Under the pieces are notes generated by a model that was given only the letters and a program-made list of their open reading frames with translations, was not told the DNA's origin and searched no databases. The position numbers and the translations under genes were made by a program. Shown here in pieces: positions 1 to 64,000 of a DNA stretch of 64,000 bases. Every line of letters begins with the position of its first letter. The stretch's first letter is position 1. Source of the stretch: Streptomyces hundungensis (GTDB lineage Bacteria; Actinomycetota; Actinomycetes; Streptomycetales; Streptomycetaceae). Where the stretch lies: positions 3,720,001 to 3,784,000 of the forward strand of contig NZ_CP032698.1 of NCBI RefSeq assembly GCF_003627815.1. Reading direction: 5' to 3'.

Positions 1-1311
1 GCGATGCTGGACTGGCGCAGGAACCAGCAGATGCGGCCCTCGTACACCAAGGGTGGGGTCGTGGGCATGGCCTACACGGCACCCGCGTACGTGGATCCCG
101 ACAACGCTTGGTACGCGTCGCTCGGACTCACGCACAGCTATAACCGCGAGGGCATCGACGACGCCCAGAAGCGGGCGATGGCCATCGATGCCAACGATCC
201 GTCGCTGGCCGTGATCAACCGCCTGGGCGAGAACGCTGACGCATCGCGACACCTGCTGGGGAACAACGACTCCGGCAAGCGCTTCGCCGCGGATCTGGTC
301 GACTTCCACTGGCAGACGCCCGGGGCGATAGCGGTTGACGATTCGGACGGGCCGCGCCAGGTGCTCACCCTGGCGGCCACCGACCGTACCCCGGCGCATA
401 TCGACGAGTCCGGCACGGCCGCCGCCAACATCCTTGCCGCCGCGGCCAAGGAGAAGGACCACTTCGACGGGCGCAACGGCCACGAGAAGGACGAGTACCC
501 GACGTTCCCCAACGGCACCGCGGTCGCGCTGGCCGGCATCACGGCAACCTGGGCCGATGACCTGGGTGGTACCGGGATGTCAGCGCCTGACGGAGTGGCG
601 GGCTACGACCCCTCGAACCACGTCCTGGTCGGCAACAATGCGGACACGGTCAAGGTCATGCGGCTGTTCGCCAAGGACAATCCAGGCGCTACGGCGATGT
701 TCGACGTCGTACTGCACGAGAAGGTCTCGACGGCAGCGGGGAGCAAGGATCCGACGAAGAGCCTGACCGACATGGGCAATACGGCGGGAATGCTCACGAA
801 GGCCAAAGTTGCGGAAAATTACAGCGCGGCACAGCAGATCGACGAGGAGCACAAGACCAACAAGATCATTCTCGACAGCGCCGGTACCCTGTTCGGTTTC
901 ATACCCGCTCCCAAATTGGGCGAAGGCGCGTCGAAACTCGCCGAGAAGATTGCCGAGAAGAGCCTCAAGTATCCCCAGAACCTCGCGGTCATCGGCCGGA
1001 CGATCGTCGCTCCCCAAACGGACCCCTTCTCCACGGACAACGCCTCGAAGCAGGAGGCTCTGAGCGTGACCGCGGCAAAAGAGCAGTACAGGTCCTTCAT
1101 CCCGTCGATAGCACAGGGGATGGTCAGATCGGGCGCAGTCCCGCCGCCCACGGGCAGCTCCTGGTACGACCCCCAGACGGGAACCATCTCCTCCGACGCC
1201 AGCCACGACCCCACGTTCCAGAGCTGGTGGAACATGGCTCACGGCGACAACTACCAGAAGGCCTTCAAGGACGGCTTCGACAATGCAGAGGTGTCGCCCG
1301 ATGGTAAATAG
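1..1311 (+). CDS. Large ESX-associated hypothetical protein, 3' part
   Basis: The frame is open at the window edge, so this is probably the C-terminal part of a larger protein; an ATG at position 4 could only be internal. The 435 visible residues are soluble and Ala/Asp-rich with no membrane segment. They contain helical stretches such as SGTAAANILAAAAKEKDHFD. The style recalls the long helical proteins encoded beside WXG100 genes in actinobacteria (DUF6571-like), but this is inference only. The stop overlaps the start of the following lipoprotein gene by 11 bases, which suggests translational coupling. No catalytic motif was recognised. Confidence 0.6.
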   Translation, partial: AMLDWRRNQQMRPSYTKGGVVGMAYTAPAYVDPDNAWYASLGLTHSYNREGIDDAQKRAMAIDANDPSLAVINRLGENADASRHLLGNNDSGKRFAADLVDFHWQTPGAIAVDDSDGPRQVLTLAATDRTPAHIDESGTAAANILAAAAKEKDHFDGRNGHEKDEYPTFPNGTAVALAGITATWADDLGGTGMSAPDGVAGYDPSNHVLVGNNADTVKVMRLFAKDNPGATAMFDVVLHEKVSTAAGSKDPTKSLTDMGNTAGMLTKAKVAENYSAAQQIDEEHKTNKIILDSAGTLFGFIPAPKLGEGASKLAEKIAEKSLKYPQNLAVIGRTIVAPQTDPFSTDNASKQEALSVTAAKEQYRSFIPSIAQGMVRSGAVPPPTGSSWYDPQTGTISSDASHDPTFQSWWNMAHGDNYQKAFKDGFDNAEVSPDGK

Positions 1312-2332
1312 GAACCGGGCCCGAAGCGCCGTCCTGGCCGCGACCGCCGCTGTACTCGTACTGTCTCTCGGGTCATGTTCGGATGACCAGAACGAAGACA
1401 GCGCGCGGATTCCCGTAGCGGAGCCGGGAAAGGTCGCCGCCTTCGCGCTGGGCGAGTTGAGCACGACATACGACCTCGACCACACCGCTGTGAACGAGAG
1501 TGGCCACATCACCTCGGACAAGGCCGGGAACATTTATCTGGCCAGCGATTCCAACAGCCCTCTCATGCCCATCCTGCGCATGACTCCTGAGGGCAAGGTC
1601 AGCCAGTTCACGAAAATCAAGGAGAGCCACTCCGACTCCGGATTCACCGCCGCTCCGGACGGTTCTTTGGTGACCGGCGGAGGAGACGGTCTGTGGCGGG
1701 TGAGCTCGAAGGGCACCGTCACTTCTTTGGAGTCACAGCGCCGATTCAAGCTCCCGAACCCGATCGGTATCCGGCCGGACGGCACGGTCGTCGTCATCGA
1801 CGGCGAGAGCGTGTGGTCCCTGAAGGACGGCCAGGCGGCCGAGCTCCTGACGTTCCCGGCGAACCAGGGCCGGGTCCGCGGAGCCGTCGCACCGGACGGA
1901 ACCATCTACCTCTCCAACAGCCGCCTCGACAATCTCCGCGTGCTGGCTCCCGGCAGCCCACCCAGGACCCTGACGATCCAGGGCGACCTGCCAGGAGCCG
2001 GCAAACCGCTCTCCGAGATGGCGATCATGCAGATGACTCCGGCCACCGACGGGGGTGTGTACGCGAAGGTGCAGTGGGATCCCCAGAAGGGCGGCGGTGG
2101 CTTCGTCTACATCGTGCACATCGCTCCTTCGGGCACCCTCACCGCCATGGCGAGGGCGTCCGAACAAGGAAAGTCGTGCGCGGCCGGAGAGCAGTACGCC
2201 GCGCTGGACAATCCCTGTGTCATGCCGTGGTTCCTCGCACGGAGCGGCGACCAGGTACTCGCCCTGGGCGACATCTATGACCCGGAGCGCAAGCCGTCGC
2301 CCGCCCTCGCAATCCACGCTCCCCGCGGGTGA
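1301..2332 (+). CDS. Lipoprotein with NHL-like beta-propeller
   Basis: This is a 343-residue exported lipoprotein. It has a basic N-terminus, a hydrophobic stretch and a lipobox LGSC with Cys26. The mature part contains repeated strands of the form 'pDGTvyv' (for example APDGTIYLSNSR and IRPDGTVVVIDG), typical of NHL or SMP-30-type beta-propellers. These usually bind proteins or small ligands at the cell surface. ATG 1301 was chosen over ATG 1283 because GAGG lies 9 bases upstream and the lipobox is then at the usual distance. It overlaps the preceding gene and lies upstream of a WXG100 gene, so it probably belongs to the secretion-island transcription unit. The true ligand is unknown. Confidence 0.75.
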   Translation: MVNRNRARSAVLAATAAVLVLSLGSCSDDQNEDSARIPVAEPGKVAAFALGELSTTYDLDHTAVNESGHITSDKAGNIYLASDSNSPLMPILRMTPEGKVSQFTKIKESHSDSGFTAAPDGSLVTGGGDGLWRVSSKGTVTSLESQRRFKLPNPIGIRPDGTVVVIDGESVWSLKDGQAAELLTFPANQGRVRGAVAPDGTIYLSNSRLDNLRVLAPGSPPRTLTIQGDLPGAGKPLSEMAIMQMTPATDGGVYAKVQWDPQKGGGGFVYIVHIAPSGTLTAMARASEQGKSCAAGEQYAALDNPCVMPWFLARSGDQVLALGDIYDPERKPSPALAIHAPRG

Positions 2333-2426
2333 GGACACAACTGCCCGGCACCGGAAGATCAGAGCCGAAGCGCGCTCCCGTTACGGCCCTCCCCCACCAT
2401 GCCGACACCCAGCAAAGGAGATGACG

Positions 2427-2711
2427 ATGGGCATACCCCAGGAAGACCGTCTGGATTACGCGTGCCGCCAGGACATGAACGCTATCGAGTCCGCCGCGAA
2501 CGAGATCCGCACGGCCATCAGGAATGTCGAGTCCATGATGCCGAAGACCTGGATCGGGAAGAAGGCCGACAACTGGCGCACCGATCATGACGGGCGCATG
2601 AAGCGGCTGAAGACCCTGTTCGACTCGTTCCCGGCCGAGGAGAACCGGCTGGTGGAGAAGGCGCGTCAGGACCAGGCGAAGATGAACCAGAAGATGCACG
2701 GCGGAGGCTGA
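2427..2711 (+). CDS. WXG100-family protein A
   Basis: This 94-residue, mostly helical protein carries W-I-G at residues 42-44, the central turn expected of WXG100 (ESAT-6-like) helical hairpins. Charged amphipathic helices lie on both sides. Proteins of this family are small dimeric substrates or adaptors of type VII secretion ATPases. AAAGGAG ends 6 bases before ATG 2427, so this start is preferred over the ATG at 2421. There is no signal peptide and no clear YxxxD/E export motif at the C-terminus. A lipoprotein gene lies on each side. An EssC-type ATPase is encoded 2.4 kb downstream on the other strand. Confidence 0.75.
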   Translation: MGIPQEDRLDYACRQDMNAIESAANEIRTAIRNVESMMPKTWIGKKADNWRTDHDGRMKRLKTLFDSFPAEENRLVEKARQDQAKMNQKMHGGG

Positions 2712-2899
2712 GTCCCGGTGGCGCCGGCCGGGCGATGTGTTCAACCGGCCGGATCGGCGTCCCGAGGGATGGATCACCTCACAATTCCATACCGGCGCAT
2801 CCCAAATGCCCTGCTTCACACCCGAGTTCGCTCTGGCGAAGCGGGCGCCGTCTCGTTAGCGTCGGTCTCTCAACCACACCAGCCTCATCGGGAGCTCCA

Positions 2900-3556
2900 G
2901 TGAACCGTCGCGCCCTGCCGGCCGTCGCCGCACTCACCGCAACGGTTGCTCTGCTGCTGACTGCCTGCGGCAGCAACGACAAGCCCAAGGACTCGGACAA
3001 GATCGCCGGGGCCGACCAGAGTGCCAAGCCCTCGGCGTCGGCTTCACCGAGCGCGTCGGCCCCTGCGGGAGTCGAGCGCCCGAAGATCGAGCTGCCCGCC
3101 GACCTCACGATGACGTTCGAGCCCGCGAACACCGGCGACCCGGTGAAGGAAGCGGTCCTCTCGGACGGCGCGGAGCGCATGCGTGCGGTGAACGTCGCCA
3201 TCACCGGCGGGGACCCGAAGTACGCCGCGCTGAACTACTACAACTCCGGCAAGGCGCTGGAAGCCGCCTCGGCCTGGGTGGAGAAGTTCAAGAAGGCCGG
3301 CCTGTCGATGACCGGGTCGCTGCGCTACTACGATCGCCAAGTCACCCTGAACCAGGACAAGTCGGCTTCGCTGAACTTCTGTGCCGACGAGAGCAAGGGC
3401 TACAGCAAGGACATCAAGACCGGCAAGGCCAAGGTCACCACCCCGTCGAAGAACGACTTCATCCTCTACAGCACCAGGCTCGAAAAGAACTCCGCCGGGG
3501 TGTGGCAGACCACTCGAATCGTTTCGACCGCGGGGGCCGAGAAATGCGTGAAATAA
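2900..3556 (+). CDS. Lipoprotein of unknown function
   Basis: The 218-residue product starts at GTG 2900, with GGGAG 6 bases upstream. It has a lipobox LTAC with Cys23, then a Ser/Ala/Pro-rich linker (residues about 35-60). A compact domain of about 150 residues follows, with one internal Cys and a C-terminal Cys that could form a disulphide. The domain reads like the small actinobacterial surface lipoproteins that carry an NTF2-like fold, but no family was identified. Its stop codon overlaps the next start by 13 bases, so this gene and the exported protein at 3544 are probably co-translated. Confidence 0.7.
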   Translation: MNRRALPAVAALTATVALLLTACGSNDKPKDSDKIAGADQSAKPSASASPSASAPAGVERPKIELPADLTMTFEPANTGDPVKEAVLSDGAERMRAVNVAITGGDPKYAALNYYNSGKALEAASAWVEKFKKAGLSMTGSLRYYDRQVTLNQDKSASLNFCADESKGYSKDIKTGKAKVTTPSKNDFILYSTRLEKNSAGVWQTTRIVSTAGAEKCVK

Positions 3557-4578
3557 GCAGGGGACGACTGGGCGCGACCATAGCGACTGCCGCGCTCTTC
3601 GCCGTCGCGGGTGCGCCCACCGCGTGGGCCGGGGTCACCCCTGGGGACGGCACCCGGGAGACCGATACGCCCAAGGGCGACGCGAAGCCGGACGGCACCC
3701 TCAGCGCCACGGCCGGCGGCGTGGTCTACGACCGGTCGAGGAACGGCTCCGGCAGCGCCGTGGGCCCCCTCGCCCCCGTCGGCAACTGGACGCCTCCACC
3801 CTGCTGGTACGCCCCCAAGTACAGCCCTGCGGAGTTCAAGGCGTACGTCGAGCCGATCTGGAGCGTCGACTCCACCGGCGCCGCCTGGGACGCCTCGCAG
3901 CGCGATCGCTACGTCAATGGAAAGCCCTACACCAACTTCAACCTGGACAAGGCGGGCAAGGGCTACTGGTGGGACTCGTACGTCGACACGAGCTATCCAC
4001 CGGGCTGGGACGCCTGCAACAAGCCCTACTTCTGGGTCGACAAGGGCGCACCGCCGCCCGCCGACGTGCCCGAAGCCATCACTCCCGAGATCCTCGCCAA
4101 GCTGGCGTACGCGGAGATTCGCGTACCGGCCACCCAGGTGACCCTGAAGCCCGACGGCACCAGCAAGGTGAACCTGCCGACCTGGGCGTGGCTGGACAAG
4201 ACCGACTTCCGCCCCGTCTCGGTCACCGCGTCCGTCCCCGCGCTCGGCATCTCGGCGACCACGACCGCCTCCCCGGTCTCCCTCAAACTGGAGCCCGGTA
4301 CCGCCGACGCCAGCCTCTACCCCGCTTCCGGCGAGTGCCCCATCAACGCGGACGGCTCCATCGGCACGCCGTACGAGGCGGGCAGCGCCGACAAGGCCCC
4401 GCCCTGCGGCGTGACATACCGCCGAGCTACCAGCGGTGCCCCCTACAACCTGAAGGCCACCGTCACCTGGAAGATCCACTGGGTCGGGACCGGCACGCCA
4501 GGCGGTGATCTGCCGGACGGCACCTTCGGCCATGACCAGCAGGTGACCGTGCAGGAGATCCAGGCGGTCAACCGCTGA
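3544..4578 (+). CDS. Exported protein with Trp/Tyr-rich N-terminal domain
   Basis: This is a 344-residue protein with a signal peptide: basic residues, a hydrophobic Ala-rich core, and a likely signal peptidase I site after PTAWA near residue 23. The mature N-terminal region (residues about 75-170) is rich in Trp, Tyr and Pro (WTPPPCWYAPKYSP, GKGYWWDSY). The C-terminal half has beta-strand character and paired cysteines. The ATG at 3544 lies inside the end of the upstream lipoprotein gene and is preceded by GGGGGCCGAG. No enzymatic motif was found. A role at the cell surface together with the neighbouring WXG100 proteins is inferred from position only. Confidence 0.7.
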   Translation: MREISRGRLGATIATAALFAVAGAPTAWAGVTPGDGTRETDTPKGDAKPDGTLSATAGGVVYDRSRNGSGSAVGPLAPVGNWTPPPCWYAPKYSPAEFKAYVEPIWSVDSTGAAWDASQRDRYVNGKPYTNFNLDKAGKGYWWDSYVDTSYPPGWDACNKPYFWVDKGAPPPADVPEAITPEILAKLAYAEIRVPATQVTLKPDGTSKVNLPTWAWLDKTDFRPVSVTASVPALGISATTTASPVSLKLEPGTADASLYPASGECPINADGSIGTPYEAGSADKAPPCGVTYRRATSGAPYNLKATVTWKIHWVGTGTPGGDLPDGTFGHDQQVTVQEIQAVNR

Positions 4579-4654
4579 GACCGCAACGAGCCCTCGGGCG
4601 ACGGGTCTTGTGAACACTCCTACCCGGCCTGTACAGGCGGGGCGGGAGGTGCGA

Positions 4655-4660
4655 TAGCGT
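4655..4660 (+). promoter_or_regulatory. Possible -10 element of the WXG100-B gene
   Basis: TAGCGT fits the TANNNT form of Streptomyces -10 elements and lies 59 bases before the ATG at 4719. The same TAGCGTCG string occurs at 2857, 38 bases before the GTG of the lipoprotein gene at 2900. This may indicate a shared promoter type for the two units. No convincing -35 element was seen. Confidence 0.3.
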
Positions 4661-4679
4661 CGAGTGGTACCAGATAGAT

Positions 4680-4697
4680 TTACTGATTACCCAGTAA
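4680..4697. promoter_or_regulatory. Inverted repeat upstream of the WXG100-B gene
   Basis: TTACTG and CAGTAA form a perfect 6-bp inverted repeat with a 6-base centre. The ribosome site GGGGAGG at 4706-4712 lies just downstream. It could be an operator or an RNA hairpin in the leader. Its A+T content is unusual for this chromosome. Confidence 0.35.
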
Positions 4698-4718
4698 GAA
4701 ATCACGGGGAGGAACCCG

Positions 4719-4979
4719 ATGGAACGCGGTGCAAGTCTCAAGGAACTCAGGGACCTGGCGAAGCTGTTCGGTCGCAGCGCGGGCGACCTACAGACGCTCA
4801 TCACCAACCTGAACTCGGCGACGTCCGGCAGCACCGGCTACTGGAAGGGCCCCAAGGCCGACCAGTTCCGCAAGGACTGGGAGGACGCCCGCGGGACCTT
4901 CTCCAAGTGGGTCGACACCCTGCACGACGCTCAGAAGTCCGCGTCCACCAACGCCGACAACATCGAGCGCGCCACCTGA
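4719..4979 (+). CDS. WXG100-family protein B
   Basis: This 86-residue protein has the family layout: a helix, W-K-G at residues 42-44, and a second helix ending in a polar tail (NADNIERAT). Length and motif position match EsxA/EsxB-type WXG100 proteins, which are exported by or bind to FtsK/SpoIIIE-type ATPases. A strong ribosome site GGGGAGG ends 6 bases before the ATG. The gene is last in the plus-strand unit. It faces the convergent EssC-type gene, separated by a long hairpin. It is a plausible substrate of that ATPase. Confidence 0.85.
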   Translation: MERGASLKELRDLAKLFGRSAGDLQTLITNLNSATSGSTGYWKGPKADQFRKDWEDARGTFSKWVDTLHDAQKSASTNADNIERAT

Positions 4980-5011
4980 TCCGCACCGACACAGTCGGAT
5001 CGAGCAACATC

Positions 5012-5044
5012 GCTGGGGCGTCCACCACGGGTGGGCGCCCCAGC
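5012..5044. terminator. Bidirectional hairpin terminator
   Basis: GCTGGGGCG pairs with CGCCCCAGC, and the stem continues through one T-G wobble into CCACC/GGTGG, giving a 15-bp stem with a 3-base loop. It lies between two convergent genes, 32 bases after the stop at 4979 and 35 bases from the stop at 5080. There is no long T-tract, as is common in Streptomyces. Confidence 0.75.
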
Positions 5045-5079
5045 GGCTTACCCGGCGGGGCGTGAGGACCGCGAGGTCC

Positions 5080-8000
5080 TCACCCCCTCATCACTCCCTG
5101 GACCGGACGGAACGCACCGCCCGAAACCAGCAGTCCGCCGCCCGGCCGTCCGCCGCCGGTGTTGGACGGCAGGCGGATGCTGAACAGCTCGCCCTCCTGG
5201 GAGTTCTGGGGGTTGAGGAGCAGGCCGTTGCGGGACTTGCGGGCAGCCGTGACGAAGCCCCGGTACTGGGAGGCCAGACTGTCCGTCGTGCCGGCCGCGA
5301 TCAGGCCGAGCCCCCCGTCTACCCCCTTGCGCAGGACGGCTTCCAGCGCCTCGTCGAGCCGGGTGTCGTAGAGCAGCTCGGCGTCGTCCGCCAGGATCAC
5401 GTAGGGGCGGCCCTCCGCCTTCTCCACCAACTCCTCCAGGTCGTCCTCCCTGGCCTCACCGTCGAGCACGCCCAGGACGCCTTCGCGCCCTTCCAGATCG
5501 CGCAGGGGCGACCGCCGGGGAGCGACCAGGACCAGCGGTGTGCCCTGGGCCAGCAGGGAATCCGCCGCGCACATCAGAGCCGTGGAGCGCCCGGACTTGG
5601 GCGGGCCGCCAATGACGAAGCCGGGTCCGGACTCCTCCAAGTCGATTCCCACGGGGGCCAGTTCGTCGCCGCCGACGGCCAAAAGGGCCCACAACTTGGA
5701 CGGCACCACGAAGTCGGGATCCAGTGCCATCGCCTCGCCGGCGGTAATGTGCGCCGGAAGCGCGTCCACACGCATGGGGCGCAGGCGTGCCGGTGTACGG
5801 CCGTGCGTCGCGCGCGCCTGTTCGGCGATCTCACGGAGCATCCGCACCTGCGCCTGGCCGTTCGGGTCCTCGTCGAGGAGGGCGATCTGCGTCTCTTCCG
5901 TACCGGTGTCGGTGATCCGCAGGGCGCGCCCGGGGGGCATGTTCTTGGGCACCTCGCGCGGTTGCAACCCCGCCATGGAGTAGTCGTTGGGGTCGGCGAA
6001 CCGCAGGATCAGGCGGTCTTGGAACGCGGATGCCACCATGCCGCTCAGACCGCTGCGGTCGGCCGTCATGACGACCTTCAGGCCGACCGCCGAACCCTCC
6101 CGGAAGATCCGCTGGGCCTGCTCGATGAGCTGGCCGTAGTTGTAGTTCTCGAATGTGGAGAAGTAACCCTCCCAGTTGTCGAGGAGCAGCACCATCCAGG
6201 GCAACCGGTCCTCGGGCGCGGCCGAGGCGCGCTGCTCGGCCGCGCTGGACGCACCTTCCATGGCGAGCAGTTGCTGGCGTCGGCTGATCTCGGCGAGCAG
6301 CCGGTCGAGCAGTCGGCGAACACGGTCGGGTTCGTCGCGGTTGACCACCGCGCCGACATGCGGAAGGCGTACCAGGGGCAACAGTGCGTTGGAGCCGCAG
6401 TCGATCGCGTAGACGTGAACATCACGCGGTGAGGCGGTCCTGGCGAGCGAGCCGGCCAGGGTGCGCAACGCCGTCGACCGGCCCGAGCGGGCGCCGCCGG
6501 CCAGCATCGTGTGTTCGCCGTCGACGAGGTCGAGAGCGAAGGGCTTGCGGGCCTGCTGGGCGGGCAGGTCGGTGAGGGCGTAACCGATGGGCGGGACGTC
6601 ACCGTGCGCGGGCGCGGGGCCCGCCAGGGCGGTCAGCGAATCGAGCGTGACGTGCTCGGGCAGCGGGGGCAGCCAGGGACTGCGGGGCGGCGGGAAGCCC
6701 ATCTTGTCGGCGCCGTCACGGATCGCGTCGACGAGCACGGCGAGGTCGGTGACCATCGTGCCGTCGTCCTCGGACTCCGCGGTCCTGGGCAGCGGACGGC
6801 TGAACGAGGTCCAGGGCAGCGGGGCGAGGACCGCCTTGGGGCCGCTCTTGCCCGTGGCCGGCCGCCGGCCACCGATGCGCGCCGACTGGACACCGACCAG
6901 CGACTGCGCTCCGGAGCGGACATAGGCGCGGCCGGGCGTGGACTTGGCGATGGCCCCGGCGTCCGCGGCGTCGATGACGTCCATGGACTCGCTGCCGTCC
7001 GTCACCCGCAGGGCGATGCGCAGGTTGGTGTTGGCCCGGATGTCGGCGCTGACCACACCGGCCGGGCGCTGGGTCGCGAGCACCAGGTGGACGCCGAGCG
7101 AGCGGCCTCGGCGGGCGATGTCGACGAGTCCCGCGATGAAGTCGGGGAGTTCGGCGACGAGCGAGGCGAACTCGTCGATGACCAGGACGAGCCGCGGCAT
7201 CGGCTCCAGCTCGGGCCGCAGCTTGCGGGTGTCGTTGTAGTCCTCGATGTCCTTGGTGCCGGTGTCGAAGAGGATCGTCTCGCGCCGGTGCAGTTCGGCG
7301 GCGAGCGAGGCGAGGGCACGTTCGGTGAGGTGGGCGTCGAGGTCGCTGACCATGCCGACGGTGTGCGGGAGGCGGGCGCAGTCCATGAAGGCGCTGCCGC
7401 CCTTGTAGTCGATGAGCACGTAGTTGAGGGCGTCCGGCCGGTTGGCTATGGCCAGCGAGGCGATGATCGTCTGGAGCAGTTCTGACTTACCGGCGCCGGT
7501 GGTGCCGGCGACCAGCGCGTGCGGGCCGTCCCGGCGGATGTCCAGGGTGAAGGTGCCGTCGGCGGCGACGCCGATGGGGGCCGCCGTGGTCGAGCCGCCG
7601 GCCCGCCAGATCCGCTCGATGTCGGCGCCGGTCGGGTCGGGCAGGCCGAGCAGGCTGAGCAACCGGGCCGCGGTGGGCAACGCGCCGCCCGCGTCGTCCC
7701 GGCTGACGTCGCGGACCGGGGCGAGGGAGCGGGCGATGAGATCGCACCAGTCGGGGCCGACCTGATCGGCGAGCACCTCGCCGACCGATTCCAGGCCCGA
7801 ACCGCGCAGGAGTACATGAGTCGGCGACTGCGGAGTCCAACTCACCACGGCTTTGCACTCCTCGGGGAGGAGCCGGTCGTCCTCGTCGAGGCAGAGCGCG
7901 AAAAGGCCGTACTGGGGCCCTTCCTGGAGGAGTTGGGGCACGCCGGGCATGCGACGCAGCAGTCGCGCGCCGTCGAGGACGAGCAGGACGTGCGGCTCGT

Positions 8001-9537
8001 CCCCCGGGGCGCCACTCATCATGGTCGAGCTCTCCCGGACGGCCTTGCGCCGGGCCAGCTCGTTGACGAGCTCGTTCACGCGTCGGGCGATCGTCTCGCT
8101 GTCGGAACCGACCAGGGCGACACAGTCCTGGCCCTGCTGCGGGGCGGTGTGCGGGAGCCAGTGTGCCCAGTGCCAGTCCGCCCCCGCCTGGGACGAGGCC
8201 GCCAGAAAGACGATCGAGAGTTCGCGGGGGCTGTGCAGCACGGCGGCCTGGACCGCGAGCCAGTGCGCGGTGGCGAGTGCTCGCGGCCGGTCGCCGGAGA
8301 CACCGACGACGCCCAGCTCGGGGAAGGACAAGGTCACGGGCAGGTGGGACAGGAGCGGTGGGGCGGGCGGCTCCTCACCGTAGCCCGCGCCCTGACCGTG
8401 GACGAGAGCGATGTCGGCGGGCAAACTGCCGACGCCGACCCGGATCCGCATCACGTCGACGTCGGTGCGACGACGCTCCCACAGCCGGCGCCGGGGGCCG
8501 GTGGCGAAGAGCAACACTTCCGCCGGGTCGGGATTGTCGACCCGGCGGTTTCGCTGATCCTCTTTGCCGAGCCGCACCAACTCGGCCTCGTACTCGGCGA
8601 GTTCCAGCTTGTACTGCTTGAGGGACTTCTTGTGCCGCTGCTTGCCGTCACGGTTGTCGCTGAACCACTGGCCCAGCATCATCACGGGGGTCATCGCGCA
8701 GAACAGGAGCATGTAGACCTGTTTGGTCATGAAGTACATGGCCAGGCCGAAGACCATCGGCGTGATCGCGGCGATCATGTGGAAGCGGGCGCGCTCGGAC
8801 TTGGACGGCAGAACGGGCACGGAAAGCCGAGGGCGGGGCCGGACCGGCGAGAGGCGGGGCGGCCGGTTGTAGGCGAGCCCGCCCTCTCCGGTCGCGGAAA
8901 GGTGGGCGTCGGGTTCGCTGACCTCCTCCAGGACGAACAGCGAGTCCCCCGCCCTGACGACGCCGCCGAGCGGCCAGTCCTGCGCGTCCGCTATTTCATC
9001 GTCGTCGAGCAACACCGTGGAGCCGGGCTGGGGGGTGAGAGTGGCCCGGCCTCGCATGTCGACGGTGATCTGGGCGGCGACGGGTGCCAGCAGCGGGTCG
9101 GGCGCCGCGAGGGTACAGGTCGCGGCCGATCCGAGGGTTGCGGTGCCGACAGCGAGTCGAACGACCCGCCCCGCACCGGGCCCTCCGGCGACCCGCAGCT
9201 CGTAGCGCCCCATGGGCTCGCCCTTGCGCAGCAGCGGACCCAGGGAGTTGTCGATGGATATGCGCATGCCGTCCCGAAGGATCTGGCCCACGGGAGTAGC
9301 GGGATCGCACAGGTGACCATCCGCCCACAGAGCGGGCTCGGCACCGCGGTCACCGTAGCTCGGGGCGAGAACGGTGCCCGGAAGCGCCACGACCACCGGC
9401 GACGGCCGCCCCGGCCCGGCCCCCTCGGCGGCGGCCAGAGCATGCGCGACATCGCGCGCGGTCGCGTCGTCATCGGCGTTGACCATGACGTCGTACGGGG
9501 GTGCCCCCTGCTGCACGACGGTCACCAGGACTCGCAT
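5080..9537 (-). CDS. eccC: EssC/EccC-type FtsK/SpoIIIE ATPase of type VII secretion
   Basis: This 1485-residue motor ATPase is membrane-bound. An N-terminal ubiquitin-like segment (residues about 1-75) is followed by an FHA-like domain (about 85-205). Hydrophobic segments (about 250-290, IAAITPMVFGLAMYFM and YMLLFCAMTPVMMLGQ) come next. Three FtsK-type ATPase modules then follow. Module 1 has Walker A GAGKS near residue 682 and Walker B LVLVIDEF near 787. Modules 2 and 3 carry altered P-loops, GARSGRST near 1016 and GPPKSGRST near 1314. This domain order is that of firmicute EssC rather than mycobacterial EccC. Export of WXG100 substrates through the membrane is the known family role. The start at 9537 has GGGGGAGGAAG upstream. 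Genes for partner membrane proteins are absent from the window. Confidence 0.9.
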   Translation of the reverse strand: MRVLVTVVQQGAPPYDVMVNADDDATARDVAHALAAAEGAGPGRPSPVVVALPGTVLAPSYGDRGAEPALWADGHLCDPATPVGQILRDGMRISIDNSLGPLLRKGEPMGRYELRVAGGPGAGRVVRLAVGTATLGSAATCTLAAPDPLLAPVAAQITVDMRGRATLTPQPGSTVLLDDDEIADAQDWPLGGVVRAGDSLFVLEEVSEPDAHLSATGEGGLAYNRPPRLSPVRPRPRLSVPVLPSKSERARFHMIAAITPMVFGLAMYFMTKQVYMLLFCAMTPVMMLGQWFSDNRDGKQRHKKSLKQYKLELAEYEAELVRLGKEDQRNRRVDNPDPAEVLLFATGPRRRLWERRRTDVDVMRIRVGVGSLPADIALVHGQGAGYGEEPPAPPLLSHLPVTLSFPELGVVGVSGDRPRALATAHWLAVQAAVLHSPRELSIVFLAASSQAGADWHWAHWLPHTAPQQGQDCVALVGSDSETIARRVNELVNELARRKAVRESSTMMSGAPGDEPHVLLVLDGARLLRRMPGVPQLLQEGPQYGLFALCLDEDDRLLPEECKAVVSWTPQSPTHVLLRGSGLESVGEVLADQVGPDWCDLIARSLAPVRDVSRDDAGGALPTAARLLSLLGLPDPTGADIERIWRAGGSTTAAPIGVAADGTFTLDIRRDGPHALVAGTTGAGKSELLQTIIASLAIANRPDALNYVLIDYKGGSAFMDCARLPHTVGMVSDLDAHLTERALASLAAELHRRETILFDTGTKDIEDYNDTRKLRPELEPMPRLVLVIDEFASLVAELPDFIAGLVDIARRGRSLGVHLVLATQRPAGVVSADIRANTNLRIALRVTDGSESMDVIDAADAGAIAKSTPGRAYVRSGAQSLVGVQSARIGGRRPATGKSGPKAVLAPLPWTSFSRPLPRTAESEDDGTMVTDLAVLVDAIRDGADKMGFPPPRSPWLPPLPEHVTLDSLTALAGPAPAHGDVPPIGYALTDLPAQQARKPFALDLVDGEHTMLAGGARSGRSTALRTLAGSLARTASPRDVHVYAIDCGSNALLPLVRLPHVGAVVNRDEPDRVRRLLDRLLAEISRRQQLLAMEGASSAAEQRASAAPEDRLPWMVLLLDNWEGYFSTFENYNYGQLIEQAQRIFREGSAVGLKVVMTADRSGLSGMVASAFQDRLILRFADPNDYSMAGLQPREVPKNMPPGRALRITDTGTEETQIALLDEDPNGQAQVRMLREIAEQARATHGRTPARLRPMRVDALPAHITAGEAMALDPDFVVPSKLWALLAVGGDELAPVGIDLEESGPGFVIGGPPKSGRSTALMCAADSLLAQGTPLVLVAPRRSPLRDLEGREGVLGVLDGEAREDDLEELVEKAEGRPYVILADDAELLYDTRLDEALEAVLRKGVDGGLGLIAAGTTDSLASQYRGFVTAARKSRNGLLLNPQNSQEGELFSIRLPSNTGGGRPGGGLLVSGGAFRPVQGVMRG

Positions 9538-9690
9538 GGTCGTCTTCCTCCCCCGCCGGCCCGCCCGGCCCCTCGCCCTGCTTCGGCCCACCCGAGGCTA
9601 ATGGCTACCGCCGTCGCGGCAGGACCGAGGGTATGCGGTGACCGGCGTCGGCCTCCCGCTCGCGGGTTCGGCAACCGCCGTTCCCGCCCC

Positions 9691-10146
9691 CTACGAGAGG
9701 TGGGGCTGGGAATACACGAGGACGGGAACGTGCGGTGCGAACGCGTCCACCGCGGCCTGGAGACGTTCGGGATCGAGCCGCCAGAAGTTGATGGGGCGGC
9801 TGGCCAGGAACAGTTCGTGATCCACGTGGGGCGCCAGTTTGGAGGTCTTCGCGCGACTGAGGTCTGCGTTCATTCCGGGCAAGCGCGGCGCCCCCGGCTT
9901 GCGCTGCAACCCGACGTACTGGATCGGGTTGGCAGCGGTGATCTGGGACCACACCACCACGGAGGTGATGTCCTTCCACGGTACGAAGGCGAGCTGACTC
10001 CTGTACCGCGCAGGTGCTCCCCCCAACAGGACGCCTGTGTCGTCGACCCGGAAGGCGACCAGTTTCTCCCACTTCATGCCGCCGAGCAGTTGGAAGGGCG
10101 TACGACGGAAATGGGCTTCGTACACGAGCGGGTTCACGTCGGTCAT
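9691..10146 (-). CDS. Hypothetical protein of the secretion island
   Basis: A 151-residue soluble protein with mixed strand and helix character and no signal or membrane segment. The middle (ARYRSQLAFVPWKDITSVVVW) and the C-terminus (APHVPVLVYSQPHLS) resemble PH-like or YdbT-type beta-rich domains, but only loosely. GAGGA lies upstream of the ATG at 10146. It lies 48 bases downstream of a WXG100 gene and 153 bases upstream of the EssC-type gene, in the same direction, so a shared transcript is likely. Function unknown. Confidence 0.6.
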   Translation of the reverse strand: MTDVNPLVYEAHFRRTPFQLLGGMKWEKLVAFRVDDTGVLLGGAPARYRSQLAFVPWKDITSVVVWSQITAANPIQYVGLQRKPGAPRLPGMNADLSRAKTSKLAPHVDHELFLASRPINFWRLDPERLQAAVDAFAPHVPVLVYSQPHLS

Positions 10147-10194
10147 CAGATCCTCGCGGGCAGCACGGGTGGTGGGACGGCTCGGGCGACGCAC

Positions 10195-10461
10195 CTACTT
10201 CGCGGCACCGGACTTCTTCTTGCTCTCCTCATCCTGCACGCGCTGAAGTATTTTGTTGTACTGGCCCCTGGCCGCGTCCAAGGCGTCGTGAATGGCCTTG
10301 CGTCGGCCATTCCACTCCTTGCGGAACCGGTCGCCCGCCGGCCCCTGCCAGGCATCCGTTCCCGACGTCGCGTCAACCGCGTCCAGCGTTTTGTCGATCT
10401 CGTCCGCGAACCGCTTCAGGTTGTTGAGGTCTTTCCTGCATTCTTCGACGCGGTCAGTCAT
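10195..10461 (-). CDS. WXG100-family protein C
   Basis: An 88-residue protein with W-Q-G at residues 38-40 between two amphipathic helices and a lysine-rich tail (EESKKKSGAAK), which matches the WXG100 fold. ATG 10461 has GGGGAGGA 7 bases upstream; an extended start at 10530 would overlap the preceding gene and lacks such a site. It belongs to the minus-strand unit that ends in the EssC-type ATPase gene and is probably a substrate or partner of it. With the proteins at 2427 and 4719 it makes three WXG100-size proteins around one ATPase. Confidence 0.8.
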   Translation of the reverse strand: MTDRVEECRKDLNNLKRFADEIDKTLDAVDATSGTDAWQGPAGDRFRKEWNGRRKAIHDALDAARGQYNKILQRVQDEESKKKSGAAK

Positions 10462-10486
10462 GGGTTTCCTCCCCGTGAGTGCTGTG

Positions 10487-11326
10487 TCAGGCGGCCGGTT
10501 GCTTGATGAGTTTGACGATCCGCTCCTCAAGGGTCCGCTCGCTGACCTCCTGCGCGGTTATGCCCGTAGGGTCCTGCGGAGACTCGACATGCACGGCCCA
10601 GACCTCGCGGTCGCTGGCGTAGGTCGTGAGGAGCGGACCGGGCCGGGCGTCGAGCACCATCAACTGGCTGACCACCAGGGCGTTGTCGATCACGCGCGCG
10701 AGCGACTTGTCCACAGCGCCCGTCGTGAGCGCCGAGGCGTCCAGCCGGATCGTCTTGCCGTCCCGGTCGGCCACGCCGAATGGATCGACCAGCGCCTGAA
10801 CCATCTTCGCGGCGTCCTGTGCCTTGCTTGCCAGGGTGAAGATGTGCATGCCACCTCCGGTGACCTGCTCGATCAGCAGAAGTTCCGGCGAGTGCACGAA
10901 GACGAAGGCCGTCACAGTGCCGTTGGAGGTCTGCTGTTCCACCGCCAAGGCGCGGGAAGCCGTTCGTCGCAGGGTCAGGGCCATGCTGACCTCGGGGGTG
11001 ACCTTCATGTCCACGTCCGCGGTGAGTCCCGAGTCGGTGCCCTCGGACTTCAGGACGGCGTCGAGCTCGGCGATGTTCGTCACCTCCACCGCCCCTCGCG
11101 AGACGAGGGAGCGCAACGCTGTCCCCAGGACCCACTGGCGCTGCTCGTCCGAAAGAGTCGCCAGATGGGGTGTCGGTACGACGACGTCTTCGAGCGCGTC
11201 CGGGTCGAGCACGGCAAGTTCTTCGTCGGTCAATTTAATGAGTGACTGGGTGCCGCCCTCTGCGAGAGCGGCACCGACGAGCTCGCGAAATTTATCCAGC
11301 TCGATGTCGAGTTCAGGAGTTGGCAT
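10487..11326 (-). CDS. Hypothetical protein, possibly EspG-like in role
   Basis: A 279-residue cytosolic-looking protein with no signal peptide or membrane segment. The N-terminal third is acidic and helical (KLTDEELAVLDPDALEDVVV). The rest alternates strands and helices (VSMALTLRRTASRALAVEQQ, MHIFTLASKAQDAAKMVQAL). Length and position beside WXG100 and EssC-type genes are like the EspG chaperones of mycobacterial ESX loci, but no EspG motif can be claimed. AGGA precedes the ATG at 11326. It lies 25 bases upstream of the WXG100-C gene, in the same direction. Confidence 0.6.
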   Translation of the reverse strand: MPTPELDIELDKFRELVGAALAEGGTQSLIKLTDEELAVLDPDALEDVVVPTPHLATLSDEQRQWVLGTALRSLVSRGAVEVTNIAELDAVLKSEGTDSGLTADVDMKVTPEVSMALTLRRTASRALAVEQQTSNGTVTAFVFVHSPELLLIEQVTGGGMHIFTLASKAQDAAKMVQALVDPFGVADRDGKTIRLDASALTTGAVDKSLARVIDNALVVSQLMVLDARPGPLLTTYASDREVWAVHVESPQDPTGITAQEVSERTLEERIVKLIKQPAA

Positions 11327-11384
11327 GCCGATTCCTAGAGTTGTTCGGTCGGTGTGAAGGGGGCTTGCCGCGTTCGGGGCACGC

Positions 11385-12458
11385 CTACCAGAATTTGAAC
11401 TTCTTGACGGCGTTGGGCACCAGGTTCGTGACCGCGCTCTTGGCGCCGTCTGCGATCTCTCTCCCCTTGTCCGCCACGCTGCCGGCCCACTTGGAGGTGG
11501 CGTTCCAGGCCTTCTTGGCTCCGTTCTTGATCGACTCACGGTTGTCCCACGCCCAGGTCCCGATGAAGTAGGCGCCCGCCACGCCGAGCGCCGCCCAGCC
11601 GACCACGGGCACCGCGGCCGCCACCGCGGCACTCGCACCAAGGGCTCCGGCCGCCGCACTGCCGCCCAGTACGGCCGCCGCTCCTCCTGCTTCCACGACG
11701 CCCATCCCGCGGTCGAATCCACCCAGGACGCCTTTGTGGTCGGGAACGACCATCTCCTTGACGCCGTGCACGATGGCGAGGGGCAGACCGACTCGGTCGA
11801 GGAGGCTGAGGCCGGGCCCCTGGGCCAGGAGCGTGGGCGGAAGCGGGATCTTCAGCTTCGTAGTCAGGAAGGCTCGCAGCCCCTGCTGCCACTTCCAGGG
11901 TTCCTGGTAGAGCCCCTCGATCTTCTGGAGCTTCAGGAGCTCCCGCATGTAGTCGATGTTCTTCAGCTTCAGCCGGTCACCCGTGATGCCGAAGTATTTA
12001 TTCAATTCGAGGACGGCTTTGGCGCCGGCCACATTCTGCCCCTGCGCCCAACGTTGGTAGAGCTGGAGAGATGCCTCTATGCCGGAGGCTATCTTCGTTA
12101 GCCGCAACGGGGTCGTAACGTTCCTCTTTATTTCCTTGAACTCATCGACATATTGACCGACTTCACCCTTGTGCTCCTGAAACTCCTTCCAGGTCTGCAA
12201 CACGCCGGTCATGCCCATGAACATCAGCTCGACGGCCGGATCCGCCTCGAGGATCCCGAGCCGGTTGCGTACGTCCTTGGCCTGATCCCGGGACCACGAG
12301 GCATCCTGGGTAATGCGCTTCAGGTTTCCCTGGTCGCCTTCCCACTTGGCGAGGATCCCGGAAACCAGTGGCCCCTGAATGGAGAGTGCACCGTCCGCCA
12401 CATCCAGCGCGGCGGCCAGCCGACGCGCCTTCTCCGTGGTCATGCCTCTGAACGTCAT
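11385..12458 (-). CDS. WXG-headed protein with glycine-zipper hydrophobic region
   Basis: A 357-residue protein. Residues 1-70 look like a WXG100 hairpin (W-E-G at 39-41). A long helical middle (about 70-240) follows, rich in Lys/Glu/Leu. Next comes a Gly/Ala-rich hydrophobic stretch (about 262-312, with GGSAAAGALGASAAVAAA and WAALGVAGAYFIG). The basic tail has the form of repeated lysine-rich helices (NGAKKAWNATSKWAGSVADK). The arrangement of export head, helical stalk and membrane-active region is typical of type VII effectors, but no toxin motif or immunity gene was recognised. ATG 12458 is preceded by GGGGG; ATG 12443 is an alternative. Confidence 0.6.
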   Translation of the reverse strand: MTFRGMTTEKARRLAAALDVADGALSIQGPLVSGILAKWEGDQGNLKRITQDASWSRDQAKDVRNRLGILEADPAVELMFMGMTGVLQTWKEFQEHKGEVGQYVDEFKEIKRNVTTPLRLTKIASGIEASLQLYQRWAQGQNVAGAKAVLELNKYFGITGDRLKLKNIDYMRELLKLQKIEGLYQEPWKWQQGLRAFLTTKLKIPLPPTLLAQGPGLSLLDRVGLPLAIVHGVKEMVVPDHKGVLGGFDRGMGVVEAGGAAAVLGGSAAAGALGASAAVAAAVPVVGWAALGVAGAYFIGTWAWDNRESIKNGAKKAWNATSKWAGSVADKGREIADGAKSAVTNLVPNAVKKFKFW

Positions 12459-12991
12459 GCGAACCCCCGTTGACGATGTCTGCGGTCCCTCTGCGCGGAG
12501 CCGCGTCGCCGCCCCGCTGTCGGCGTGCCCCCCGAAGCGCGTCGACCGGTCTTGACGCGACCTGATCCTGCCGCCCGCCCCACGGAATCGCGGTTCCGCG
12601 GGCGCGACAGCAAACTCCACACCCCGAAGAGGCACTCGTGCACCTCCACCAAGGCAGAGGCGCAGCCAAGGGTATTGACGTTAACCGGGATGCGTACCGT
12701 TTCGCCAGGCGGGATCTTGACGTCGAGTGGCCGCCGTAGATCTACCGGAACACCCCTCGCCACCTCAGTTGCCAACAAGCCTCGTTGACGCTCGCCCGGG
12801 CGCCCCGCACAACGAATTCCGGGTACTTCACAAGATCCGTCCCGGGCTGGACAGCGTTCCGCGTATCGCAGTCGTTCCCTCAGGGGCACTCGACGACGCC
12901 CCACGATGAACGGCCGCGGTGCGGGGCGCCGTAACTTTGCGAACCGATCGGGAGAGCACCCGATCCCGCCCCGTGGGACACCAGCCTGTCA
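12459..12991. other. 533-bp region without an assigned gene
   Basis: This gap separates the Ser/Thr kinase gene from the next minus-strand gene. A minus-strand frame is open across 12455-12904. Around 12640-12790 it encodes a plausible segment (PVDLRRPLDVKIPPGETVRI), but it has no convincing start, ribosome site or codon bias throughout. The most likely content is the promoter of the minus-strand secretion unit plus a possible gene remnant. No hairpin of note was seen. Confidence 0.4.
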
Positions 12992-15190
12992 TCAGCCGCC
13001 CTGCTTCCCCAACACCCCCGTGGGCCGCCCCGCCTCCGCCTCCTGGGACTCGAAGCGGAGTGTGCCGTCGGGCTGGAGGGTGTACGTCATCGTCGCGGTG
13101 CCCCCGGTGCAGCCGATGGTTCCCGGGTTCGCGGGGTCCGTGCGTTCGGTGATGTGCAGGACGCGGGCCGTCGCCGAGTCCAGCGTGCCGATGCCGTGGC
13201 AGACGAGCGGGCCGAGGGTGGTCGTGGTGCGCACCACGTCCGTGCCCTTCGCGCCCTTGGTGATCACCGCGGTGTAGGCGTACCCCGAGGTGCCGTTGTC
13301 CTGGGTGAGTACGCCCTTCCAGGTGCCGACCAACTCGCTTGGTACGGAGCCCAGTTGCGGTCCCGTGCCGGGCTGTCCCGAGCCGGGCGTGCCGGGTGGG
13401 GTCGACGCCGTGCCCGATGACGCGGGCGGGCGGGCGCTCGTGTGGTCGGCGTCGCCGCCCCCGTTCGGCAGCAGGCCGGCGAGGAACGCGCCGCCGACCG
13501 TGACCCCGGCCAGCGCCCCCGCGACCGCGAGGACCACCGTGCAGCTGACCCGGCGGCCACGGCCGCGCTCGCCGGGCTCGGCGGCGGTCGCCACCGACAG
13601 GGCCACGCGCGAGTGCCGCTCGGCGTTGCTCGGCGGGGCGGTGGGCCTCGGGGGCGTAGAGGGTGCCTGGAGGCCCGCCCCGCCTGGGCGTGTGCGCGGG
13701 TCGGGGGGTGTGCGCGGGCCGGTGGGTGCACGCGGGCCGGGGAACGGGCCCGGCTCGCGGCCGTTCTCTGGCCGGTCCGGCTCGCGGCCGTACGGGAGCG
13801 GGTCCGACGCGTGGCGGTTCTCGGACGGGCCCGGCTCCCGGCCGTACGGGATCGGGCCCGGCTCGTGGAGATTCCCGGGCGGGTCCGACGCGTGGCCGTA
13901 CGAGAACGAGCCCGGCTCGCGGAGATCCCCGGGCGAGCCCGGATCCCGGCCGTACGAGAACGGACCCGGCTCGCGGAGAACCCCGGACGGGCCCGGCTCG
14001 CGGCCGTTCTCGGGCCGGTCCGGCTCGCGGCCGTACGGGAACGGGTCCGACGCGTGGCGGTTCTCGGACGGGCCCGGCTCCCGGCCGTACGGGGGGATCG
14101 GGTCCGGATCCCGGAGATTCCCGGGCGGGTCCGGATCCCGGTCGCACGAGGCGCCCGGCGGGCCGAAGACCCCGGCGGTCGGCGAGCCGCCCACGGCCGG
14201 GCCCCCCGGGCCCGCGCGCTCCGCACTCCCCCCGATCGCCGGGCTGGTGAACGGGATCGGGCCCGAGCCGGTCGCCGGCTCCTCGGGCTCCAGGTCGAGC
14301 AGCCGTACCGCGGAGCGGCTGACCTCCTCGACGAGTGGGCCCGGCAGCCAGCCCTCGCCCACCAGCGCGGCCGCCCCGGCCGGAGCCAGTCGGGCCGCGA
14401 GGGCGGTGGGGGACGGGCGGGCGGCCGGGTCCTTGGCGAGGCAGCCGGCGACCACGTCGCGCAGCTCGCCGGTCAGGCCCGCGCCCAGCTCGGCCGACTC
14501 GTGCACCACCTTGTAGAGGAGCGCGGCCGAGGAGTCGCCGGGGAAGGGCGGCCGGCCGGTCGCCGCGTACGCGAGGACCGCGCCGAGCGAGAAGACGTCG
14601 GCGGCGCCCGTCACCTGCCTGCTCAGGATCTGCTCGGGCGCCATATAGCCCGGCGAGCCGATGGAGACGCCGGTCGCGGTGAGGGAGGCGGTGCCTTCGG
14701 TGGCGCGGGCGATGCCGAAGTCGATCAGGCGGGGGCCGTCGAGGGTGAGCAACACGTTCGACGGCTTCACGTCCCGGTGGACGAGGCCGAGGGCGTGCAC
14801 GGCGGCCAGCGCCTCGGCGAGCCCCGCGCCCAGGACCCGTACCGAACGCTCGGGAAGGGGGCCCCGGTCCAGGACCGCCTGGGTCAGCGAGGGTCCCGCG
14901 ACATAGCCGGTCGCCACCCACGGCACCGGCGCGTCCGGGTCCGCGTCGAGCACCGGCGCGGTCCATCGGCCGCCCACCCGCCGGGCCGCCTCGACCTCGT
15001 GGCGAAAGCGCGCCCGGAACTGCTCGTCCAGGGCGAAGTGCGGGTGCACCACCTTGACCGCGACCGTGCGGCCGCCCGCGCTGCGCCCCAGGTACACCCG
15101 GCCCATGCCGCCCGCCCCGAGCCGGCCGAGCAGCCGATAGGCGCCGATCGTCCGCGGTTCGCCCGCTTCCAGCGGCTGCAACGACTGCAT
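12992..15190 (-). CDS. Transmembrane PASTA-less Ser/Thr protein kinase
   Basis: A 732-residue Hanks-type kinase. The kinase domain (about 15-275) shows the glycine loop GAGGMG at 25-30, the ATP-binding lysine K46, HRDVKPSN, DFGIA and GYMAPEQ, so it should be active. A Pro/Arg/Glu-rich linker (about 290-520) is built of near-repeats such as EPGPSENRHASDP. One membrane segment (about 545-572, VVLAVAGALAGVTVGGAFLA) precedes an external domain of about 115 residues that begins ELVGTWKGVL, a lipocalin-like start. GGGGGAG precedes the ATG at 15190. It may phosphorylate FHA-containing partners; the adjacent EssC-type protein has an FHA-like domain, which is suggestive but unproven. Confidence 0.9.
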   Translation of the reverse strand: MQSLQPLEAGEPRTIGAYRLLGRLGAGGMGRVYLGRSAGGRTVAVKVVHPHFALDEQFRARFRHEVEAARRVGGRWTAPVLDADPDAPVPWVATGYVAGPSLTQAVLDRGPLPERSVRVLGAGLAEALAAVHALGLVHRDVKPSNVLLTLDGPRLIDFGIARATEGTASLTATGVSIGSPGYMAPEQILSRQVTGAADVFSLGAVLAYAATGRPPFPGDSSAALLYKVVHESAELGAGLTGELRDVVAGCLAKDPAARPSPTALAARLAPAGAAALVGEGWLPGPLVEEVSRSAVRLLDLEPEEPATGSGPIPFTSPAIGGSAERAGPGGPAVGGSPTAGVFGPPGASCDRDPDPPGNLRDPDPIPPYGREPGPSENRHASDPFPYGREPDRPENGREPGPSGVLREPGPFSYGRDPGSPGDLREPGSFSYGHASDPPGNLHEPGPIPYGREPGPSENRHASDPLPYGREPDRPENGREPGPFPGPRAPTGPRTPPDPRTRPGGAGLQAPSTPPRPTAPPSNAERHSRVALSVATAAEPGERGRGRRVSCTVVLAVAGALAGVTVGGAFLAGLLPNGGGDADHTSARPPASSGTASTPPGTPGSGQPGTGPQLGSVPSELVGTWKGVLTQDNGTSGYAYTAVITKGAKGTDVVRTTTTLGPLVCHGIGTLDSATARVLHITERTDPANPGTIGCTGGTATMTYTLQPDGTLRFESQEAEAGRPTGVLGKQGG
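13745..14096. repeat. Long direct repeat inside the kinase linker
   Basis: A segment of about 108 bp beginning at 13745 recurs at 13988 with only a few changes, an offset of 243 bp or 81 codons. Shorter units of the same sequence (GGCCGTACGGGA and relatives) lie between them. The repeat keeps the reading frame, so copy number can change the linker length without breaking the kinase. Confidence 0.75.
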
Positions 15191-15420
15191 CGCGGTGCTC
15201 CCCCAACGCCCAACCTGGTCAAGCCGGTCGCACAGCAGCGTAGAGCCGTACGTGCCCAGGATCACCCTCGATCGAGACGGATCCGATGCTTGGGTGGGAG
15301 AACCGAACACCGTCCTCCGCCCTCTTCGATGGCGTAGTTCGTGCGCAATCACCCAAAACCCCGCCCGGCCACCGCTCGGAGCGCCATGTTCCCGCCACCA
15401 GATCCCCGGAGTTTCCGCAT

Positions 15421-16533
15421 ATGAACCGTCGTCGCCCCGCCGCCTGGATAGCAGCCGCCGTCATCGGTTCGGTCGTGCTGGTCACCGGCTGTTCCGACGA
15501 GGGCAAGCCGGTCAGCTTCGACTCCGGGCCGAGCAGCCCGTCGGCGCAGGCGTCGGCCCAGGGCGGCGCGGGCGACGGCGGCGCCTCGGGCAAGGACGCC
15601 AAGGACGGCAAGGACGGCAAGGACGCCAAGGACGGTAAGGACGACGACGCCTCAGCGCAGAACGGCGCCTCACCCCAGACGTTGCTGCCCACCGGCCCCA
15701 AGGCCGAGTTCACCACGCAGAGCTCCCTCGGCGACGGCACGAAGATCGGCGTGACCACGCTCAAGGGCGCGAAGTCCGGGTTCACCGGCAAGGTGTGGGT
15801 GTGGGCGCCCAAGCAGTACTTCGAGGACAAGTACAAGAACAGCGGCTTCCCGGTGCTCATCGCGCTGCCCGGCGGAAACGGTTACCCCAAGAACTACTGG
15901 ATGGGCACCGACCTCAAGTTGCAGAGCAGCATCGCCGAGTGGTCCAGGACCGGGAAGAGCCTGCCGTTCATCGTCGTCATGCCGGTCCTGAACCCGGACG
16001 CCAAGTACTACTACGACGGCAGTGACATCCCGGGCCGGCCGAAGATGGGCACCTGGATGACGGAGGACGTGCCGGATCTGGTGCGGGCCAACTTCCGCAC
16101 CTTCTCGTCCCGCGACGGATGGGCCTTCATGGGCTCCTCGTCGGGCGGCTTCGTCGGCCTGAAGTCGGTGCTCAAGCGGCCCGACCTGTTCAAGGCCGCG
16201 ATCGCGTCGGGCCCGGACATCGTGCCGGACTCCCCCCTGTGGGCCGGCCACGACGCCGAGAAGCAGGCGAACAACCCGGAGAAGCTCGCCCAGGACCTGA
16301 TCGACCGCAAGGGCCCCGAGGTCGCCCTCGCCTTCCAGGTGGGCACCAAGGAAGGCACGGTCGTGCCAAAGGTGCGGAGCTTCATCGACACCTACGGCAA
16401 GGGCCCGGTGAAGACCCGCCTCCAGCTGATCCAGGGCGGCACCCACAACGCCCACACCTACGTGAAGGGCATGGGCGAGGGCACCATGGAGTGGATCAGC
16501 AAGCAGATGCTGGCGCCGATCCCCTCGTCCTGA
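15421..16533 (+). CDS. Lipoprotein alpha/beta-hydrolase, esterase D/antigen 85-like
   Basis: A 370-residue exported lipoprotein with lipobox VTGC at Cys24. A low-complexity linker of repeated Lys-Asp-Gly (residues about 58-80) comes before the hydrolase domain. The domain has the nucleophile motif GSSSGG near residue 240 and the order of strands expected of PF00756 esterases. A late His (GGTHNAHTY) is placed like the catalytic histidine. The substrate is unknown; antigen-85 relatives act on acyl esters outside the membrane. CGGAG lies about 10 bases before ATG 15421. It is divergent from the kinase gene and convergent with mqnA. Confidence 0.8.
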   Translation: MNRRRPAAWIAAAVIGSVVLVTGCSDEGKPVSFDSGPSSPSAQASAQGGAGDGGASGKDAKDGKDGKDAKDGKDDDASAQNGASPQTLLPTGPKAEFTTQSSLGDGTKIGVTTLKGAKSGFTGKVWVWAPKQYFEDKYKNSGFPVLIALPGGNGYPKNYWMGTDLKLQSSIAEWSRTGKSLPFIVVMPVLNPDAKYYYDGSDIPGRPKMGTWMTEDVPDLVRANFRTFSSRDGWAFMGSSSGGFVGLKSVLKRPDLFKAAIASGPDIVPDSPLWAGHDAEKQANNPEKLAQDLIDRKGPEVALAFQVGTKEGTVVPKVRSFIDTYGKGPVKTRLQLIQGGTHNAHTYVKGMGEGTMEWISKQMLAPIPSS

Positions 16534-16598
16534 TCGGTCCCCTCATCCTGCTCGGTCCCCTCATCCTGAGCGGTCCGCTGCTGCTGAACGGGAATCCA

Positions 16599-17474
<876 letters not shown>

Positions 17475-17623
17475 CTAGACCCGTCCCACCCCGTGGACCG
17501 CGCCGGGCCCGGCCGAGGACCTCGCGGGAGTGCCTCGCGGGACCCCTGGGGAGGGTGCGTGATCACCTGCTCAGCCCCCGGTCAAACGTACGGACGCAGT
17601 GATCTTTCCCTCTACCGCGGCAC

Positions 17624-17772
17624 CTGAGCTGCGTGCTACGCTCAGCGCAAGTTGCAGTTTGGTTTCCCTTGCAGTACAGAGCCTGCGGAGCATGTAACCC
17701 GCAGGCTTTTGTAGTTTTCAGACTTGTTTGCAGGTTCTGGAGCAGGGCAACCCTTTGGCCCAAGGAGGGCTT
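17624..17772 (+). promoter_or_regulatory. Promoter and structured leader of the cold-shock gene
   Basis: A -10 element TACGCT lies at 17637-17642, flanked by the inverted repeat CTGAGC/GCTCAG (17624-17629 and 17640-17645). The leader of about 125 bases contains a perfect 9-bp hairpin, AGCCTGCGG (17680-17688) with CCGCAGGCT (17699-17707). It is followed at once by TTTGTAGTTTT, which has the form of an intrinsic terminator. The ribosome site AAGGAGG ends just before the ATG at 17773. The layout suggests leader-level control, by attenuation or temperature-sensitive folding, as known for csp genes in other bacteria. Confidence 0.55.
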
Positions 17773-17976
17773 ATGGCTACCGGAACCGTTAAGTGGTTCA
17801 ACGCTGAAAAGGGCTTCGGCTTCATCGCCCAGGACGGCGGCGGCCCGGATGTCTTCGTCCACTACTCCGCGATCAACGCGTCTGGTTTCCGCTCCCTGGA
17901 GGAGAACCAGGTCGTGAACTTCGACGTCACTCAGGGCCCGAAGGGCCCGCAGGCGGAGAACGTCACCCCGGCCTAA
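17773..17976 (+). CDS. Cold-shock protein, CspA family
   Basis: A 67-residue single cold-shock domain with both nucleic-acid-binding motifs, KGFGFI (RNP1) and VFVHY (RNP2), and the typical start [10 protein letters not shown]. Proteins of this type bind single-stranded RNA and DNA and melt RNA structure. AAGGAGG lies 5 bases before the ATG. The gene is monocistronic: a long structured leader precedes it and a strong terminator follows. Streptomyces carry several csp paralogues, so a specific gene name is not given. Confidence 0.95.
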
Positions 17977-18018
17977 GTGCCCGGGTTGGCCGATCGATCG
18001 CTGACTTAGCAGTACCCA

Positions 18019-18056
18019 AGGAGCCCCGTCCTGCCGGAACGGGGCTCCTGCCTTTT
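18019..18056 (+). terminator. Intrinsic terminator of the cold-shock gene
   Basis: AGGAGCCCCGT (18019-18029) pairs perfectly with ACGGGGCTCCT (18039-18049), an 11-bp stem with a 9-base loop, followed by GCCTTTT. It lies 43 bases after the csp stop and also faces the convergent acyl-CoA synthetase gene. Confidence 0.85.
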
Positions 18057-18089
18057 GTGCCTTTTGCCGTCGCCTTCCACCGTCGTCAT

Positions 18090-19892
18090 TCAGCGGTGGT
18101 ACAGCGCCTCGATCTCGGCCGCGTACCGCTCCACCACCGCCGTGCGGCGCACCTTGAGGGTGGGGGTCAGTTCGCCGCCCTCCACGGTGAAGTCCCCCGG
18201 CAGGATCGCGAAGTCCCGGATCCTGGCGGGCCGGGACACCTGGGCGTTGGCCGTCTCGACCGCCTCCTGGACCAGCGCGCGGACCTCCGCCGGGTCCCGC
18301 CCGGCGGTCTCCTCCGCGTCGACGGTGATCAGCGCCACCGGGTACGGGCGCCGGTCGCCCACCATCACCGCGTGCGAGACGAAGCGGGAGCGCTCGATGG
18401 CCAGCTCCACATGCGAGGGCGTCAGATTCTTGCCGGCCGACGTGATGATCAGGTCCTTCTTGCGGCCCGTGATCGTGAGATAGCCGTCCGCGTCCAGCGA
18501 CCCCAGGTCGCCGGTGTGGAGCCAGCCGTCCGCGTCCAGCGCTTCCGCCGTGCCGAGCGCGTTGGCGTGATAGCCCGGGAAGATCATCGGCCCCCGGGCG
18601 AGCACTTCCCCGTCGTCCGCGATCCGCACCTCGCACCCGGCGACCGGCCGCCCCACCGTGCCGTACCGCACCGCGCCCGGGTGGTTGAGCGAGATCACCC
18701 CCGCGGACTCGGTCATCCCGTACCCCTCGAAGACCTGGATCCCGCAGGCCCGCAGGAAGTCCAGGACGGCCGGGTCGATCGGGGCGCCGCCGGTCAGGGC
18801 CCATCGCAGCCGACCGCCGAGGGCCGCCCTGACCGGGCCGAACAGTGCCGCGTCGGCGGCCTCGTACGCCTCCTGGCGCTCCGGCGGGAGGGCGCCGTCC
18901 GCCGCGAGGACACCGTCCGCGACCGCCGCGTCGAAGCGCTCGCCCCCGCCCTCCTGGGCCTCGGCGAGCGAGCGCACCACGGAGTAGACCTTCTCGAACA
19001 GCCGCGGTACGGACGGCAGATGGGTCGGCCGGGCCTCGGCGAGCTCGCCCACGACGTCCTCGATCCGCCCGCCGAAGTAGCAGAGCTCGCCCCCGTAGAG
19101 CAGCGTCGAGAACTGGATGAGCTGGGCGAGCAGATGCGCGAGCGGCAGATAGAGATAGGTGCGGTCGCCCGGGCCGCCCTCGACGAGGTGCAGCGTGGCG
19201 TCCTGGACGGCGCCCATGTTCCCGTGGGTGAGCCGACAGCCCTTGGGCGGGCCGGTGGTCCCGGAGGTGTAGACGAGCTCGGCGTCGTCGTCGGGCCGCA
19301 CCGCATCGGCCCGGGCGAGCAGGTCGTCGAGCGGGACGGCGGACCCGTCCGGCATCGTCGGTCCCGCGGGTCCCACCATCACGAGGACGTGAGCGAGGGC
19401 GGGCAGCTTCCCGCGCAGCCCCTCCACTCGTGCCGCCTCCTCGGGACCCTCGCAGATCACCGTCCTGGCGGCGGAGTCGGACAGCACCCACAGGGCCTCC
19501 TCGTCCCCCGCCGTCGGATACACCGGCACGACCACCGCGCCCACCGCCAGACAGGCGAAGTGCGCGTACATCCACTCGGGGCGGGTCTCGGCGAGGATCA
19601 CCACCCGGTCGCCGGCCTCGACGCCGAGCGCGAGGAGGCCGCGCGCGGTGCGCCGTACGGTGTCGCGCAGTTCGGCGTAGGTGACCGACACCCACTCCCC
19701 GCGCGCGTCCCGGAACCGCAGCGCGGGCCGGTCCGGGTGGCGCCCGGCCGCCCATTCGGTGAACACGGCGAGCGTCCGGGGGCGCGGGGACGGATCCGGG
19801 TGCGGGCTCCGGGACGGATCCTGGTGCGGGCTCCGGGACGGATCCTGGTGCGGGCTCCGGGACGGATCCTGGTGCGGGCTCTGGGGGGTCAT
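18090..19892 (-). CDS. Long-chain acyl-CoA synthetase (AMP-forming)
   Basis: A 600-residue ANL-family enzyme that activates fatty acids with ATP and CoA. It has the P-loop-like YTSGTTGPPKG, the GYGMTES region, the adenylate motif GDLG in a WLHTGDLGSLD context, and GRKKDLIITSAGKN. These match FAA1/FadD15-type long-chain acyl-CoA ligases. The first 35 residues are an unusual Pro/Asp/Ser extension made of three copies of SPHQDPSR. The ATG at 19892 has no strong ribosome site, so translation could begin further in; the conserved domain begins near residue 40. It is divergent from an AraC regulator, which may control it. Confidence 0.88.
   Translation of the reverse strand: MTPQSPHQDPSRSPHQDPSRSPHQDPSRSPHPDPSPRPRTLAVFTEWAAGRHPDRPALRFRDARGEWVSVTYAELRDTVRRTARGLLALGVEAGDRVVILAETRPEWMYAHFACLAVGAVVVPVYPTAGDEEALWVLSDSAARTVICEGPEEAARVEGLRGKLPALAHVLVMVGPAGPTMPDGSAVPLDDLLARADAVRPDDDAELVYTSGTTGPPKGCRLTHGNMGAVQDATLHLVEGGPGDRTYLYLPLAHLLAQLIQFSTLLYGGELCYFGGRIEDVVGELAEARPTHLPSVPRLFEKVYSVVRSLAEAQEGGGERFDAAVADGVLAADGALPPERQEAYEAADAALFGPVRAALGGRLRWALTGGAPIDPAVLDFLRACGIQVFEGYGMTESAGVISLNHPGAVRYGTVGRPVAGCEVRIADDGEVLARGPMIFPGYHANALGTAEALDADGWLHTGDLGSLDADGYLTITGRKKDLIITSAGKNLTPSHVELAIERSRFVSHAVMVGDRRPYPVALITVDAEETAGRDPAEVRALVQEAVETANAQVSRPARIRDFAILPGDFTVEGGELTPTLKVRRTAVVERYAAEIEALYHR
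19803..19874. repeat. 24-bp tandem repeat, three copies
   Basis: CGGGCTCCGGGACGGATCCT followed by GGTG is repeated three times without change, with degenerate copies at each end. It encodes the N-terminal SPHQDPSR repeats of the acyl-CoA synthetase. The unit is 24 bp, so copy-number change keeps frame. Confidence 0.85.
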
Positions 19893-19986
19893 GACCCGAC
19901 GGTAGGTACGGTCGTGCGTCCCACGGGATGACCGGAAACGTCACCCCGGCTGACCTCAACGCTCAACCCGGCTACGGTCGTTGACC

Positions 19987-20994
19987 ATGGCGAAGCCGAC
20001 GATCACGGTGCACCATGTGCGGGCCGTGCTGCGCGGCGCCGGGCGGCGCGGCATCGACACCGTGCCGCTGCTCCAGGCGTCCGGCATCCCCCCGCTGCTG
20101 CTCGGCGACGACCGGGCGCGGGTCACCCCGGCCCAGTTCGCCCACCTCTTCCGCGCCCTGTACCGGGCGACCGGGGACGAGTTCCTCGGCCTCGGCGGCG
20201 CCCCCAGCCGCCCGGGCACCTTCGCGATGATGTGTTACGCCGTCCTCGGCTGCCGCGACCTCGGCGGGGCGATGCGGCGCGGCACCGCCTTCTACGGCCT
20301 GTTCGCCGACGGCCCCGACCTCGGTCTCGAAGTGACCGGCACCGAGGCGGTGTTCGCGGTGCGGGGTGACCTCGGGGGCCACGACGAGGACCGGTTCCTG
20401 ACCGAGTGCCTCGTCATCATCTGGCACCGGCTGTGCAGTTGGCTGGTGGGGCGCCGCATCCCGCTGACCCGCGCCGCCTTCGGCTATCCACCGCCCCCGC
20501 ACCAGGAGGAGTACGAGTCGCTGTTCGGCTGCCCGGTCCGGTTCGGGGGCCCCCGCACGGAGGCGGTGTTCGACGCGCGCTGGCTGACCGCCCCGCTCGT
20601 ACGCGACGAGGCCGCGCTCGGGCAGATGCTGCGCCGCTCCCCCTTCGAACTGCTCAGCCGACACGCGTACGGGACGACGGTCGGCGAGCAGGTGGGCCGG
20701 GCCCTCGCGGGCGCCCTGCGCGCCTCGCCCCGGCTGCCCTCCCTGGAGGAGACTGCGGCGCGCCTGGCCATGTCCCCGGCCACGTTGCGCCGCCGCCTCG
20801 CCCACGAGGGCACCTCGTTCCAGCAGCTCAAGGACGCGGTACGGCGGGACGCGGCGATCGCGGGGCTCGCCGAGGGCCGCGAGCCGATCGCGGAGATCGC
20901 GGCCCGCCTGGGCTTCTCGGAGGACACCAGCTTCCACCGGGCGTTCCGCCGCTGGACGGGCACGACCCCGGGGGCGTACCGGCTGGGCCGGTGA
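19987..20994 (+). CDS. AraC-family transcriptional regulator, OruR-like
   Basis: A 335-residue regulator. The N-terminal half (about 10-190) matches the arabinose-binding-like domain of OruR/ArgR-type AraC proteins. The C-terminal 85 residues carry two helix-turn-helix units (ARLAMSPATLRRRLAHEG and IAARLGFSEDTSFHRAFRRW). ATG 19987 (MAKPTI) is preceded by TTGACC; no ribosome site is visible and a -10-like TACGGT lies just upstream, so the message may be leaderless. The gene is divergent from the acyl-CoA synthetase gene with 94 bp between them; relatives often control lipid or amino-acid catabolism. Confidence 0.85.
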   Translation: MAKPTITVHHVRAVLRGAGRRGIDTVPLLQASGIPPLLLGDDRARVTPAQFAHLFRALYRATGDEFLGLGGAPSRPGTFAMMCYAVLGCRDLGGAMRRGTAFYGLFADGPDLGLEVTGTEAVFAVRGDLGGHDEDRFLTECLVIIWHRLCSWLVGRRIPLTRAAFGYPPPPHQEEYESLFGCPVRFGGPRTEAVFDARWLTAPLVRDEAALGQMLRRSPFELLSRHAYGTTVGEQVGRALAGALRASPRLPSLEETAARLAMSPATLRRRLAHEGTSFQQLKDAVRRDAAIAGLAEGREPIAEIAARLGFSEDTSFHRAFRRWTGTTPGAYRLGR

Positions 20995-21192
20995 GGGCCC
21001 CCTGACCGGGGGGGCTCGTGGCTCGGGCGGACGTGCCGCCCGCCGGCCGGTGGGCACGAGGGCTCGGGCGGCCGCGCCCCCGCTGTCGGCCCGGGTCAGC
21101 GAAGGTGAGCGGTACGGTCAGCTCCGTACCTACCGGCGAGTCACTACCTTCTCCTCAACTGCCCGCGCCCATAGGACCGTTGGGAGAGCCGC

Positions 21193-22344
21193 ATGCACGT
21201 CCGTACCAGAGTCGCCGGTGCCATCGCCGCCGCACTCCTCCTGTCGGCAGCCACCCCCACCGCATTCGCCGACGCTCCGGCGACCACCGCGCCCGGTGAC
21301 CTCGTCACCCAGTCCCCCACCGAGTTCCATCCGCTGCCCGGCCAGTGGACCAACACCAAGGCCTGGCACATCACCTACCGCTCCACCACCGCCAAGGGCG
21401 GCCCGAACGTCGTCTCCGGCACGGTCATCGTCCCCAACGACGGCCGCACCGGCCCCCGCCCGGTCGTGACGTACGCGGTCGGCACGGTCGGGCTCGACGA
21501 CTCGTGCGCGCCGAGCGCCAACTTCCCGTACGGGACGGCCGTCGAGGCGACCCTGATCAACCAGGTCGTGCAGAAGGGCTGGGCGGTCGCGGTCACCGAC
21601 TACGAGGGGCTCGGCACACCGGGCGAGCACACCTACACGGTGGGCCGGGCCGAGGGCACCGCCGTGCTCGACGCGGCCCGCGCCGCCGAGCGGCTCGGCA
21701 TCCCCGGCGTCGACGCCAACTCGCCCGTGGGGATCATGGGTTACTCGCAGGGCGGCCAGGCCGCCAGTTGGGCGGCGGAGCTGCACGACTCCTACGCCCC
21801 CGACCTGTTGGTGAAGGGCACCGCGACCGGCGGCGTCCCGGCCGACCTGATGAAGGTCGCCTCCTCCAACGACGGCGGCCTGGGGTCGGGCCTCATCTTC
21901 ATGGCGGCGGCGGGCCAGAACGCGGCCTTCCCCGAGCTGAAGCTGGACTCGTACCTGAACACGGCGGGCAAGGCGCTGGTGGGCTACTTCCGGACCAACT
22001 GCGTGGCGATCGACACGACGGTGGGCTCGTTCAAGCACATCACCGACCTGACGGTGAAGGACCCGCTGCGACAGCCCGACTGGCAGGCCAGGCTCGCCGA
22101 GTCGAAGCTCGGCACGCACCGTCCCGACGCGCCGGTGTACCTCTACCACGGCACGATCGACGAGCTGATCCCGTACTCCGTGGGCCAGCAGCTCCGCTCG
22201 GACTGGTGCGCCCGGGACGCGAACGTGGAGTGGCACGCGCTGCCGCTGCTCGGCCACATCGGCGGGGTGACGGCGGGCGGAGTCCCGGCCGCGAACTGGC
22301 TGGCCGAACGCTTCGCGGGCGCCGCGCCACACCCCAACTGCTAG
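21193..22344 (+). CDS. Secreted lipase, LIP family
   Basis: A 383-residue exported alpha/beta-hydrolase. The signal peptide ends near PTAFADA (residues 24-28). The nucleophile motif GYSQGG lies near residue 185, the acidic residue near YHGTIDELIP, and the catalytic His near LLGHIGG, all in family order (PF03583). Paired cysteines fit extracellular folding. Such enzymes hydrolyse triacylglycerols or other esters in the medium. GGGAGAG lies upstream of the ATG at 21193. No operon partner is evident; a MerR regulator gene is convergent. Confidence 0.88.
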   Translation: MHVRTRVAGAIAAALLLSAATPTAFADAPATTAPGDLVTQSPTEFHPLPGQWTNTKAWHITYRSTTAKGGPNVVSGTVIVPNDGRTGPRPVVTYAVGTVGLDDSCAPSANFPYGTAVEATLINQVVQKGWAVAVTDYEGLGTPGEHTYTVGRAEGTAVLDAARAAERLGIPGVDANSPVGIMGYSQGGQAASWAAELHDSYAPDLLVKGTATGGVPADLMKVASSNDGGLGSGLIFMAAAGQNAAFPELKLDSYLNTAGKALVGYFRTNCVAIDTTVGSFKHITDLTVKDPLRQPDWQARLAESKLGTHRPDAPVYLYHGTIDELIPYSVGQQLRSDWCARDANVEWHALPLLGHIGGVTAGGVPAANWLAERFAGAAPHPNC

Positions 22345-22366
22345 CACCGGCACGTGTTCGGGCCCT

Positions 22367-23008
22367 CTACAGCCCATACCGGCGGGCGGACTCCTCCTGC
22401 TGGGCAAGGCGGTGGAGGGCCCGCAGGACGGGGTCGAAGAGAACGGTGGCGGCGACGGCGACCTCGACCTTCTCCTCCTCTGAGGGGTGGGTCTCGACGA
22501 AGTCCAGGTCGCGGACGGCCGCCCGGTGCATGAGTTCGGCGTACGGGGCCATGAATTCGGCGTCCCAGGAGTAGCCGAGCCGGTGCAGCGTGGCCACGGC
22601 GACGATCAACGCGCGGTGGTCCGGGGAGAGTTCACCGAGTTCGCGGGCGGTCGTCCAGCCCAGGGCGTCGAGGAGCCGGTCCACCTCGACGCGGGCGACG
22701 GCCACGGACGCGTCGCCGTCGTCGGGGTCGGGCCCGTGCGGCAGGGCCCACAGGGCGGCGCCGAGACGGATGGTGCGGTCGAGCGAGTCGTCGTCGACGT
22801 ACCCGATGACCTCCTTCGCCCTGGCGACGGTGAGGCCGCCGACCTCGATGAGGGCGCGCACCAGGCGGAGCCGGCGCAGATGGCTCTCGTCGTAGTCGGC
22901 GGTGGTCGCGCCGACCTTGCGCCCCGGCGCGAGCATCCCCTGTCGCAGGTAGTACTTGATCATTGCCGCGGAGACCCCGCTCCGCTCGCTCAACTCGGCC
23001 AGCCGCAT
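22367..23008 (-). CDS. MerR-family transcriptional regulator
   Basis: A 213-residue regulator. The N-terminal winged helix-turn-helix (MRLAELSERSGVSAAMIKYY) and the following wing (LRQGMLAPGRKVGATTADYD) are typical MerR. The C-terminal region of about 130 residues is helical and lacks the cysteines of metal-sensing members, so the effector is unknown. GAAGG lies 8 bases before ATG 23008. It is divergent from a DUF4188 gene, and the 139-bp gap contains repeated GGATAA-type half-sites that are good operator candidates. Confidence 0.85.
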   Translation of the reverse strand: MRLAELSERSGVSAAMIKYYLRQGMLAPGRKVGATTADYDESHLRRLRLVRALIEVGGLTVARAKEVIGYVDDDSLDRTIRLGAALWALPHGPDPDDGDASVAVARVEVDRLLDALGWTTARELGELSPDHRALIVAVATLHRLGYSWDAEFMAPYAELMHRAAVRDLDFVETHPSEEEKVEVAVAATVLFDPVLRALHRLAQQEESARRYGL

Positions 23009-23025
23009 CCCTTGCGCCTTCCCTC

Positions 23026-23075
23026 GGATAACGTCATTATCCAATGTATCGGCACGGGCTAACTCCGTTATCCAA
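23026..23075. promoter_or_regulatory. Putative MerR operator region
   Basis: GGATAACGTCATTATCC (23026-23042) is a perfect inverted repeat with 6-bp arms and a 5-base centre. A third half-site GTTATCCAA follows at 23067-23075, 31 bp from the matching ATTATCCAA. The sites lie between the MerR gene and the divergent DUF4188 gene. Confidence 0.5.
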
Positions 23076-23147
23076 CAAGGGAGTTGGGGGTACGCGCCCT
23101 GCCTGCCCCCATCCCCGGCCCGCCGACGTCGAGCAGCTGGAGGGACG

Positions 23148-23645
23148 ATGTCCGCCAAGCAGGCCCCCAACCGTACGACCGCCGCCGCCGAGGGCGAGGT
23201 GGTGGTGCTGCTGATCGGGATGCGCGTCAACCACTTCTGGGCGGTGCACCAGTGGGTCCCGGTGGGGTTCGCGATGCTCCGCATGCTGGCCGAGCTGAAG
23301 CGGGACCGGAGCCGGGGGCTGCTCGGCCATGTGCTGCTGACCGCGTCGCCGCGTACGTACTACGTGGTCCAGTACTGGGAGTCCAAGGAGAAGCTGTACG
23401 CCTACGCGCACTCGCCGCAGATGTTCCACCACCGGGCGTGGGCGATCCTCAACCGCAAGGAGCGGCAGGGGAAGGTGCGGGGGCATGTCGGGTTGTGGCA
23501 CGAGACGTATGTCGTGCCCGAGGGGTCCTACGAGTCGATCTACGCGGACATGCCGCCGTTCGGCCTGGCCGCGGCGACGGGGGTCCTGCCTCTGGCCCGG
23601 CGGGGCCGCACCGCAGCCGACCGCCTCGCCCACCGGCCCGCGTAG
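23148..23645 (+). CDS. DUF4188 (monooxygenase-like) protein
   Basis: A 165-residue protein whose length and motifs (MRVNHFWAVHQWVPV, YYVVQYWESKEKLYAYA, HVGLWHETYVV) match DUF4188, a ferredoxin-like alpha/beta barrel related to small antibiotic-biosynthesis monooxygenases. The catalytic reaction is not established for the family. GGAGGG lies 3 bases before the ATG, a short spacing. The gene is divergent from a MerR regulator that probably controls it. Confidence 0.75.
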   Translation: MSAKQAPNRTTAAAEGEVVVLLIGMRVNHFWAVHQWVPVGFAMLRMLAELKRDRSRGLLGHVLLTASPRTYYVVQYWESKEKLYAYAHSPQMFHHRAWAILNRKERQGKVRGHVGLWHETYVVPEGSYESIYADMPPFGLAAATGVLPLARRGRTAADRLAHRPA

Positions 23646-23963
23646 CCCGGCCCCCTGGGGCGTTCGCCCACCCACCCACCCGTGAGTGACGGGGACTGAA
23701 GGGTTCGGCCCCTGGGGCTCCGCCCCAGACCCCGTTCGCGCCTAAAGGGCGCTCGTCCTCAATCGCCGGACGGGCTGTAGGTGCCCCAGCACCGAGCATT
23801 TAAGGGGCGCGGGGAACTGCGCGACCAGCCACGCACGGCCCGCAGCCGAAAGCGGGTTTTGAGGGGCGCGGGGAACTGCGCGAGAAGCGGGCACGGCCCG
23901 CACATGACCGGGGGGTTGGGGGCGCGGGCGAAGGTGGCCGACGGCCGCCGACCGTCGCCACCC
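23646..23963. repeat. Intergenic region made of dispersed Streptomyces repeats
   Basis: There is no gene here. 23712-23777 is one element (CTGGGGCTCCGCCCCAG hairpin, then GCGCCTAAAGGGCGC and TCCTCAATCGCCGGACGGG). It recurs in inverted orientation at 36154-36216. A second element, GGGGCGCGGGGAACTGCGCG, occurs at 23803 and 23862 and recurs at 26409-26608 and 35979-36120. The hairpins may also end transcription of the flanking convergent genes. Confidence 0.8.
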
Positions 23964-25154
23964 TCAGTGCACTCGCCTCTGCTCACTCCCCAAATACACC
24001 GGCACCCCCGGCTCGAACTCCGCCGGCGCCACCGCCGGCGCAGACGGCTGGGCGCCCGGGACGACGCGGCGGCGCCGGGCGACCGGCGTGTTGTCGCGTA
24101 CGTCCGCGATCCCCCGCTTCAGCGAGTCGCGGATCCACCGGCTGGCGGGACGTTCCACGAAGCGGTGGATGAGCCAGGCGATGGCCATCATCAGGGCGAC
24201 GACCGAGACCACGAGCACGGGTGCGGCCACCCGCCCGCGGAAGTGGTGGATGAGGGTCAGGCCGATGAACATGTGGATCAGGTACAGCGGATAGGTGAGC
24301 GCTCCGGCCGTGGAAAGCCACTTCCACTGCACCTTGTTGAACACTCCCAGCGCGATCGCGCCGACCATCAGGAACCCGGCCAGGATGATCAGCCGCACCG
24401 GCCAGGTGGGGAGGTTCTCCGCCGCCGCCCGGCCGAGGTTGCTGGCCATGCGGTAGCGGATGTAGCGCTGGGCCAGCAGGAACTGGAACAGCACCAGGCC
24501 CCACAGCACGGGGTTCGCTCCGTAACGGCGCATCAGGTAGAAGGCGATGCCGGCGATGAAGAACGGCGCGTACTGCGGCATCGCGAAGGCCACGAGCATG
24601 GGAGTGCCGAGGCCGGGCGCGAGGGCCGCCGCCACCGTCCACACCCCGCAGAAGACGAGCACGTTGCGGTACGTGACGCCGCACAGGACGACGATCGCCA
24701 TCAGGATGTAGAACTTGATCTCGACGAAGAGCGTCCAGTAGGCGCCGTCGACGTCCTTGGTGCCGTTTCCGGCCTGGAGCATCGTGAAGTTGACGATGAC
24801 GTCGTCCCAGTGGCGTATGGAGCTGATCTCCGGCCACTTCTTCACGACCAGCGCCGTGAGCGGTATGGCGACCCAGTAGGCGGGGAAGAGCCGGGAGACC
24901 CGCGAGACGGCGAAGTCGCCGATCGTGCGCCCCCAGACGCTCATGCAGATGACGAATCCGCTGACCAGGAAGAAGACCTCGACACCCAGCCAGCCGAACT
25001 GGGCGAACGGGTGCAGGGTCGGGAAGATCGTCGCTGTGCTGTGGCCCCAGGCGCTGCTCAGCGCGAGGTAGTGGTAGCCCACCACCATCAGGGCGGCGAC
25101 GAGCCGGAGCCCGTCCAACGCTGCGAGTCTGGCCGCCGGCCGGCGCTGGGACAT
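23964..25154 (-). CDS. Membrane acyltransferase, OafA/YrhL family
   Basis: A 396-residue integral membrane protein with about ten hydrophobic segments. The family signature is at the N-terminus: LDGLRLVAALMVVGYHYLAL, whose His is the expected catalytic residue. Acyltransferase-3 enzymes move acetyl or other acyl groups onto polysaccharides, lipids or antibiotics. The C-terminal 60 residues are a basic, Pro/Ala-rich cytoplasmic tail. GGAGG lies upstream of the ATG at 25154. No sugar or antibiotic genes are adjacent, so the acceptor cannot be named. Confidence 0.85.
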   Translation of the reverse strand: MSQRRPAARLAALDGLRLVAALMVVGYHYLALSSAWGHSTATIFPTLHPFAQFGWLGVEVFFLVSGFVICMSVWGRTIGDFAVSRVSRLFPAYWVAIPLTALVVKKWPEISSIRHWDDVIVNFTMLQAGNGTKDVDGAYWTLFVEIKFYILMAIVVLCGVTYRNVLVFCGVWTVAAALAPGLGTPMLVAFAMPQYAPFFIAGIAFYLMRRYGANPVLWGLVLFQFLLAQRYIRYRMASNLGRAAAENLPTWPVRLIILAGFLMVGAIALGVFNKVQWKWLSTAGALTYPLYLIHMFIGLTLIHHFRGRVAAPVLVVSVVALMMAIAWLIHRFVERPASRWIRDSLKRGIADVRDNTPVARRRRVVPGAQPSAPAVAPAEFEPGVPVYLGSEQRRVH

Positions 25155-25538
25155 CTCGGAACCTCCAGCGCCCTGGTCGAGGACGCTACGGATCGGGTGT
25201 TCCCGGCAGCCGGGAATTACTTGTGGGTAGATTGTGTGCGGGACATGTTCTCATGGCTTTACCACATGAAGTCCAGTAGTGCTGGTCAGAAACGCGCCTA
25301 CGGTGGGAGTTCGGCGAGGTCCGCCACTTCTGCCCCTGGCCCTCTACGCCGAACGGGCCGCCCCTCGGGGGCGGGAGACTTCGGTGCGTTGCGCGCGAAG
25401 GCGGCGAAGGTGGGTGAACCGGACATCCCGGGGGCGGCGGGGGCGGCGACCTCGGCACGCGGGGCGCGGGGCTTGGTGCGTGGGGGTTGGTGCGTGGGGT
25501 GAGGGCGCCGACTCAGTGCGCGGGCCGAAGAGGCGGGC
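25155..25538. other. 384-bp intergenic region
   Basis: It lies between the acyltransferase gene and the downstream end of a TetR gene. An A+T-richer stretch at about 25215-25285 probably holds the acyltransferase promoter. The rest is G-rich with short direct repeats and no credible reading frame. Confidence 0.45.
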
Positions 25539-26216
25539 TCAGTGCGCGGGCTGATGGCGCGGGGACCAGCGCTCGCCGCGCATCAAGTTGCCCAGGCCCG
25601 CCCAGGCGAAGTTCATCAGGGTGGCGGCGGCCTCCTTCGCGGTGACGGAGTCCGATGCATTGGCCCAGCCGGCCAGCGACTCCGCCGCGCCCACGAGTGC
25701 CTGGGCCAGGCCGGCCACGTCGCGCTCGGCCAACTCCGTTGCGCCGTGCGCCTCTTGGGCGGCCTCGTGGATCAGCGCCGTCACGAACGCCACGATCTCC
25801 TCGCGCATCTGGGAGACCTCCCGCGCGAACGGTTCACCGTGCGTACGGGCCTGGTGGTGCAGGACGGACCAGGCGTCGGGGTGCTCGGCGGTGTGCGTGA
25901 AGAACGCCCGCAGGCCGGACCAGAGTTGGCCGTCCGCCGTGAGGTCGGGGTCCACGCCGCTTCGTACGGCTGTCACGAGGGCCTGGGCCTCTCGGCGGAT
26001 GCAGGCGGTGAAGAGGTCTTCCTTGGAGTTGAGGTACAGGTACACCAACGGCTTCGATACGCCTGCAAGTTCGGCTATCTCGTCCATTGAGGCGGCGCGG
26101 TAGCCGCGTCGGCCGAAGGTCACGACGGCGGCGTCGAGCATCTGCCGTTCTCGCACGGCTCGCGGCATCCGCCTGGCCTTGCCATCGCCCACGCCGTCGT
26201 CCACGCCCTCGCCCAC
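25539..26216 (-). CDS. TetR-family transcriptional regulator
   Basis: A 225-residue regulator. The N-terminal helix-turn-helix lies at residues about 17-65 (MLDAAVVTFGRRGYRAASMD, IAELAGVSKPLVYLYLNSKE). A ligand-binding helical domain follows. GTG 26216 was chosen because GGAGGGGG lies about 10 bases upstream; ATG 26168 would remove a short acidic extension and remains possible. Neither neighbour is clearly its target. Effector unknown. Confidence 0.85.
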   Translation of the reverse strand: MGEGVDDGVGDGKARRMPRAVRERQMLDAAVVTFGRRGYRAASMDEIAELAGVSKPLVYLYLNSKEDLFTACIRREAQALVTAVRSGVDPDLTADGQLWSGLRAFFTHTAEHPDAWSVLHHQARTHGEPFAREVSQMREEIVAFVTALIHEAAQEAHGATELAERDVAGLAQALVGAAESLAGWANASDSVTAKEAAATLMNFAWAGLGNLMRGERWSPRHQPAH

Positions 26217-26626
26217 GTTGGATCCTGCCCCCTCCTGGTTGCTGTGCGTTGCTTGCCGTGGGCAAGGGTATGCGGGGGCTGGGCCGAGCGGTTTCTCCCC
26301 CACCCCGCCCCTTCCCGAAACCCTCCGGGGGTGTGGGTGTGGGTGCGTGGGCCCGGGCGGGGCGTGCGGGGCCCCCGAGTTCGCGTTCGTCTGCGGGCCG
26401 TGCGGGCTGGTCGCGCAGTTCCTCGCGCCCCTGGAAACCCGCCTTCGTCCGCGGACCGTGCGGGGCCGGGCGCGCAGTTCCCCGCGCCCCTTAACCCCGT
26501 CGACCGTGCGGTCCCTGGCCGCTTCTCGCGCAGTCCCCGCGCCCCTGAAAACCCGCCTTCGTCCGCGGGCCGTGCGTGGCTGGGCGCGCAGTTCCCCGCG
26601 CCCCTGAAGGGGCGGCCCGTGCGGCC
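26217..26626. repeat. Intergenic cluster of dispersed repeats
   Basis: There is no gene here. 26297-26333 carries a 37-bp element (GCCCCTTCCCGAAACCCTCC core) that recurs at 35912-35948. Four copies of CGCGCAGTTCCCCGCGCCCC or close variants follow, at about 26409, 26469, 26525 and 26582. They are separated by related sequence (CCGCCTTCGTCCGCGGACCG). This is the same family as at 23803 and 35979. Confidence 0.8.
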
Positions 26627-27199
26627 TCAGTGGACCACGTCGAAGACGTTCTTCTGGAGGCCGTTCGCGTACGTCTCGTGGGCCACGAGCTTCAGGCGCT
26701 GCTTGTCCTTGTCCGTCGTGCTGAACAGGCGCTTGCCCGCGCCGAGGAGGAGGGGGAAGACCAGCAGGTGGTACCGGTCGATCAGGCCGGCGTCCGACAG
26801 GGCGTGGTTCAGCGTGGCGCTGCCGTGGACGATGATCGGGCCGCCCTCGGTCTCCTTCAGCGCGGCGACGTCCTCGACCGAGCGCAGGATCGTCGTCTCG
26901 CCCCAGTTCGACACCAGCGCGTCCTCGGTGAGGGTGGTGGAGACCACGTACTTCGGCATGGCCTTGTAGTCGGCGAAGTCCGCCATGTCGGGCCAGACGG
27001 GGCTGAACGCCTCGTAGCTGGTCCGGCCCAGCAGCATGGCGGTGGCTTCCTTCTGTTCCGCGCCCTTGAGGGCGAACGCCTCGGGGAGGAACTCGATGTC
27101 CTTGAAGGTCCAGCCGGCGTTCCGGTAACCGGCCTCGCCGCCGGGCGCCTCCACGACGCCGTCGAGCGAGATGAACGCGGTGCTGATCAGGGTGCGCAT
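26627..27199 (-). CDS. Dihydrofolate reductase-like (RibD C-terminal) protein
   Basis: A 190-residue protein of the RibD_C family (motifs MRTLISTAFISLDGVVEAPG, GRTSYEAF, GGPIIVHGSATLNHAL, FPLLLGAGKRLF). The family adopts the dihydrofolate-reductase fold and binds NADPH, but stand-alone members are mostly uncharacterised and should not be read as true DHFR. GAGGAA lies 7 bases before ATG 27199. A longer frame reaches 27490 through a tandem repeat, but it lacks a good start. No operon partner. Confidence 0.82.
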   Translation of the reverse strand: MRTLISTAFISLDGVVEAPGGEAGYRNAGWTFKDIEFLPEAFALKGAEQKEATAMLLGRTSYEAFSPVWPDMADFADYKAMPKYVVSTTLTEDALVSNWGETTILRSVEDVAALKETEGGPIIVHGSATLNHALSDAGLIDRYHLLVFPLLLGAGKRLFSTTDKDKQRLKLVAHETYANGLQKNVFDVVH

Positions 27200-27569
27200 C
27201 TGGGGTTCCTCGGGATCTCGGGGTTGGTTTTCGGCACGGTCAAGGCTCGGTCGCGCAGCGGTCGGTGCGCGAGCAACGGTCGGTGCGCGAGCAACGGTCG
27301 GTGCGCGAGCAACGGTCGGTGCGCGAGCAACGGTCGGTGCGCGAGCAACGGTCGGTGCTCGCGCCAACGCGTCACGCCTCGCGCCTCGCGTCCGCACCAA
27401 CCACGATTTCGACTGGCGATCATGGCAGAACTCATCGGTCGCGGGCGGCTCATTTCGCCGCCGCCGCCAAGTCCCGCCCCCGCGCGGCAAGTTGGCGCGC
27501 CCGGACGCGCGGACGCCCGCGCCCCCGGCTGAGCGGGGCGCGGGCGTCGGGGCGTGGAGTGCGGCGGGG
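27200..27569. other. 370-bp intergenic region with 18-bp tandem repeat
   Basis: It contains the presumed promoter of the RibD-like gene, a tandem repeat at 27261-27350, and the 3' flank of the symporter gene. No credible additional gene was seen. Confidence 0.5.
27261..27350. repeat. 18-bp tandem repeat, five perfect copies
   Basis: GTCGGTGCGCGAGCAACG is repeated five times without change and followed by a partial copy (GTCGGTGCTCG). It begins 61 bases upstream of the RibD-like start. The unit length is close to two helical turns. There are no spacers, so it is not a CRISPR array. Confidence 0.9.
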
Positions 27570-28943
27570 TCAGGCCGCGGCCGGGACCGGGGACTGGTCC
27601 TCGCGCGTGCGGGACTCGTACGTGTCGTCCACCGGCGAGAGGTGGACCGAGTCGAACGCGTCCCGGTCGAGGATCTTCTCGCGGGCCGACACGATGACCG
27701 GCACCAGCGCCTGGCCCGCCACGTTCGTGGCCGTACGCATCATGTCCAGGACCGGGTCGATCGCCATGAGCAGGCCGACGCCCTCCAGGGGCAGGCCGAG
27801 CGTGGAAAGGGTCAGGGTGAGCATGACCGTGGCGCCCGTCAGGCCCGCCGTCGCGGCCGAGCCGATGACCGACACGAAGGCGATCAGGACGTAGTCGTCG
27901 AAGCCGAGGTGCACGTCGAAGATCTGGGCGATGAAGATCGCCGCCAGCGCGGGGTAGATCGCGGCGCAGCCGTCCATCTTGGTGGTCGAGCCGAACGGCA
28001 CCGCGAAGGAGGCGTACTCCTTGGGGACGCCGAGGCGCTCGGTGACCTTCTGGGTCAGCGGCATCGTGCCCACCGAGGAGCGGGAGACGAAGGCGAGCTG
28101 GATCGCGGGCCAGGCACCCTTGAAGAACTGGAGCGGGTTGACCTTGGCGACGGTGGCGAGCAGCACCGGGTAGACCCCGAACATCACCAGGGCGCAGCCG
28201 ATGTAGACGTCGGCGGTGAAGGTGGCGTACTTGCCGATGAGGTCCCAGCCGTAGTCGGCGATGGCGAACCCGATGAGGCCGAGCGTGCCGAGCGGGGCGA
28301 GCCGGATGACCCACCACAGGGCCTTCTGGAGGAGTTCCAGGACGGCTTCGCTGAGCGTGAGGATCGGCTTGGCCTTCTCGCCGAGCTGGAGCAGCGCGAT
28401 GCCGGCGACGGCGGCCATGAAGACGATCTGGAGGACGTTCAGTTCGGTGAACGGCGTCACCACGTCCGTCGGGATGATGCCGGTGAGGAAGTCCAGCCAG
28501 GAGCCCGTGTGCTTGGGCAGCTTGCCGTCCTTCGGGGTCAGGCCGGTGCCCGAACCCGGGTCGGTGAGCAGGCCGATGGCGAGGCCGATGGCCACCGCGA
28601 TCAGCGAGGTGATCATGAACCAGAGCAGGGTGCGGGTGGCGAGCCTGGCCGCGTTGTTGACCTTGCGCAGGTTGGTGATCGACACCAGGATCGCGAAGAA
28701 GACGAGGGGCGCCACGGCCAGCTTCAGGAGCTGGACGAAGATGTCGCCGATCTGCCCGAGGGTCTCCTTGAGCCAGCCGATGTCCTGGCTCCGGGCGAGC
28801 CAGCCGAGCAGGCCGCCGAGGACGAGGCCCGCGATGATCTGGGCCCAGAACGGGAACTTCGAGGATATGGAGAAGCCGGACTTGGGCTGCTTCTCCTGAT
28901 CGGTCGCGGAGGACGCGGAGGTCGCGGAGGACGCGGAGGACAC
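27570..28943 (-). CDS. Dicarboxylate/amino acid:cation symporter, TcyP-like
   Basis: A 457-residue DAACS-family transporter. It has eight or more membrane segments, the serine-rich hairpin motif SRSSVGTMPLT, the substrate-site loop TKMDGCAAIYPALAA, and MRTATNVAG in the last core helix. The Gly-Cys-Ala-x-Ile-Tyr-Pro segment and the loop ending DMMRTATNV recall cystine carriers TcyP/YdjN more than C4-dicarboxylate or glutamate carriers. GTG 28943 has GGGAG 7 bases upstream; the first 20 residues are Ser/Ala-rich. A Cys-rich leader peptide gene precedes it by 125 bp, which also points to cystine or cysteine. Substrate is inferred. Confidence 0.85.
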   Translation of the reverse strand: MSSASSATSASSATDQEKQPKSGFSISSKFPFWAQIIAGLVLGGLLGWLARSQDIGWLKETLGQIGDIFVQLLKLAVAPLVFFAILVSITNLRKVNNAARLATRTLLWFMITSLIAVAIGLAIGLLTDPGSGTGLTPKDGKLPKHTGSWLDFLTGIIPTDVVTPFTELNVLQIVFMAAVAGIALLQLGEKAKPILTLSEAVLELLQKALWWVIRLAPLGTLGLIGFAIADYGWDLIGKYATFTADVYIGCALVMFGVYPVLLATVAKVNPLQFFKGAWPAIQLAFVSRSSVGTMPLTQKVTERLGVPKEYASFAVPFGSTTKMDGCAAIYPALAAIFIAQIFDVHLGFDDYVLIAFVSVIGSAATAGLTGATVMLTLTLSTLGLPLEGVGLLMAIDPVLDMMRTATNVAGQALVPVIVSAREKILDRDAFDSVHLSPVDDTYESRTREDQSPVPAAA

Positions 28944-29068
28944 GGAAACACTCCCGGGTGAGCGGATTCGGGGACGTTCAGGGGGATGAGCGCGGCGCCC
29001 GTTCACAGGGGACTGGTCGGCGTGGACCGGTCACGTAACGCTGGGGACACCGCCGCATGATGCCGGGG

Positions 29069-29182
29069 TCAGACGTCGCGGCAACAGACCGCGGACATGC
29101 AGCGGCAGAGGTCGACATGCAGACGCGCCACGAGCGGAACGGCTCCGCCGGTGGGGTGCTGGTGCACTGCTGCTGTCGTCAC
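29069..29182 (-). CDS. Cys-rich attenuation leader peptide
   Basis: A 37-residue frame from GTG 29182 to TGA. The second half is LHVDLCRCMSAVCCRDV, the hallmark of the actinobacterial 'putative leader peptide' family found upstream of sulphur and cysteine genes. Four cysteine codons lie within 10 residues just before the stop, suited to sensing Cys-tRNA by ribosome stalling. A -10 element TAACGT ends 7 bases before the GTG, so the message is probably leaderless. It is followed after 125 bp by the TcyP-like symporter gene in the same direction. Confidence 0.85.
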   Translation of the reverse strand: MTTAAVHQHPTGGAVPLVARLHVDLCRCMSAVCCRDV

Positions 29183-29189
29183 GTCGAAT

Positions 29190-29221
29190 ACGTTAACACT
29201 TGAACTTTGAGAACCTCAAAG
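29190..29221 (-). promoter_or_regulatory. Leader-peptide promoter with overlapping palindrome
   Basis: Reading the minus strand, TTGAGG (29219-29214) and TAACGT (29195-29190) are spaced by 18 bases, a good vegetative promoter. CTTTGAGAACCTCAAAG at 29205-29221 is a perfect palindrome with 7-bp arms. It covers the -35 element, the expected position for a repressor site. Confidence 0.6.
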
Positions 29222-29255
29222 CAGTTCTTTTACCCCGGGTGGGCGGGAACAGCAG

Positions 29256-29294
29256 CGGCCCGGGTCCCGAGTGATGTGCTCGGGACCCGGGCCG
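29256..29294 (-). terminator. Strong hairpin terminator downstream of the DUF4229 gene
   Basis: CGGCCCGGGTCCCGAG pairs perfectly over 16 bp with CTCGGGACCCGGGCCG around a 7-base loop. It lies 35 bases beyond the stop at 29330 and isolates the DUF4229/acetyltransferase/mqnE unit from the leader-peptide promoter. There is no U-tract. Confidence 0.8.
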
Positions 29295-29329
29295 GCCGGG
29301 GTGTGAGTTGGCTGACGCGTCGCGCCCGC

Positions 29330-29626
29330 CTACTGGGTGACGCCGTCCTCCTGGGTGCGGTTCGCTTCGAGCTTCGCCTTGGCGCGCTCCACCTTGGTGA
29401 CGATCTGGGCGGACATCGCGTCGCGCTGCTTGCGCAGCAGGACGTAGCTGAGCGGCGCGGAGATGACCAGCGCGAGCAGGACGACCCAGATGAGGTTCGA
29501 GTTCCCGTTGCCCTTGGGCACGATGCCGAACTGGACCAGCAGGCCGACGAAGACCAGGCTGCCGATGAAGATCCCCACGCGCAGCATGGTGTACCAGATG
29601 GTGGCGCTCGGCTTGGCGGCGTTCAC
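29330..29626 (-). CDS. DUF4229 small membrane protein
   Basis: A 98-residue protein with two membrane segments (about 13-33 and 41-60; GIFIGSLVFVGLLVQFG and LIWVVLLALVISAPLSYVLL) and a charged helical tail (RDAMSAQIVTKVERAKAKLE). This matches DUF4229 of actinobacteria, of unknown function. GTG 29626 has AGAAGG 6 bases upstream. It is the last gene of the unit that begins with mqnE, and the stop is followed by a 16-bp hairpin. Linkage to menaquinone genes is from position only. Confidence 0.8.
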   Translation of the reverse strand: MNAAKPSATIWYTMLRVGIFIGSLVFVGLLVQFGIVPKGNGNSNLIWVVLLALVISAPLSYVLLRKQRDAMSAQIVTKVERAKAKLEANRTQEDGVTQ

Positions 29627-29685
29627 GACTGACCTTCTCTCTACGGTGGCCCCTGCCCGACTAGTGAAGCACGCCCACAATTGGA

Positions 29686-30228
29686 TCAGTTCAGGGGGAG
29701 CAGCATGATGATGTCGTCCCGGTCGTCGCCTTCGGCCACCCGGATCGCGCCGGGCACCCGCCCGACCTCCTTGTAGCCGCACGAGGCGTAGAAGCGGTCG
29801 ACGCCGGTGCCGCCCCGGCAGGTGAGCCGGATCGCCTCGATGCGGCCGGAGCCGCCGGGCCCGTCGAGGCCCCGTACCGCGTCCGCCACCGCCGTCATCA
29901 GGTCGCGGCCGTACCCCTTGCCCTGGTGGACCGGATCCACCATGACCGTGTACAGCCACACCCAGTGGGTCATGAGGCGGTGCGTGTTGAACGCGATGAA
30001 CGCGCTGGCGGCGACCGCGCCCCGCTCGTCGAACCCGACGAGCAGGCGCATCCGGCCCTCGGCCATGGCCGCGAGGTGCTTGACCAGTTCGGGCCGTACG
30101 TCCTCGACGGAGACCGGCGGCACGAAACCGACGGCCCCGCCCGCGTTGGACACCCCGGCCCACAGGGCGAGGAGTCCGTCACGCAGGGCGGGGGTGACCG
30201 GCGGGTCGAGCCGGAACGTCAATGCCAT
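29686..30228 (-). CDS. GNAT-family N-acetyltransferase
   Basis: A 180-residue GNAT protein with the acetyl-CoA-binding motif A (VDPVHQGKGYGRDLMTAVAD) and a C-terminal strand pair around FYASCGYKEVGRVPG. It would transfer an acetyl group to an amine, but the substrate is unknown. The ATG at 30228 follows the mqnE stop by 9 bases, so it is almost certainly co-transcribed with mqnE, with the DUF4229 gene next. Whether it has any part in menaquinone metabolism is not known. Confidence 0.85.
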   Translation of the reverse strand: MALTFRLDPPVTPALRDGLLALWAGVSNAGGAVGFVPPVSVEDVRPELVKHLAAMAEGRMRLLVGFDERGAVAASAFIAFNTHRLMTHWVWLYTVMVDPVHQGKGYGRDLMTAVADAVRGLDGPGGSGRIEAIRLTCRGGTGVDRFYASCGYKEVGRVPGAIRVAEGDDRDDIIMLLPLN

Positions 30229-30237
30229 CGGACCGCT

Positions 30238-31401
30238 TCAGAAACGCATCGGCTGGGGCGCTTCGCGCAGCGAGGCGTCCGGGCCGGGGTACTCACGGAT
30301 GATCTCGTACCGGGTGTTGCGCTCCACGGGGCGGAAGCCGGCCTCGCGGATGAGGTCGAGCAGGTCGTCCCGGGTGAGCTTGTTGGGCGTGCCGTAGTTG
30401 TCGGCGTCGTGCGTGATCTTGTACTCGACGACCGAGCCGTCCATGTCGTCGGCGCCGTGCTGGAGCGCGAGCTGGGTGGTCTGGAGGCCGTGCATGACCC
30501 AGAAGCACTTCACGTGCGGCACGTTGTCGAAGAGCAGACGGGAGACCGCGAAGGTCTTGAGCGCCTCGGCGCCGGTGGCCATCGTGGTGCGCGCCTGGAG
30601 CTTGTTGCGGACCTTGCCGTCCTGGACGTCCACGAAGTCGTGCTGGTAGCGCAGCGGGATGAAGACCTGGAAGCCGCCGGTCTCGTCCTGGAGCTCGCGA
30701 AGGCGCAGCACGTGGTCGACGCGGTGACGCGGCTCCTCGATGTGCCCGTACAGCATCGTCGCCGGGGTCTTGAGCCCCTTCTCGTGGGCGAGGCGGTGGA
30801 TGCGCGACCAGTCTTCCCAGTGCGTGCGGTGGTCCACGATGTGCTGGCGGACCTCCCAGTCGAAGATCTCGGCGCCGCCGCCGGTCAGCGACTCCAGGCC
30901 GGCCTCGATCAGCTCGTCGAGGATCTCGGAGGCGGTCAGGCCCGAGATGGTCTCGAAGTGGTGGATCTCGGTCGCCGTGAACGCCTTGAGCCCGACGTTC
31001 GGCAGCGCCTCCTTGAGGGCCTTGAGGGAGCGCGGGTAGTAGCGCCAAGGGAGCGTCGGGTGAAGCCCGTTGACGATGTGCAGCTCGGTGAGGCTCTCGT
31101 TCTCCATCGCCTTGGCGAGGCGGACGGCCTCCTCGATGCGCATCGTGTACGCGTCCTTCTCGCCCGGCTTGCGCTGGAACGAGCAGTACGCGCACGACGC
31201 CGTGCACACGTTGGTCATGTTGAGGTGACGGTTCACGTTGAAGTGCACGACGTCGCCGTTCTTGCGCGTGCGCACCTCGTGGGCGAGCCCGCCGAGCCAG
31301 GCCAGATCGTCCGACGCGTACAGCGCGACGCCGTCCTCGCGGCTGAGCCGCTCACCGGCCCGGACCTTCTGCTCCAACTCGCGCTTGAGTCCCGCGTCCA
31401 T
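30238..31401 (-). CDS. mqnE: Aminofutalosine synthase MqnE (radical SAM)
   Basis: A 387-residue radical SAM enzyme with the cluster motif C66-x3-C70-x2-C73 (CTASCAYC). Length and segments such as NGLHPTLPWRYYPRSLKALK and TATEIHHFETISG fit MqnE and not MqnC. It joins the MqnA product to S-adenosylmethionine to form 6-amino-6-deoxyfutalosine in menaquinone synthesis. ATG 31401 has GGGAGG 11 bases upstream and is preferred over TTG 31404. A GNAT gene follows directly, and the Lrp-type regulator gene lies just upstream. Confidence 0.93.
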   Translation of the reverse strand: MDAGLKRELEQKVRAGERLSREDGVALYASDDLAWLGGLAHEVRTRKNGDVVHFNVNRHLNMTNVCTASCAYCSFQRKPGEKDAYTMRIEEAVRLAKAMENESLTELHIVNGLHPTLPWRYYPRSLKALKEALPNVGLKAFTATEIHHFETISGLTASEILDELIEAGLESLTGGGAEIFDWEVRQHIVDHRTHWEDWSRIHRLAHEKGLKTPATMLYGHIEEPRHRVDHVLRLRELQDETGGFQVFIPLRYQHDFVDVQDGKVRNKLQARTTMATGAEALKTFAVSRLLFDNVPHVKCFWVMHGLQTTQLALQHGADDMDGSVVEYKITHDADNYGTPNKLTRDDLLDLIREAGFRPVERNTRYEIIREYPGPDASLREAPQPMRF

Positions 31402-31456
31402 CAAGACCGCCTCCCATACGTGTGTCTTTCAGGCTCCACCAAAGGTACGCCCCGGC

Positions 31457-31906
31457 CTACTCGGGAAGTTCCCCGACCCGGTTCTCCCACTTCGTGGAGA
31501 GCACGATCGTGGTGCGGGTGCGCGAGACGCCCTTGGTCGAGCCGAGCCGGCGGATCGTCTTCTCCAGGCCGTCCACGTCACCGGCGCGGATCTTGAGCAT
31601 GTACGAGTCGTCGCCCGCGATGAACCAGCAGTCCTCGATCTCGGCGAGGTCGCGCAGACGGCGGGCCACGTCCTCGTGGTCGGCGGCGTCCGAGAGCGAG
31701 ATGCCGATCAGCGCGGTGACGCCGAGGCCGAGCGAGGCGGCGTCGACGGTAGCGCGGTATCCGGTGATGACACCGGCCGCCTCCAGGCGGTTGATGCGGT
31801 CGGTGACGCTGGGGCCGGAGAGCCCGACGAGCCGGCCCAGTTCCGCGTACGAGGCCCTGCCGTTCTCGCGCAGTGCCTGGATGAGCTGCCTATCGACGGC
31901 GTCCAT
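31457..31906 (-). CDS. Lrp/AsnC-family regulator
   Basis: A 149-residue regulator with an N-terminal helix-turn-helix (YAELGRLVGLSGPSVTDRIN) and a C-terminal RAM ligand domain. Such proteins form octamers and respond to amino acids. The start at ATG 31906 has GGAAGG 10 bases upstream; an ATG at 31924 lacks any site. It lies between mqnE and the ubiX-mqnP-mqnL group, and this position is conserved in Streptomyces as far as I recall, so it may regulate the menaquinone genes. Target and ligand are unknown. Confidence 0.9.
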   Translation of the reverse strand: MDAVDRQLIQALRENGRASYAELGRLVGLSGPSVTDRINRLEAAGVITGYRATVDAASLGLGVTALIGISLSDAADHEDVARRLRDLAEIEDCWFIAGDDSYMLKIRAGDVDGLEKTIRRLGSTKGVSRTRTTIVLSTKWENRVGELPE

Positions 31907-32048
31907 ATGCCTGAAGCCTTCCATTGTTCAGCGATACCGCGAGTTTACGTGTAGAATCTAAGGCATGCAGGGGTGACACCCTGCGAATCATGCAGCTGTA
32001 TGGATAAATTTCCAGCAGATCAAAGACGATCTTTCAGGAGTTGTCACC

Positions 32049-32171
32049 GTGTACACGATCGAGATGGCCTACGCCCGGATGCGCGAGCTTCAGGATCTGG
32101 CCAACCGGTCCCGTGCCCAGCAGCCCTCGGCGAAGCTCCGCGCTCCCAAGCGCGCCGCCAAGAAGCGCTAA
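32049..32171 (+). CDS. Small basic protein, 40 residues
   Basis: A short frame from GTG 32049 with AGGAG 10 bases upstream. The product begins YTIEMAYARMRELQDLANRS and ends in a lysine-rich tail (KRAAKKR), giving an amphipathic helix and a basic end suited to nucleic-acid or membrane binding. It is read opposite to all its neighbours and overlaps the end of ubiX by 4 bases. Codon usage is typical, supporting a real gene. I recall the same small gene at this place in other Streptomyces, but cannot check. Function unknown. Confidence 0.7.
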   Translation: MYTIEMAYARMRELQDLANRSRAQQPSAKLRAPKRAAKKR

Positions 32172-32890
32172 TCCCCTCCAGAGCCTCCCCGAGGTCCCGG
32201 CTCCGCCCGGCGGGGCCGCCCCGATCCGAGCTCTCCCTCCCAACGGCGGTACAGGCCGTGCGGCACCCCCGCCGCGTCCAGAACGCGCCCCGCGACGAAG
32301 TCCACCAGATCCTGGATGTGCGTCGCACCCGCATAGAACGCCGGTGAGGCGGGCAGCACCACGGCGCCCGCCTCGTCCAGCGTCACCAGGTGCCCCAGCG
32401 TCTGTCCGTTCAACGGCGTCTCGCGCACCGCGACCACCAGCTTCCGCCGCTCCTTGAGCGTCACGCTCGCGGCCCGCTGCAACAGGTCCTTCGAAAGCCC
32501 CAGCGCGACCCCGGCCACACAGGCCGTCGACGCGGGCACGATCAGCATCCCCTTCACCGGGTACGAGCCCGACGAGGGCCCCGCCGCGAGATCCCCCGGC
32601 GCCCAGTGGCGTACGTCCGAGACGTCGCACGCGCCGAAGGAGTCCGGCTTTCCGTCCGCCCCGCGCGCCAGCCACGCCCGCAGATCGTCCTGCCAGTGCG
32701 CGTCCCGGAACGCGATGCCCGTCTCGTCGAGCAGCGTGAGGCGCGAGGCCCGCGACACCACCAGGTCGACGCTCTCCCCCGCGGCCAGCAGCGCGCGCAG
32801 CACCGCCGCCGCGTACGGCGTCCCCGAAGCACCCGACACGCCGACGATCCAGGGCGTGCGCTGCTGACTGTGTACGTTCACGTGCTCCAC
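32168..32890 (-). CDS. ubiX: UbiX-type flavin prenyltransferase
   Basis: A 240-residue flavoprotein with the FMN-binding motif VGVSGASGTPYAAAVL and the segment GMLIVPASTACVAGVALGLS. It joins dimethylallyl phosphate to reduced FMN, making the prenylated flavin needed by UbiD decarboxylases; the matching UbiD gene lies 1 kb upstream. In Streptomyces the homologue is assigned to late menaquinone synthesis (called mqnM). The frame starts at GTG 32890, with a weak ribosome site; a second GTG 9 bases further in is possible. The last 25 residues are a low-complexity Gly/Pro/Arg tail. Confidence 0.9.
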   Translation of the reverse strand: MEHVNVHSQQRTPWIVGVSGASGTPYAAAVLRALLAAGESVDLVVSRASRLTLLDETGIAFRDAHWQDDLRAWLARGADGKPDSFGACDVSDVRHWAPGDLAAGPSSGSYPVKGMLIVPASTACVAGVALGLSKDLLQRAASVTLKERRKLVVAVRETPLNGQTLGHLVTLDEAGAVVLPASPAFYAGATHIQDLVDFVAGRVLDAAGVPHGLYRRWEGELGSGRPRRAEPGPRGGSGGD

Positions 32891-32937
32891 GTGTCCGAGC
32901 CTATCCGGCGGCCCGTGCGCGGGGCCGGGTCAGGTGC

Positions 32938-33840
32938 TCAGACGGTCAGGCCCCGCACCAGCAGATCGATCAGCGCACAGACGAAGAGGGCGATTCCGAT
33001 GAAGCCGTTGACCTGGAAGAACGCCCGGTTGAGGCGGGACAGGTCGTGCGGCTTGACCAGGGTGTGCTCATAGAGGAAGGCCCCGAGCACGATCAGCAGG
33101 CCCAGCCAGAAGAAGAACCCGGCGCCGGTCGCGAGCGCGTACCAGACGAGCAGCGCCATCGTCACGCTGTGGCAGCCGCGCGCCCCGTATATCGCGGCCG
33201 GGATGCCGAAGCGGGCCGGCACCGACTTCACGCCGTGGCCGCGGTCCGCCTCCACGTCCTGGCAGGCGTAGATCAGGTCGAAGCCGCCGATCCAGATGCC
33301 GATCGCGAGCCCGAGGATCACCGCGTCCCACGACCAGGAGCCGGTGATCGCGATCCACGCGCCGACCGGGCCCATCGCCTGCGCGAGACCGAGGATGGCC
33401 TGCGGGAAGTTGGTGAACCGCTTCCCGTACGGATAGACCACCATCGGGATCACCGCGACCGGCGCGAGCGCCAGGCACAGCGGGTTGAGGGCGGCGGCCG
33501 CGCCGAGGAAGACGACCAGGGCGATGAGCGCACCCGTCCACGCGGAGCGCACCGACACCGCGCCGGTGACGAGCTCGCGGCCCGCGGTGCGCGGGTTACG
33601 GGCGTCGATCTCGCGGTCGATGATCCGGTTGCAGGCCATCGCGAAGGTGCGCAGGCCCACCATGGCGACGGTGACCAGGAGCAGCCGGCCCCAGTGGATG
33701 TTCTTGTCGAGCTGGTACATCGCGGTCAGGGCCGCGGTGTAGGCGAAGGGCAGCGCGAAGACCGAGTGCTCGATCATGACCAGGCGCAGAAACGCCTTGG
33801 TGCGGCCCGGCTGGGGCATCGCTGCGGCTGAGGCACTCAC
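32938..33840 (-). CDS. mqnP: UbiA-type prenyltransferase of menaquinone synthesis
   Basis: A 300-residue membrane protein with eight or nine hydrophobic segments and both aspartate-rich motifs, NRIIDREIDARNP and DVEADRGHGVKS, that bind the prenyl diphosphate through Mg2+. It attaches the isoprenoid chain to the naphthoate nucleus in the futalosine route. GTG 33840 with GGGG upstream gives the usual family N-terminus (PQPGRTKAFLRLVMIEHSVF). It lies 47 bp upstream of ubiX and 76 bp after the ubiD-type gene, in one direction. Confidence 0.9.
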   Translation of the reverse strand: MSASAAAMPQPGRTKAFLRLVMIEHSVFALPFAYTAALTAMYQLDKNIHWGRLLLVTVAMVGLRTFAMACNRIIDREIDARNPRTAGRELVTGAVSVRSAWTGALIALVVFLGAAAALNPLCLALAPVAVIPMVVYPYGKRFTNFPQAILGLAQAMGPVGAWIAITGSWSWDAVILGLAIGIWIGGFDLIYACQDVEADRGHGVKSVPARFGIPAAIYGARGCHSVTMALLVWYALATGAGFFFWLGLLIVLGAFLYEHTLVKPHDLSRLNRAFFQVNGFIGIALFVCALIDLLVRGLTV

Positions 33841-33916
33841 TAGAGCCCCGGTCCATCCCCGCGAAGGCGGGGAAACCCGCTCTCCGCGCTGCCGTTCTCC
33901 ATCATCTGCCAGCACC

Positions 33917-35374
33917 TCACAGTCCGTATTCCTTCCAACGCTTCGTCACCCGTTCGGCCGTATCCGGGTCCGACTCGACCATGGCGGGCCAGCCGCCGTC
34001 GCGGGTGTAGCCCTCCTCGGGCCACTTCGCGGTCGCGTCGATGCCCGCCTTGCCGCCCCAGAACTGCTGGTAGGAGGCGTGGTCGAGATGGTCGACCGGG
34101 CCTTCCACGACGGTCAGGTCGCGGGCGTAGTCGGTGTTCCCGAAGGCCCGCCAGGACACTTCGTGCAGATTGTGGACGTCGCAGTCGGCGTCGACGATCA
34201 CGATCAGTTTGGTCAGCGACATCATGTGCGCGCCCCAGATCGCGTGCATCACCTTCTGGGCGTGCTTGGGGTACTTCTTGTCGATCGAGACGATCGCGCA
34301 GTTGTGGAAGCCGCCCGACTCCGGCAGGTGGTAGTCCACGATGTCCGGCACGATGATCTTGAGGAGCGGCAGGAAGAAGCGCTCGGTGGCGCGACCGAGC
34401 GGCCCGTCCTCGGTCGGCGGCCGGCCCACCACGATCGACTGGAGCAGCGGACGCTTGCGCATCGTGACGCAGTCGATCGTCAGGGCGGGGAACGGTTCCT
34501 GCGGGGTGTAGAACCCGGTGTGGTCGCCGAACGGGCCCTCGGGCAGCATCTCGCCCGGCTCCAGCCAGCCCTCGATGACGACCTCGGCGTTGGCCGGGAC
34601 CTGGAGCGGCACCGTCTTGCAGTCGACCATCTCGATCCGCTTGCCCTGGATGAACCCGGCGAAGAGGTACTCGTCGATGTCGCCGGGCAGCGGCGCGGTC
34701 GAGGCGTACGTGACGGCGGGAGGGCAGCCGAAGGCGATCGCGACGGGGAGCCGCTCACCGCGCTTGGCGGCGACCGCGTAGTGGTTGCGGCTGTCCTTGT
34801 GGATCTGCCAGTGCATGCCGATGGTGCGCTTGTCGTGGCGCTGGAGGCGGTAGAGCCCGAGGTTGCGTACGCCTGTCTCGGGGTGCTTGGTGTGGGTGAG
34901 GCCCAGATTGAAGAACGAGCCGCCGTCCTCGGGCCAGGTGAACAGCGCGGGCAGCATGTCCAGGTCGACGTCGTCGCCCGTGAGGACCACCTCCTGGACG
35001 GGCGCGGCCTCCTGCTTCACCTTCTTCGGCGGTACGTGCACCATCGAGCCGAGCTTGCCGAAGGCCTCGCGGATGCCGACGAAGCCCTGCGGCAGCTCCG
35101 GCTTGAGCAGCCCGCCGATCTTCTCGCTGATCTCCTCGTACGCCGTGAGGCCGAGCGCCTTGAGCAGGCGGCGGTCGGTGCCGTACACGTTCATGGCCAG
35201 GGGCATGGAGGCGCCCTTGACGTTCTCGAACAGGAGGGCGGGGCCGCCGGCCTTGTTGACCCGGTCGACGATCTCGCCGACTTCCAGATACGGGTCGACC
35301 TCGGCCTTGATGCGCTTGAGGTCGCCCTCGCGCTCCAGCGCCCTGAGCAGCGATCGGAGATCGTCGTAAGCCAT
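33917..35374 (-). CDS. mqnL: UbiD-type decarboxylase of menaquinone synthesis
   Basis: A 485-residue UbiD-family decarboxylase that uses prenylated FMN. Length and motifs are standard (MAYDDLRSLLRALEREGDLK, GMHWQIHKDSRNHYAV, EGPFGDHTGFYTPQEPFPAL, the last holding the conserved E-x-P-x-G-D-H metal/FMN region). It should remove the carboxyl group of the prenylated naphthoate. It heads the group mqnL-mqnP-ubiX, and its cofactor is made by the UbiX homologue. The ATG at 35374 lies 88 bp from a divergent small membrane-protein gene. Confidence 0.92.
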   Translation of the reverse strand: MAYDDLRSLLRALEREGDLKRIKAEVDPYLEVGEIVDRVNKAGGPALLFENVKGASMPLAMNVYGTDRRLLKALGLTAYEEISEKIGGLLKPELPQGFVGIREAFGKLGSMVHVPPKKVKQEAAPVQEVVLTGDDVDLDMLPALFTWPEDGGSFFNLGLTHTKHPETGVRNLGLYRLQRHDKRTIGMHWQIHKDSRNHYAVAAKRGERLPVAIAFGCPPAVTYASTAPLPGDIDEYLFAGFIQGKRIEMVDCKTVPLQVPANAEVVIEGWLEPGEMLPEGPFGDHTGFYTPQEPFPALTIDCVTMRKRPLLQSIVVGRPPTEDGPLGRATERFFLPLLKIIVPDIVDYHLPESGGFHNCAIVSIDKKYPKHAQKVMHAIWGAHMMSLTKLIVIVDADCDVHNLHEVSWRAFGNTDYARDLTVVEGPVDHLDHASYQQFWGGKAGIDATAKWPEEGYTRDGGWPAMVESDPDTAERVTKRWKEYGL

Positions 35375-35462
35375 GGGGTCAAGTATCGGGCACCCGATAC
35401 CCTGGGCCCGTCACCGGGGCCGAGGCACGGCCCGCAACCGTTCCCGGGGGGACCGTCCAACC

Positions 35463-35900
35463 ATGCTCAGGTATCTGCCGTTTCTGCTGGTCCTGGCGGT
35501 GTGGATCTATGCGTTCATCGACTGCCTGAACACCCCCGAGGAGGAGGTCAAGGGCCTCCCCAAGGTGGTGTGGATCATCATCGTGCTGCTCTTCGGCGAG
35601 GTTCTGGTCGGACCGGTCGCGTGGCTCGTGGCGGGCAAGGTCCGCCGGGGGCCCGGCGCGGGCCCGTCACGCTGGACCGCCCCCGACGACAACCCCGCCT
35701 TCCTTGCGTCCCTCGGGGAGGGCGGCCAGCGGGATGAGGCGGGGCTGAAGGACGACGAGGCCGTGCCGAAGGGCGATGAGGCGGGGCTTAAGGGGGACGA
35801 GGCGGTGCCGAAGGGCGATGAGGCGGTGCTGAAGGAGTGGGAGGCGGATTTGCGGCGGCGGGAGGAGGAGTTGAAGCGGCGGGAGCGGGGGGAGGAGTAG
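35463..35900 (+). CDS. PLDc_N-domain membrane protein with charged repeat tail
   Basis: A 145-residue protein with two membrane segments (about 4-20 and 36-57) that match the PLDc_N (phospholipase D N-terminal-like) family: YLPFLLVLAVWIYAFIDCLN and WIIIVLLFGEVLVGPVAWLV. No phospholipase domain follows. Residues about 90-130 are 7-residue repeats (GDEAVPK, GDEAGLK), and the end is a charged helix (RRREEELKRRERGEE). Family function is unknown. The gene is divergent from mqnL. Confidence 0.78.
   Translation: MLRYLPFLLVLAVWIYAFIDCLNTPEEEVKGLPKVVWIIIVLLFGEVLVGPVAWLVAGKVRRGPGAGPSRWTAPDDNPAFLASLGEGGQRDEAGLKDDEAVPKGDEAGLKGDEAVPKGDEAVLKEWEADLRRREEELKRRERGEE
35732..35838. repeat. 21-bp in-frame repeats
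   Basis: Five imperfect copies of a 21-bp unit (for example GACGAGGCGGTGCCGAAGGG) encode the 7-residue repeats of the PLDc_N protein. Unit length keeps frame. Confidence 0.75.
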
Positions 35901-36381
35901 GGCCTTTTTGGACCCCACCCCACCCCTTCCCGAAACCCTCCGGGGGTGCGCGCCGCGACCGCGAACGGTGCCCACTCTTCGCGCAGTTCCCCGCGCCCCT
36001 AAAACCCTCTCGATCCTGCGGACCGTGGGTGGCTGGTCGCGCAGTCCCTCGCGCCCCTGAAAACCCGTCTTCGTCTGCGGGCCGCAGGTGGCTGGGCGCG
36101 CAGTTCCCCGCGCCCCTTAACTACTCGGTGCTGGCCAGCATCGGCCACCTCAGCCTGTCCGGCGATTGAGGACGAGCGGCCTTAAGGCGCGAACGGGGTC
36201 TGGGGCGGAGCCCCAGGAAGGCCCGGGCCATCCAACCCTGCGCCTACGGGCGGGCGGGTGGGGAAGGTGCCCCAGGGGGCCGGGACCAGCCGACCCCCGG
36301 CACGGGTGGGCGGGTGGGCAAAAGAGGGACGGGGGCTGGGGGCGAGCCCCCAGGAGGGCTCGGCCTCGTACGGGGGCCGGC
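35901..36381. repeat. Intergenic block of dispersed repeats
   Basis: There is no gene here. 35912-35948 repeats the element of 26297-26333. Three copies of CGCGCAGTTCCCCGCGCCCC or close variants follow near 35980, 36038 and 36098. 36154-36216 is the inverted copy of 23712-23777 (CCGGCGATTGAGGACGAGCG, then GGGGCGGAGCCCC). The rest to 36381 is G-rich and holds direct repeats of GGGCGGGTGGG. Confidence 0.8.
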
Positions 36382-37473
36382 TCAGACGCCTGCGTATGAG
36401 TGCTTGCCGGTCACGAAGATGTTCACGCCGTAGTAGTTGAACAGCCAGCACCCGAACGCGATCAACGCCAGCGTCGCCGCCTTCCGCCCCTTCCACCCCG
36501 CCGTGGCCCGCGCATGCAGGTAGCACGCGTAGGCGACCCAGGTGATGAAGGACCAGACCTCCTTGGGGTCCCAGCCCCAGTACCGCCCCCACGCGTCCCC
36601 CGCCCAGATCGCCCCCGCGATGATCGTGAAGGTCCAGAGCGGGAAGACCGCCGCGTTGACCCGGTAGGCGAACTTGTCGAGCGAGGCCGCGGCCGGCAGC
36701 CGCTCCATGACGGAGGTCGCGAAGCCGCCCGGCTTGCCGCCCTCGGCGAGCTTCGCCTCGTACCGGTCGCGGAAGAGGTACAGGATCGTGGCGACCGCGC
36801 CCACGTAGAACACCGCGCCGCAGAAGATCGCGGTGGAGACGTGGATCCACAGCCAGTACGAGTGCAGCGCGGGCACCAGCTGGTCGCTGGCGGTGTAGAG
36901 CACGGTGACGGCGAGGCCGAGGTCGAGCAGGACCGTGGTGACCAGCGGAAGGCCGAGCCAGCCGACGTTCTTCTTCAGGGCGAGCAGCGCCAGGTACACG
37001 CCGACCGCGACCGTGGAGAAGGTCAGGTTGAACTCGTACATGTTGCCCCACGGCGCCCGCTGCACGGACAGCGCGCGGGTGAGGACACCGGTGAACTCGA
37101 TGAGGAAGGCGAGCACCGTCAGGGAGACGGCGATGCGGCCGTAGAGGTCGCCCTTCTCGTCCCCGCCCGACGCGCCGGGCCCGTCCGGTACGTTCCGGGC
37201 GCCGCCGGCGGAGCGGGTCACGACCTTGGGGCGTTCCAGGACGGCGGTGCCGCCGTTCTTGGTGGCGACCTCGACCTTCACGGTCCCGGCGTCCTGCGGC
37301 TCCTGCCCGGCGCCGGTCAGCGCGGCCGCCGTACGGGCGACCTTGCTGCGGCTGCCGAACAGCCACTCGGCCATGTTGGCGAAGAAGGCCAGCAGATAGA
37401 CGGCCATCGACGAGTAGATCAAGTAGTTGCTGGTGTGCGCCAGGCTCTCATTGGTGGCGGCGGCGAGATTCAC
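36382..37473 (-). CDS. ccsB: Cytochrome c assembly protein CcsB/ResC
   Basis: A 363-residue membrane protein with about eight helices and the haem-handling motif WGWDPKEVWSFITW of the CcsA/ResC family. With ResB it carries haem across the membrane and attaches it to apocytochrome c (system II). A non-conserved cytoplasmic loop (about 45-105) is typical for actinobacteria. GTG 37473 overlaps the resB stop by 4 bases (GTGA), a sign of translational coupling. It is the last gene of tlpA-ccdA-resB-ccsB. Confidence 0.92.
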   Translation of the reverse strand: MNLAAATNESLAHTSNYLIYSSMAVYLLAFFANMAEWLFGSRSKVARTAAALTGAGQEPQDAGTVKVEVATKNGGTAVLERPKVVTRSAGGARNVPDGPGASGGDEKGDLYGRIAVSLTVLAFLIEFTGVLTRALSVQRAPWGNMYEFNLTFSTVAVGVYLALLALKKNVGWLGLPLVTTVLLDLGLAVTVLYTASDQLVPALHSYWLWIHVSTAIFCGAVFYVGAVATILYLFRDRYEAKLAEGGKPGGFATSVMERLPAAASLDKFAYRVNAAVFPLWTFTIIAGAIWAGDAWGRYWGWDPKEVWSFITWVAYACYLHARATAGWKGRKAATLALIAFGCWLFNYYGVNIFVTGKHSYAGV

Positions 37474-39182
37474 TTCTCAGCCCCTTCGGCAGGAACGGCT
37501 GCGGATTCGGGTTCGGGATCCGGCGCGGTGGGCGCCTCGGGGATGAGCGTGACCGCGAGGTCGGCCAGCTCCTCGGGAAGCTTCGCGGACTCGCTGCGGC
37601 CGAGCCCGGCCATCTCGACGACGGTCACTCCGTCGTCGCCCCGGACGGCCCGGACCCAGACCCGGCGCCGCTGGATGAACAGCGAGCCGGCGAGTCCGGC
37701 GATGGCACCGATCGCGCCCGTGAGGGCGAGGCCGCTGCCCGGCTGGTGGGTGATCTGGAAGCTCGCCCACTGCTTGATGGGGCCCTTGTCGAAGGTGATC
37801 GACCCGGCGCCGTCGGGGAGTTGAAGGCTTTCGCCGGGCAGCAGCAGCTTCTTGAGGATCTTGCCCTGGTCGTCCTTGAAGGGCGTGATCGAGCGGCTGC
37901 TCGTGTCCAGCTGGTACACGTTCTTGGGCAGGCCCGAGTTGAGGCCGAGGTCGCCGTGGTAGGCGCCGATGTTGAGGACCGGGAAGTCGGGCGCGGGGAA
38001 CTTCGAGAACATCTGGGTCGCGCCGGTGCCCTTGCCGCCGAACGTCGGCACGAAGAACGCGGCGAAGCCCAGCTGGTCCTTGTTGCCCTTGGCGTCGCGG
38101 TAGCCGTCGAGCACCTTGATGGCGCCGCTGGAGGTGAGGTTGTTGTCCATCGGCAGCAGCGGCACCGCGCCGTGGAAGACGACGTTGCCCCTGCCGTCCT
38201 TGACGGTGACCGACGGCGCGTAGCCGTGGGAGAGCAGATAGACCTTGGAGCCGTCGACGACGAGCGGCTTGTTGACCTCGACGGCCTTGTGCTGGGGCTT
38301 GCCGTCGGCGCCCTCGGAGTAGGTGAGGTGGGCCTTGAACTCGCGGGCGGTGCCCAGCTCCGGCCCGTTGCGCTCGTACGTCGCGTCGAAGCGGTCCAGG
38401 GTGAAGCTGAACGGCGTGAGGTCCTCGGTGCTGAACATCGAGCCGGACTTGAAGTCGTCGTACTGGGTGAGGGTGTTGGAGAACCCGTCGCCCTGGACGA
38501 TCAGCTTGCCGCCCTCGGACTTGAAGAGCTGGCCGGTGGCGAACGCGACGAGGATCACGATCAGCGAGACGTGGAAGATCAGGTTGCCGGCCTCGCGCAG
38601 ATACCCCTTCTCGGCGGCGACGGCGTCCCCGCTGATCCGGGAGCGGAAGCGGCGCTGCTTGAGCATCGCGAGCGCGGCCTCGCGCACCTGCTCGGGCTCG
38701 GCCTCGGTACGCCACGTCGTGTACGCGGGCAGCCGGGTCAGGCGGCCGGGCGCGGCCGGCGGGAGACCGCGGAGCTGGCCGACGAACTGCCAGGTGCGCG
38801 GCACGATGCAGCCGATGAGCGAGACGAACAGCAGGATGTAGATCGCGGAGAACCACACCGAGCTGTAGACGTGGAACAGGCCGAGCTTGTCGTAGATCGG
38901 CGAGAGGGTGTCGTGCCGCTTCTGGAAGTCGGCGACCTTCATCTCGTCCACGCTGGTCTGCGGGATCAGCGAGCCGGGGATGGCGCCGAGCGACAGCAGG
39001 AAGAGCAGGATCAGCGCGACCCGCATCGAGGTGAGCTGCCGCCAGAACCAGCGGACCCAGCCGAAGGCCCCGATGCCGACTGGGCCGTTGGACCGTTCCT
39101 CGGTGGGCGCGGTCGAGAGCTGTGCCCCGGCCTCGCCGAGGTCGGGCTCCGGAGTCGGTTCGGTTCGGTCGATCTTGCTCAT
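37470..39182 (-). CDS. resB: Cytochrome c assembly protein ResB/Ccs1
   Basis: A 570-residue membrane protein with three N-terminal helices (about 50-75, 105-130, 205-225), a large external domain, and one helix near residue 490. This is the standard ResB layout; motifs include MRVALILLFLLSLGAIPGSL and FHVSLIVILVAFATGQLFKS. It works with CcsB to deliver haem and hold apocytochrome c. ATG 39182 follows the ccdA stop closely, and the end overlaps ccsB. The C-terminal 60 residues are an acidic Pro/Glu/Ala tail. Confidence 0.92.
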   Translation of the reverse strand: MSKIDRTEPTPEPDLGEAGAQLSTAPTEERSNGPVGIGAFGWVRWFWRQLTSMRVALILLFLLSLGAIPGSLIPQTSVDEMKVADFQKRHDTLSPIYDKLGLFHVYSSVWFSAIYILLFVSLIGCIVPRTWQFVGQLRGLPPAAPGRLTRLPAYTTWRTEAEPEQVREAALAMLKQRRFRSRISGDAVAAEKGYLREAGNLIFHVSLIVILVAFATGQLFKSEGGKLIVQGDGFSNTLTQYDDFKSGSMFSTEDLTPFSFTLDRFDATYERNGPELGTAREFKAHLTYSEGADGKPQHKAVEVNKPLVVDGSKVYLLSHGYAPSVTVKDGRGNVVFHGAVPLLPMDNNLTSSGAIKVLDGYRDAKGNKDQLGFAAFFVPTFGGKGTGATQMFSKFPAPDFPVLNIGAYHGDLGLNSGLPKNVYQLDTSSRSITPFKDDQGKILKKLLLPGESLQLPDGAGSITFDKGPIKQWASFQITHQPGSGLALTGAIGAIAGLAGSLFIQRRRVWVRAVRGDDGVTVVEMAGLGRSESAKLPEELADLAVTLIPEAPTAPDPEPESAAVPAEGAEK

Positions 39183-39185
39183 GCG

Positions 39186-39947
39186 TCAGACACCCACCTG
39201 AAAGCCTTGGGACCAGCCCTGTACCTGCTGGACGAGCTCCGCCCAAGCGCCGGTGAGCAGCAGCACCCCGGTCACGATCATCATGCCGCCGCCGATCCGC
39301 ATCACCCATGCGTAGTGCTTCTTGACCCAGCCGAAGGCTCCGAGCGCCTTGCGGAAGGCGACCGCCGCGAGCACGAAGGGCAGTCCGAGGCCGAGACAGT
39401 ACGCGACCGTCAGTATCGCCCCGCGCCCGGCGCTCGCCTGGTCCATGGCCAGCGCGTTCACCGAGGTGAGCGTCGGTCCCAGGCACGGCGTCCAGCCGAT
39501 GCCGAACAGGGCGCCGAGCAGCGGCGCGCCCGCGAGACCGGTCACCGGCCGCTTGTGGAAGCGGAATTCGCGCTGGGTCATCCACGGCATGAGGCCCAGG
39601 AAGAAGACGCCCATGAGGATCATCAGCACGCCGAGGATCTTGGAGAGCGCGGTGCTGTGGGTCTGGAGGTTCTGGCCGAAGTAGCCGAAGAGCGCGCCGC
39701 CGGAGACGAAGACGGCGGTGAAGCCGAGGACGAACAGACCGGCGCCCGCGACCATCCGGCCGCGCCGGGCCTCGGCCAGGTCGGTGCCGGTCACTCCGGT
39801 GACGTAACTGAGATAGCCGGGGACCAGGGGCAGTACGCAGGGGGAGAAGAACGAGACGAGGCCGCCGAGCACGGCGACCGGCAGGGCCACGAGAAGGGCC
39901 CCGCTGAAGACCGTCTCGTTCATCGAGCCGACGGCGGCCAGTGCCAT
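39186..39947 (-). CDS. ccdA: Thiol-disulphide transmembrane transporter CcdA
   Basis: A 253-residue protein with six membrane helices and the two redox cysteines of CcdA, Cys37 in SFFSPCVLPL and Cys155 in GWTPCLGPTL. It moves reducing power from cytoplasmic thioredoxin to the external TlpA/ResA-type thioredoxin, keeping apocytochrome c cysteines reduced. ATG 39947 lies 7 bases after the tlpA stop, with GGAGAAG upstream inside that gene; a GTG at 39950 is an alternative. Confidence 0.93.
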   Translation of the reverse strand: MALAAVGSMNETVFSGALLVALPVAVLGGLVSFFSPCVLPLVPGYLSYVTGVTGTDLAEARRGRMVAGAGLFVLGFTAVFVSGGALFGYFGQNLQTHSTALSKILGVLMILMGVFFLGLMPWMTQREFRFHKRPVTGLAGAPLLGALFGIGWTPCLGPTLTSVNALAMDQASAGRGAILTVAYCLGLGLPFVLAAVAFRKALGAFGWVKKHYAWVMRIGGGMMIVTGVLLLTGAWAELVQQVQGWSQGFQVGV

Positions 39948-39954
39948 CACGCGA

Positions 39955-40563
39955 TCACTTCTCCGCGATCAGCGGGTCGATCATCTGGTGCAGTTTGGCG
40001 TCGTCGAGCGCCATCAGGGCGCGGGCGGCGATTTTGCCGTTCCGGTCGAGGACGATCGTCGACGGAATGGCCTGCGGATTCAGACTTCCCTTGGGGAAAC
40101 GCAGAATGAGCTTGCCGATCGGGTCGTACAGGCTCGGATAGTCGACGCCGAATTCCTTTTCGAACTGCTGGGCCGGGCCCTTGTCGGTGTCGCGGGTATT
40201 GATCCCGACGAACTCGACGCCCTTGGCCTTCGTCTCCTTGGAGACCTTGGCCAGATACGGCGCCTCGGCCCGGCAGGGCGCGCACCAGGAGCCCCAGACG
40301 TTCAGCACGACGATCTTTCCCTTGAGGTAGGCGACGTCGAGCTGCTTGCCGTCGACGGTCTCCCCGGACAGCGCCGGGGCGTCCTGACGGTCGCCCTTGG
40401 CGACGGTGGCGACTCCGCCGGTGCCGGTGACGAACTTGGTGTCACCGGAACCGCCGGACGTACCACCGGAACCGCAGGCCGTCAGGGTCAGCGCACCGGC
40501 GGCCGCGGCAGCCGCGGCCAGCGTCAGGGTGCGACGGCGTCGAAAGGCAGGACTCACGGACAT
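39955..40563 (-). CDS. TlpA/ResA-like thioredoxin lipoprotein
   Basis: A 202-residue exported lipoprotein (lipobox LTAC, Cys30) with a thioredoxin domain carrying the active site WCAPC (Cys94 and Cys97) and the cis-proline region QAIPST. It should reduce the haem-binding cysteines of apocytochrome c outside the membrane, receiving electrons from CcdA. It is first in the four-gene cytochrome c maturation unit. No clear ribosome site precedes the ATG at 40563. Confidence 0.9.
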   Translation of the reverse strand: MSVSPAFRRRRTLTLAAAAAAAGALTLTACGSGGTSGGSGDTKFVTGTGGVATVAKGDRQDAPALSGETVDGKQLDVAYLKGKIVVLNVWGSWCAPCRAEAPYLAKVSKETKAKGVEFVGINTRDTDKGPAQQFEKEFGVDYPSLYDPIGKLILRFPKGSLNPQAIPSTIVLDRNGKIAARALMALDDAKLHQMIDPLIAEK

Positions 40564-40640
40564 GTGAAAAGTTTCGCATGACGGTTCCGGGGATCTTCCG
40601 CGCCCCCCTGGCTGCCCGTAAAGCCCCTTGTCAAGGGCGG

Positions 40641-41921
40641 CTAAACGGCCTTGAGGAACGTGTTCCAGCCACCGGTGGGGGCCTGTCCCACCTGGAGTCC
40701 GCGCAGCTTGGCGAGCACCTTCGGGTCCTGTACGTCGAGCCAGTCGACGTACTGCTTGAAGGAGACGAGCCTCACATCCTTCTTCTCGTCCCGCTTGGCC
40801 ACGATGCCCTTGAAGGCCTCTTCGACGGCGTCCATATAGATCCCGCCGTTCCACTGCTCGAAGTGGTTTCCGATGTAGAAGGGCGCGCGATTGGTTTCGT
40901 AGGCGCGCTTGAATCCGGCGAGATACGCCTCGGTGGCCTGCTTGCGCCAGCCGGGATAGTTGGCCGGCGGCGCCTTGGTCGAATTCTTCGACTGGTTGGC
41001 GAGGATGTTGTAGTCCATCGAGAGGACCTCGAAGGAGCGCCCGGGGAAGGGTATTTGCTGGAGCGGCAGGTCCCACAGGCCGTGCCGCTTGACCGGCCAC
41101 ATCTGGGTGCCGCCGGGCGAGGAGGCGTCGTAGCGCCAGCCCAGCTTCTGCGCGGTGGGCAGCAGGTTGTCCTGGCCGAGCAGGCAGGGGGTGCGGCCGC
41201 CGGCGAGCTCGCGCTTGTAGTCGAACGGCAGCGGGTCCTCGTCCGTCCAGCCGGTGTTGGTCTTCCACTTCGTGACGAAGTCGATCGCCTGGTCTATCTC
41301 GCTCTGCCACTGGGCGGCGGTCCAGTGCTCGACGGTGCCGTGCCCGGAGCAGAAGTGGCCGTTGAAGTGGGTGCCTATCTCATGGCCGTCGTTCCAGGCC
41401 TGGCGGACGTACTTCAGCGTCTCCTTGATGTGCGGGTCCGAGAGGTAGCCGATGTCGGAGGCGCCCACCGCGTTGTTCGGCGGCCGGTAGAGGCGCTTCT
41501 TGGCCTCGGGCAGCAGATACAGACCGGAGAGGAAGAACGTCATGCCCGCGCCGTGGTCCTTGGCGAGCTGGAGGAAGCGCGGGAAGAGGCCGTTGCCGAC
41601 CTCGCCGGCGCCGTCCCAGGAGAAGATGACGAACTGGGGCGGGGTCTGGCCGGGTTCGAGGGGGACGGGCTTCTCGGGCTGGTGCGGCTGCTTGCCGGTG
41701 TCGGCGGTGGAACCGTCGCCTATCAGCTTCGCGTCGGCCTTCTTGCCGGCCGCGTCACCGCCGTCGCCGCCCTTGCCCTGGCCCTTGCCACTTGATCCGC
41801 TACCGCCCGAAGTGCCGCAGCCGGTCAGGCCGGCCGCCGCGGCGGCTCCCAGACCCAGGCCCAGCATGCCCCTACGGCTGAAATTCCGGCTGCTCTCCCG
41901 CATAAGTCCGTCCGTTCCCAT
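40641..41921 (-). CDS. Tat-type lipoprotein, polysaccharide deacetylase-like
   Basis: A 426-residue protein whose N-terminus combines a twin-arginine motif (SRRGMLGLGLG) with a lipobox (LTGC, Cys35), so it is probably exported folded by Tat and lipidated. After a Gly/Lys/Ser linker comes a NodB-like barrel: VIFSWDGAG (the D of motif 1), MTFFLSGLYL (strand with FF), and HEIGTHFNGH (the H-x3-H metal motif). Several conserved loops differ from chitin-type deacetylases, so substrate is unknown. ATG 41921 was chosen; ATG 41903 also keeps the signal. Confidence 0.78.
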   Translation of the reverse strand: MGTDGLMRESSRNFSRRGMLGLGLGAAAAAGLTGCGTSGGSGSSGKGQGKGGDGGDAAGKKADAKLIGDGSTADTGKQPHQPEKPVPLEPGQTPPQFVIFSWDGAGEVGNGLFPRFLQLAKDHGAGMTFFLSGLYLLPEAKKRLYRPPNNAVGASDIGYLSDPHIKETLKYVRQAWNDGHEIGTHFNGHFCSGHGTVEHWTAAQWQSEIDQAIDFVTKWKTNTGWTDEDPLPFDYKRELAGGRTPCLLGQDNLLPTAQKLGWRYDASSPGGTQMWPVKRHGLWDLPLQQIPFPGRSFEVLSMDYNILANQSKNSTKAPPANYPGWRKQATEAYLAGFKRAYETNRAPFYIGNHFEQWNGGIYMDAVEEAFKGIVAKRDEKKDVRLVSFKQYVDWLDVQDPKVLAKLRGLQVGQAPTGGWNTFLKAV

Positions 41922-42155
41922 CGCGTCGCACCGTCGTCTCGTCGTCCTCGAACCCAAGCGCGTCACCGCAGTTGGGCGATGTGTGAGATGCCGGGTGAAA
42001 CAGGGATGGTTCCCCACAGCTCGCACAAATCTTCGTAAACCGTACGAGATGCGGGTGCGGGGCGAAGGGGCGGGGGGTGGAGGTCCGGTGAACGGTGCGG
42101 GGGGTCCCTCGACTGTCCCACGGGCCGGCCGGGGTGAACCGGCCGGCCCACCGCG

Positions 42156-42896
42156 TCAGGCGCCGAAGGCCTTCGACTTGCCCTTGACCGGCTTGGCACC
42201 GGCCAGCAGATGCGCCGGTACGAGATCGCGGGCGGGCTCGCTGTAGCCCACCGACACGATCCGGTCGCCCTGATAGGTGAAGCTGGTCAGCGAGGCCAGC
42301 GTGCACTGCCGCTTGCGCGGGTCGTGCCAGAGCCGCCGCTTCTCGACGAAGCTGCGCACGATCCAGATCGGCAGCTGGTGACTGACGCACACCGCCTCGT
42401 GGCCCCGGGCCGCGTCGCGCGCCGCGTCCAGGGCGCCCATCATCCGTACGACCTGCTCGACGTAGGGCTCGCCCCAGGACGGGCGGAACGGGTTCGTCAG
42501 GTGCTTCCAGTTGGCCGGCTTGCGCAGGGCGCCGTCGCCGACGCCGAACGTCTTGCCCTCGAAGACGTTGCCCGCCTCGATCAGGCGGGGATCGGTCGCC
42601 AGGTCCAGGCCGTGCGCCTTGGCGATCGGGGTCGCCGTCTCCTGGGCGCGCTCCAGGGGGGAGGCCACGACATGGGTGATGTCACGGCCCGCCAGGTGCT
42701 CGGCGACCCGGTCGGCCATCTGCCGGCCGAGCTCGGAGAGGTGGAAGCCCGAACGCCGCCCGTAGAGCACGCCGTCGGGGTTGTGCACCTCGCCGTGCCG
42801 CATCACGTGCACGACGGTGAGGTCGCCATCGCTCTTGCCGGACTGGCTCTTGCTGCTCTGGCTTTCGCTGCTCTGGCTCTTGCTGTTCTCGCTCAT
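42156..42896 (-). CDS. Histidine phosphatase family protein
   Basis: A 246-residue phosphoglycerate-mutase-like phosphatase with the catalytic RHGE at residues 33-36 and a later SHQLPIWIV that carries the second His. The first 24 residues are a Ser/Gln/Lys repeat ([16 protein letters not shown]), not part of the domain. The true substrate is unknown. ATG 42896 overlaps the hemL stop (ATGA), and GGAGG lies 7 bases upstream, so it is translationally coupled to hemL. The region downstream leads to the Tat-type lipoprotein gene in the same direction. Confidence 0.88.
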
Positions 42897-44206
42897 GCGG
42901 TGGCCTCCGCTGCGGCGCGGGCGGCGGCGGGCAGCGCGGCCGCGATGCGCTCGATGGCGCGCTCGTCGTGGGCGGTCGACACGAACCAGGACTCGAACGC
43001 CGAGGGCGGCAGATAGACGCCCTGGGCCAGCATCGAGTGGAAGAACCCGTTGAAGCGGAAGGCTTCCTGCTTCTTCGCGTCCTCGTAGTCGCGGACCTCG
43101 TCGGGCGTGAAGAAGACGGAGAACATGTTGCTCGCCGTCTGGAGCCGGTGGGCCACGCCCTCCTTGCTGAGCGCCGCGGTGACCAGCCCCTGGATCTCCC
43201 GGGACACGGCGTCGACCTTCGCGTACGCCGCGTCGTCGAGCAGCCGGAGCTGGGCGAGACCGGCGGCGGTGGCGATCGGGTTCCCGGACAGGGTGCCCGC
43301 CTGGTAGACGGGGCCCGCCGGGGCGAGGTGGCCCATGACGTCGGCGCGGCCGCCGAACGCCGCGGCCGGGAAGCCGCCGCCCATGACCTTGCCGAACGTC
43401 ATGAGGTCCGGCACGACGCCGTCGACGCCGAACCAACCCGCCTTCGACGTACGGAACCCGGTCATCACCTCGTCGGAGATGTAGAGCGCGCCGTTCTTGG
43501 CGCAGGCCGCCTTGAGACCGGCGTTGAAGCCGTCGGCCGGCGGGACCACGCCCATGTTGCCGGGCGAGGCCTCGGTGATCACACAGGCGATCTCGCCCGG
43601 GTTGGCGTGGAACGCCGCGTGCACCGCGTCCAGATCGTTGTACGGCAGCACGATCGTGTCGCCGGCCTGGGCGCCGGTGACGCCGGGGGTGTCCGGCAGG
43701 CCGAAGGTGGCGACCCCGGAACCGGCGGCGGCGAGCAGCGCGTCCACATGGCCGTGGTAGCAGCCGGCGAACTTGATCACCTTGGCGCGACCCGTGAAGC
43801 CACGGGCCAGGCGGATCGCCGACATGGTCGCCTCGGTGCCGGAGGACACCAGGCGGACCTGCTCGACCGGTTCCACCCGGGCCACGATCTCCTCGGCGAG
43901 CGCGACCTCGCCCTCGCCGGGCGTGCCGAAGGAGGTGCCGCGGGCGACGGCCTCCTGCACGGCGGCGATGACCTCGGGGTGCGCGTGTCCGAGGATCATC
44001 GGGCCCCACGAGCAGACCAGGTCGACGTACTCGCGGCCGTCGGCGTCGGTCAGGTAGGGACCCGTACCGGACACCATGAACCGGGGCGTACCGCCCACGG
44101 CCCGGAAGGCACGGACGGGGGAGTTCACGCCGCCGGGCGTCACGGCGGACGCACGGTCGAAGAGGTTCTGCGAAACTGGGGCGTCGTATTCGTACGGATA
44201 GCTCAC
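42893..44206 (-). CDS. hemL: Glutamate-1-semialdehyde 2,1-aminomutase HemL
   Basis: A 437-residue PLP enzyme that converts glutamate-1-semialdehyde to 5-aminolevulinate, the C5 entry to haem and B12 synthesis. It has the N-terminal [12 protein letters not shown], the substrate and cofactor motif [23 protein letters not shown], and the PLP lysine in [11 protein letters not shown] near residue 272. The frame starts at GTG 44206 with a weak ribosome site. It is coupled by a 4-base overlap to the histidine phosphatase gene, and is near genes for cytochrome c assembly that need haem. Confidence 0.95.
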
Positions 44207-44534
44207 ACCGCCATGGTGGCAGAGGCCCGGACGTTCTTGCGGACTGGTGTTTCACCGCACCCGCGTGGGGGAGGTCAATGACACGATGATCCGCAGATGA
44301 TCGAGTTGCATCGGCGGATGATCGGGTTGCGCGGTGGGGGTCGCGCCATCTACAAACAGTCGGGCTACAAGCAGTCGGGTGAAGGATATGCATCGCGGTG
44401 GCGGACTGGGCGAAGGGACCGATGACCGGGGTCCCGAGCGCGCCCACCGTCGGGGACGGCACCGGCGACGCGACGCGCAGGACCGGATCGATCGGGTCGG
44501 GGACGGCGTCGGGGCGGGGAACGGAAGTGGCCGT
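44207..44534. promoter_or_regulatory. Divergent promoter region with phased GATGATC repeats
   Basis: It lies between hemL and a divergent hypothetical gene. GATGATC occurs three times in direct orientation, at 44285, 44296 and 44317, with start-to-start spacings of 11 and 21 bp, about one and two helical turns. A second direct repeat, CTACAAACAGTCGGG and CTACAAGCAGTCGGG, lies at about 44350-44380. Both fit a regulator-binding region. Confidence 0.45.
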
Positions 44535-44978
44535 ATGGGCATGGGGGTGACCTACAAGTATTTCGGTGCCCCGGACGGCGCGACCGCCGCTCGGGTGCCG
44601 GTCACCATGCGCCCCGAGGAGCTCGGCGGCGACGAGCTGGGCATGGGCGGCATGTTCACCAAGATCAAGCCGGAGACGATGGCCGCGATGGTCCTCACCG
44701 GCATCCAGGGCATACCTCTGCACAAGGTCCCGCCCCTGGAACTGGTCGTCCTGCACCCCGACTACGCGGTGGTCAAGCTCCCCATGACGGTCGTCGACCC
44801 GCTGCGCGGCGTCGGGGAGGAATCGGTGGGTGCGGCCGCCTTCATCTGGTCCACGGTCCCGGACCGCGGCGGCCCGCGCGACGCGTTCAACGTCTACCAA
44901 CTCCTGCACGAATGGCAGGACTTCTCGCACCGCCTGCACGAGGCGGGCCACCAGCCGTACTGCTTGGTCTGGCCCTGA
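44535..44978 (+). CDS. Conserved hypothetical protein
   Basis: A 147-residue soluble protein beginning near MGMGVTYKYFGAPDGATAAR. It has a Met/Gly-rich patch (GGDELGMGGMFTKIKPETMA), then strands and helices (LELVVLHPDYAVVKLPMTVV), and ends in a helix with His/Trp residues. GGAAG lies 7 bases before ATG 44535; ATG 44541 is possible. A longer frame upstream is Arg-rich and lacks credible coding character. No family was recognised. It is divergent from hemL. Confidence 0.65.
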   Translation: MGMGVTYKYFGAPDGATAARVPVTMRPEELGGDELGMGGMFTKIKPETMAAMVLTGIQGIPLHKVPPLELVVLHPDYAVVKLPMTVVDPLRGVGEESVGAAAFIWSTVPDRGGPRDAFNVYQLLHEWQDFSHRLHEAGHQPYCLVWP

Positions 44979-45241
44979 GGCAGCGGCGGTACGGCCGGCG
45001 GCCGAGGTCTTGAGGCCGCGGCGGTACGGCCGGCGGTCCAGGTGTTAGGCCCGGCACACCGCCTAGCCGCCGGCATCTCCGCCGGCACCCCGTAGAGCCC
45101 GCGTGGAGCTCTCGTCGAGCCCGCTCGGCGGCCTACCCGGCGCGGCGACGACGCCTTCGAAAGGCGCGCCGCGACCGTCTTGGACCTTCATCCATTCGGA
45201 CCCGCAGGTGCGGCGTATGTTTCGACGGAACCTTTGTATGT

Positions 45242-45263
45242 GCGGCGTGATGCCGCCTATCTT
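45242..45263 (+). promoter_or_regulatory. Leaderless promoter and palindrome of the MerR/TOBE gene
   Basis: A -10 element TATCTT (45258-45263) lies 7 bases before the ATG at 45271, so the message is probably leaderless. GCGGCGTGATGCCGC (45242-45256) is a perfect inverted repeat with 5-bp arms directly upstream of the -10, in the spacer region where MerR-type proteins bind. Autoregulation is plausible. Confidence 0.5.
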
Positions 45264-45270
45264 GTCGCAC

Positions 45271-45666
45271 ATGCAGTCCTACACCATCGGTCAGGCAGCG
45301 CGTCTGCTCGGCGTCAGCCCGGACACTCTGCGGCGCTGGGCCGACGGCGGTCGTCTCACGACCCATCGTGACGAAGGCGGCCGCCGGCTCATCGACGGGC
45401 GGGATCTGGCCGCCTTCTCCATCGAGGTCGGCCAGTCCCCCAACGGCGAGGAGGAGGCTTCCTACACCTCCGCCCGCAACGCCTTCCCCGGCATCGTCAC
45501 CGCCGTCAAGCTCGGCGATGTCGCGGCCCAGGTCGAGATCCAGGCCGGACCGCACCGCCTGGTCTCCCTCCTGACCCGGGAGGCCGTCGAGGAGTTGGGC
45601 CTCGAGGTGGGCATGCAGGCCACCGCGCGGGTGAAGTCCACCAGCGTGCACGTCGACCGCACCTAG
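45271..45666 (+). CDS. Molybdate-responsive MerR/TOBE regulator
   Basis: A 131-residue protein. Residues 1-55 are a BldC/MerR-type helix-turn-helix (YTIGQAARLLGVSPDTLRRW), and residues 65-131 are a TOBE/Mop domain (SARNAFPGIVTAVKLGDVAA, VEELGLEVGMQATARVKSTS) that binds molybdate or tungstate. The pairing of DNA-binding and Mop domains fits a sensor for molybdate that controls uptake genes; modA follows 146 bp downstream in the same direction. It has no upstream ribosome site and is likely leaderless. Confidence 0.88.
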   Translation: MQSYTIGQAARLLGVSPDTLRRWADGGRLTTHRDEGGRRLIDGRDLAAFSIEVGQSPNGEEEASYTSARNAFPGIVTAVKLGDVAAQVEIQAGPHRLVSLLTREAVEELGLEVGMQATARVKSTSVHVDRT

Positions 45667-45812
45667 GTCGAGAACCGGCCTCTCACCAACGTCCCCGCGG
45701 CGTCGCCCCTCCCCGTTTCCTGCCAGGACGTCCGGCCATGGACCTCCGCGAAGGACTCGGTGGGCCCTCATCTCCCGGCGCGGCTCGACACGCATCCGAA
45801 GGAGCTCCACCC

Positions 45813-46637
45813 ATGTCCCTCACGACTCCCACCACCCGGCGTCGCCGCGCCGCCGCGGCCGTCGTCACTGCCGCCCTGCTCGTCCCGCTGGCCGCGGCCT
45901 GCGGCAACGACAAGGACAGCCAGGGCTCCAAGGCGTCCTCCCCGTCCGGCAGTTCCGGCACCGCCCCGAAGTCCGCACAGCTGACCGTCCTGGCCGCGTC
46001 CTCGCTCACCGATGTCTTCAAGGCGGCCGGTGCCGCCTACGAGAAGGAGAACCCGGGCACCCGTGTGACGTTCTCCTTCGCCGGGTCGCAGGAGCTCGCC
46101 GCCCAGGTGAAGCAGGGCGCACCCGCCGACGCCCTGGTCACCGCCGACACCAAGACCATGGACGGCCTGAAGGCCGATGTGAACGACTCGTCGATCATCG
46201 CCAGGAACCGTCTGGTCATCGCGGCCGGCAAGGGCAACCCGAAGAAGATCGAGGGCCTCAAGAGCCTGTCCGCCGACACCCTGAAGGTCGTCCTCGCGGC
46301 GCCCCAGGTGCCGGTGGGCCGCTACAGCAAGCAGGTCCTGGACGCCCAGAAGATCACGGTGAAGCCGGTCTCCCAGGAGCCGAACGTCCGGGCCGTCCTG
46401 TCCAAGGTCGAGCTCGGCGAGGCCGACGCGGGCATCATCTACAAGACGGATGCCGCCGCCGCCAAGGGCAAGGTCGACACGATCGACATCCCCGACGCGC
46501 AGAACGCCGTCGCCAAGTACCCTGCCGCCACCCTGAAGACCTCCAAGAACTCCGACGCCGCCGCGGCCTTCGTGAAGTGGCTGTCCTCCCCCGAGGCACA
46601 GAAGATCCTTACGGACGCGGGCTTCCAGCAGCCGTAA
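45813..46637 (+). CDS. modA: Molybdate-binding lipoprotein ModA
   Basis: A 274-residue substrate-binding lipoprotein with lipobox LAAAC (Cys30). A type II periplasmic-binding fold follows: LTVLAASSLTDVFKAAGAAY holds the Ser/Thr that contact molybdate, with a second contact in FAGSQELAAQVKQGAPAD. It delivers molybdate to the membrane channel encoded next. AAGGAG lies 10 bases before ATG 45813. The gene order is regulator, modA, modBC, all on one strand. Confidence 0.93.
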   Translation: MSLTTPTTRRRRAAAAVVTAALLVPLAAACGNDKDSQGSKASSPSGSSGTAPKSAQLTVLAASSLTDVFKAAGAAYEKENPGTRVTFSFAGSQELAAQVKQGAPADALVTADTKTMDGLKADVNDSSIIARNRLVIAAGKGNPKKIEGLKSLSADTLKVVLAAPQVPVGRYSKQVLDAQKITVKPVSQEPNVRAVLSKVELGEADAGIIYKTDAAAAKGKVDTIDIPDAQNAVAKYPAATLKTSKNSDAAAAFVKWLSSPEAQKILTDAGFQQP

Positions 46638-46741
46638 CCCGACGACCTCCTCCGCACCGACCGCATCAACTCCCCAGCTGGGCCTGCCCGTTCCCCACCC
46701 CGGGCGGGTCCGGCGCCCTCAGGACACCCGGGGGAACCCCC

Positions 46742-48789
46742 ATGCTCCGCAGCCGCTCCCACGCCCGTCGGCGCCCGCCCCTGGCGCTGGCTCTGCCCGC
46801 GTCGCTCGCCATCGCGTTCCTGCTGATGCCGTTGCTCGGCATCCTGGCCCGCACCTCCTGGGGCGAGCTCGGCACGCACCTGTCCGGCCCCGAGGTCACC
46901 GAGGCCCTGCGGCTCTCGCTGGTCGTCTCGTTCTGGGCACTCGGTCTCTCCCTTCTTCTCGGGGTGCCCCTGGCCTGGCTGCTCGCCCGGGTCGACTTCC
47001 CGGGCAAGGCCCTCGTGCGTTCGCTGGTGCTGCTGCCGATGGTGCTGCCGCCCACGGTGGGCGGTGTCGCCCTGCTGCTCGGCTTCGGACGGCGCGGGCT
47101 GCTCGGGCCGTGGCTGGAGCACACATTCGGGATCACCCTGCCCTTCCACACCTCGGGCGCCGTGGTGGCGGCCACCTTCGTCGCGATGCCGTTCCTGGTG
47201 ATCAGCCTGGAGGGAGCGCTCGGCGGGCTGCGGCCCCGCTACGAGGAGACCGCCGCCTCGCTCGGCGCCTCTCCCTCACGCGTCCTCTTCACCGTGACGC
47301 TGCCCATGGTCGCGCCCGGCCTGGCCGCGGGGCGGCCCTCACCTGGGCCCGCGCGCTCGGCGAGTTCGGCGCCACCATCACCTTCGCCGGCAACCTGCCC
47401 GGCACCACCCAGACCCTGCCGCTCCAGGTCTACCTCCTCCTCCAGGACTCCCCGGGCGCCGCGACCTCCGTGTCCCTGCTGCTGCTCGCCATCGCCATGG
47501 CGGTCCTGGTGGCGCTGCGCGGCCGCTGGACCGGTTCCGCGTCGGTACGGAGCGGGGCGCCCACCACCGCGCCCGAAGCCGCACTCGCGGACCCCTCGCC
47601 CCTGGATCCCGATCCGACGCGCGCCGCCCCGCACACCTACGACCCCCGCCACGACCCCCGCACGGGAGCCGCCCCCAAGGGCGAGCCGCGGGACTCCGCG
47701 CGGCCGGACGCACCATGGCCCGACCAGGAGCCCAACACGGCCGAATCCGGGCCGAGTTGGTCACTGCACGCCGAGGTGTCCGGGTTCAACGAGGTGACCC
47801 TGGACGCCGAGCCCGGCACCACGATCGCGGTGGTCGGCGAGAACGGCGCGGGCAAGACCACTCTGCTGCGGGCCCTGCTCGGCCTCACCCCCCGCGCCCA
47901 TGCCGAGCTGCGCCTGGGCGACCTCGACGTCACCTCGCTCGCGCCGCACAAGCGGGGGGTCGCGTGGGTCCCGCAGGACGGCGCGCTGTTCCCGCATCTG
48001 AGCGCGCTCGCCAACACGGCGTACGGGCTGCGCGCCCAGGGTGTTGCCCGTGGCGAGGCGCGTGTCGAGGCCGGGCGGTGGCTGGACCGTCTCGGCGTCG
48101 GCCACCTCGCCCACCGCAAGCCCGCCCAGCTCTCCGGCGGCCAGGCTCAACGAGTCGCCCTGGCGCGGGCGTTGGCGGCCCGACCCCGGCTGTTGCTGCT
48201 TGACGAGCCCCTCGCCGCCCTCGACCAGACGACCCGGGCCCGTGTCCGCCACACCCTGCGCACCCACCTGGCCGGGTTCGCCGGAGTCTGTCTGATCGTG
48301 ACCCACGATCCGGTCGAGGCGGTCTCGCTGGCCGACCGGGTCCTCGTCCTCGAAGCCGGGCGCACCCTCCAGGACGCGCCGCCGGCCGAGGTCACCCGCC
48401 ATCCGCGCTCCCCCTGGGTGGCCCGGATGCTGGGCCGCAACGCGTGGGCCGGGGAGGCGAGGGACGACGGGCTCGCGCTGGCCGGCGGCGGGCGGATCGT
48501 CGCGGCCGAGCGACTGCGCGAGGGCAGCCGGGCACTGGCGATCATCGCGCCGGAGTCGGTGTCCGTGCACCGCAGGCGACCCGACGGCAGCCCCCGTAAC
48601 GTCTGGCCCGGCACCGTGCGCGAGATCACGGCGAGCGGAAGCAGACTGCGGGTGCTCATCGGGTCGGCCGAGACGCCCGACCTGATCGCGGAGATCACCC
48701 CGGACGCGGCCGCCGAGCTGGGCCTGGCGGAGGGCGCGGCGGTGTGGTCGAGCGTGAAGGCGACCGAGGTGACGCTCGTATCCCTGTGA
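46742..48789 (+). pseudogene. modBC: Fused molybdate permease-ATPase modBC, frameshifted
   Basis: The permease part starts at ATG 46742 (GGGGGAA upstream). It has five or six membrane segments and the coupling loop EETAASLGASPSRVLFTVTL, then loses frame at about 47328-47334 (GCGGGGCGG). The missing end (TWARALGEFGATITFAGNLP) continues in the next frame, so one base appears deleted. That frame runs on through a linker of about 90 residues into a ModC ATPase: Walker A GENGAGKTT, signature LSGGQAQR, Walker B LLLLDEPLAALD, and a C-terminal TOBE domain. The natural product would be one chain of about 680 residues. If real, the lesion would disable this transporter. Confidence 0.8.
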
Positions 48790-48925
48790 GCGGGCTCGCT
48801 GTGGGGCGGGCTCGCTGTGAGCGGACTCGCTATGGGGAGGGCTCGCTATGAGCGGACTCGCTGGGGGGCGGCTCATTGTGCGCCTGCTCCTCGTGCGTCG
48901 GCTCGCTGTGGGGCGGCGCCCCTAG
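48783..48925. repeat. Degenerate tandem repeat
   Basis: Units of about 17-18 bp of the form GGCTCGCTGTGGGGC or GGACTCGCTATGAGC are repeated about seven times between the modBC stop and the ArsR gene. It does not look coding and has no hairpin strong enough to call a terminator. Confidence 0.7.
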
Positions 48926-48979
48926 ACTGGCTGCCCGGGCGGCAGACAGGGCCACGACACCGAGGAGGCGGAGGCGACG

Positions 48980-49333
48980 GTGACCACGACGAGCAGCACC
49001 GACCCGTCGGCCGAGGTGCTCGGCGAGGCAGCGGGCGTCTTCGGACTCCTTGCCTCGCCCGCGCGGCTGCACATCATGTGGACGTTGAGCCACGGCGAGT
49101 CCGATGTGTCGGGGCTTGCCGAGAGGGTCGGCGGTGCGCTGCCGGCCGTCAGTCAGCACCTGGCGAAGCTGAAACTCGCGGGGCTCGTCCGGTCCCGGCG
49201 GGAGGGACGGCGGGTCGTCTATCTCGTCGACGACCCCGATGTGGCTCAGATGGTGCGCTGGCTGGTGGCCCGGCTCGGCGGGGGCGTGAAACTGCCGGGA
49301 CCGTCGGGACTCGTTCGTGACCTGGGCGCCTGA
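48980..49333 (+). CDS. ArsR-family regulator without metal-site cysteines
   Basis: A 117-residue winged-helix protein of the ArsR/SmtB family (RLHIMWTLSHGESDVSGLAE, ALPAVSQHLAKLKLAGLVRS, RREGRRVVYLV). It has no cysteine and lacks the His/Asp pattern of the alpha-5 zinc site, so if it senses metal it does so differently. GTG 48980 has GGAGGCG upstream. Its last 17 bases overlap the P-type ATPase gene, so the two are coupled and the ATPase is the likely target. Confidence 0.88.
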   Translation: MTTTSSTDPSAEVLGEAAGVFGLLASPARLHIMWTLSHGESDVSGLAERVGGALPAVSQHLAKLKLAGLVRSRREGRRVVYLVDDPDVAQMVRWLVARLGGGVKLPGPSGLVRDLGA

Positions 49334-52004
49334 GCGGATTTCGTCTCTACAGTTGTCAAGGAGCACTCCGCTACAGCTGCTTCGTTCACTCGGCTCCGGA
49401 CCCCGGGGGCTTGTCGAGTCGGACGCCGAGACACGACTCGTGCGATATGGGGAAAACGTCCTTCCCGCGCGTCGAGTTCCCTCCCTGCCGATTGTTTTCC
49501 TGCGCAGTCTGCGCGACCCGTTCACCGCCGTGCTCGCCGCGCTCGCGCTGGTCTCCACACTGGTCGCGGCCTGGGCGACGGCCTCGGTCATCGCGGTGCT
49601 GGTGGTGGTGAGCTGTGCGCTGCGGGCGGCCGGTGAGCACCGCGCCGACCGGTCGGCGGCAGGGCTGCGGGAGTTGGTGGCGAGCACCGCCACGGTGCTG
49701 CGCAGGGCCACCGCCGAGGCCGCGCCGGCGTCACGCGAGATCCCGGTGGGAGAGGTGGTGCCCGGCGATGTGGTGCGGCTCGCGCCCGGCGACCTCGTAC
49801 CGGCGGACCTGCGGCTGCTGCGCGCCACCGGCCTGACGATGCATCAGGCGGCGCTGACCGGGGAGTCGGCGCCGGTCGCCAAGTATCCGGTGGACGAGCC
49901 TTCGGCCCGGTCGGCGCCTCCGGTGGCGCGCGCTTCCCCCGCCGAAGCGCGGGCGTACGACCGCGGCGCACAGGAGTGCCCGGTGGAGTCGGCGTACGCC
50001 CTAGACGACCAGGACCTCGACCGACCCGAGGGCTGTGACCAGGACTTCGACCGGCCCGAGGTCTGTTTCCAGGGCAGCAGCGTCGCCTCCGGCAGCGGTA
50101 CCGGTGTGGTGATCGCGACCGGTGCGGACACCCGGTTCGCGCGGGCCGACCGGCTGCCGGAGCACGACCGGCGCACGACCGCCTTCGACCGGTCCGTGCA
50201 CGGCGTCTCCTGGATCCTGATCCGCTTCATGCTGCTCACCCCGCCGCTGGTCCTGATGGCCAACGCGGCGTTGCGCGGCCGCGGTCTGGAGACGCTGCCG
50301 TTCGCGGTGGCCGTCGCGGTCGGCCTGACCCCCGAGATGCTGCCGGTCATCGTGACGACCACCCTCGCGCGGGGCGCTTCCGCCCTCGCACGCGAGCGCC
50401 GGGTGATCGTCAAGAGGCTGCCCGCACTGCACGACCTGGGCGCCGTCGACGTCGTCTGTCTGGACAAGACCGGGACGCTCACCCAGGACCGGCCGGTCCT
50501 GGACCGCGCGCTCGACGCGTCCGGCACACCCGACGACTCCGTGCTGCACTGGGCCGCCGTCAACAGCCTGTGGACGGTACGGCTCGCCGAACTGCCCAGC
50601 GCGGACGCCCTGGACGAGGCCCTGCTCGACGCCGCCGAGGAACGGTTCGCCGAGGGCCTCGACGCGCTGGAGTACGACGCCGTCGCCGCGCTCCCCTTCG
50701 ATCCCGTGCGGCGCCTCTCCACGGCCGTCCTCGCCACCCCGCACCGCCTCGGCCACCACACCCTGGTGGTCAAGGGCGCCGTCGAGGACGTACTGGAACG
50801 GTGTCTGCTCACCGACGACGAACGGGCCCGCACCACCGAGCTCGCCGACCGTCTCGCCGCGGACGGGCTGCGCGTCCTCGCGGTGGCCCTCGCCGAACGG
50901 CCCGCCACCGGGCGCCCGTTCACCGCCCAGGACGAGCGCGGGCTCACCCTCAAGGGGCTGGTCGCGCTGCGTGACGCGACGGCGGACACGGCGGCGGCCG
51001 CGCTCGCCGCGCTGGCCGACCGGGGCATCGAGGTGAAGGTGCTGACCGGCGACCACCCCGGCACGGCCGCCCGCGCCTGCCGCGACCTCGGCCTGGCGCC
51101 CGGACACGTCGTCACCGCCGCCTCCTTCGACGCCCTCGACGACACCGAACTGGCCGAACTCGCCGACAGTAGTACTGTCTTCGCCCGCTGCTCCCCCGCC
51201 CACAAGGCCCGGCTCGTGCGCGTCCTGCGCGAGCGCGGACACGTCACCGGCTTCGTCGGGGACGGCGTCAACGACCTGCCCGCGCTGCGCGCGTCGGACG
51301 TGGCCATCTGCCCGCCGGAGGCCGTCGACGTGGCTCGAGAGACCGCCGATGTCGTGCTCGCCGCGCGGGATCTGACCTCGCTCGACCACGCCGTCGTGGC
51401 GGGACGCGCGAGCGCGGCCGGTATCGCGGGCTATCTACGGATCACTCTGTCCTCAAACCTCGGCAACGTCATCGCGATGCTGACCGCGGGACTGCTTCTG
51501 CCGTTCCTGCCGATGCTGCCCTCCCAGGTCCTGGTCCAGAACCTGTGCTTCGACGCCGCCCAGTTGGCGTTCGCGTACGAGCGCCCACGGGCCGCGGCGC
51601 TGCGCCTCCCGCTCGCGCTGCGCCCGCGCGAGGTGCTCGCCTCCGTCACCGGGTTCGGCGTGCTCAACGCCGCCGCCGACCTCGCGACCTTCGCGGTACT
51701 GGTCTGGGCGGTGAGCGACACCCGGGCCCAACCGGCGTTCCACGCGGGCTGGTTCACCGAGAACCTGCTGACCCAGGCCCTGGTGATGGTCCTGCTGCGC
51801 ACCGGGCGCGGCGGCGGCATTCCCACCACCGCCGGCGTGCTCGCGCTGACCGGCCTGCTGCTCCCGCTCACCCCCCTCGGCCCCCTCATCGGCATGGCCG
51901 CACTGCCCCTGGCGTACTACCCGCTGCTCGCCCTCGTGCTCGCCCTGTACGCGGCAGCGCTGCGCCGGGGCGCCCGACTCGCGCGCCGAACGGGCACTCC
52001 GTAG
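49317..52004 (+). CDS. P-type ATPase, Mg2+/cation-transporting MgtA-like
   Basis: An 895-residue P-type ATPase with the phosphorylation motif CLDKTGTLT near residue 381, the A-domain TGES near 181, the hinge GDGVNDLPALRASDV near 645, and about ten membrane helices. The sequence is closest to the MgtA/MgtB group of cation pumps by motif (VGLTPEMLPVIVTTTLARGA). An insertion of about 60 residues with near-repeats (DQDLDRPEG, DQDFDRPEV) separates TGES from the rest of the A domain. GTG 49317 overlaps the ArsR gene; the true start is uncertain. The transported ion cannot be told from sequence alone. Confidence 0.88.
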   Translation: MTWAPERISSLQLSRSTPLQLLRSLGSGPRGLVESDAETRLVRYGENVLPARRVPSLPIVFLRSLRDPFTAVLAALALVSTLVAAWATASVIAVLVVVSCALRAAGEHRADRSAAGLRELVASTATVLRRATAEAAPASREIPVGEVVPGDVVRLAPGDLVPADLRLLRATGLTMHQAALTGESAPVAKYPVDEPSARSAPPVARASPAEARAYDRGAQECPVESAYALDDQDLDRPEGCDQDFDRPEVCFQGSSVASGSGTGVVIATGADTRFARADRLPEHDRRTTAFDRSVHGVSWILIRFMLLTPPLVLMANAALRGRGLETLPFAVAVAVGLTPEMLPVIVTTTLARGASALARERRVIVKRLPALHDLGAVDVVCLDKTGTLTQDRPVLDRALDASGTPDDSVLHWAAVNSLWTVRLAELPSADALDEALLDAAEERFAEGLDALEYDAVAALPFDPVRRLSTAVLATPHRLGHHTLVVKGAVEDVLERCLLTDDERARTTELADRLAADGLRVLAVALAERPATGRPFTAQDERGLTLKGLVALRDATADTAAAALAALADRGIEVKVLTGDHPGTAARACRDLGLAPGHVVTAASFDALDDTELAELADSSTVFARCSPAHKARLVRVLRERGHVTGFVGDGVNDLPALRASDVAICPPEAVDVARETADVVLAARDLTSLDHAVVAGRASAAGIAGYLRITLSSNLGNVIAMLTAGLLLPFLPMLPSQVLVQNLCFDAAQLAFAYERPRAAALRLPLALRPREVLASVTGFGVLNAAADLATFAVLVWAVSDTRAQPAFHAGWFTENLLTQALVMVLLRTGRGGGIPTTAGVLALTGLLLPLTPLGPLIGMAALPLAYYPLLALVLALYAAALRRGARLARRTGTP

Positions 52005-52031
52005 GAGGCGCTCGCTCCCTAGGATCGGCCC

Positions 52032-52856
52032 ATGTCAGCGCAGAACCCCGGCCCCCGGCGCGACACCCGGGGCATCGTCGACGCCGCCGATCTCTTCGCC
52101 CACGTACGGTTCCGCCGGCACGAACCGGCGCCCGCGCTGCGGCCCTATTTGGAGCACTACTGGCTGATCGACTGGGATCTGGCCGAGCCGTACGCGTCGC
52201 ACGTGGTGCCGCATCCGTCCGTCAATCTGGTCTTCCAGCGCTATGACGACAGCCGGCCGGACTTCCTTGAGCTGTCGGGAGTGGGCCTGGCTCTCGCCAC
52301 CCGGAAGCTGTCGGGGCGTGGGCGGGTGTGCGGGATCCAGTTCCGGCCGGGCGGGTTCCGGCCCTTCGCGCCGGGCTACGCCGTGTCGACGTGGACGGAC
52401 CGGGTGGTCGCGGCGGATCCGGTGTTCCCGCACGCCGACCCGGCGGCGGTGCTCTCGCCGGAACGGGACGAGGACCGGGTCGCCGCCCTCGACGCGTTCC
52501 TGCTCGCCCTCGATCCCCGGCCCGATCCTCAGGCGGAGCTGGCGATGGAGTTGGTCGACCGGGTACGTCATGACCGCACGCTGCGCCGGGTCGACGTGCT
52601 CGCCCGCGAAGCGGGCCTGTCGGCGCGCTCCCTGCAACGCCTCTTCGCGGCCTGGGTGGGCGTCGGCCCGAAGTGGGTCGTGCTGCGCTACCGGATCCAC
52701 GAGGCCCTGGAACACGCCGAGTCCGCCGAATCCGTCGACTGGGCCCTGCTCGCCGCCGACCTTGGCTACGCCGATCAGGCCCATCTCGTACGGGACTTCA
52801 CGGCGACGCTGGGCGTCCCGCCCTCGGCCCTGCGCGCCGGAGCCTCCCGCGCCTGA
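52032..52856 (+). CDS. AraC-family regulator
   Basis: A 274-residue regulator. The N-terminal region (HPSVNLVFQ, GRVCGIQFRPGGFRPF) is the DUF6597-type domain often fused to AraC proteins. The C-terminal part has two helix-turn-helix motifs (LAREAGLSARSLQRLFAAWV, LAADLGYADQAHLVRDF). Effector and targets are unknown. It starts at ATG 52032, 27 bp after the P-type ATPase gene, in the same direction, and has no obvious ribosome site. An acetyltransferase gene follows. Confidence 0.85.
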   Translation: MSAQNPGPRRDTRGIVDAADLFAHVRFRRHEPAPALRPYLEHYWLIDWDLAEPYASHVVPHPSVNLVFQRYDDSRPDFLELSGVGLALATRKLSGRGRVCGIQFRPGGFRPFAPGYAVSTWTDRVVAADPVFPHADPAAVLSPERDEDRVAALDAFLLALDPRPDPQAELAMELVDRVRHDRTLRRVDVLAREAGLSARSLQRLFAAWVGVGPKWVVLRYRIHEALEHAESAESVDWALLAADLGYADQAHLVRDFTATLGVPPSALRAGASRA

Positions 52857-52874
52857 CCCACGATCCCGGATCCT

Positions 52875-52914
52875 CGGCGCCCGATCCCCGAGCGCCGCCC
52901 CTCGGCCCCGTTTT
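52875..52914 (+). terminator. Possible terminator after the AraC gene
   Basis: CGGCGC and GCGCCG form a 6-bp stem 18 bases beyond the stop, with CCGTTTT about 15 bases further on. The stem is weak, so this is tentative. Confidence 0.3.
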
Positions 52915-52960
52915 CCCTGCTCAGAGGGGATTGTCAGACCTGGCGCCTACAGTTCTGGAC

Positions 52961-53521
52961 ATGAACGACGCAGCCCGTGAAGTTCCCCCGCGTATCCGCC
53001 TGGTGGCCTGGTCGGACGACGATCTGGGCCTGCTGCGCAAGACCAACGCGCCGGAGATGACCGAGCACCTCGGCGGCCCGGAGCCCGAGGCCAAGGTGCT
53101 CTCCCGGCACGCCACGTACACGGCGATGAGCACGCGCCCCGCCGACGAGGGCCGCATGTTCCGGGTCGTCCTCGACGAGACGGGCGAGGACGTGGGATCG
53201 GTCGGGTACTGGCCGCGAATATGGCAGGGCGAGGCGGTGTACGAGACGGGGTACGGCATCCTGCCGGCGTTCCGGGGGCGCGGTCTGGCCGTCGCGGCGC
53301 TCCGGGCGGTCGTGGTCGAGGCCGCTGCGGCGGGCGGCCCACGGGAGCTGCACGCCTACCCGTCCGTGGACCACATCGCCTCCAACAACACCTGCCGAAA
53401 CGCCGGGTTCACGCGGGTCGGCGAGGTCGCGTTCGAGTACCCGCCGGGCACGTGGCTGCGCTCCCACGACTGGTGCGTCGACCTGGGCGACGGGGTCAGT
53501 CCAGCCGCTTGTCGAAGTTGA
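52961..53521 (+). CDS. GNAT-family acetyltransferase
   Basis: A 186-residue acetyltransferase of the RimJ/RimL type (YETGYGILPAFRGRGLAVAA for acetyl-CoA binding, HIASNNTCRNAGFTRVGEV near the end). Substrate unknown. ATG 52961 begins MNDAAREVPP; no ribosome site is visible. Its last 26 bases overlap the 3' end of the convergent acetyltransferase gene, with no room for a terminator. Confidence 0.85.
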   Translation: MNDAAREVPPRIRLVAWSDDDLGLLRKTNAPEMTEHLGGPEPEAKVLSRHATYTAMSTRPADEGRMFRVVLDETGEDVGSVGYWPRIWQGEAVYETGYGILPAFRGRGLAVAALRAVVVEAAAAGGPRELHAYPSVDHIASNNTCRNAGFTRVGEVAFEYPPGTWLRSHDWCVDLGDGVSPAACRS

Positions 53522-53927
53522 AGGCGGTCACGGCCATGCGCTCGCGGAAGTAGAAGCGGTGCGCGTCGGTGCGGTGGGTGCCGGAGTCGAGATTGAGGGA
53601 GGTGCAGCCGGCCGCCCTTGCGTGGCCCTCCAGGTGCGCGAGGAGGGCGTGGCCCACGCCGGTGGAGCGGGCGGTGGCGGCGGTGACCAGGTCGTCGACG
53701 TACAGCTTGCGGACCGCGCTGGTGTTGACGACGACCCGCCACCCGGCGGCGCCCACACAGGTCCCGTCGTCGCCGTACGCGGCGGTGAACCGCAGCCCCT
53801 GGGCGTGCCCCTCCCCGTAGATCTCGGCGAAGAGCTCTTCGGTGAGGTGCGGGCGGAGTTCGGTGAGTACCGGCAGCAGGTCGTCCGTCAGACGCGGGTC
53901 GCCCGGCTCGAGGTCGATGATCTTCAT
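53496..53927 (-). CDS. GNAT-family acetyltransferase
   Basis: A 143-residue GNAT protein with the fold elements LYVDDLVTAATARSTGVGHA (acetyl-CoA loop) and SGTHRTDAHRFYFRERM at the end. The start at ATG 53927 (MKIIDLEPGD) gives the usual family length; a longer frame to 54281 is low-complexity Pro/Gly and rejected. It is convergent with, and overlaps, the acetyltransferase gene at 52961. Substrate unknown. Confidence 0.83.
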   Translation of the reverse strand: MKIIDLEPGDPRLTDDLLPVLTELRPHLTEELFAEIYGEGHAQGLRFTAAYGDDGTCVGAAGWRVVVNTSAVRKLYVDDLVTAATARSTGVGHALLAHLEGHARAAGCTSLNLDSGTHRTDAHRFYFRERMAVTAFNFDKRLD

Positions 53928-54394
53928 GCGCCGAAGCGTAGAGGTCGCGGGCTCGGCCCGCGACTGTCGAGCGTGGGCACGCCCCGGTTGCCTCCGGGGT
54001 GGGGCTGACCCCGGGCCCCCGGCCGCCTCCGGGGTGGGGGGCGGGGCTGAGCTGGGGCCCGGATCCCCCTGGCGGCCTCCGGGTGAGGCGCTGACTTCGG
54101 GACCGGGTCCCCCGGCGCCCGGGGTAGGAGCCGGAGCTGAGCTCGGGCCCGGGCCCTCCCCGGGCAACCGGCCGGGCCCCGCGCCACCCCCAACCCCATC
54201 CCCCCGCAACGCGCTTGACGCAACCGGTCGGGGCGAGGATATTTGTCTGCGTGGCGCAGATTCTGTGTCATGCAATTCCATAGCCGGGGGTGGCCCCCGG
54301 CGCGACCTACGCCCGCCCGCTCGCTCGCCGCACGGCGCCGCGCCCGGTACTGCCGTAGTTCCTCAACTACCTTTGTACGAAAGGTATTTCCACC
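53928..54394. other. 467-bp region with GC-rich repeats and palindromes
   Basis: 53995-54190 is low-complexity, with direct copies of GCCTCCGGGGTGGGG and GGGGCTGAGCT. Two structured elements follow. TCTGCGTGGCGCAGA at 54246-54260 is a perfect inverted repeat. A pair of abutting palindromes at 54355-54386 lies next to the NmrA-like gene. No coding frame is credible. Confidence 0.55.
54355..54386 (+). promoter_or_regulatory. Paired palindromes at the NmrA-like gene start
   Basis: GTAGTTCCTCAACTAC (54355-54370, 6-bp arms) abuts TACCTTTGTACGAAAGGTA (54368-54386, 7-bp arms). The second covers the ribosome site AAAGG and lies 8 bases before the ATG at 54395. Perfect arms in both suggest one or two operators. 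Confidence 0.5.
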
Positions 54395-55234
54395 ATGACG
54401 GTCCTGATCACCGGCAGCCGCGGCAAGGTCGCCACCACACTCATCGCGCTGCTTCGGGAGCGCGGTCTCGGCGTTCGGGCCGCGTCCGCCAGTCCGGACA
54501 AGCTGAGCCTTCCGGACGGCGTGGACCGCGTCGTCTGCGACCTCGACGACCCGGCGACGTTCCCGGCCGCGCTGGCCGGAGTCGAGTCGGTCTTCCTGTA
54601 CGCCAATCCGCAGCACATCGACGCGTTCCTCGCCGAGGCGAAGGCCGCCGGGGTGCAGCACATAGTGCTGCTCTCCTCCAGCTCCGTCCTGGAACCCGAC
54701 GCCGACACCAACGCGATCGCCGCCATGCACCGCGCCGTGGAGCAGGCCCTTGAGCGTTCCGGGATCCTGTCGACGTTCCTGCGGCCCGGCGGCTTCGCGG
54801 GCAACGCGCTGGGCTGGTCCTGGGGCGCCAAGTCGACCGGCACCGTCGACCACCCCTTCCCCGGGGCCCAGGCGGCCACCATCCACGAGGCCGACATCGC
54901 CGATGCCGCGCTCGCCGCCCTGACCCGGCCCGAACCGCGCGGACGCGCCCACCACCTCACCGGGCCCGTCTCGCTCAGCATCGCCGAGCAGGTCGCGATC
55001 CTCGCCGAGGCGTCCGGGCGCCCGCTCACCGTCAACGCGGTGAGCGCCGCCGCGTGGAAGGAGTCGATGGCAGAGTTCCTGCCGTCCGAGGTCGCCGACG
55101 CGCTGCTCGGTTACTTCGCCGCCTACGACGGCCACCCCGACACCGTCACCACCGTCGTCGAGGAGCTGACCGGCCACCCGGCCCGCACCTTCGAGAGCTG
55201 GGCCCGGGAAAACGCGGATGCCTTCCGCCCGTAG
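54395..55234 (+). CDS. NmrA-like NAD(P)-binding protein
   Basis: A 279-residue atypical short-chain dehydrogenase with the Rossmann motif LITGSRGKVATTLIALL and a hotspot HIVLLSSSSVLEP. It lacks the Tyr-x3-Lys pair, as in NmrA/QOR2-type proteins, which may bind NAD(P) as sensors or reduce quinones. AAAGG lies 9 bases before ATG 54395. A hairpin follows the stop. Regulation by a HxlR or MarR regulator is typical for the family; none is adjacent, but palindromes overlap the start. Confidence 0.82.
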   Translation: MTVLITGSRGKVATTLIALLRERGLGVRAASASPDKLSLPDGVDRVVCDLDDPATFPAALAGVESVFLYANPQHIDAFLAEAKAAGVQHIVLLSSSSVLEPDADTNAIAAMHRAVEQALERSGILSTFLRPGGFAGNALGWSWGAKSTGTVDHPFPGAQAATIHEADIADAALAALTRPEPRGRAHHLTGPVSLSIAEQVAILAEASGRPLTVNAVSAAAWKESMAEFLPSEVADALLGYFAAYDGHPDTVTTVVEELTGHPARTFESWARENADAFRP

Positions 55235-55287
55235 CCCCCAACCCCCAACCCCCAGCCCAGAACCACAACCCACACCCCCCAATCGCA

Positions 55288-55311
55288 GCCCGCTCCTGGC
55301 CCTGAGCGGGC
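55288..55311 (+). terminator. Hairpin after the NmrA-like gene
   Basis: GCCCGCT (55288-55294) pairs with AGCGGGC (55305-55311), a 7-bp GC-rich stem 53 bases after the stop at 55234, before the next gene at 55364. There is no T-tract. Confidence 0.5.
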
Positions 55312-55363
55312 AGTCTCACCAAATGCGTGGCCCGGGGCGCGGCCCGGATGCGATCCTGGCCGC

Positions 55364-56122
55364 GTGAACGGACCGGAGATCCACGTCGACTTCGCCCCTG
55401 AGCTGCACCTCTTCGTCCCGGCCAAGCGCCGCCAGGGCCGCAGCGCCGTCGTGACCGACGGAGTGTCCACGCTCGGCCATGTCGTCGAATCGCTGGGCGT
55501 CCCGCTCACCGAGGCCGGCCGGCTGTTCGCCGACGGCCGCGAGGTGCCGGTCTCCCACATCCCGACGGCGGGCGAGATCGTCGAGGTACGCGCCGTGGAG
55601 CGCCCCCAGAAGGTGCCGGGCGCCCCGCTGCGCTTCCTGCTCGATGTCCATCTCGGCACGCTGGCACGGCGGTTGAGGCTGCTCGGTGTCGACGCCGCGT
55701 ACGAGAGCGAGGACATCGGGGACCCCGCGCTCGCCGCGCTCTCCGCCCGGGAGCAGCGCGTCATGCTCTCCCGGGACCGCGGTCTGCTGCACCGCAGGGA
55801 GCTGTGGGCCGGGGCGTACGTCTACAGCCACCGCACCGACGAACAACTCCGGGACGTGCTCGGCCGGTTCACCCCCGCCCTCGCACCCTGGACGCGCTGC
55901 ACCGCCTGCAACGCGCCGTTGCGGGAGGCCGACAAGGAGTCGGTGGGCGACCGTCTGGAGCACGGCACCCGCAGCACGTACGACGTCTTCGCGGAGTGCG
56001 GGTCCTGTGAGCGGGTCTACTGGCGCGGCGCGCACCACGCCAGCCTGGAGGCGATCGTCGACGAGGCCGTGCGCGAGTTCGGCGCGCCCGGGGACCGCCC
56101 GGCGGACCGGGCCGACCACTGA
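55364..56122 (+). CDS. Ub-Mut7C / Mut7-C RNase domain protein
   Basis: A 252-residue two-domain protein. Residues about 1-85 form a ubiquitin-like Mut7-C N-terminal domain (LGHVVESLGVPLTEAGRLFA). Residues about 92-240 form a Mut7-C PIN-like RNase (RFLLDVHLGTLARRLRLLGV, LSRDRGLL) that ends in a zinc ribbon with two pairs of cysteines (C-T-A-C and C-G-S-C). This pairing is known in actinobacteria, probably in RNA turnover or a toxin-like role, but untested. GTG 55364 is the frame start; no strong ribosome site. Confidence 0.82.
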   Translation: MNGPEIHVDFAPELHLFVPAKRRQGRSAVVTDGVSTLGHVVESLGVPLTEAGRLFADGREVPVSHIPTAGEIVEVRAVERPQKVPGAPLRFLLDVHLGTLARRLRLLGVDAAYESEDIGDPALAALSAREQRVMLSRDRGLLHRRELWAGAYVYSHRTDEQLRDVLGRFTPALAPWTRCTACNAPLREADKESVGDRLEHGTRSTYDVFAECGSCERVYWRGAHHASLEAIVDEAVREFGAPGDRPADRADH

Positions 56123-56149
56123 CGACCGCTGACGACCTCGGGCGGGCCC

Positions 56150-56265
56150 CCTCGCCCCCTCAGATCCGGCCCCTGAGATCCACCCCTTCAGATCCGGCCC
56201 CCTGAGATCCAGCCCCTCATATCCGCCCGCTCAGATCCAGCTCCTCAGGTCCGCCCGCTCAGAGC
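56150..56265. repeat. Degenerate tandem repeat CTCAGATCC
   Basis: Units of about 15-16 bp around CAGATCCGGCCCC and CTGAGATCCAGCCC are repeated about seven times between two convergent genes. No open frame is supported. The unit is imperfect, so this is an old array. Confidence 0.75.
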
Positions 56266-56768
56266 TGTCCGCTCCTGAGGCGTTCGATCTGGGCGGCGCT
56301 GAGTTCGGCAGTGCGGCGCATATGCGTGGCGATGAGGGCGATCTCGTGGTCCTCGTACGCCTCGAACATCTCCCACCAGGCGCCGTTGAGCTTGCTCCAG
56401 ACCGAGCCGAGCTCCTCCATCCGGCAGGGCACCAGCTCGACGAGCACCTTCCTGCGGTCCTCGGTGTCCCGGCGCCGCGTCACATAGCCGGCCTTCTCCA
56501 GGCGGTCGACGAGCCGGGTCGCCGAGCCCGTGGTGAGGCCGGTGAGGGCGGCGATCCGGCCCGTGGTGACCGGCCCGGGTTCGAGGCCGAGGAGGTTGAG
56601 GCACTGGAGATCGGTGGGGTGCAGCCCCATCTGGTCGGCCAGCGCCTGGTTGAACAGGGCGTACGAGGCCATGTAGCGGCGGGAGACGCCGCCCAGGTCA
56701 CGCAGCAGATCGTCCCGGTCACCGCAGTCGGGCCGCCGTCGGCCGTCGGCGCTTTTCTTCTGTGCCAT
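56259..56768 (-). CDS. MarR-family regulator
   Basis: A 169-residue winged-helix regulator. The DNA-binding region is GRIAALTGLTTGSATRLVDR and the wing VTRRRDTEDRRKVLVELVPC, both typical of MarR. Length and domain position fit dimeric repressors that respond to phenolics or drugs. It lies 77 bp downstream of the TetR gene, in the same direction. The monooxygenase on the other side of the TetR gene could be a target, but this is inference. Confidence 0.88.
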   Translation of the reverse strand: MAQKKSADGRRRPDCGDRDDLLRDLGGVSRRYMASYALFNQALADQMGLHPTDLQCLNLLGLEPGPVTTGRIAALTGLTTGSATRLVDRLEKAGYVTRRRDTEDRRKVLVELVPCRMEELGSVWSKLNGAWWEMFEAYEDHEIALIATHMRRTAELSAAQIERLRSGQL

Positions 56769-56845
56769 GCAGAGAGTGTAGGACGCAGAGGACCCGCGGG
56801 GCGCCCCGCCGGGACGCGGACGGGATGCCTACCGCCCCCGCCCCG

Positions 56846-57427
56846 CTACGGCCCCTCGGCCGTCAGGTACCGCTGCACGGTGGGGGCGAGCCAGGCGATC
56901 ACTTCGCTGTGGGGCATCGCGACCGCCGGCGGAAAGCGCAGCACATAGCGCGCCATCGCCATGCCCAGGATCTGCGAGGCGACCAGCGCCGCGCGGCGCG
57001 GGGCGTCCGAGGGATCCGGGCAGACTCCAGTGGCGACCGCGACCAACTGCTCGGCGAAGATCGCCTGGACCCGTTCGGCGCCCACCGCGTTGGTGACGCC
57101 GACCCGCAGCAGGGCGGTCAGGACGTCGTCGCTCTCCCAGCGGTCCAGGAAGTGCGCGACCAGCGCGGCGCCCAGCCCCTCGACCGGCAGCTCGTCCGCC
57201 TTCGGAATGCGCAGGTCGATCGCGGAGGCGGCGGCGAAGAGGCCCTCCTTGTTCCCGAAGTACCGCATCACCATCGACGGGTCAATCCCCGCGTCCCGGG
57301 CGATGGCCCGGATGGTCGCGCGCTCGTAACCGTCGGCGGCGAAGCGTTCGCGAGCGGCGACCAGGATCGCGTCCTTGGTGGCCAGGGAGGTGCGGCGAGG
57401 GCCTCCGGCAGGTGCTTCGGTCGTCAT
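56846..57427 (-). CDS. TetR-family regulator of the divergent monooxygenase
   Basis: A 193-residue regulator with an N-terminal helix-turn-helix (ILVAARERFAADGYERATIR, IARDAGIDPSMVMRYFGNKE) and a helical ligand domain (tail resembling TetR_C of the PsrA/AcrR-like types). ATG 57427 has no strong ribosome site. It is divergent from an FAD monooxygenase gene, and the 143-bp gap contains a tandem array of 14-bp half-palindromes that are excellent operator candidates. Probably a repressor lifted by an aromatic or polyketide-like ligand; not tested. Confidence 0.88.
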   Translation of the reverse strand: MTTEAPAGGPRRTSLATKDAILVAARERFAADGYERATIRAIARDAGIDPSMVMRYFGNKEGLFAAASAIDLRIPKADELPVEGLGAALVAHFLDRWESDDVLTALLRVGVTNAVGAERVQAIFAEQLVAVATGVCPDPSDAPRRAALVASQILGMAMARYVLRFPPAVAMPHSEVIAWLAPTVQRYLTAEGP

Positions 57428-57428
57428 G

Positions 57429-57554
57429 CCAACGACTGTAGGCCAACACCTGTTGACACGCCAGTCGCCGCGGCTCTACCGTTGCCAACGAGCGTTGACC
57501 AACAACCGTTGACCACCGAGCGTTGACCACCACGCGTTGACCACTGCGCGTTGG
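57429..57554. promoter_or_regulatory. Phased array of 14-bp operator-like sites
   Basis: Five contiguous 14-bp units lie at 57485-57554: CCAACGAGCGTTGA, CCAACAACCGTTGA, CCACCGAGCGTTGA, CCACCACGCGTTGA, CCACTGCGCGTTGG. Two more, CCAACGACTGTAGG and CCAACACCTGTTGA, lie at 57429-57456. The gap between groups is 28 bp, exactly two units, so all keep one 14-bp phase. Best units are palindromes of CCAACG around two bases. The array fills the divergent promoter between the TetR and monooxygenase genes. Confidence 0.75.
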
Positions 57555-57570
57555 CACCCAGGAGGCAGCC

Positions 57571-59139
57571 ATGAACGGCAGCACCCCCACGCACGACGAC
57601 GCCACGACCATCGACGTCCTGGTCGTCGGCGCCGGGCCGACCGGGTTGCTCCTGGCGGGCGATCTGGCCGCCGCGGGGCTGAGCGTCACCGTCGTCGAGC
57701 GCCGGGCGCGCGGGATCAGCAACATGACGCGCGCCTTCGCCGTCCACGCCCGCACCCTGGAAATGCTCGACGCGCGGGACCTGGCGGAGGAGTTGGTGAA
57801 GGGCGGAACGACGATCGACCACATGGACATGTTCGGCCGGGTCGCCCTCGACCTGACCCGGCTGCGCTCCCGCTTTCCGTTCCTGCTGGTCACCCCGCAG
57901 TACCAGGTGGAGCGCCTGCTTGAGCGGCGCGCCGTGGCCGCGGGCGTCCACTTCCGTTACGACGCCGAGCTTTTGACGCTCCGTCAGGACAAGGACGGCG
58001 TGGCCGCGGAGCTGCGCGAAGGCGCCGGTGGCGGACCCGGCGCGGGTGCCGGTGCCGGTGGCGAAGCCGGTTCCGCTTCCGACGCCGATGCCGGTGCCGG
58101 TGGCGACGCCGGTGCCGGTGGTGCCGACCGCGAGGGGGCCGTCACCCTGCGGGCCCGCTATCTCGTCGGCACCGACGGTGTACGCAGCGGCGTACGCGAG
58201 GCGCTGGGGCTGCCGTTCCCCGGCGCGGCCGTGATCCGCTCGATCGTCCTCGCGGACGTGCGGCTCGACCGGGAGCCGGACGCGATGCTCACCGTCAACG
58301 GCTCCGGCGACTCGTTCGCCTTCATCGCCCCGTTCGGCGACGGCTACTACCGCGTCATGGGCTGGAACCGCGAGCGCCAGGTCCCCGACACCACACCCGT
58401 CGAACTCGACGAACTCCGCGCCATCGCCCGCGAGGCCTTCGGCGCCGACTACGGCCTGCACGACGCCCGTTGGATCTCCCGTTTCCACAGCGACGAACGC
58501 CAGGCCCCCTCCTACCGGGTCGGCCGGGTCTTCCTGGCCGGGGACGCCGCACACGTCCACTCCCCCGCCGGCGGCCAGGGCATGAACACCGGCCTCCAGG
58601 ACGCGGCGAACCTCTCCTGGAAGCTCGCCGCCGTTCTGCGCGGACGTACCGCCGAGCCCGAGGCGCTGCTCGACAGTTACGAGGCGGAGCGCCACCCGGT
58701 CGGCGCCACGGTGCTGCGCAGCAGCGGCGCGCTCGTGCGGCTCGCCATGGCGCACAACCCCCTTCAGCGCGCGCTGCGTTCGCTGGCCGTCGGGGTCCTC
58801 GGCGCCGTACGGCCCGCCGCCGACAAGGCCCTGGGGACGATCAGCGGCATCGGGATCTCCTACCGGGCGGAGCGCGGAGCCCACCCGCTCACCGGAAAGC
58901 GCGCCCCCGACCTGGACCTCACCCGGGGCCGCCTCTACGAGCTGCTGCGGCGCGGCGAGTTCGTCCTGGTGACGCCCCCGGCGGGCGAGGTCGAGGCGGC
59001 GCGGGGCGTGGTGGGCGCGCACTGGCGGAGCGGGCGCGGCGACAGCCTGCTCGTACGGCCCGACGGGTATGTGGCCTGGGCGGGCAAGGACCCGGCCGCG
59101 CTGCGGACGGCGCTCGCCCGCTGGACGGGACGCGCGTAA
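57571..59139 (+). CDS. FAD-dependent aromatic-type monooxygenase
   Basis: A 522-residue group A flavin monooxygenase of the PheA/TfdB/PgaE kind. It has the N-terminal FAD motif VLVVGAGPTGLLLAGDLAAA, the NAD(P)H/FAD region GTDGVRSGVREALG, and FLAGDAAHVHSPAGGQGMN. A Gly/Ala-rich insertion (about 148-187, GAGGGPGAGAGAGGEAGSAS) interrupts the middle. Such enzymes hydroxylate phenols, tetracyclines or rifamycin-like drugs; the substrate is unknown. GGAGG lies upstream of the ATG at 57571. It is divergent from a TetR gene and faces an array of operators. Confidence 0.88.
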   Translation: MNGSTPTHDDATTIDVLVVGAGPTGLLLAGDLAAAGLSVTVVERRARGISNMTRAFAVHARTLEMLDARDLAEELVKGGTTIDHMDMFGRVALDLTRLRSRFPFLLVTPQYQVERLLERRAVAAGVHFRYDAELLTLRQDKDGVAAELREGAGGGPGAGAGAGGEAGSASDADAGAGGDAGAGGADREGAVTLRARYLVGTDGVRSGVREALGLPFPGAAVIRSIVLADVRLDREPDAMLTVNGSGDSFAFIAPFGDGYYRVMGWNRERQVPDTTPVELDELRAIAREAFGADYGLHDARWISRFHSDERQAPSYRVGRVFLAGDAAHVHSPAGGQGMNTGLQDAANLSWKLAAVLRGRTAEPEALLDSYEAERHPVGATVLRSSGALVRLAMAHNPLQRALRSLAVGVLGAVRPAADKALGTISGIGISYRAERGAHPLTGKRAPDLDLTRGRLYELLRRGEFVLVTPPAGEVEAARGVVGAHWRSGRGDSLLVRPDGYVAWAGKDPAALRTALARWTGRA

Positions 59140-59220
59140 CGACGGGGCGAGCCGCACCGCACCGCCCGCACCGTCCCCAACTCCCTTCCTGCACAACCCC
59201 TTTGTAGCCGCCAGGGCGTC

Positions 59221-59871
59221 TCAGAAGGTGTACGCGTCCCCCGTGGCCAGGGCCAGGACCCGGTGGGTGTTGTTCGCCGTGTTGCGGTCGTTCGCGCCAC
59301 CGTTCCAGACGGTGTCGATGTCGAGGGCCACCTCGCTCGGGGTGCCGACGACCGCCACGTCCAGGGCGATCCGCACTCCGCTTCCCGCCGCCCGCATCGA
59401 CCCGGTGCCGCAGTGCACCGTCGCGGCGCCGGTACGCAGACAGTTCGCCGGAAGGTCCGCCCCCGGGGCGAGCGGCACGGAGAAGCGCAGCCGCAGGGTG
59501 GCTCCGGTGACCGGGGCGGGGCCGTGGTTGGCCGTCGTGAGCCAGACGCCGAGCCGGCCGTCCCACAGGGAGACATGCCCGTGGTACGAGACGTCCGCAT
59601 CGACCCCGGCACGGTAGGACGCGCCCTGGCTCACGTGCCCAACAGGCGCTAGGGCAAAGGGAGTTACCGCCCCACCTCGGCCCGCTCCGACCGCCCCGCG
59701 CACCCCGTCCACCCCGGGAGACGTACCGGCCGCCCCGCTGGACGCCCCCGTGGCGATCAGCATCGCCGCGACCAGTACGGCGACGGCCACGGTGGCGGCT
59801 GCGGTGGCGGCCACGGCGGCGCTGCCCGAGCGACCAGACCTGCTCCATCTGTTCATCACACGAACGACCAT
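59221..59871 (-). CDS. Membrane-anchored hypothetical protein
   Basis: A 216-residue protein with a short basic N-terminus, one membrane segment (about 18-42, [17 protein letters not shown]) and an external domain. The latter resembles DUF11/CARDB-type beta-sandwich repeats ([20 protein letters not shown]) with a possible disulphide. It may be wall-associated. ATG 59871 is preceded by AAAGG within the palindrome GAAAGGTACCTTTC. A longer upstream frame is not credible. No family could be named with certainty. Confidence 0.65.
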
Positions 59872-59875
59872 GGGC

Positions 59876-59889
59876 GAAAGGTACCTTTC
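59876..59889. promoter_or_regulatory. Perfect 14-bp palindrome
   Basis: GAAAGGTACCTTTC lies 4 bases upstream of the start at 59871 and overlaps its presumed ribosome site. The core resembles AAAGGTA/TACCTTT at 54368-54386, at the NmrA-like gene start, so the two sites may be bound by the same protein. Confidence 0.4.
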
Positions 59890-60028
59890 ACCCCTGTTTT
59901 CACCAGGACGCCACCCCGAACAGCGCGCCCACGACACCGCCTCCGCCGACGCACGCCGCCCGACGCACGCCGCACAGCGCACAGCGCACAGCGCCCGGCA
60001 CCCGGCCGGCCCGTGCCACCCTGGCCCC

Positions 60029-60364
60029 ATGCTCGTCGCCCGCTCCGCCCTCCTCTTCGTCCTGGCCGCCCTGTTCGAGATCGGAGGCGCCTGGCTCGTC
60101 TGGCAGGGCGTCAGGGAGCATCGCGGCTGGGTCTGGATCGGCGCCGGCGTCCTCGCGCTCGGCGTCTACGGCTTCGTGGCCACGCTCCAGCCCGACGCCG
60201 AGTTCGGCCGGATCCTCGCCGCGTACGGCGGTGTCTTCGTGGCGGGGTCGATCGCCTGGGGGATGGTCGCGGACGGCTACCGCCCCGACCGCTGGGACGT
60301 CACCGGCGCGCTGATCTGCCTGGCCGGGATGGCCGTGATCATGTACGCCCCGCGCGGCCGCTGA
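60029..60364 (+). CDS. YnfA/UPF0060 family membrane protein
   Basis: A 111-residue protein with four membrane segments and the family start [20 protein letters not shown], then [20 protein letters not shown]. The YnfA family is related to small multidrug transporters, but transport has been shown for only some members. No ribosome site is evident at ATG 60029, so the message may be leaderless. A short-chain dehydrogenase gene follows after 113 bp. Confidence 0.87.
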
Positions 60365-60477
60365 GCACGCCTCCGATCAGCCCCCCGCGCGGCCGCTGAG
60401 GCCGCCCCGCCCCGGCCGGACGCGCCGGGGCCCGCCTATCCTGGCGGCGTACTCACCACACGCGCGAGGAGCACGAC

Positions 60478-61242
60478 ATGACTGCCGCCGGGACCCCGAT
60501 CGCCGTCGTCACCGGAGCGAGCAGCGGGATCGGTGCCGCCACCGCCCGCGCGCTCGCCGCCGCCGGTTACCGCGTGGTGCTGACCGCGCGCCGCAAGGAC
60601 CGCATCGAGGCGCTGGCGGCCGAGATCAACGAGGCGGGCCACCAGGCGACGGCGTACCCGCTGGACGTCACGGACCGGGCCGCCGTCGACGAGTTCGCGA
60701 CCGCCTTCCGCACCATCGGGGTGCTCGTCAACAACGCGGGCGGCGCGCTCGGCGCGGACCCGGTGGCGACCGGCGACCCCGAGGACTGGCGGCAGATGTA
60801 CGAGACCAACGTCATCGGCACGCTGAACGTCACCCAGGCCCTGCTGCCCGCCCTGGAGGCCTCGGGCGACGGCACGGTCGTGATCCTCTCCTCCACGGCG
60901 GGCCACGCCACCTACGAGGGCGGGGGCGGCTATGTCGCCGCGAAGAACGGTGCGCGGGTGCTCGCCGAGACGCTGCGTCTGGAGATCGTCGGCCGTCCGG
61001 TACGGGTCGTCGAGATCGCGCCCGGCATGGTGAAGACGGAGGAGTTCGCCACGACCCGCTTCCGCGGCGACGCGGAGAAGGCGGCGAAGGTGTACGCGGG
61101 GGTGGCCGAGCCGCTGAGCGCGGACGACGTCGCCGAGACCATCACCTGGGCCGTCACCCGCCCGAGCCACGTCAACATCGACCTGCTCGTGGTGCGTCCC
61201 CGCGCCCAGGCCTCCAACACCAAGATCCACCGCGAGCCGTAA
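60478..61242 (+). CDS. Short-chain dehydrogenase/reductase
   Basis: A 254-residue classical SDR: cofactor motif TGASSGIG at residues 12-19, NNAGG in the strand 4 region, a catalytic Ser in ILSSTAGH and Tyr-Val-Ala-Ala-Lys (YVAAK). The subfamily resembles YdfG-type 3-hydroxy acid or serine dehydrogenases (PLDVTDRAAVDEF, ETNVIGTLNVTQALLPALEA), NADP-dependent. GAGGAG lies 8 bases before ATG 60478. It ends near a C-rich repeat that separates it from the convergent XRE gene. Confidence 0.9.
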   Translation: MTAAGTPIAVVTGASSGIGAATARALAAAGYRVVLTARRKDRIEALAAEINEAGHQATAYPLDVTDRAAVDEFATAFRTIGVLVNNAGGALGADPVATGDPEDWRQMYETNVIGTLNVTQALLPALEASGDGTVVILSSTAGHATYEGGGGYVAAKNGARVLAETLRLEIVGRPVRVVEIAPGMVKTEEFATTRFRGDAEKAAKVYAGVAEPLSADDVAETITWAVTRPSHVNIDLLVVRPRAQASNTKIHREP

Positions 61243-61350
61243 CCGAGCCGGGGCAGGCGGGGCGGGGCAGGCGCGGCGGGCCCGGCGTCCCCACGAGCCG
61301 CGCCCCAGCCCCCGCCCCCGCCCTCGCCCTCGCCCTCGCCCCGAGAGCGA

Positions 61351-62178
61351 CTACTGCACCTTCGCCCGCAGCATCGGCGTCCTCGTGTGCCGGCGCTTCT
61401 CGCCCGCGTGGAAGACCAGGATGATCATGCGGGCGCCCGGCGCGGCCATCGGCTGGGCGGCGCACATCGTCACCCAGCCGGGCCCCAGGGCCCCGTGGTT
61501 GAGCGGCCGCTCGTCGCCGTCGAGGTGGAGGTAGGCGCTGGCCCGGTTGTAGATCCCGGCGGCGAGCGGGTCGGCCAGGACCTCCTTCTCGATCTGCGCC
61601 AGCGTCTCGTCGGTGGGGTCGGCGGCCAGCGCCGCCCGCAACTGGGGCAGCACCAGCGGCGCCCAGGAGTGCTCCCAGTCGGTCAGCGTCTCGCGGGCGC
61701 CCGGGTCGAGCGCCATCCACCGCATCGTGTTCTGCGGCACCTGTCCGCCGGGGAACATCTCGGACCAGCGGTCGTTGTAGGCCAGCAGGTTCCACGAGCG
61801 GTCGTTCACGTACGCCATGTGCCCGATGCCGTCGACGGCCTCTTGCCACACGCCGGGGATCTCCTCTCCGGACTGCGAGTTCAGGGGGAACGGCGGATCC
61901 TGGCCCAGGCAGTACCGCCACAGCGCGATCCACTCCTGCTCGTTCATGCCGAGCAGCCGGGCCACGTCCTGGAGCAGGTCCGCGGGCGGGTTGGGATAGC
62001 GCCCGGACTCCAGGCGGCCGTAGGTGTCGGGGGCGCGGTGCAGGATCTGGTCGATCTGGGCCTGCGACAGGCCGGGCGCCCGCCGTCCCTGCCGGGTGGG
62101 TCTGCTCAGCCCGTGGCTCTCGGGCTTGATCAGTGCGCGGCGCTCGCGCAGCAGGGAGCGCAGAGCGGGCTTGTCCAT
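61351..62178 (-). CDS. XRE-family regulator with MmyB-like ligand domain
   Basis: A 275-residue regulator. The N-terminal half has a helix-turn-helix of the Cro/C1 type (GLSQAQIDQILHRAPDTYGR), and the C-terminal half is the MmyB-like PAS-type ligand domain (WNLLAYNDRWSEMFPG, NTMRWMALDPGARETLTDWE). Streptomyces have many such proteins, which bind fatty acids or similar in some cases. ATG 62178 has GGGGGAGAA upstream. It is divergent from a TrmB-like regulator gene, sharing a 589-bp gap. Confidence 0.88.
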   Translation of the reverse strand: MDKPALRSLLRERRALIKPESHGLSRPTRQGRRAPGLSQAQIDQILHRAPDTYGRLESGRYPNPPADLLQDVARLLGMNEQEWIALWRYCLGQDPPFPLNSQSGEEIPGVWQEAVDGIGHMAYVNDRSWNLLAYNDRWSEMFPGGQVPQNTMRWMALDPGARETLTDWEHSWAPLVLPQLRAALAADPTDETLAQIEKEVLADPLAAGIYNRASAYLHLDGDERPLNHGALGPGWVTMCAAQPMAAPGARMIILVFHAGEKRRHTRTPMLRAKVQ

Positions 62179-62767
62179 CTGTGGTTCTCCCCCGGTAACG
62201 GGCGGCCGGCGATTTCGGCGCCGGCCGCGCGGTTGGAACAGCCGCTCCCGACTCTCGGTCCCGACTCTGCGATCGGCTCCGGGCCGGGCGCTCGGCGTGC
62301 ACCGGATGGCCGGTGCGCATCCCATGGTCGGCGTACGGTCCATGGTCCGCGTACGTCCCATTGTCCGAGCGAATCGATTCCCCGCTCTCCACGGGGTGAG
62401 CGGGGAACGCCGCCGGGCCGGTGCGGGCCAGTGGGGACACGGGTCACCGACAGCGCTGCGGCCCCGGACGGAGTCGTCGGGGCTGAGACAACAGTCACTG
62501 TGTGCGGTGGCCGGGAGGGCGCCGGACATCACGGCCGGAGCGCGGGCCGGGAGGCGATTGGCGAGGTGTGCCCTTTCGTGGACGGGTCGGGTACGGTCGG
62601 CCCCTCCGGGCACAGCTCTGGCGCCGCCCCTTTCGGGGTGGCCACCGAGGCACCCGCCAGGAGAGACCCCACCAGTACGGTGACCGATGGGGTATGCACG
62701 GATCAAGCGGTAGCGCGATGCGCACGTACGCAGGGCGCACACACGCAGGGGCACAACGGGGGCAGAG
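62179..62767. promoter_or_regulatory. 589-bp divergent regulatory region
   Basis: It lies between the XRE-type and TrmB-like regulator genes. A direct repeat of 18 bp (CCATGGTCGGCGTACGGT at 62322 and CCATGGTCCGCGTACGTC at 62340) is followed by a shorter copy (CCATTGTCCGAG at 62358). The start of an open frame continues from the XRE gene but lacks coding character. No other gene seen. Confidence 0.5.
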
Positions 62768-63844
62768 ATGGGCGAACCGGACGGCGGGGCGGCCGACGCC
62801 GAGAACACCGCCGCGTCCGGCGGCCCCGAGAACGGCGAGGAGCTGTCGGCCCGGGCCGTCGACGTCTACGGCCGGGTCACCCGCCACGAGCACATCGACC
62901 CGGTCCGCGACGCCCGAGCCCTCGCCGAGCTCGCCGACTGGGGCCTGGTCACCACCGACCCGCGCCTGCCCCATCTGCCGATCGCGCTCGACCCCCAGGA
63001 GGCCGGCCGGCGCCGCCTCGACGACGAGCTGCGGCGGATGGCGGCCAGGGCCGCCCTCGCGGCCCGCATCCCCCAGGTCACCGATGAGCTGAGCCTGCAC
63101 TTCGAACGGGCCAAGTGGCGCTCGGGGCGCGGCTCGGAGTTCCTCGGCGAGCCCGAACTGGTCAACGCCCGCATCGAGCAGGCCGTCGGCCGGGCCCGCG
63201 CCGAGCTGCTCACCGCCCAGCCCTGCGGCCCGCGCACCGCGGCCCAGCGCGAGGCGGTCGAGGAGCGGGACGGCGCGGCGCTCGCCCGGGGGGTCCACAT
63301 CCGCACCCTGTATCTCGACGCCGGCCGCGACTCCGCGGTGACCGGGGCCTATGTGAGTGCCATGACCGGCCTGGGCGCCCAGTTCCGTACCCAGGTCACC
63401 CAGTTCCAGCGCTGTGTCGTCATCGACCGGCGCCAGGCGTTCATCTCCGACCACGTCGTGAACTCCGCGCCCGGTGACGCCTCCTGGCACGTGCGGGACC
63501 GGGCGGTGGTGGCGTTCATCGCCGAGGTCTTCGAGGAGTGCTGGCGGCGCGCCGACCCCTGGAACGGCGACCCGGACAGCGGCGCGCCCGCGTCCGCCGG
63601 GCCCGGCGGCACCCGCACCACGCTGCTCCAGCGCGAGATCCTGCGCGACATGGCGCGGGGCATCGAGCAGCGGCTCACCGCGCAGCGCCTGGGCATCGGG
63701 CTGCGCAGCCTGTCGAAGGAGGTGCACACCCTGCGGCAGTTGTTCGGGGCGTCCACGCTCCAGGAACTCACCTATCAGTGGGCCCTGTCGGACGAGCGCC
63801 TCATCGACGACCGCCCGCCCCACCCGGGCCAGGCCACGGCCTGA
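62768..63844 (+). CDS. TrmB-like / LuxR-type HTH transcriptional regulator
   Basis: A 358-residue regulator. An N-terminal winged-helix region (about 30-80, ARALAELADWGLVTTDPRLP) is followed by a PLD-like effector domain (about 170-250, VHIRTLYLDAGRDSAVTGAY) and a C-terminal helix-turn-helix (AQRLGIGLRSLSKEVHTLRQ). The layout fits TrmB-related proteins with a second DNA-binding domain, common in Streptomyces. The ligand is unknown. ATG 62768 has AGAG upstream. It is divergent from the XRE gene. Confidence 0.8.
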   Translation: MGEPDGGAADAENTAASGGPENGEELSARAVDVYGRVTRHEHIDPVRDARALAELADWGLVTTDPRLPHLPIALDPQEAGRRRLDDELRRMAARAALAARIPQVTDELSLHFERAKWRSGRGSEFLGEPELVNARIEQAVGRARAELLTAQPCGPRTAAQREAVEERDGAALARGVHIRTLYLDAGRDSAVTGAYVSAMTGLGAQFRTQVTQFQRCVVIDRRQAFISDHVVNSAPGDASWHVRDRAVVAFIAEVFEECWRRADPWNGDPDSGAPASAGPGGTRTTLLQREILRDMARGIEQRLTAQRLGIGLRSLSKEVHTLRQLFGASTLQELTYQWALSDERLIDDRPPHPGQATA

Positions 63845-64000
63845 CGCACCGCGGTCAAACGCCCTCATCCAGCCATCCGGACGCCGCTTCCCGCCCGGGT
63901 GGGGCCGAATCTTTTCCCATCCCGCTTTTCAGCGGATAAATCTTCAGCGGAAAACTATCGGCGCTTCCTGCATGCTGAATGAGGACGATCAACTGCCCTG
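63845..64000. other. Right-edge intergenic sequence
   Basis: It contains the direct repeat TTCAGCGGATAAA (63928-63940) and TTCAGCGGAAAAC (63943-63955), spaced by 15 bp, in an A+T-richer stretch. It may be the promoter of a gene beyond the window. No gene starts here. Confidence 0.4.

Follow-up and report, generated by a model that had tools for sequence, protein, structure and literature searches.

On balance, Streptomyces and Nonomuraea probably possess a variant of type VII secretion, known here computationally, that shares one island with a Tad pilus. The stretch analysed, referred to as the window, comprises 64 kb of Streptomyces hundungensis (NZ_CP032698.1, GCF_003627815.1, positions 3,720,001-3,784,000), and all gene coordinates given below are window positions. 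An earlier note on this DNA had described an island with an EssC-like ATPase, W-x-G proteins, lipoproteins and an exported protein. Open reading frames, Pfam and NCBIfam confirm these genes, but the island is not confined to the window: it runs over the left edge into a Tad pilus cluster whose first gene lies 2.1 kb outside. The earlier note, confined to the window, could not see this cluster. The type VII genes and the Tad cluster form one block between a kinase gene and mqnC, and the esterase at the right edge is a chromosomal neighbour rather than a component of the system. The genes are as follows.

1-1311, forward: A, 3′ end of the gene for a 686-aa protein; start codon 750 bases beyond the left edge (genome position 3,719,251)
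1301-2332, forward: B, beta-propeller (Vgb/NHL-like) lipoprotein; accessory, unconserved
2421-2711, forward: C, WXG100-like protein, 96 aa
2900-3556, forward: D, lipoprotein, pair partner of E
3544-4578, forward: E, exported protein; its family is Tad-linked
4719-4979, forward: F, WXG100 protein (EsxA/TsxA-like) adjoining the ATPase
5080-9537, reverse: G, membrane ATPase
9691-10149, reverse: H, 152 aa, no family assigned; accessory
10195-10461, reverse: I, WXG100-like partner of the K-J-I cassette
10487-11326, reverse: J, predicted EspG-fold chaperone, 279 aa
11385-12443, reverse: K, 352-aa protein (start codon uncertain) with a WXG-like head
12992-15265, reverse: Ser/Thr kinase (PF00069, 6.3e-38), context in the mqnA-mqnC neighbourhood, no part of the system
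16599-17465, reverse: mqnA (PF02621, E 2.7e-75), context and insertion-site marker; a cold-shock gene follows at 17773

Counted from an ATG, the ATPase G comprises 1485 residues; a GTG start at 9591 would give 1503. Its domain order is a YukD-like domain, one FHA domain, a hydrophobic segment read as two transmembrane helices, and three P-loop domains (D1-D3).

9238-9537, reverse: predicted YukD/EsaB-like (ubiquitin-like) N-terminal domain, approximately residues 1-100
8917-9216, reverse: single FHA domain, residues 108-207, FHA fold by fold search
7468-7512, reverse: D1 Walker A motif, intact (GTTGAGKSE)
6460-6501, reverse: D2 P-loop, Lys replaced by Arg (GARSGRST)
5572-5613, reverse: D3 P-loop, Lys replaced by Arg (GPPKSGRST)

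G is a membrane protein of the FtsK type with several P-loop domains and is related to EccC/EssC, which are the features of a type VII ATPase in the broad sense. The best NCBIfam models were EssC (TIGR03928, 579.5 bits), EccCa (435.9) and EccCb (338.6), all scoring below the model cut-offs. The plain firmicute EssC layout proposed earlier does not hold, as the head combines a predicted YukD-like domain with one FHA domain instead of two. Comparison of the head with EccD YukD domains (hhalign, local mode, as for J below) gave a probability of 91.8%, an E value of 7e-7 and a score of 40.6, versus scores of at most 19.3 for 14 control profiles. The structure model of the head, of moderate confidence, displays a beta-beta-alpha-beta order; the 50 matches listed in the fold search were filled by FHA and held no ubiquitin-like entry. 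On the profile and the model, a YukD-like domain is predicted to be built into the N-terminus of G. In the FHA domain, the residues that usually contact phosphothreonine are missing, as read by eye against the FHA consensus. Judged from the P-loop sequences, D1 alone is probably the catalytic domain, and we assume by analogy that G is hexameric. Its S. coelicolor orthologue is presumably SCO4508. That name occurs in one paper on promoters (PMC4625935), and the literature search returned no paper matching SCO4508 together with FtsK.

The four proteins noted earlier as carrying a W-x-G near residue 40 are C, F, I and K. The tryptophan is residue 44 in C, 42 in F and 38 in I; in K it is residue 37 in a 355-aa reading and 34 when counted from the start at 12443. 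Only F exceeds the Pfam WXG100 cut-off (PF06013, 36.8 bits, E 4.9e-9), with a weak Pfam match for I and none for C and K. C, F and I group in one family with proteins of relatives, and C matches the I family. Of 14 islands, 13 have a member of the WXG100 family as the called gene directly adjoining the ATPase, and the fourteenth (G010) has a run of N there; the association of WXG100 protein and ATPase that marks type VII secretion in the broad sense is represented here by F. No YxxxD/E export signal was found in C, F, I or K. K is composed of a WXG-like head, a conserved glycine/alanine-rich segment and a C-terminal Phe-Trp, and it is more conserved than a classical polymorphic toxin would be. 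Neither K nor A has a recognisable immunity gene next to it.

The structure model of J and its fold search indicated an EspG fold, and J is predicted to be an EspG-fold chaperone at the level of the fold only: comparison with EspG sequence profiles was not significant (P 0.0025, probability 12%), none of 25 J members matched PF14011 (EspG), and the J profile found no match among PDB sequences. The complete K-J-I cassette was called at 11 of 12 Streptomyces loci, the caller having found none of the three genes at L085, while parts of the cassette are present at four of six Nonomuraea loci. The island of one relative encodes a WXG-headed RHS protein with a T7SS_signal head. The EspG-fold chaperone, the WXG100 proteins and this RHS protein favour the separate type VII-like export system that had been suggested earlier.

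The lipobox proteins B, D and M and the exported protein E, read from translations, account for the two lipoproteins, the propeller-type lipoprotein and the exported protein reported before. Paralogues of D sit inside the Tad cluster. Of 61 genomes, 15 have strong matches to E (E <1e-60), and precisely these carry the TadA orthologue described below; weak matches in three further genomes adjoin other, more distant TadA homologues. B matches PF24684 below the cut-off (E 2.4e-4) and has one clear homologue (2e-11) among loci L082-L112. A, a candidate substrate, has no Pfam or NCBIfam match; a homologue is present at L082 (9e-37), and its head weakly resembles (25%, E 0.001) a protein of 497 residues encoded next to the ATPase of S. 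buecherae. H matches no Pfam or NCBIfam family, and its homologues adjoin the ATPase at L084 and L090.

Judged by family matches, the neighbouring cluster encodes Tad pilus parts: a TadA-type ATPase (T2SSE, 7e-30), two T2SSF proteins (9.5e-10 and 2.4e-10), TadE-like pseudopilins (TadE, 1.3e-14 and 6.6e-10) and a prepilin peptidase (Peptidase_A24, 3e-14). Flp (the major pilin), TadZ and CpaB are presumptive labels given by gene order. The Flp candidate is an 84-aa gene with a Flp_Fap E value of only 0.06, the TadZ candidate has no family match, and the CpaB candidate has a SAF domain (6.6e-6) and a CpaB TIGR03177 match under the cut-off. In a survey of 61 genomes, scored on nine ATPase candidates per genome and with single-genome EccC absences not taken as proof, 16 genomes had this ATPase class, 15 of them together with the TadA orthologue, which was present in none of the other 45 (Fisher p 2.3e-13, uncorrected for kinship). 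Among 31 relatives' loci, the ATPase search covered 28 genomes (all except L102, L104 and L107) and the TadA search those genomes except G196, G197, G198 and G203. All 18 searched genomes with a close J (at least 46%) also carry the ATPase at 52-89% identity, and a TadA orthologue is present in 18 of 18 J-bearing genomes, of which 17 are new relative to the first set and six are Nonomuraea; S. buecherae is counted in both sets. Where the distance could be measured in the first set, ATPase and TadA lie less than 34 kb apart in 13 of 14 genomes. In the J-bearing set, 13 of 18 genomes have both on one contig, with no more than 23.1 kb between them. The adjacency is broken in G012, where the two are 1.27 Mb apart. 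In G183 and G193, the ATPase that shares a contig with TadA is a different one (51% identity), the J-type ATPase being located elsewhere, on another contig.

The inheritance of the type VII genes and the Tad genes as one island suggests that the two machines work together. In the mechanism that we infer, J would keep K, with its WXG head, and the small partner I in the cytoplasm, and G would engage the WXG100 proteins together with their longer partners and move them across the membrane. The Tad pilus and the D/E pair of lipoprotein and exported protein could provide surface contact or access to the wall. The substrates, putatively K and A here and WXG-headed RHS proteins in some relatives, may act on neighbouring cells.

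It is possible, though we consider it doubtful, that the export system is real and Tad a mere fellow passenger, gained and lost with the island as a block. The single block between the kinase and mqnC agrees with this, and block loss probably occurs, because a prepilin-peptidase gene is retained at 3 of 12 island-less sites. On an MqnA tree of 22 genomes (without G032, G037 and G047, whose mqnA lies outside the fetched stretches), island presence required seven changes, three of them forced by well-supported branches, and the ATPase and Tad traits change together in these; the kinship-corrected test, with three well-supported independent pairs, was not significant (p 0.25). Against a passenger role, the pair is intact in S. 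buecherae, where 1.6 Mb separate the island from mqnA and the Tad genes stand between the ATPase and K-J-I, and it is kept outside Streptomyces in Nonomuraea, at 2.4-3.0 kb in five of six genomes and on different contigs in the sixth. Both are also retained in G012 although far apart, 11 of 61 genomes have an orphan ATPase of 43-46% relatedness without such a Tad orthologue, and the T7SSg and T7SSh systems of Bacillota likewise pair with Tad, as the part of PMC11217815 available to us reports. A bolder and rather unlikely reading is that the two machines are one, the type VII ATPase passing chaperoned WXG-headed substrates to the Tad platform and pilus. Tad would then be the envelope route or the contact trigger for an ATPase without known channel partners of its own, and a hybrid type VII-Tad secretion machine would be a general type, with T7SSg/h and the present system as separate examples.

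The earlier note had also raised a partial system that borrows its membrane parts from the main ESX locus; such a loan, here of EccB, EccD, EccE and mycosin, we regard as very improbable. S. hundungensis does possess that locus: eccB (PF05108) and YukD/EccD, missing from the window as noted before, are single copies at 2,443,050 and 2,435,635, about 1.28 Mb away, with a mycosin beside eccB, and EspG is a chaperone fold of the T7SSa type. Among the island genes of the window, Pfam and NCBIfam revealed no EccE or mycosin family, and Pfam no EssB/YukC, EsaA or EssA. Counting against borrowing, eccB is missing in 7 of the 14 island genomes with a completeness of 93% or more (compared with four control genomes, Fisher p 0.12, not significant), YukD/EccD is absent from three of nine island-bearing genomes examined (G010, G011 and G024), G009 without eccB still has one YukD/EccD match, and the G head bears its own predicted YukD-like domain. 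As a general rule, borrowing is largely refuted by these absences of eccB and YukD/EccD. Phospho-control, in which a T7SSd-like system would be regulated by the kinase through phosphothreonine signalling to the FHA domain, is scarcely credible: the kinase gene adjoins and the FHA fold is present, but the kinase occupies the same place between mqnA and mqnC in every one of the 12 fetched genomes that lack the system at this site, which led us to reject it as a component, and the FHA contacts are lost. No protein of more than 1,000 residues besides G is present among the called island genes, and therefore no TsdI-like protein. A role of the ATPase as a DNA translocase in conjugation or cell division, which would have overturned the earlier reading, deserves almost no credence despite the FtsK/SpoIIIE fold and weak FtsK (71 bits) and TraB (39 bits) matches, since the far higher EssC score, the YukD-like and FHA head, the EspG-fold chaperone and the WXG100 neighbours point to export.

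Comparison of this type VII variant and its Tad pilus with known systems suggests a form of type VII secretion outside the published classification, as far as the part of that paper available to us goes (Garrett, Higginson and Palmer 2024, PMC11217815). T7SSg and T7SSh, for which this part reports a type VII-Tad pairing, share with it WXG100 proteins, an EssC/EccC ATPase and adjoining Tad genes; T7SSh has an EspG-like protein, comparable with J, and T7SSg a beta-propeller protein, comparable with B. They belong to Bacillota rather than Actinomycetota, TsgC and TshC have no FHA domain whereas G has one, and their clusters encode a separate ubiquitin-like protein instead of a fused, YukD-like domain; the D2 and D3 P-loops of G carry arginine, a feature not compared in this part of the paper. 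T7SSd of Olsenella and Bifidobacterium resembles the system in phylum, FHA-bearing ATPase and lack of a free ubiquitin-like protein, but differs by the FHA contacts, the kinase (compare TsdD) and TsdI discussed above (PMC11217815, same part). J, a predicted EspG-fold chaperone encoded next to a long protein with a WXG head and its short partner, recalls EspG and PE-PPE of T7SSa/ESX, from which the island differs in lacking EccB, EccD and YxxxD/E and in its non-significant EspG sequence link. T7SSb (Ess/Yuk) likewise has FHA on its ATPase and gives the best single NCBIfam model, but G has one FHA and a fused YukD-like domain, and no EssA, EssB or EsaA family occurs among the island genes of the window. 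Myxococcus Kil also ties Tad-like machinery to contact-dependent killing, in a Gram-negative bacterium, and its abstract mentions no type VII ATPase (PMC8460266).

The part of PMC11217815 available to us leaves undecided, with few genomes at hand, whether the type VII-Tad neighbourhood is functional or coincidental. The same pairing is now found in a second phylum and in many genomes, including a relocated island and a probable block loss, and in laboratory-tractable bacteria, which makes the question testable. Also added are an ATPase with a predicted built-in YukD-like domain and arginine P-loops and, in a system that some relatives carry without eccB, a predicted chaperone of the EspG fold; these features are relevant to what makes up a minimal type VII machine. 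The literature searched held no description of this type VII-Tad system of Streptomyces. Some Streptomyces alarmone-synthetase toxins adjoin type VII structural genes, unclassed in the part of PMC12691689 available to us.

Genes were predicted from codon usage by a caller that had been trained on the retrieved loci, and start sites were then corrected by eye. The contig that carries the window (positions 3,720,001–3,784,000) is a single one of 8.39 Mb, and the G+C content of the window is 70.5%. The gene arrangement is as follows:

Beyond the prepilin peptidase of the Tad cluster: mqnC and ubiE
Left of gene A, Tad cluster: CpaB-like gene, TadZ candidate, TadA, two T2SSF proteins, Flp-like gene and TadE-like genes, together with two paralogues of lipoprotein D, one of exported protein E, a large BTAD protein and a prepilin peptidase
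Plus strand, left to right: A (partial in the window), B, C, D, E and F
Minus strand, right of F: G (the ATPase), H, I, J and K
Right of K, in order: Ser/Thr kinase (12992–15265, minus strand), esterase lipoprotein (M), mqnA and cold-shock gene (csp)

Gene A starts 750 bases upstream of the window's left edge and was retrieved whole. The four W-x-G proteins that the earlier note had placed around the ATPase were recovered as C, F, I and K, with the motif at residues 44, 42, 38 and 37, respectively (the last in a 355-aa reading of K), and F is a clear WXG100 protein. K (window 11385–12443) and its relatives carry Phe-Trp at the C-terminus, which may be a recognition signal for the ATPase or the chaperone. 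In the Tad cluster, TadA, both T2SSF proteins, TadE and the peptidase are backed by Pfam, the CpaB assignment is weaker (SAF domain), and the Flp and TadZ labels derive from gene order.

Comparison with 12 sites at which no such ATPase adjoins the kinase (11 genomes in which the survey of 61 genomes below found no ATPase of this class, plus S. buecherae, whose island lies elsewhere) revealed the order csp-mqnA-kinase-mqnC-ubiE in all 12. The kinase–mqnC gap at these sites is 34–211 bp in nine and 720–1063 bp in three; in the window's genome it measures 28,210 bp and encloses the type VII genes as well as the Tad genes. The three wider gaps (L068, L071 and L072) hold a prepilin-peptidase homologue, 50–60% identical, read as a putative relic of the Tad end. 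Given this gene order without the island, the kinase is a resident of the menaquinone neighbourhood, and its proposed membership of the type VII island is not upheld; genomes lacking the type VII system encode close homologues of it as well. Esterase lipoprotein M (window 15421–16533) lies between the kinase and mqnA here and at three of the 12 island-free sites (L061, L064 and L065).

The ATPase class, defined by identity of 50% or more across part of the sequence, was found in 16 of 61 Streptomyces genomes, our own counted. Of these 16, 15 also encode a TadA orthologue (at least 83% identity), which is missing from all of the remaining 45, whose highest TadA-family identity is 51%; the sole exception among the 16, G001, is a 79%-complete genome. 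A related orphan ATPase (43–46% identity) is encoded by 11 of the 45, and these 11 have no TadA orthologue. The ATPase and TadA lie less than 34 kb apart in 13 of the 14 genomes with both on one contig, and 1.27 Mb apart in G012. Strong homologues of E (E-value below 1e-60) occur in exactly the 15 genomes with the TadA orthologue; three more have weak matches alone, adjoining other, more distant TadA homologues. Because E homologues track TadA across genomes, D and E are apparently Tad-side genes, despite their copy among the type VII genes here.

In a second set, found through the chaperone J (12 Streptomyces, with S. buecherae in both sets, and 6 Nonomuraea), all 18 genomes have a TadA orthologue at 78–97% identity; the orthologue is absent from six control genomes belonging to other genera, whose best match reaches 40%. 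The ATPase–TadA distance is 2.4–23.1 kb in the 13 with both on one contig. The two lie on different contigs in the remaining five, in two of which (G183 and G193) a second ATPase, 51% identical, adjoins TadA instead. An MqnA tree of 22 genomes requires seven changes of the island label, three of them forced by well-supported branches; the ATPase and TadA traits are concordant in 3/3 supported independent pairs, too few for significance (p = 0.25). Distant J relatives in Cellulomonas, Nocardioides, Cellulosimicrobium and others (L100–L103, L105–L112; 24–32% identity in the 11 aligned) adjoin a gene for a WXG-headed protein together with further small genes, and the 10 of their genomes searched have no ATPase above 37% identity.

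Of the 14 island genomes with a completeness of at least 93%, seven (G009, G010, G011, G024, G027, G040 and G047) lack eccB, as does G050 (82% complete). The other seven have the gene, as do G001 and all four non-island genomes tested. YukD/EccD was not found in three of nine island-bearing genomes searched (G010, G011 and G024) and is present in the other six, including G009, and in 17/17 non-island genomes. Because these components are missing from part of the island genomes, the island system would not, as a rule, be ESX-dependent, which argues against general borrowing of membrane parts from the main ESX locus, as had been suggested. The genome's own main-ESX eccC (L009:11163–15130; genome 2,436,163–2,440,130) is split into two overlapping ORFs (902 and 464 aa), a pattern that would suggest a frameshift in D2, either a sequencing error or a real loss. 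L010:6974–13602 (genome 5.275 Mb) encodes, next to two genes matching the kinase, a 1046-aa protein that combines an FHA domain (5.5e-16) with a single FtsK-type domain.

In most other first-set islands, the ATPase of this class and the Tad genes are adjoined by a different cassette, which comprises WXG100 genes, a family with WXG heads in 10 of 14 islands and a family of ~215 residues (31 copies, also 10 of 14). The long members of the WXG-headed family in G011 and G032 appear to be RHS proteins, and the one scanned gave T7SS_signal (4.5e-8) and RHS_repeat (1.3e-73). RHS proteins are described in association with other type VII subtypes (PMC11217815), and the Tad-like Kil system is described as an example of Tad machinery serving contact killing (PMC8460266). 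By analogy, we infer that the island may serve contact-dependent antagonism.

The island system qualifies as type VII secretion in the broad sense. It shares the Tad neighbourhood with T7SSg/h but, among the features that could be tested, lacks defining ones of T7SSa, T7SSb, T7SSd and T7SSg/h, and is best called a new variant of type VII secretion. The published classification consulted here names Actinomycetota for T7SSa and T7SSd alone, and the word Streptomyces does not appear in its main text (PMC11217815). The orphan ATPases of 43–46% identity in 11/61 genomes without the Tad orthologue (e.g., L042–L053) form a second class whose head is similar. They are often accompanied by WXG100 pairs and by long proteins, the longest of 2,117 residues, that cluster with the WXG-headed family.
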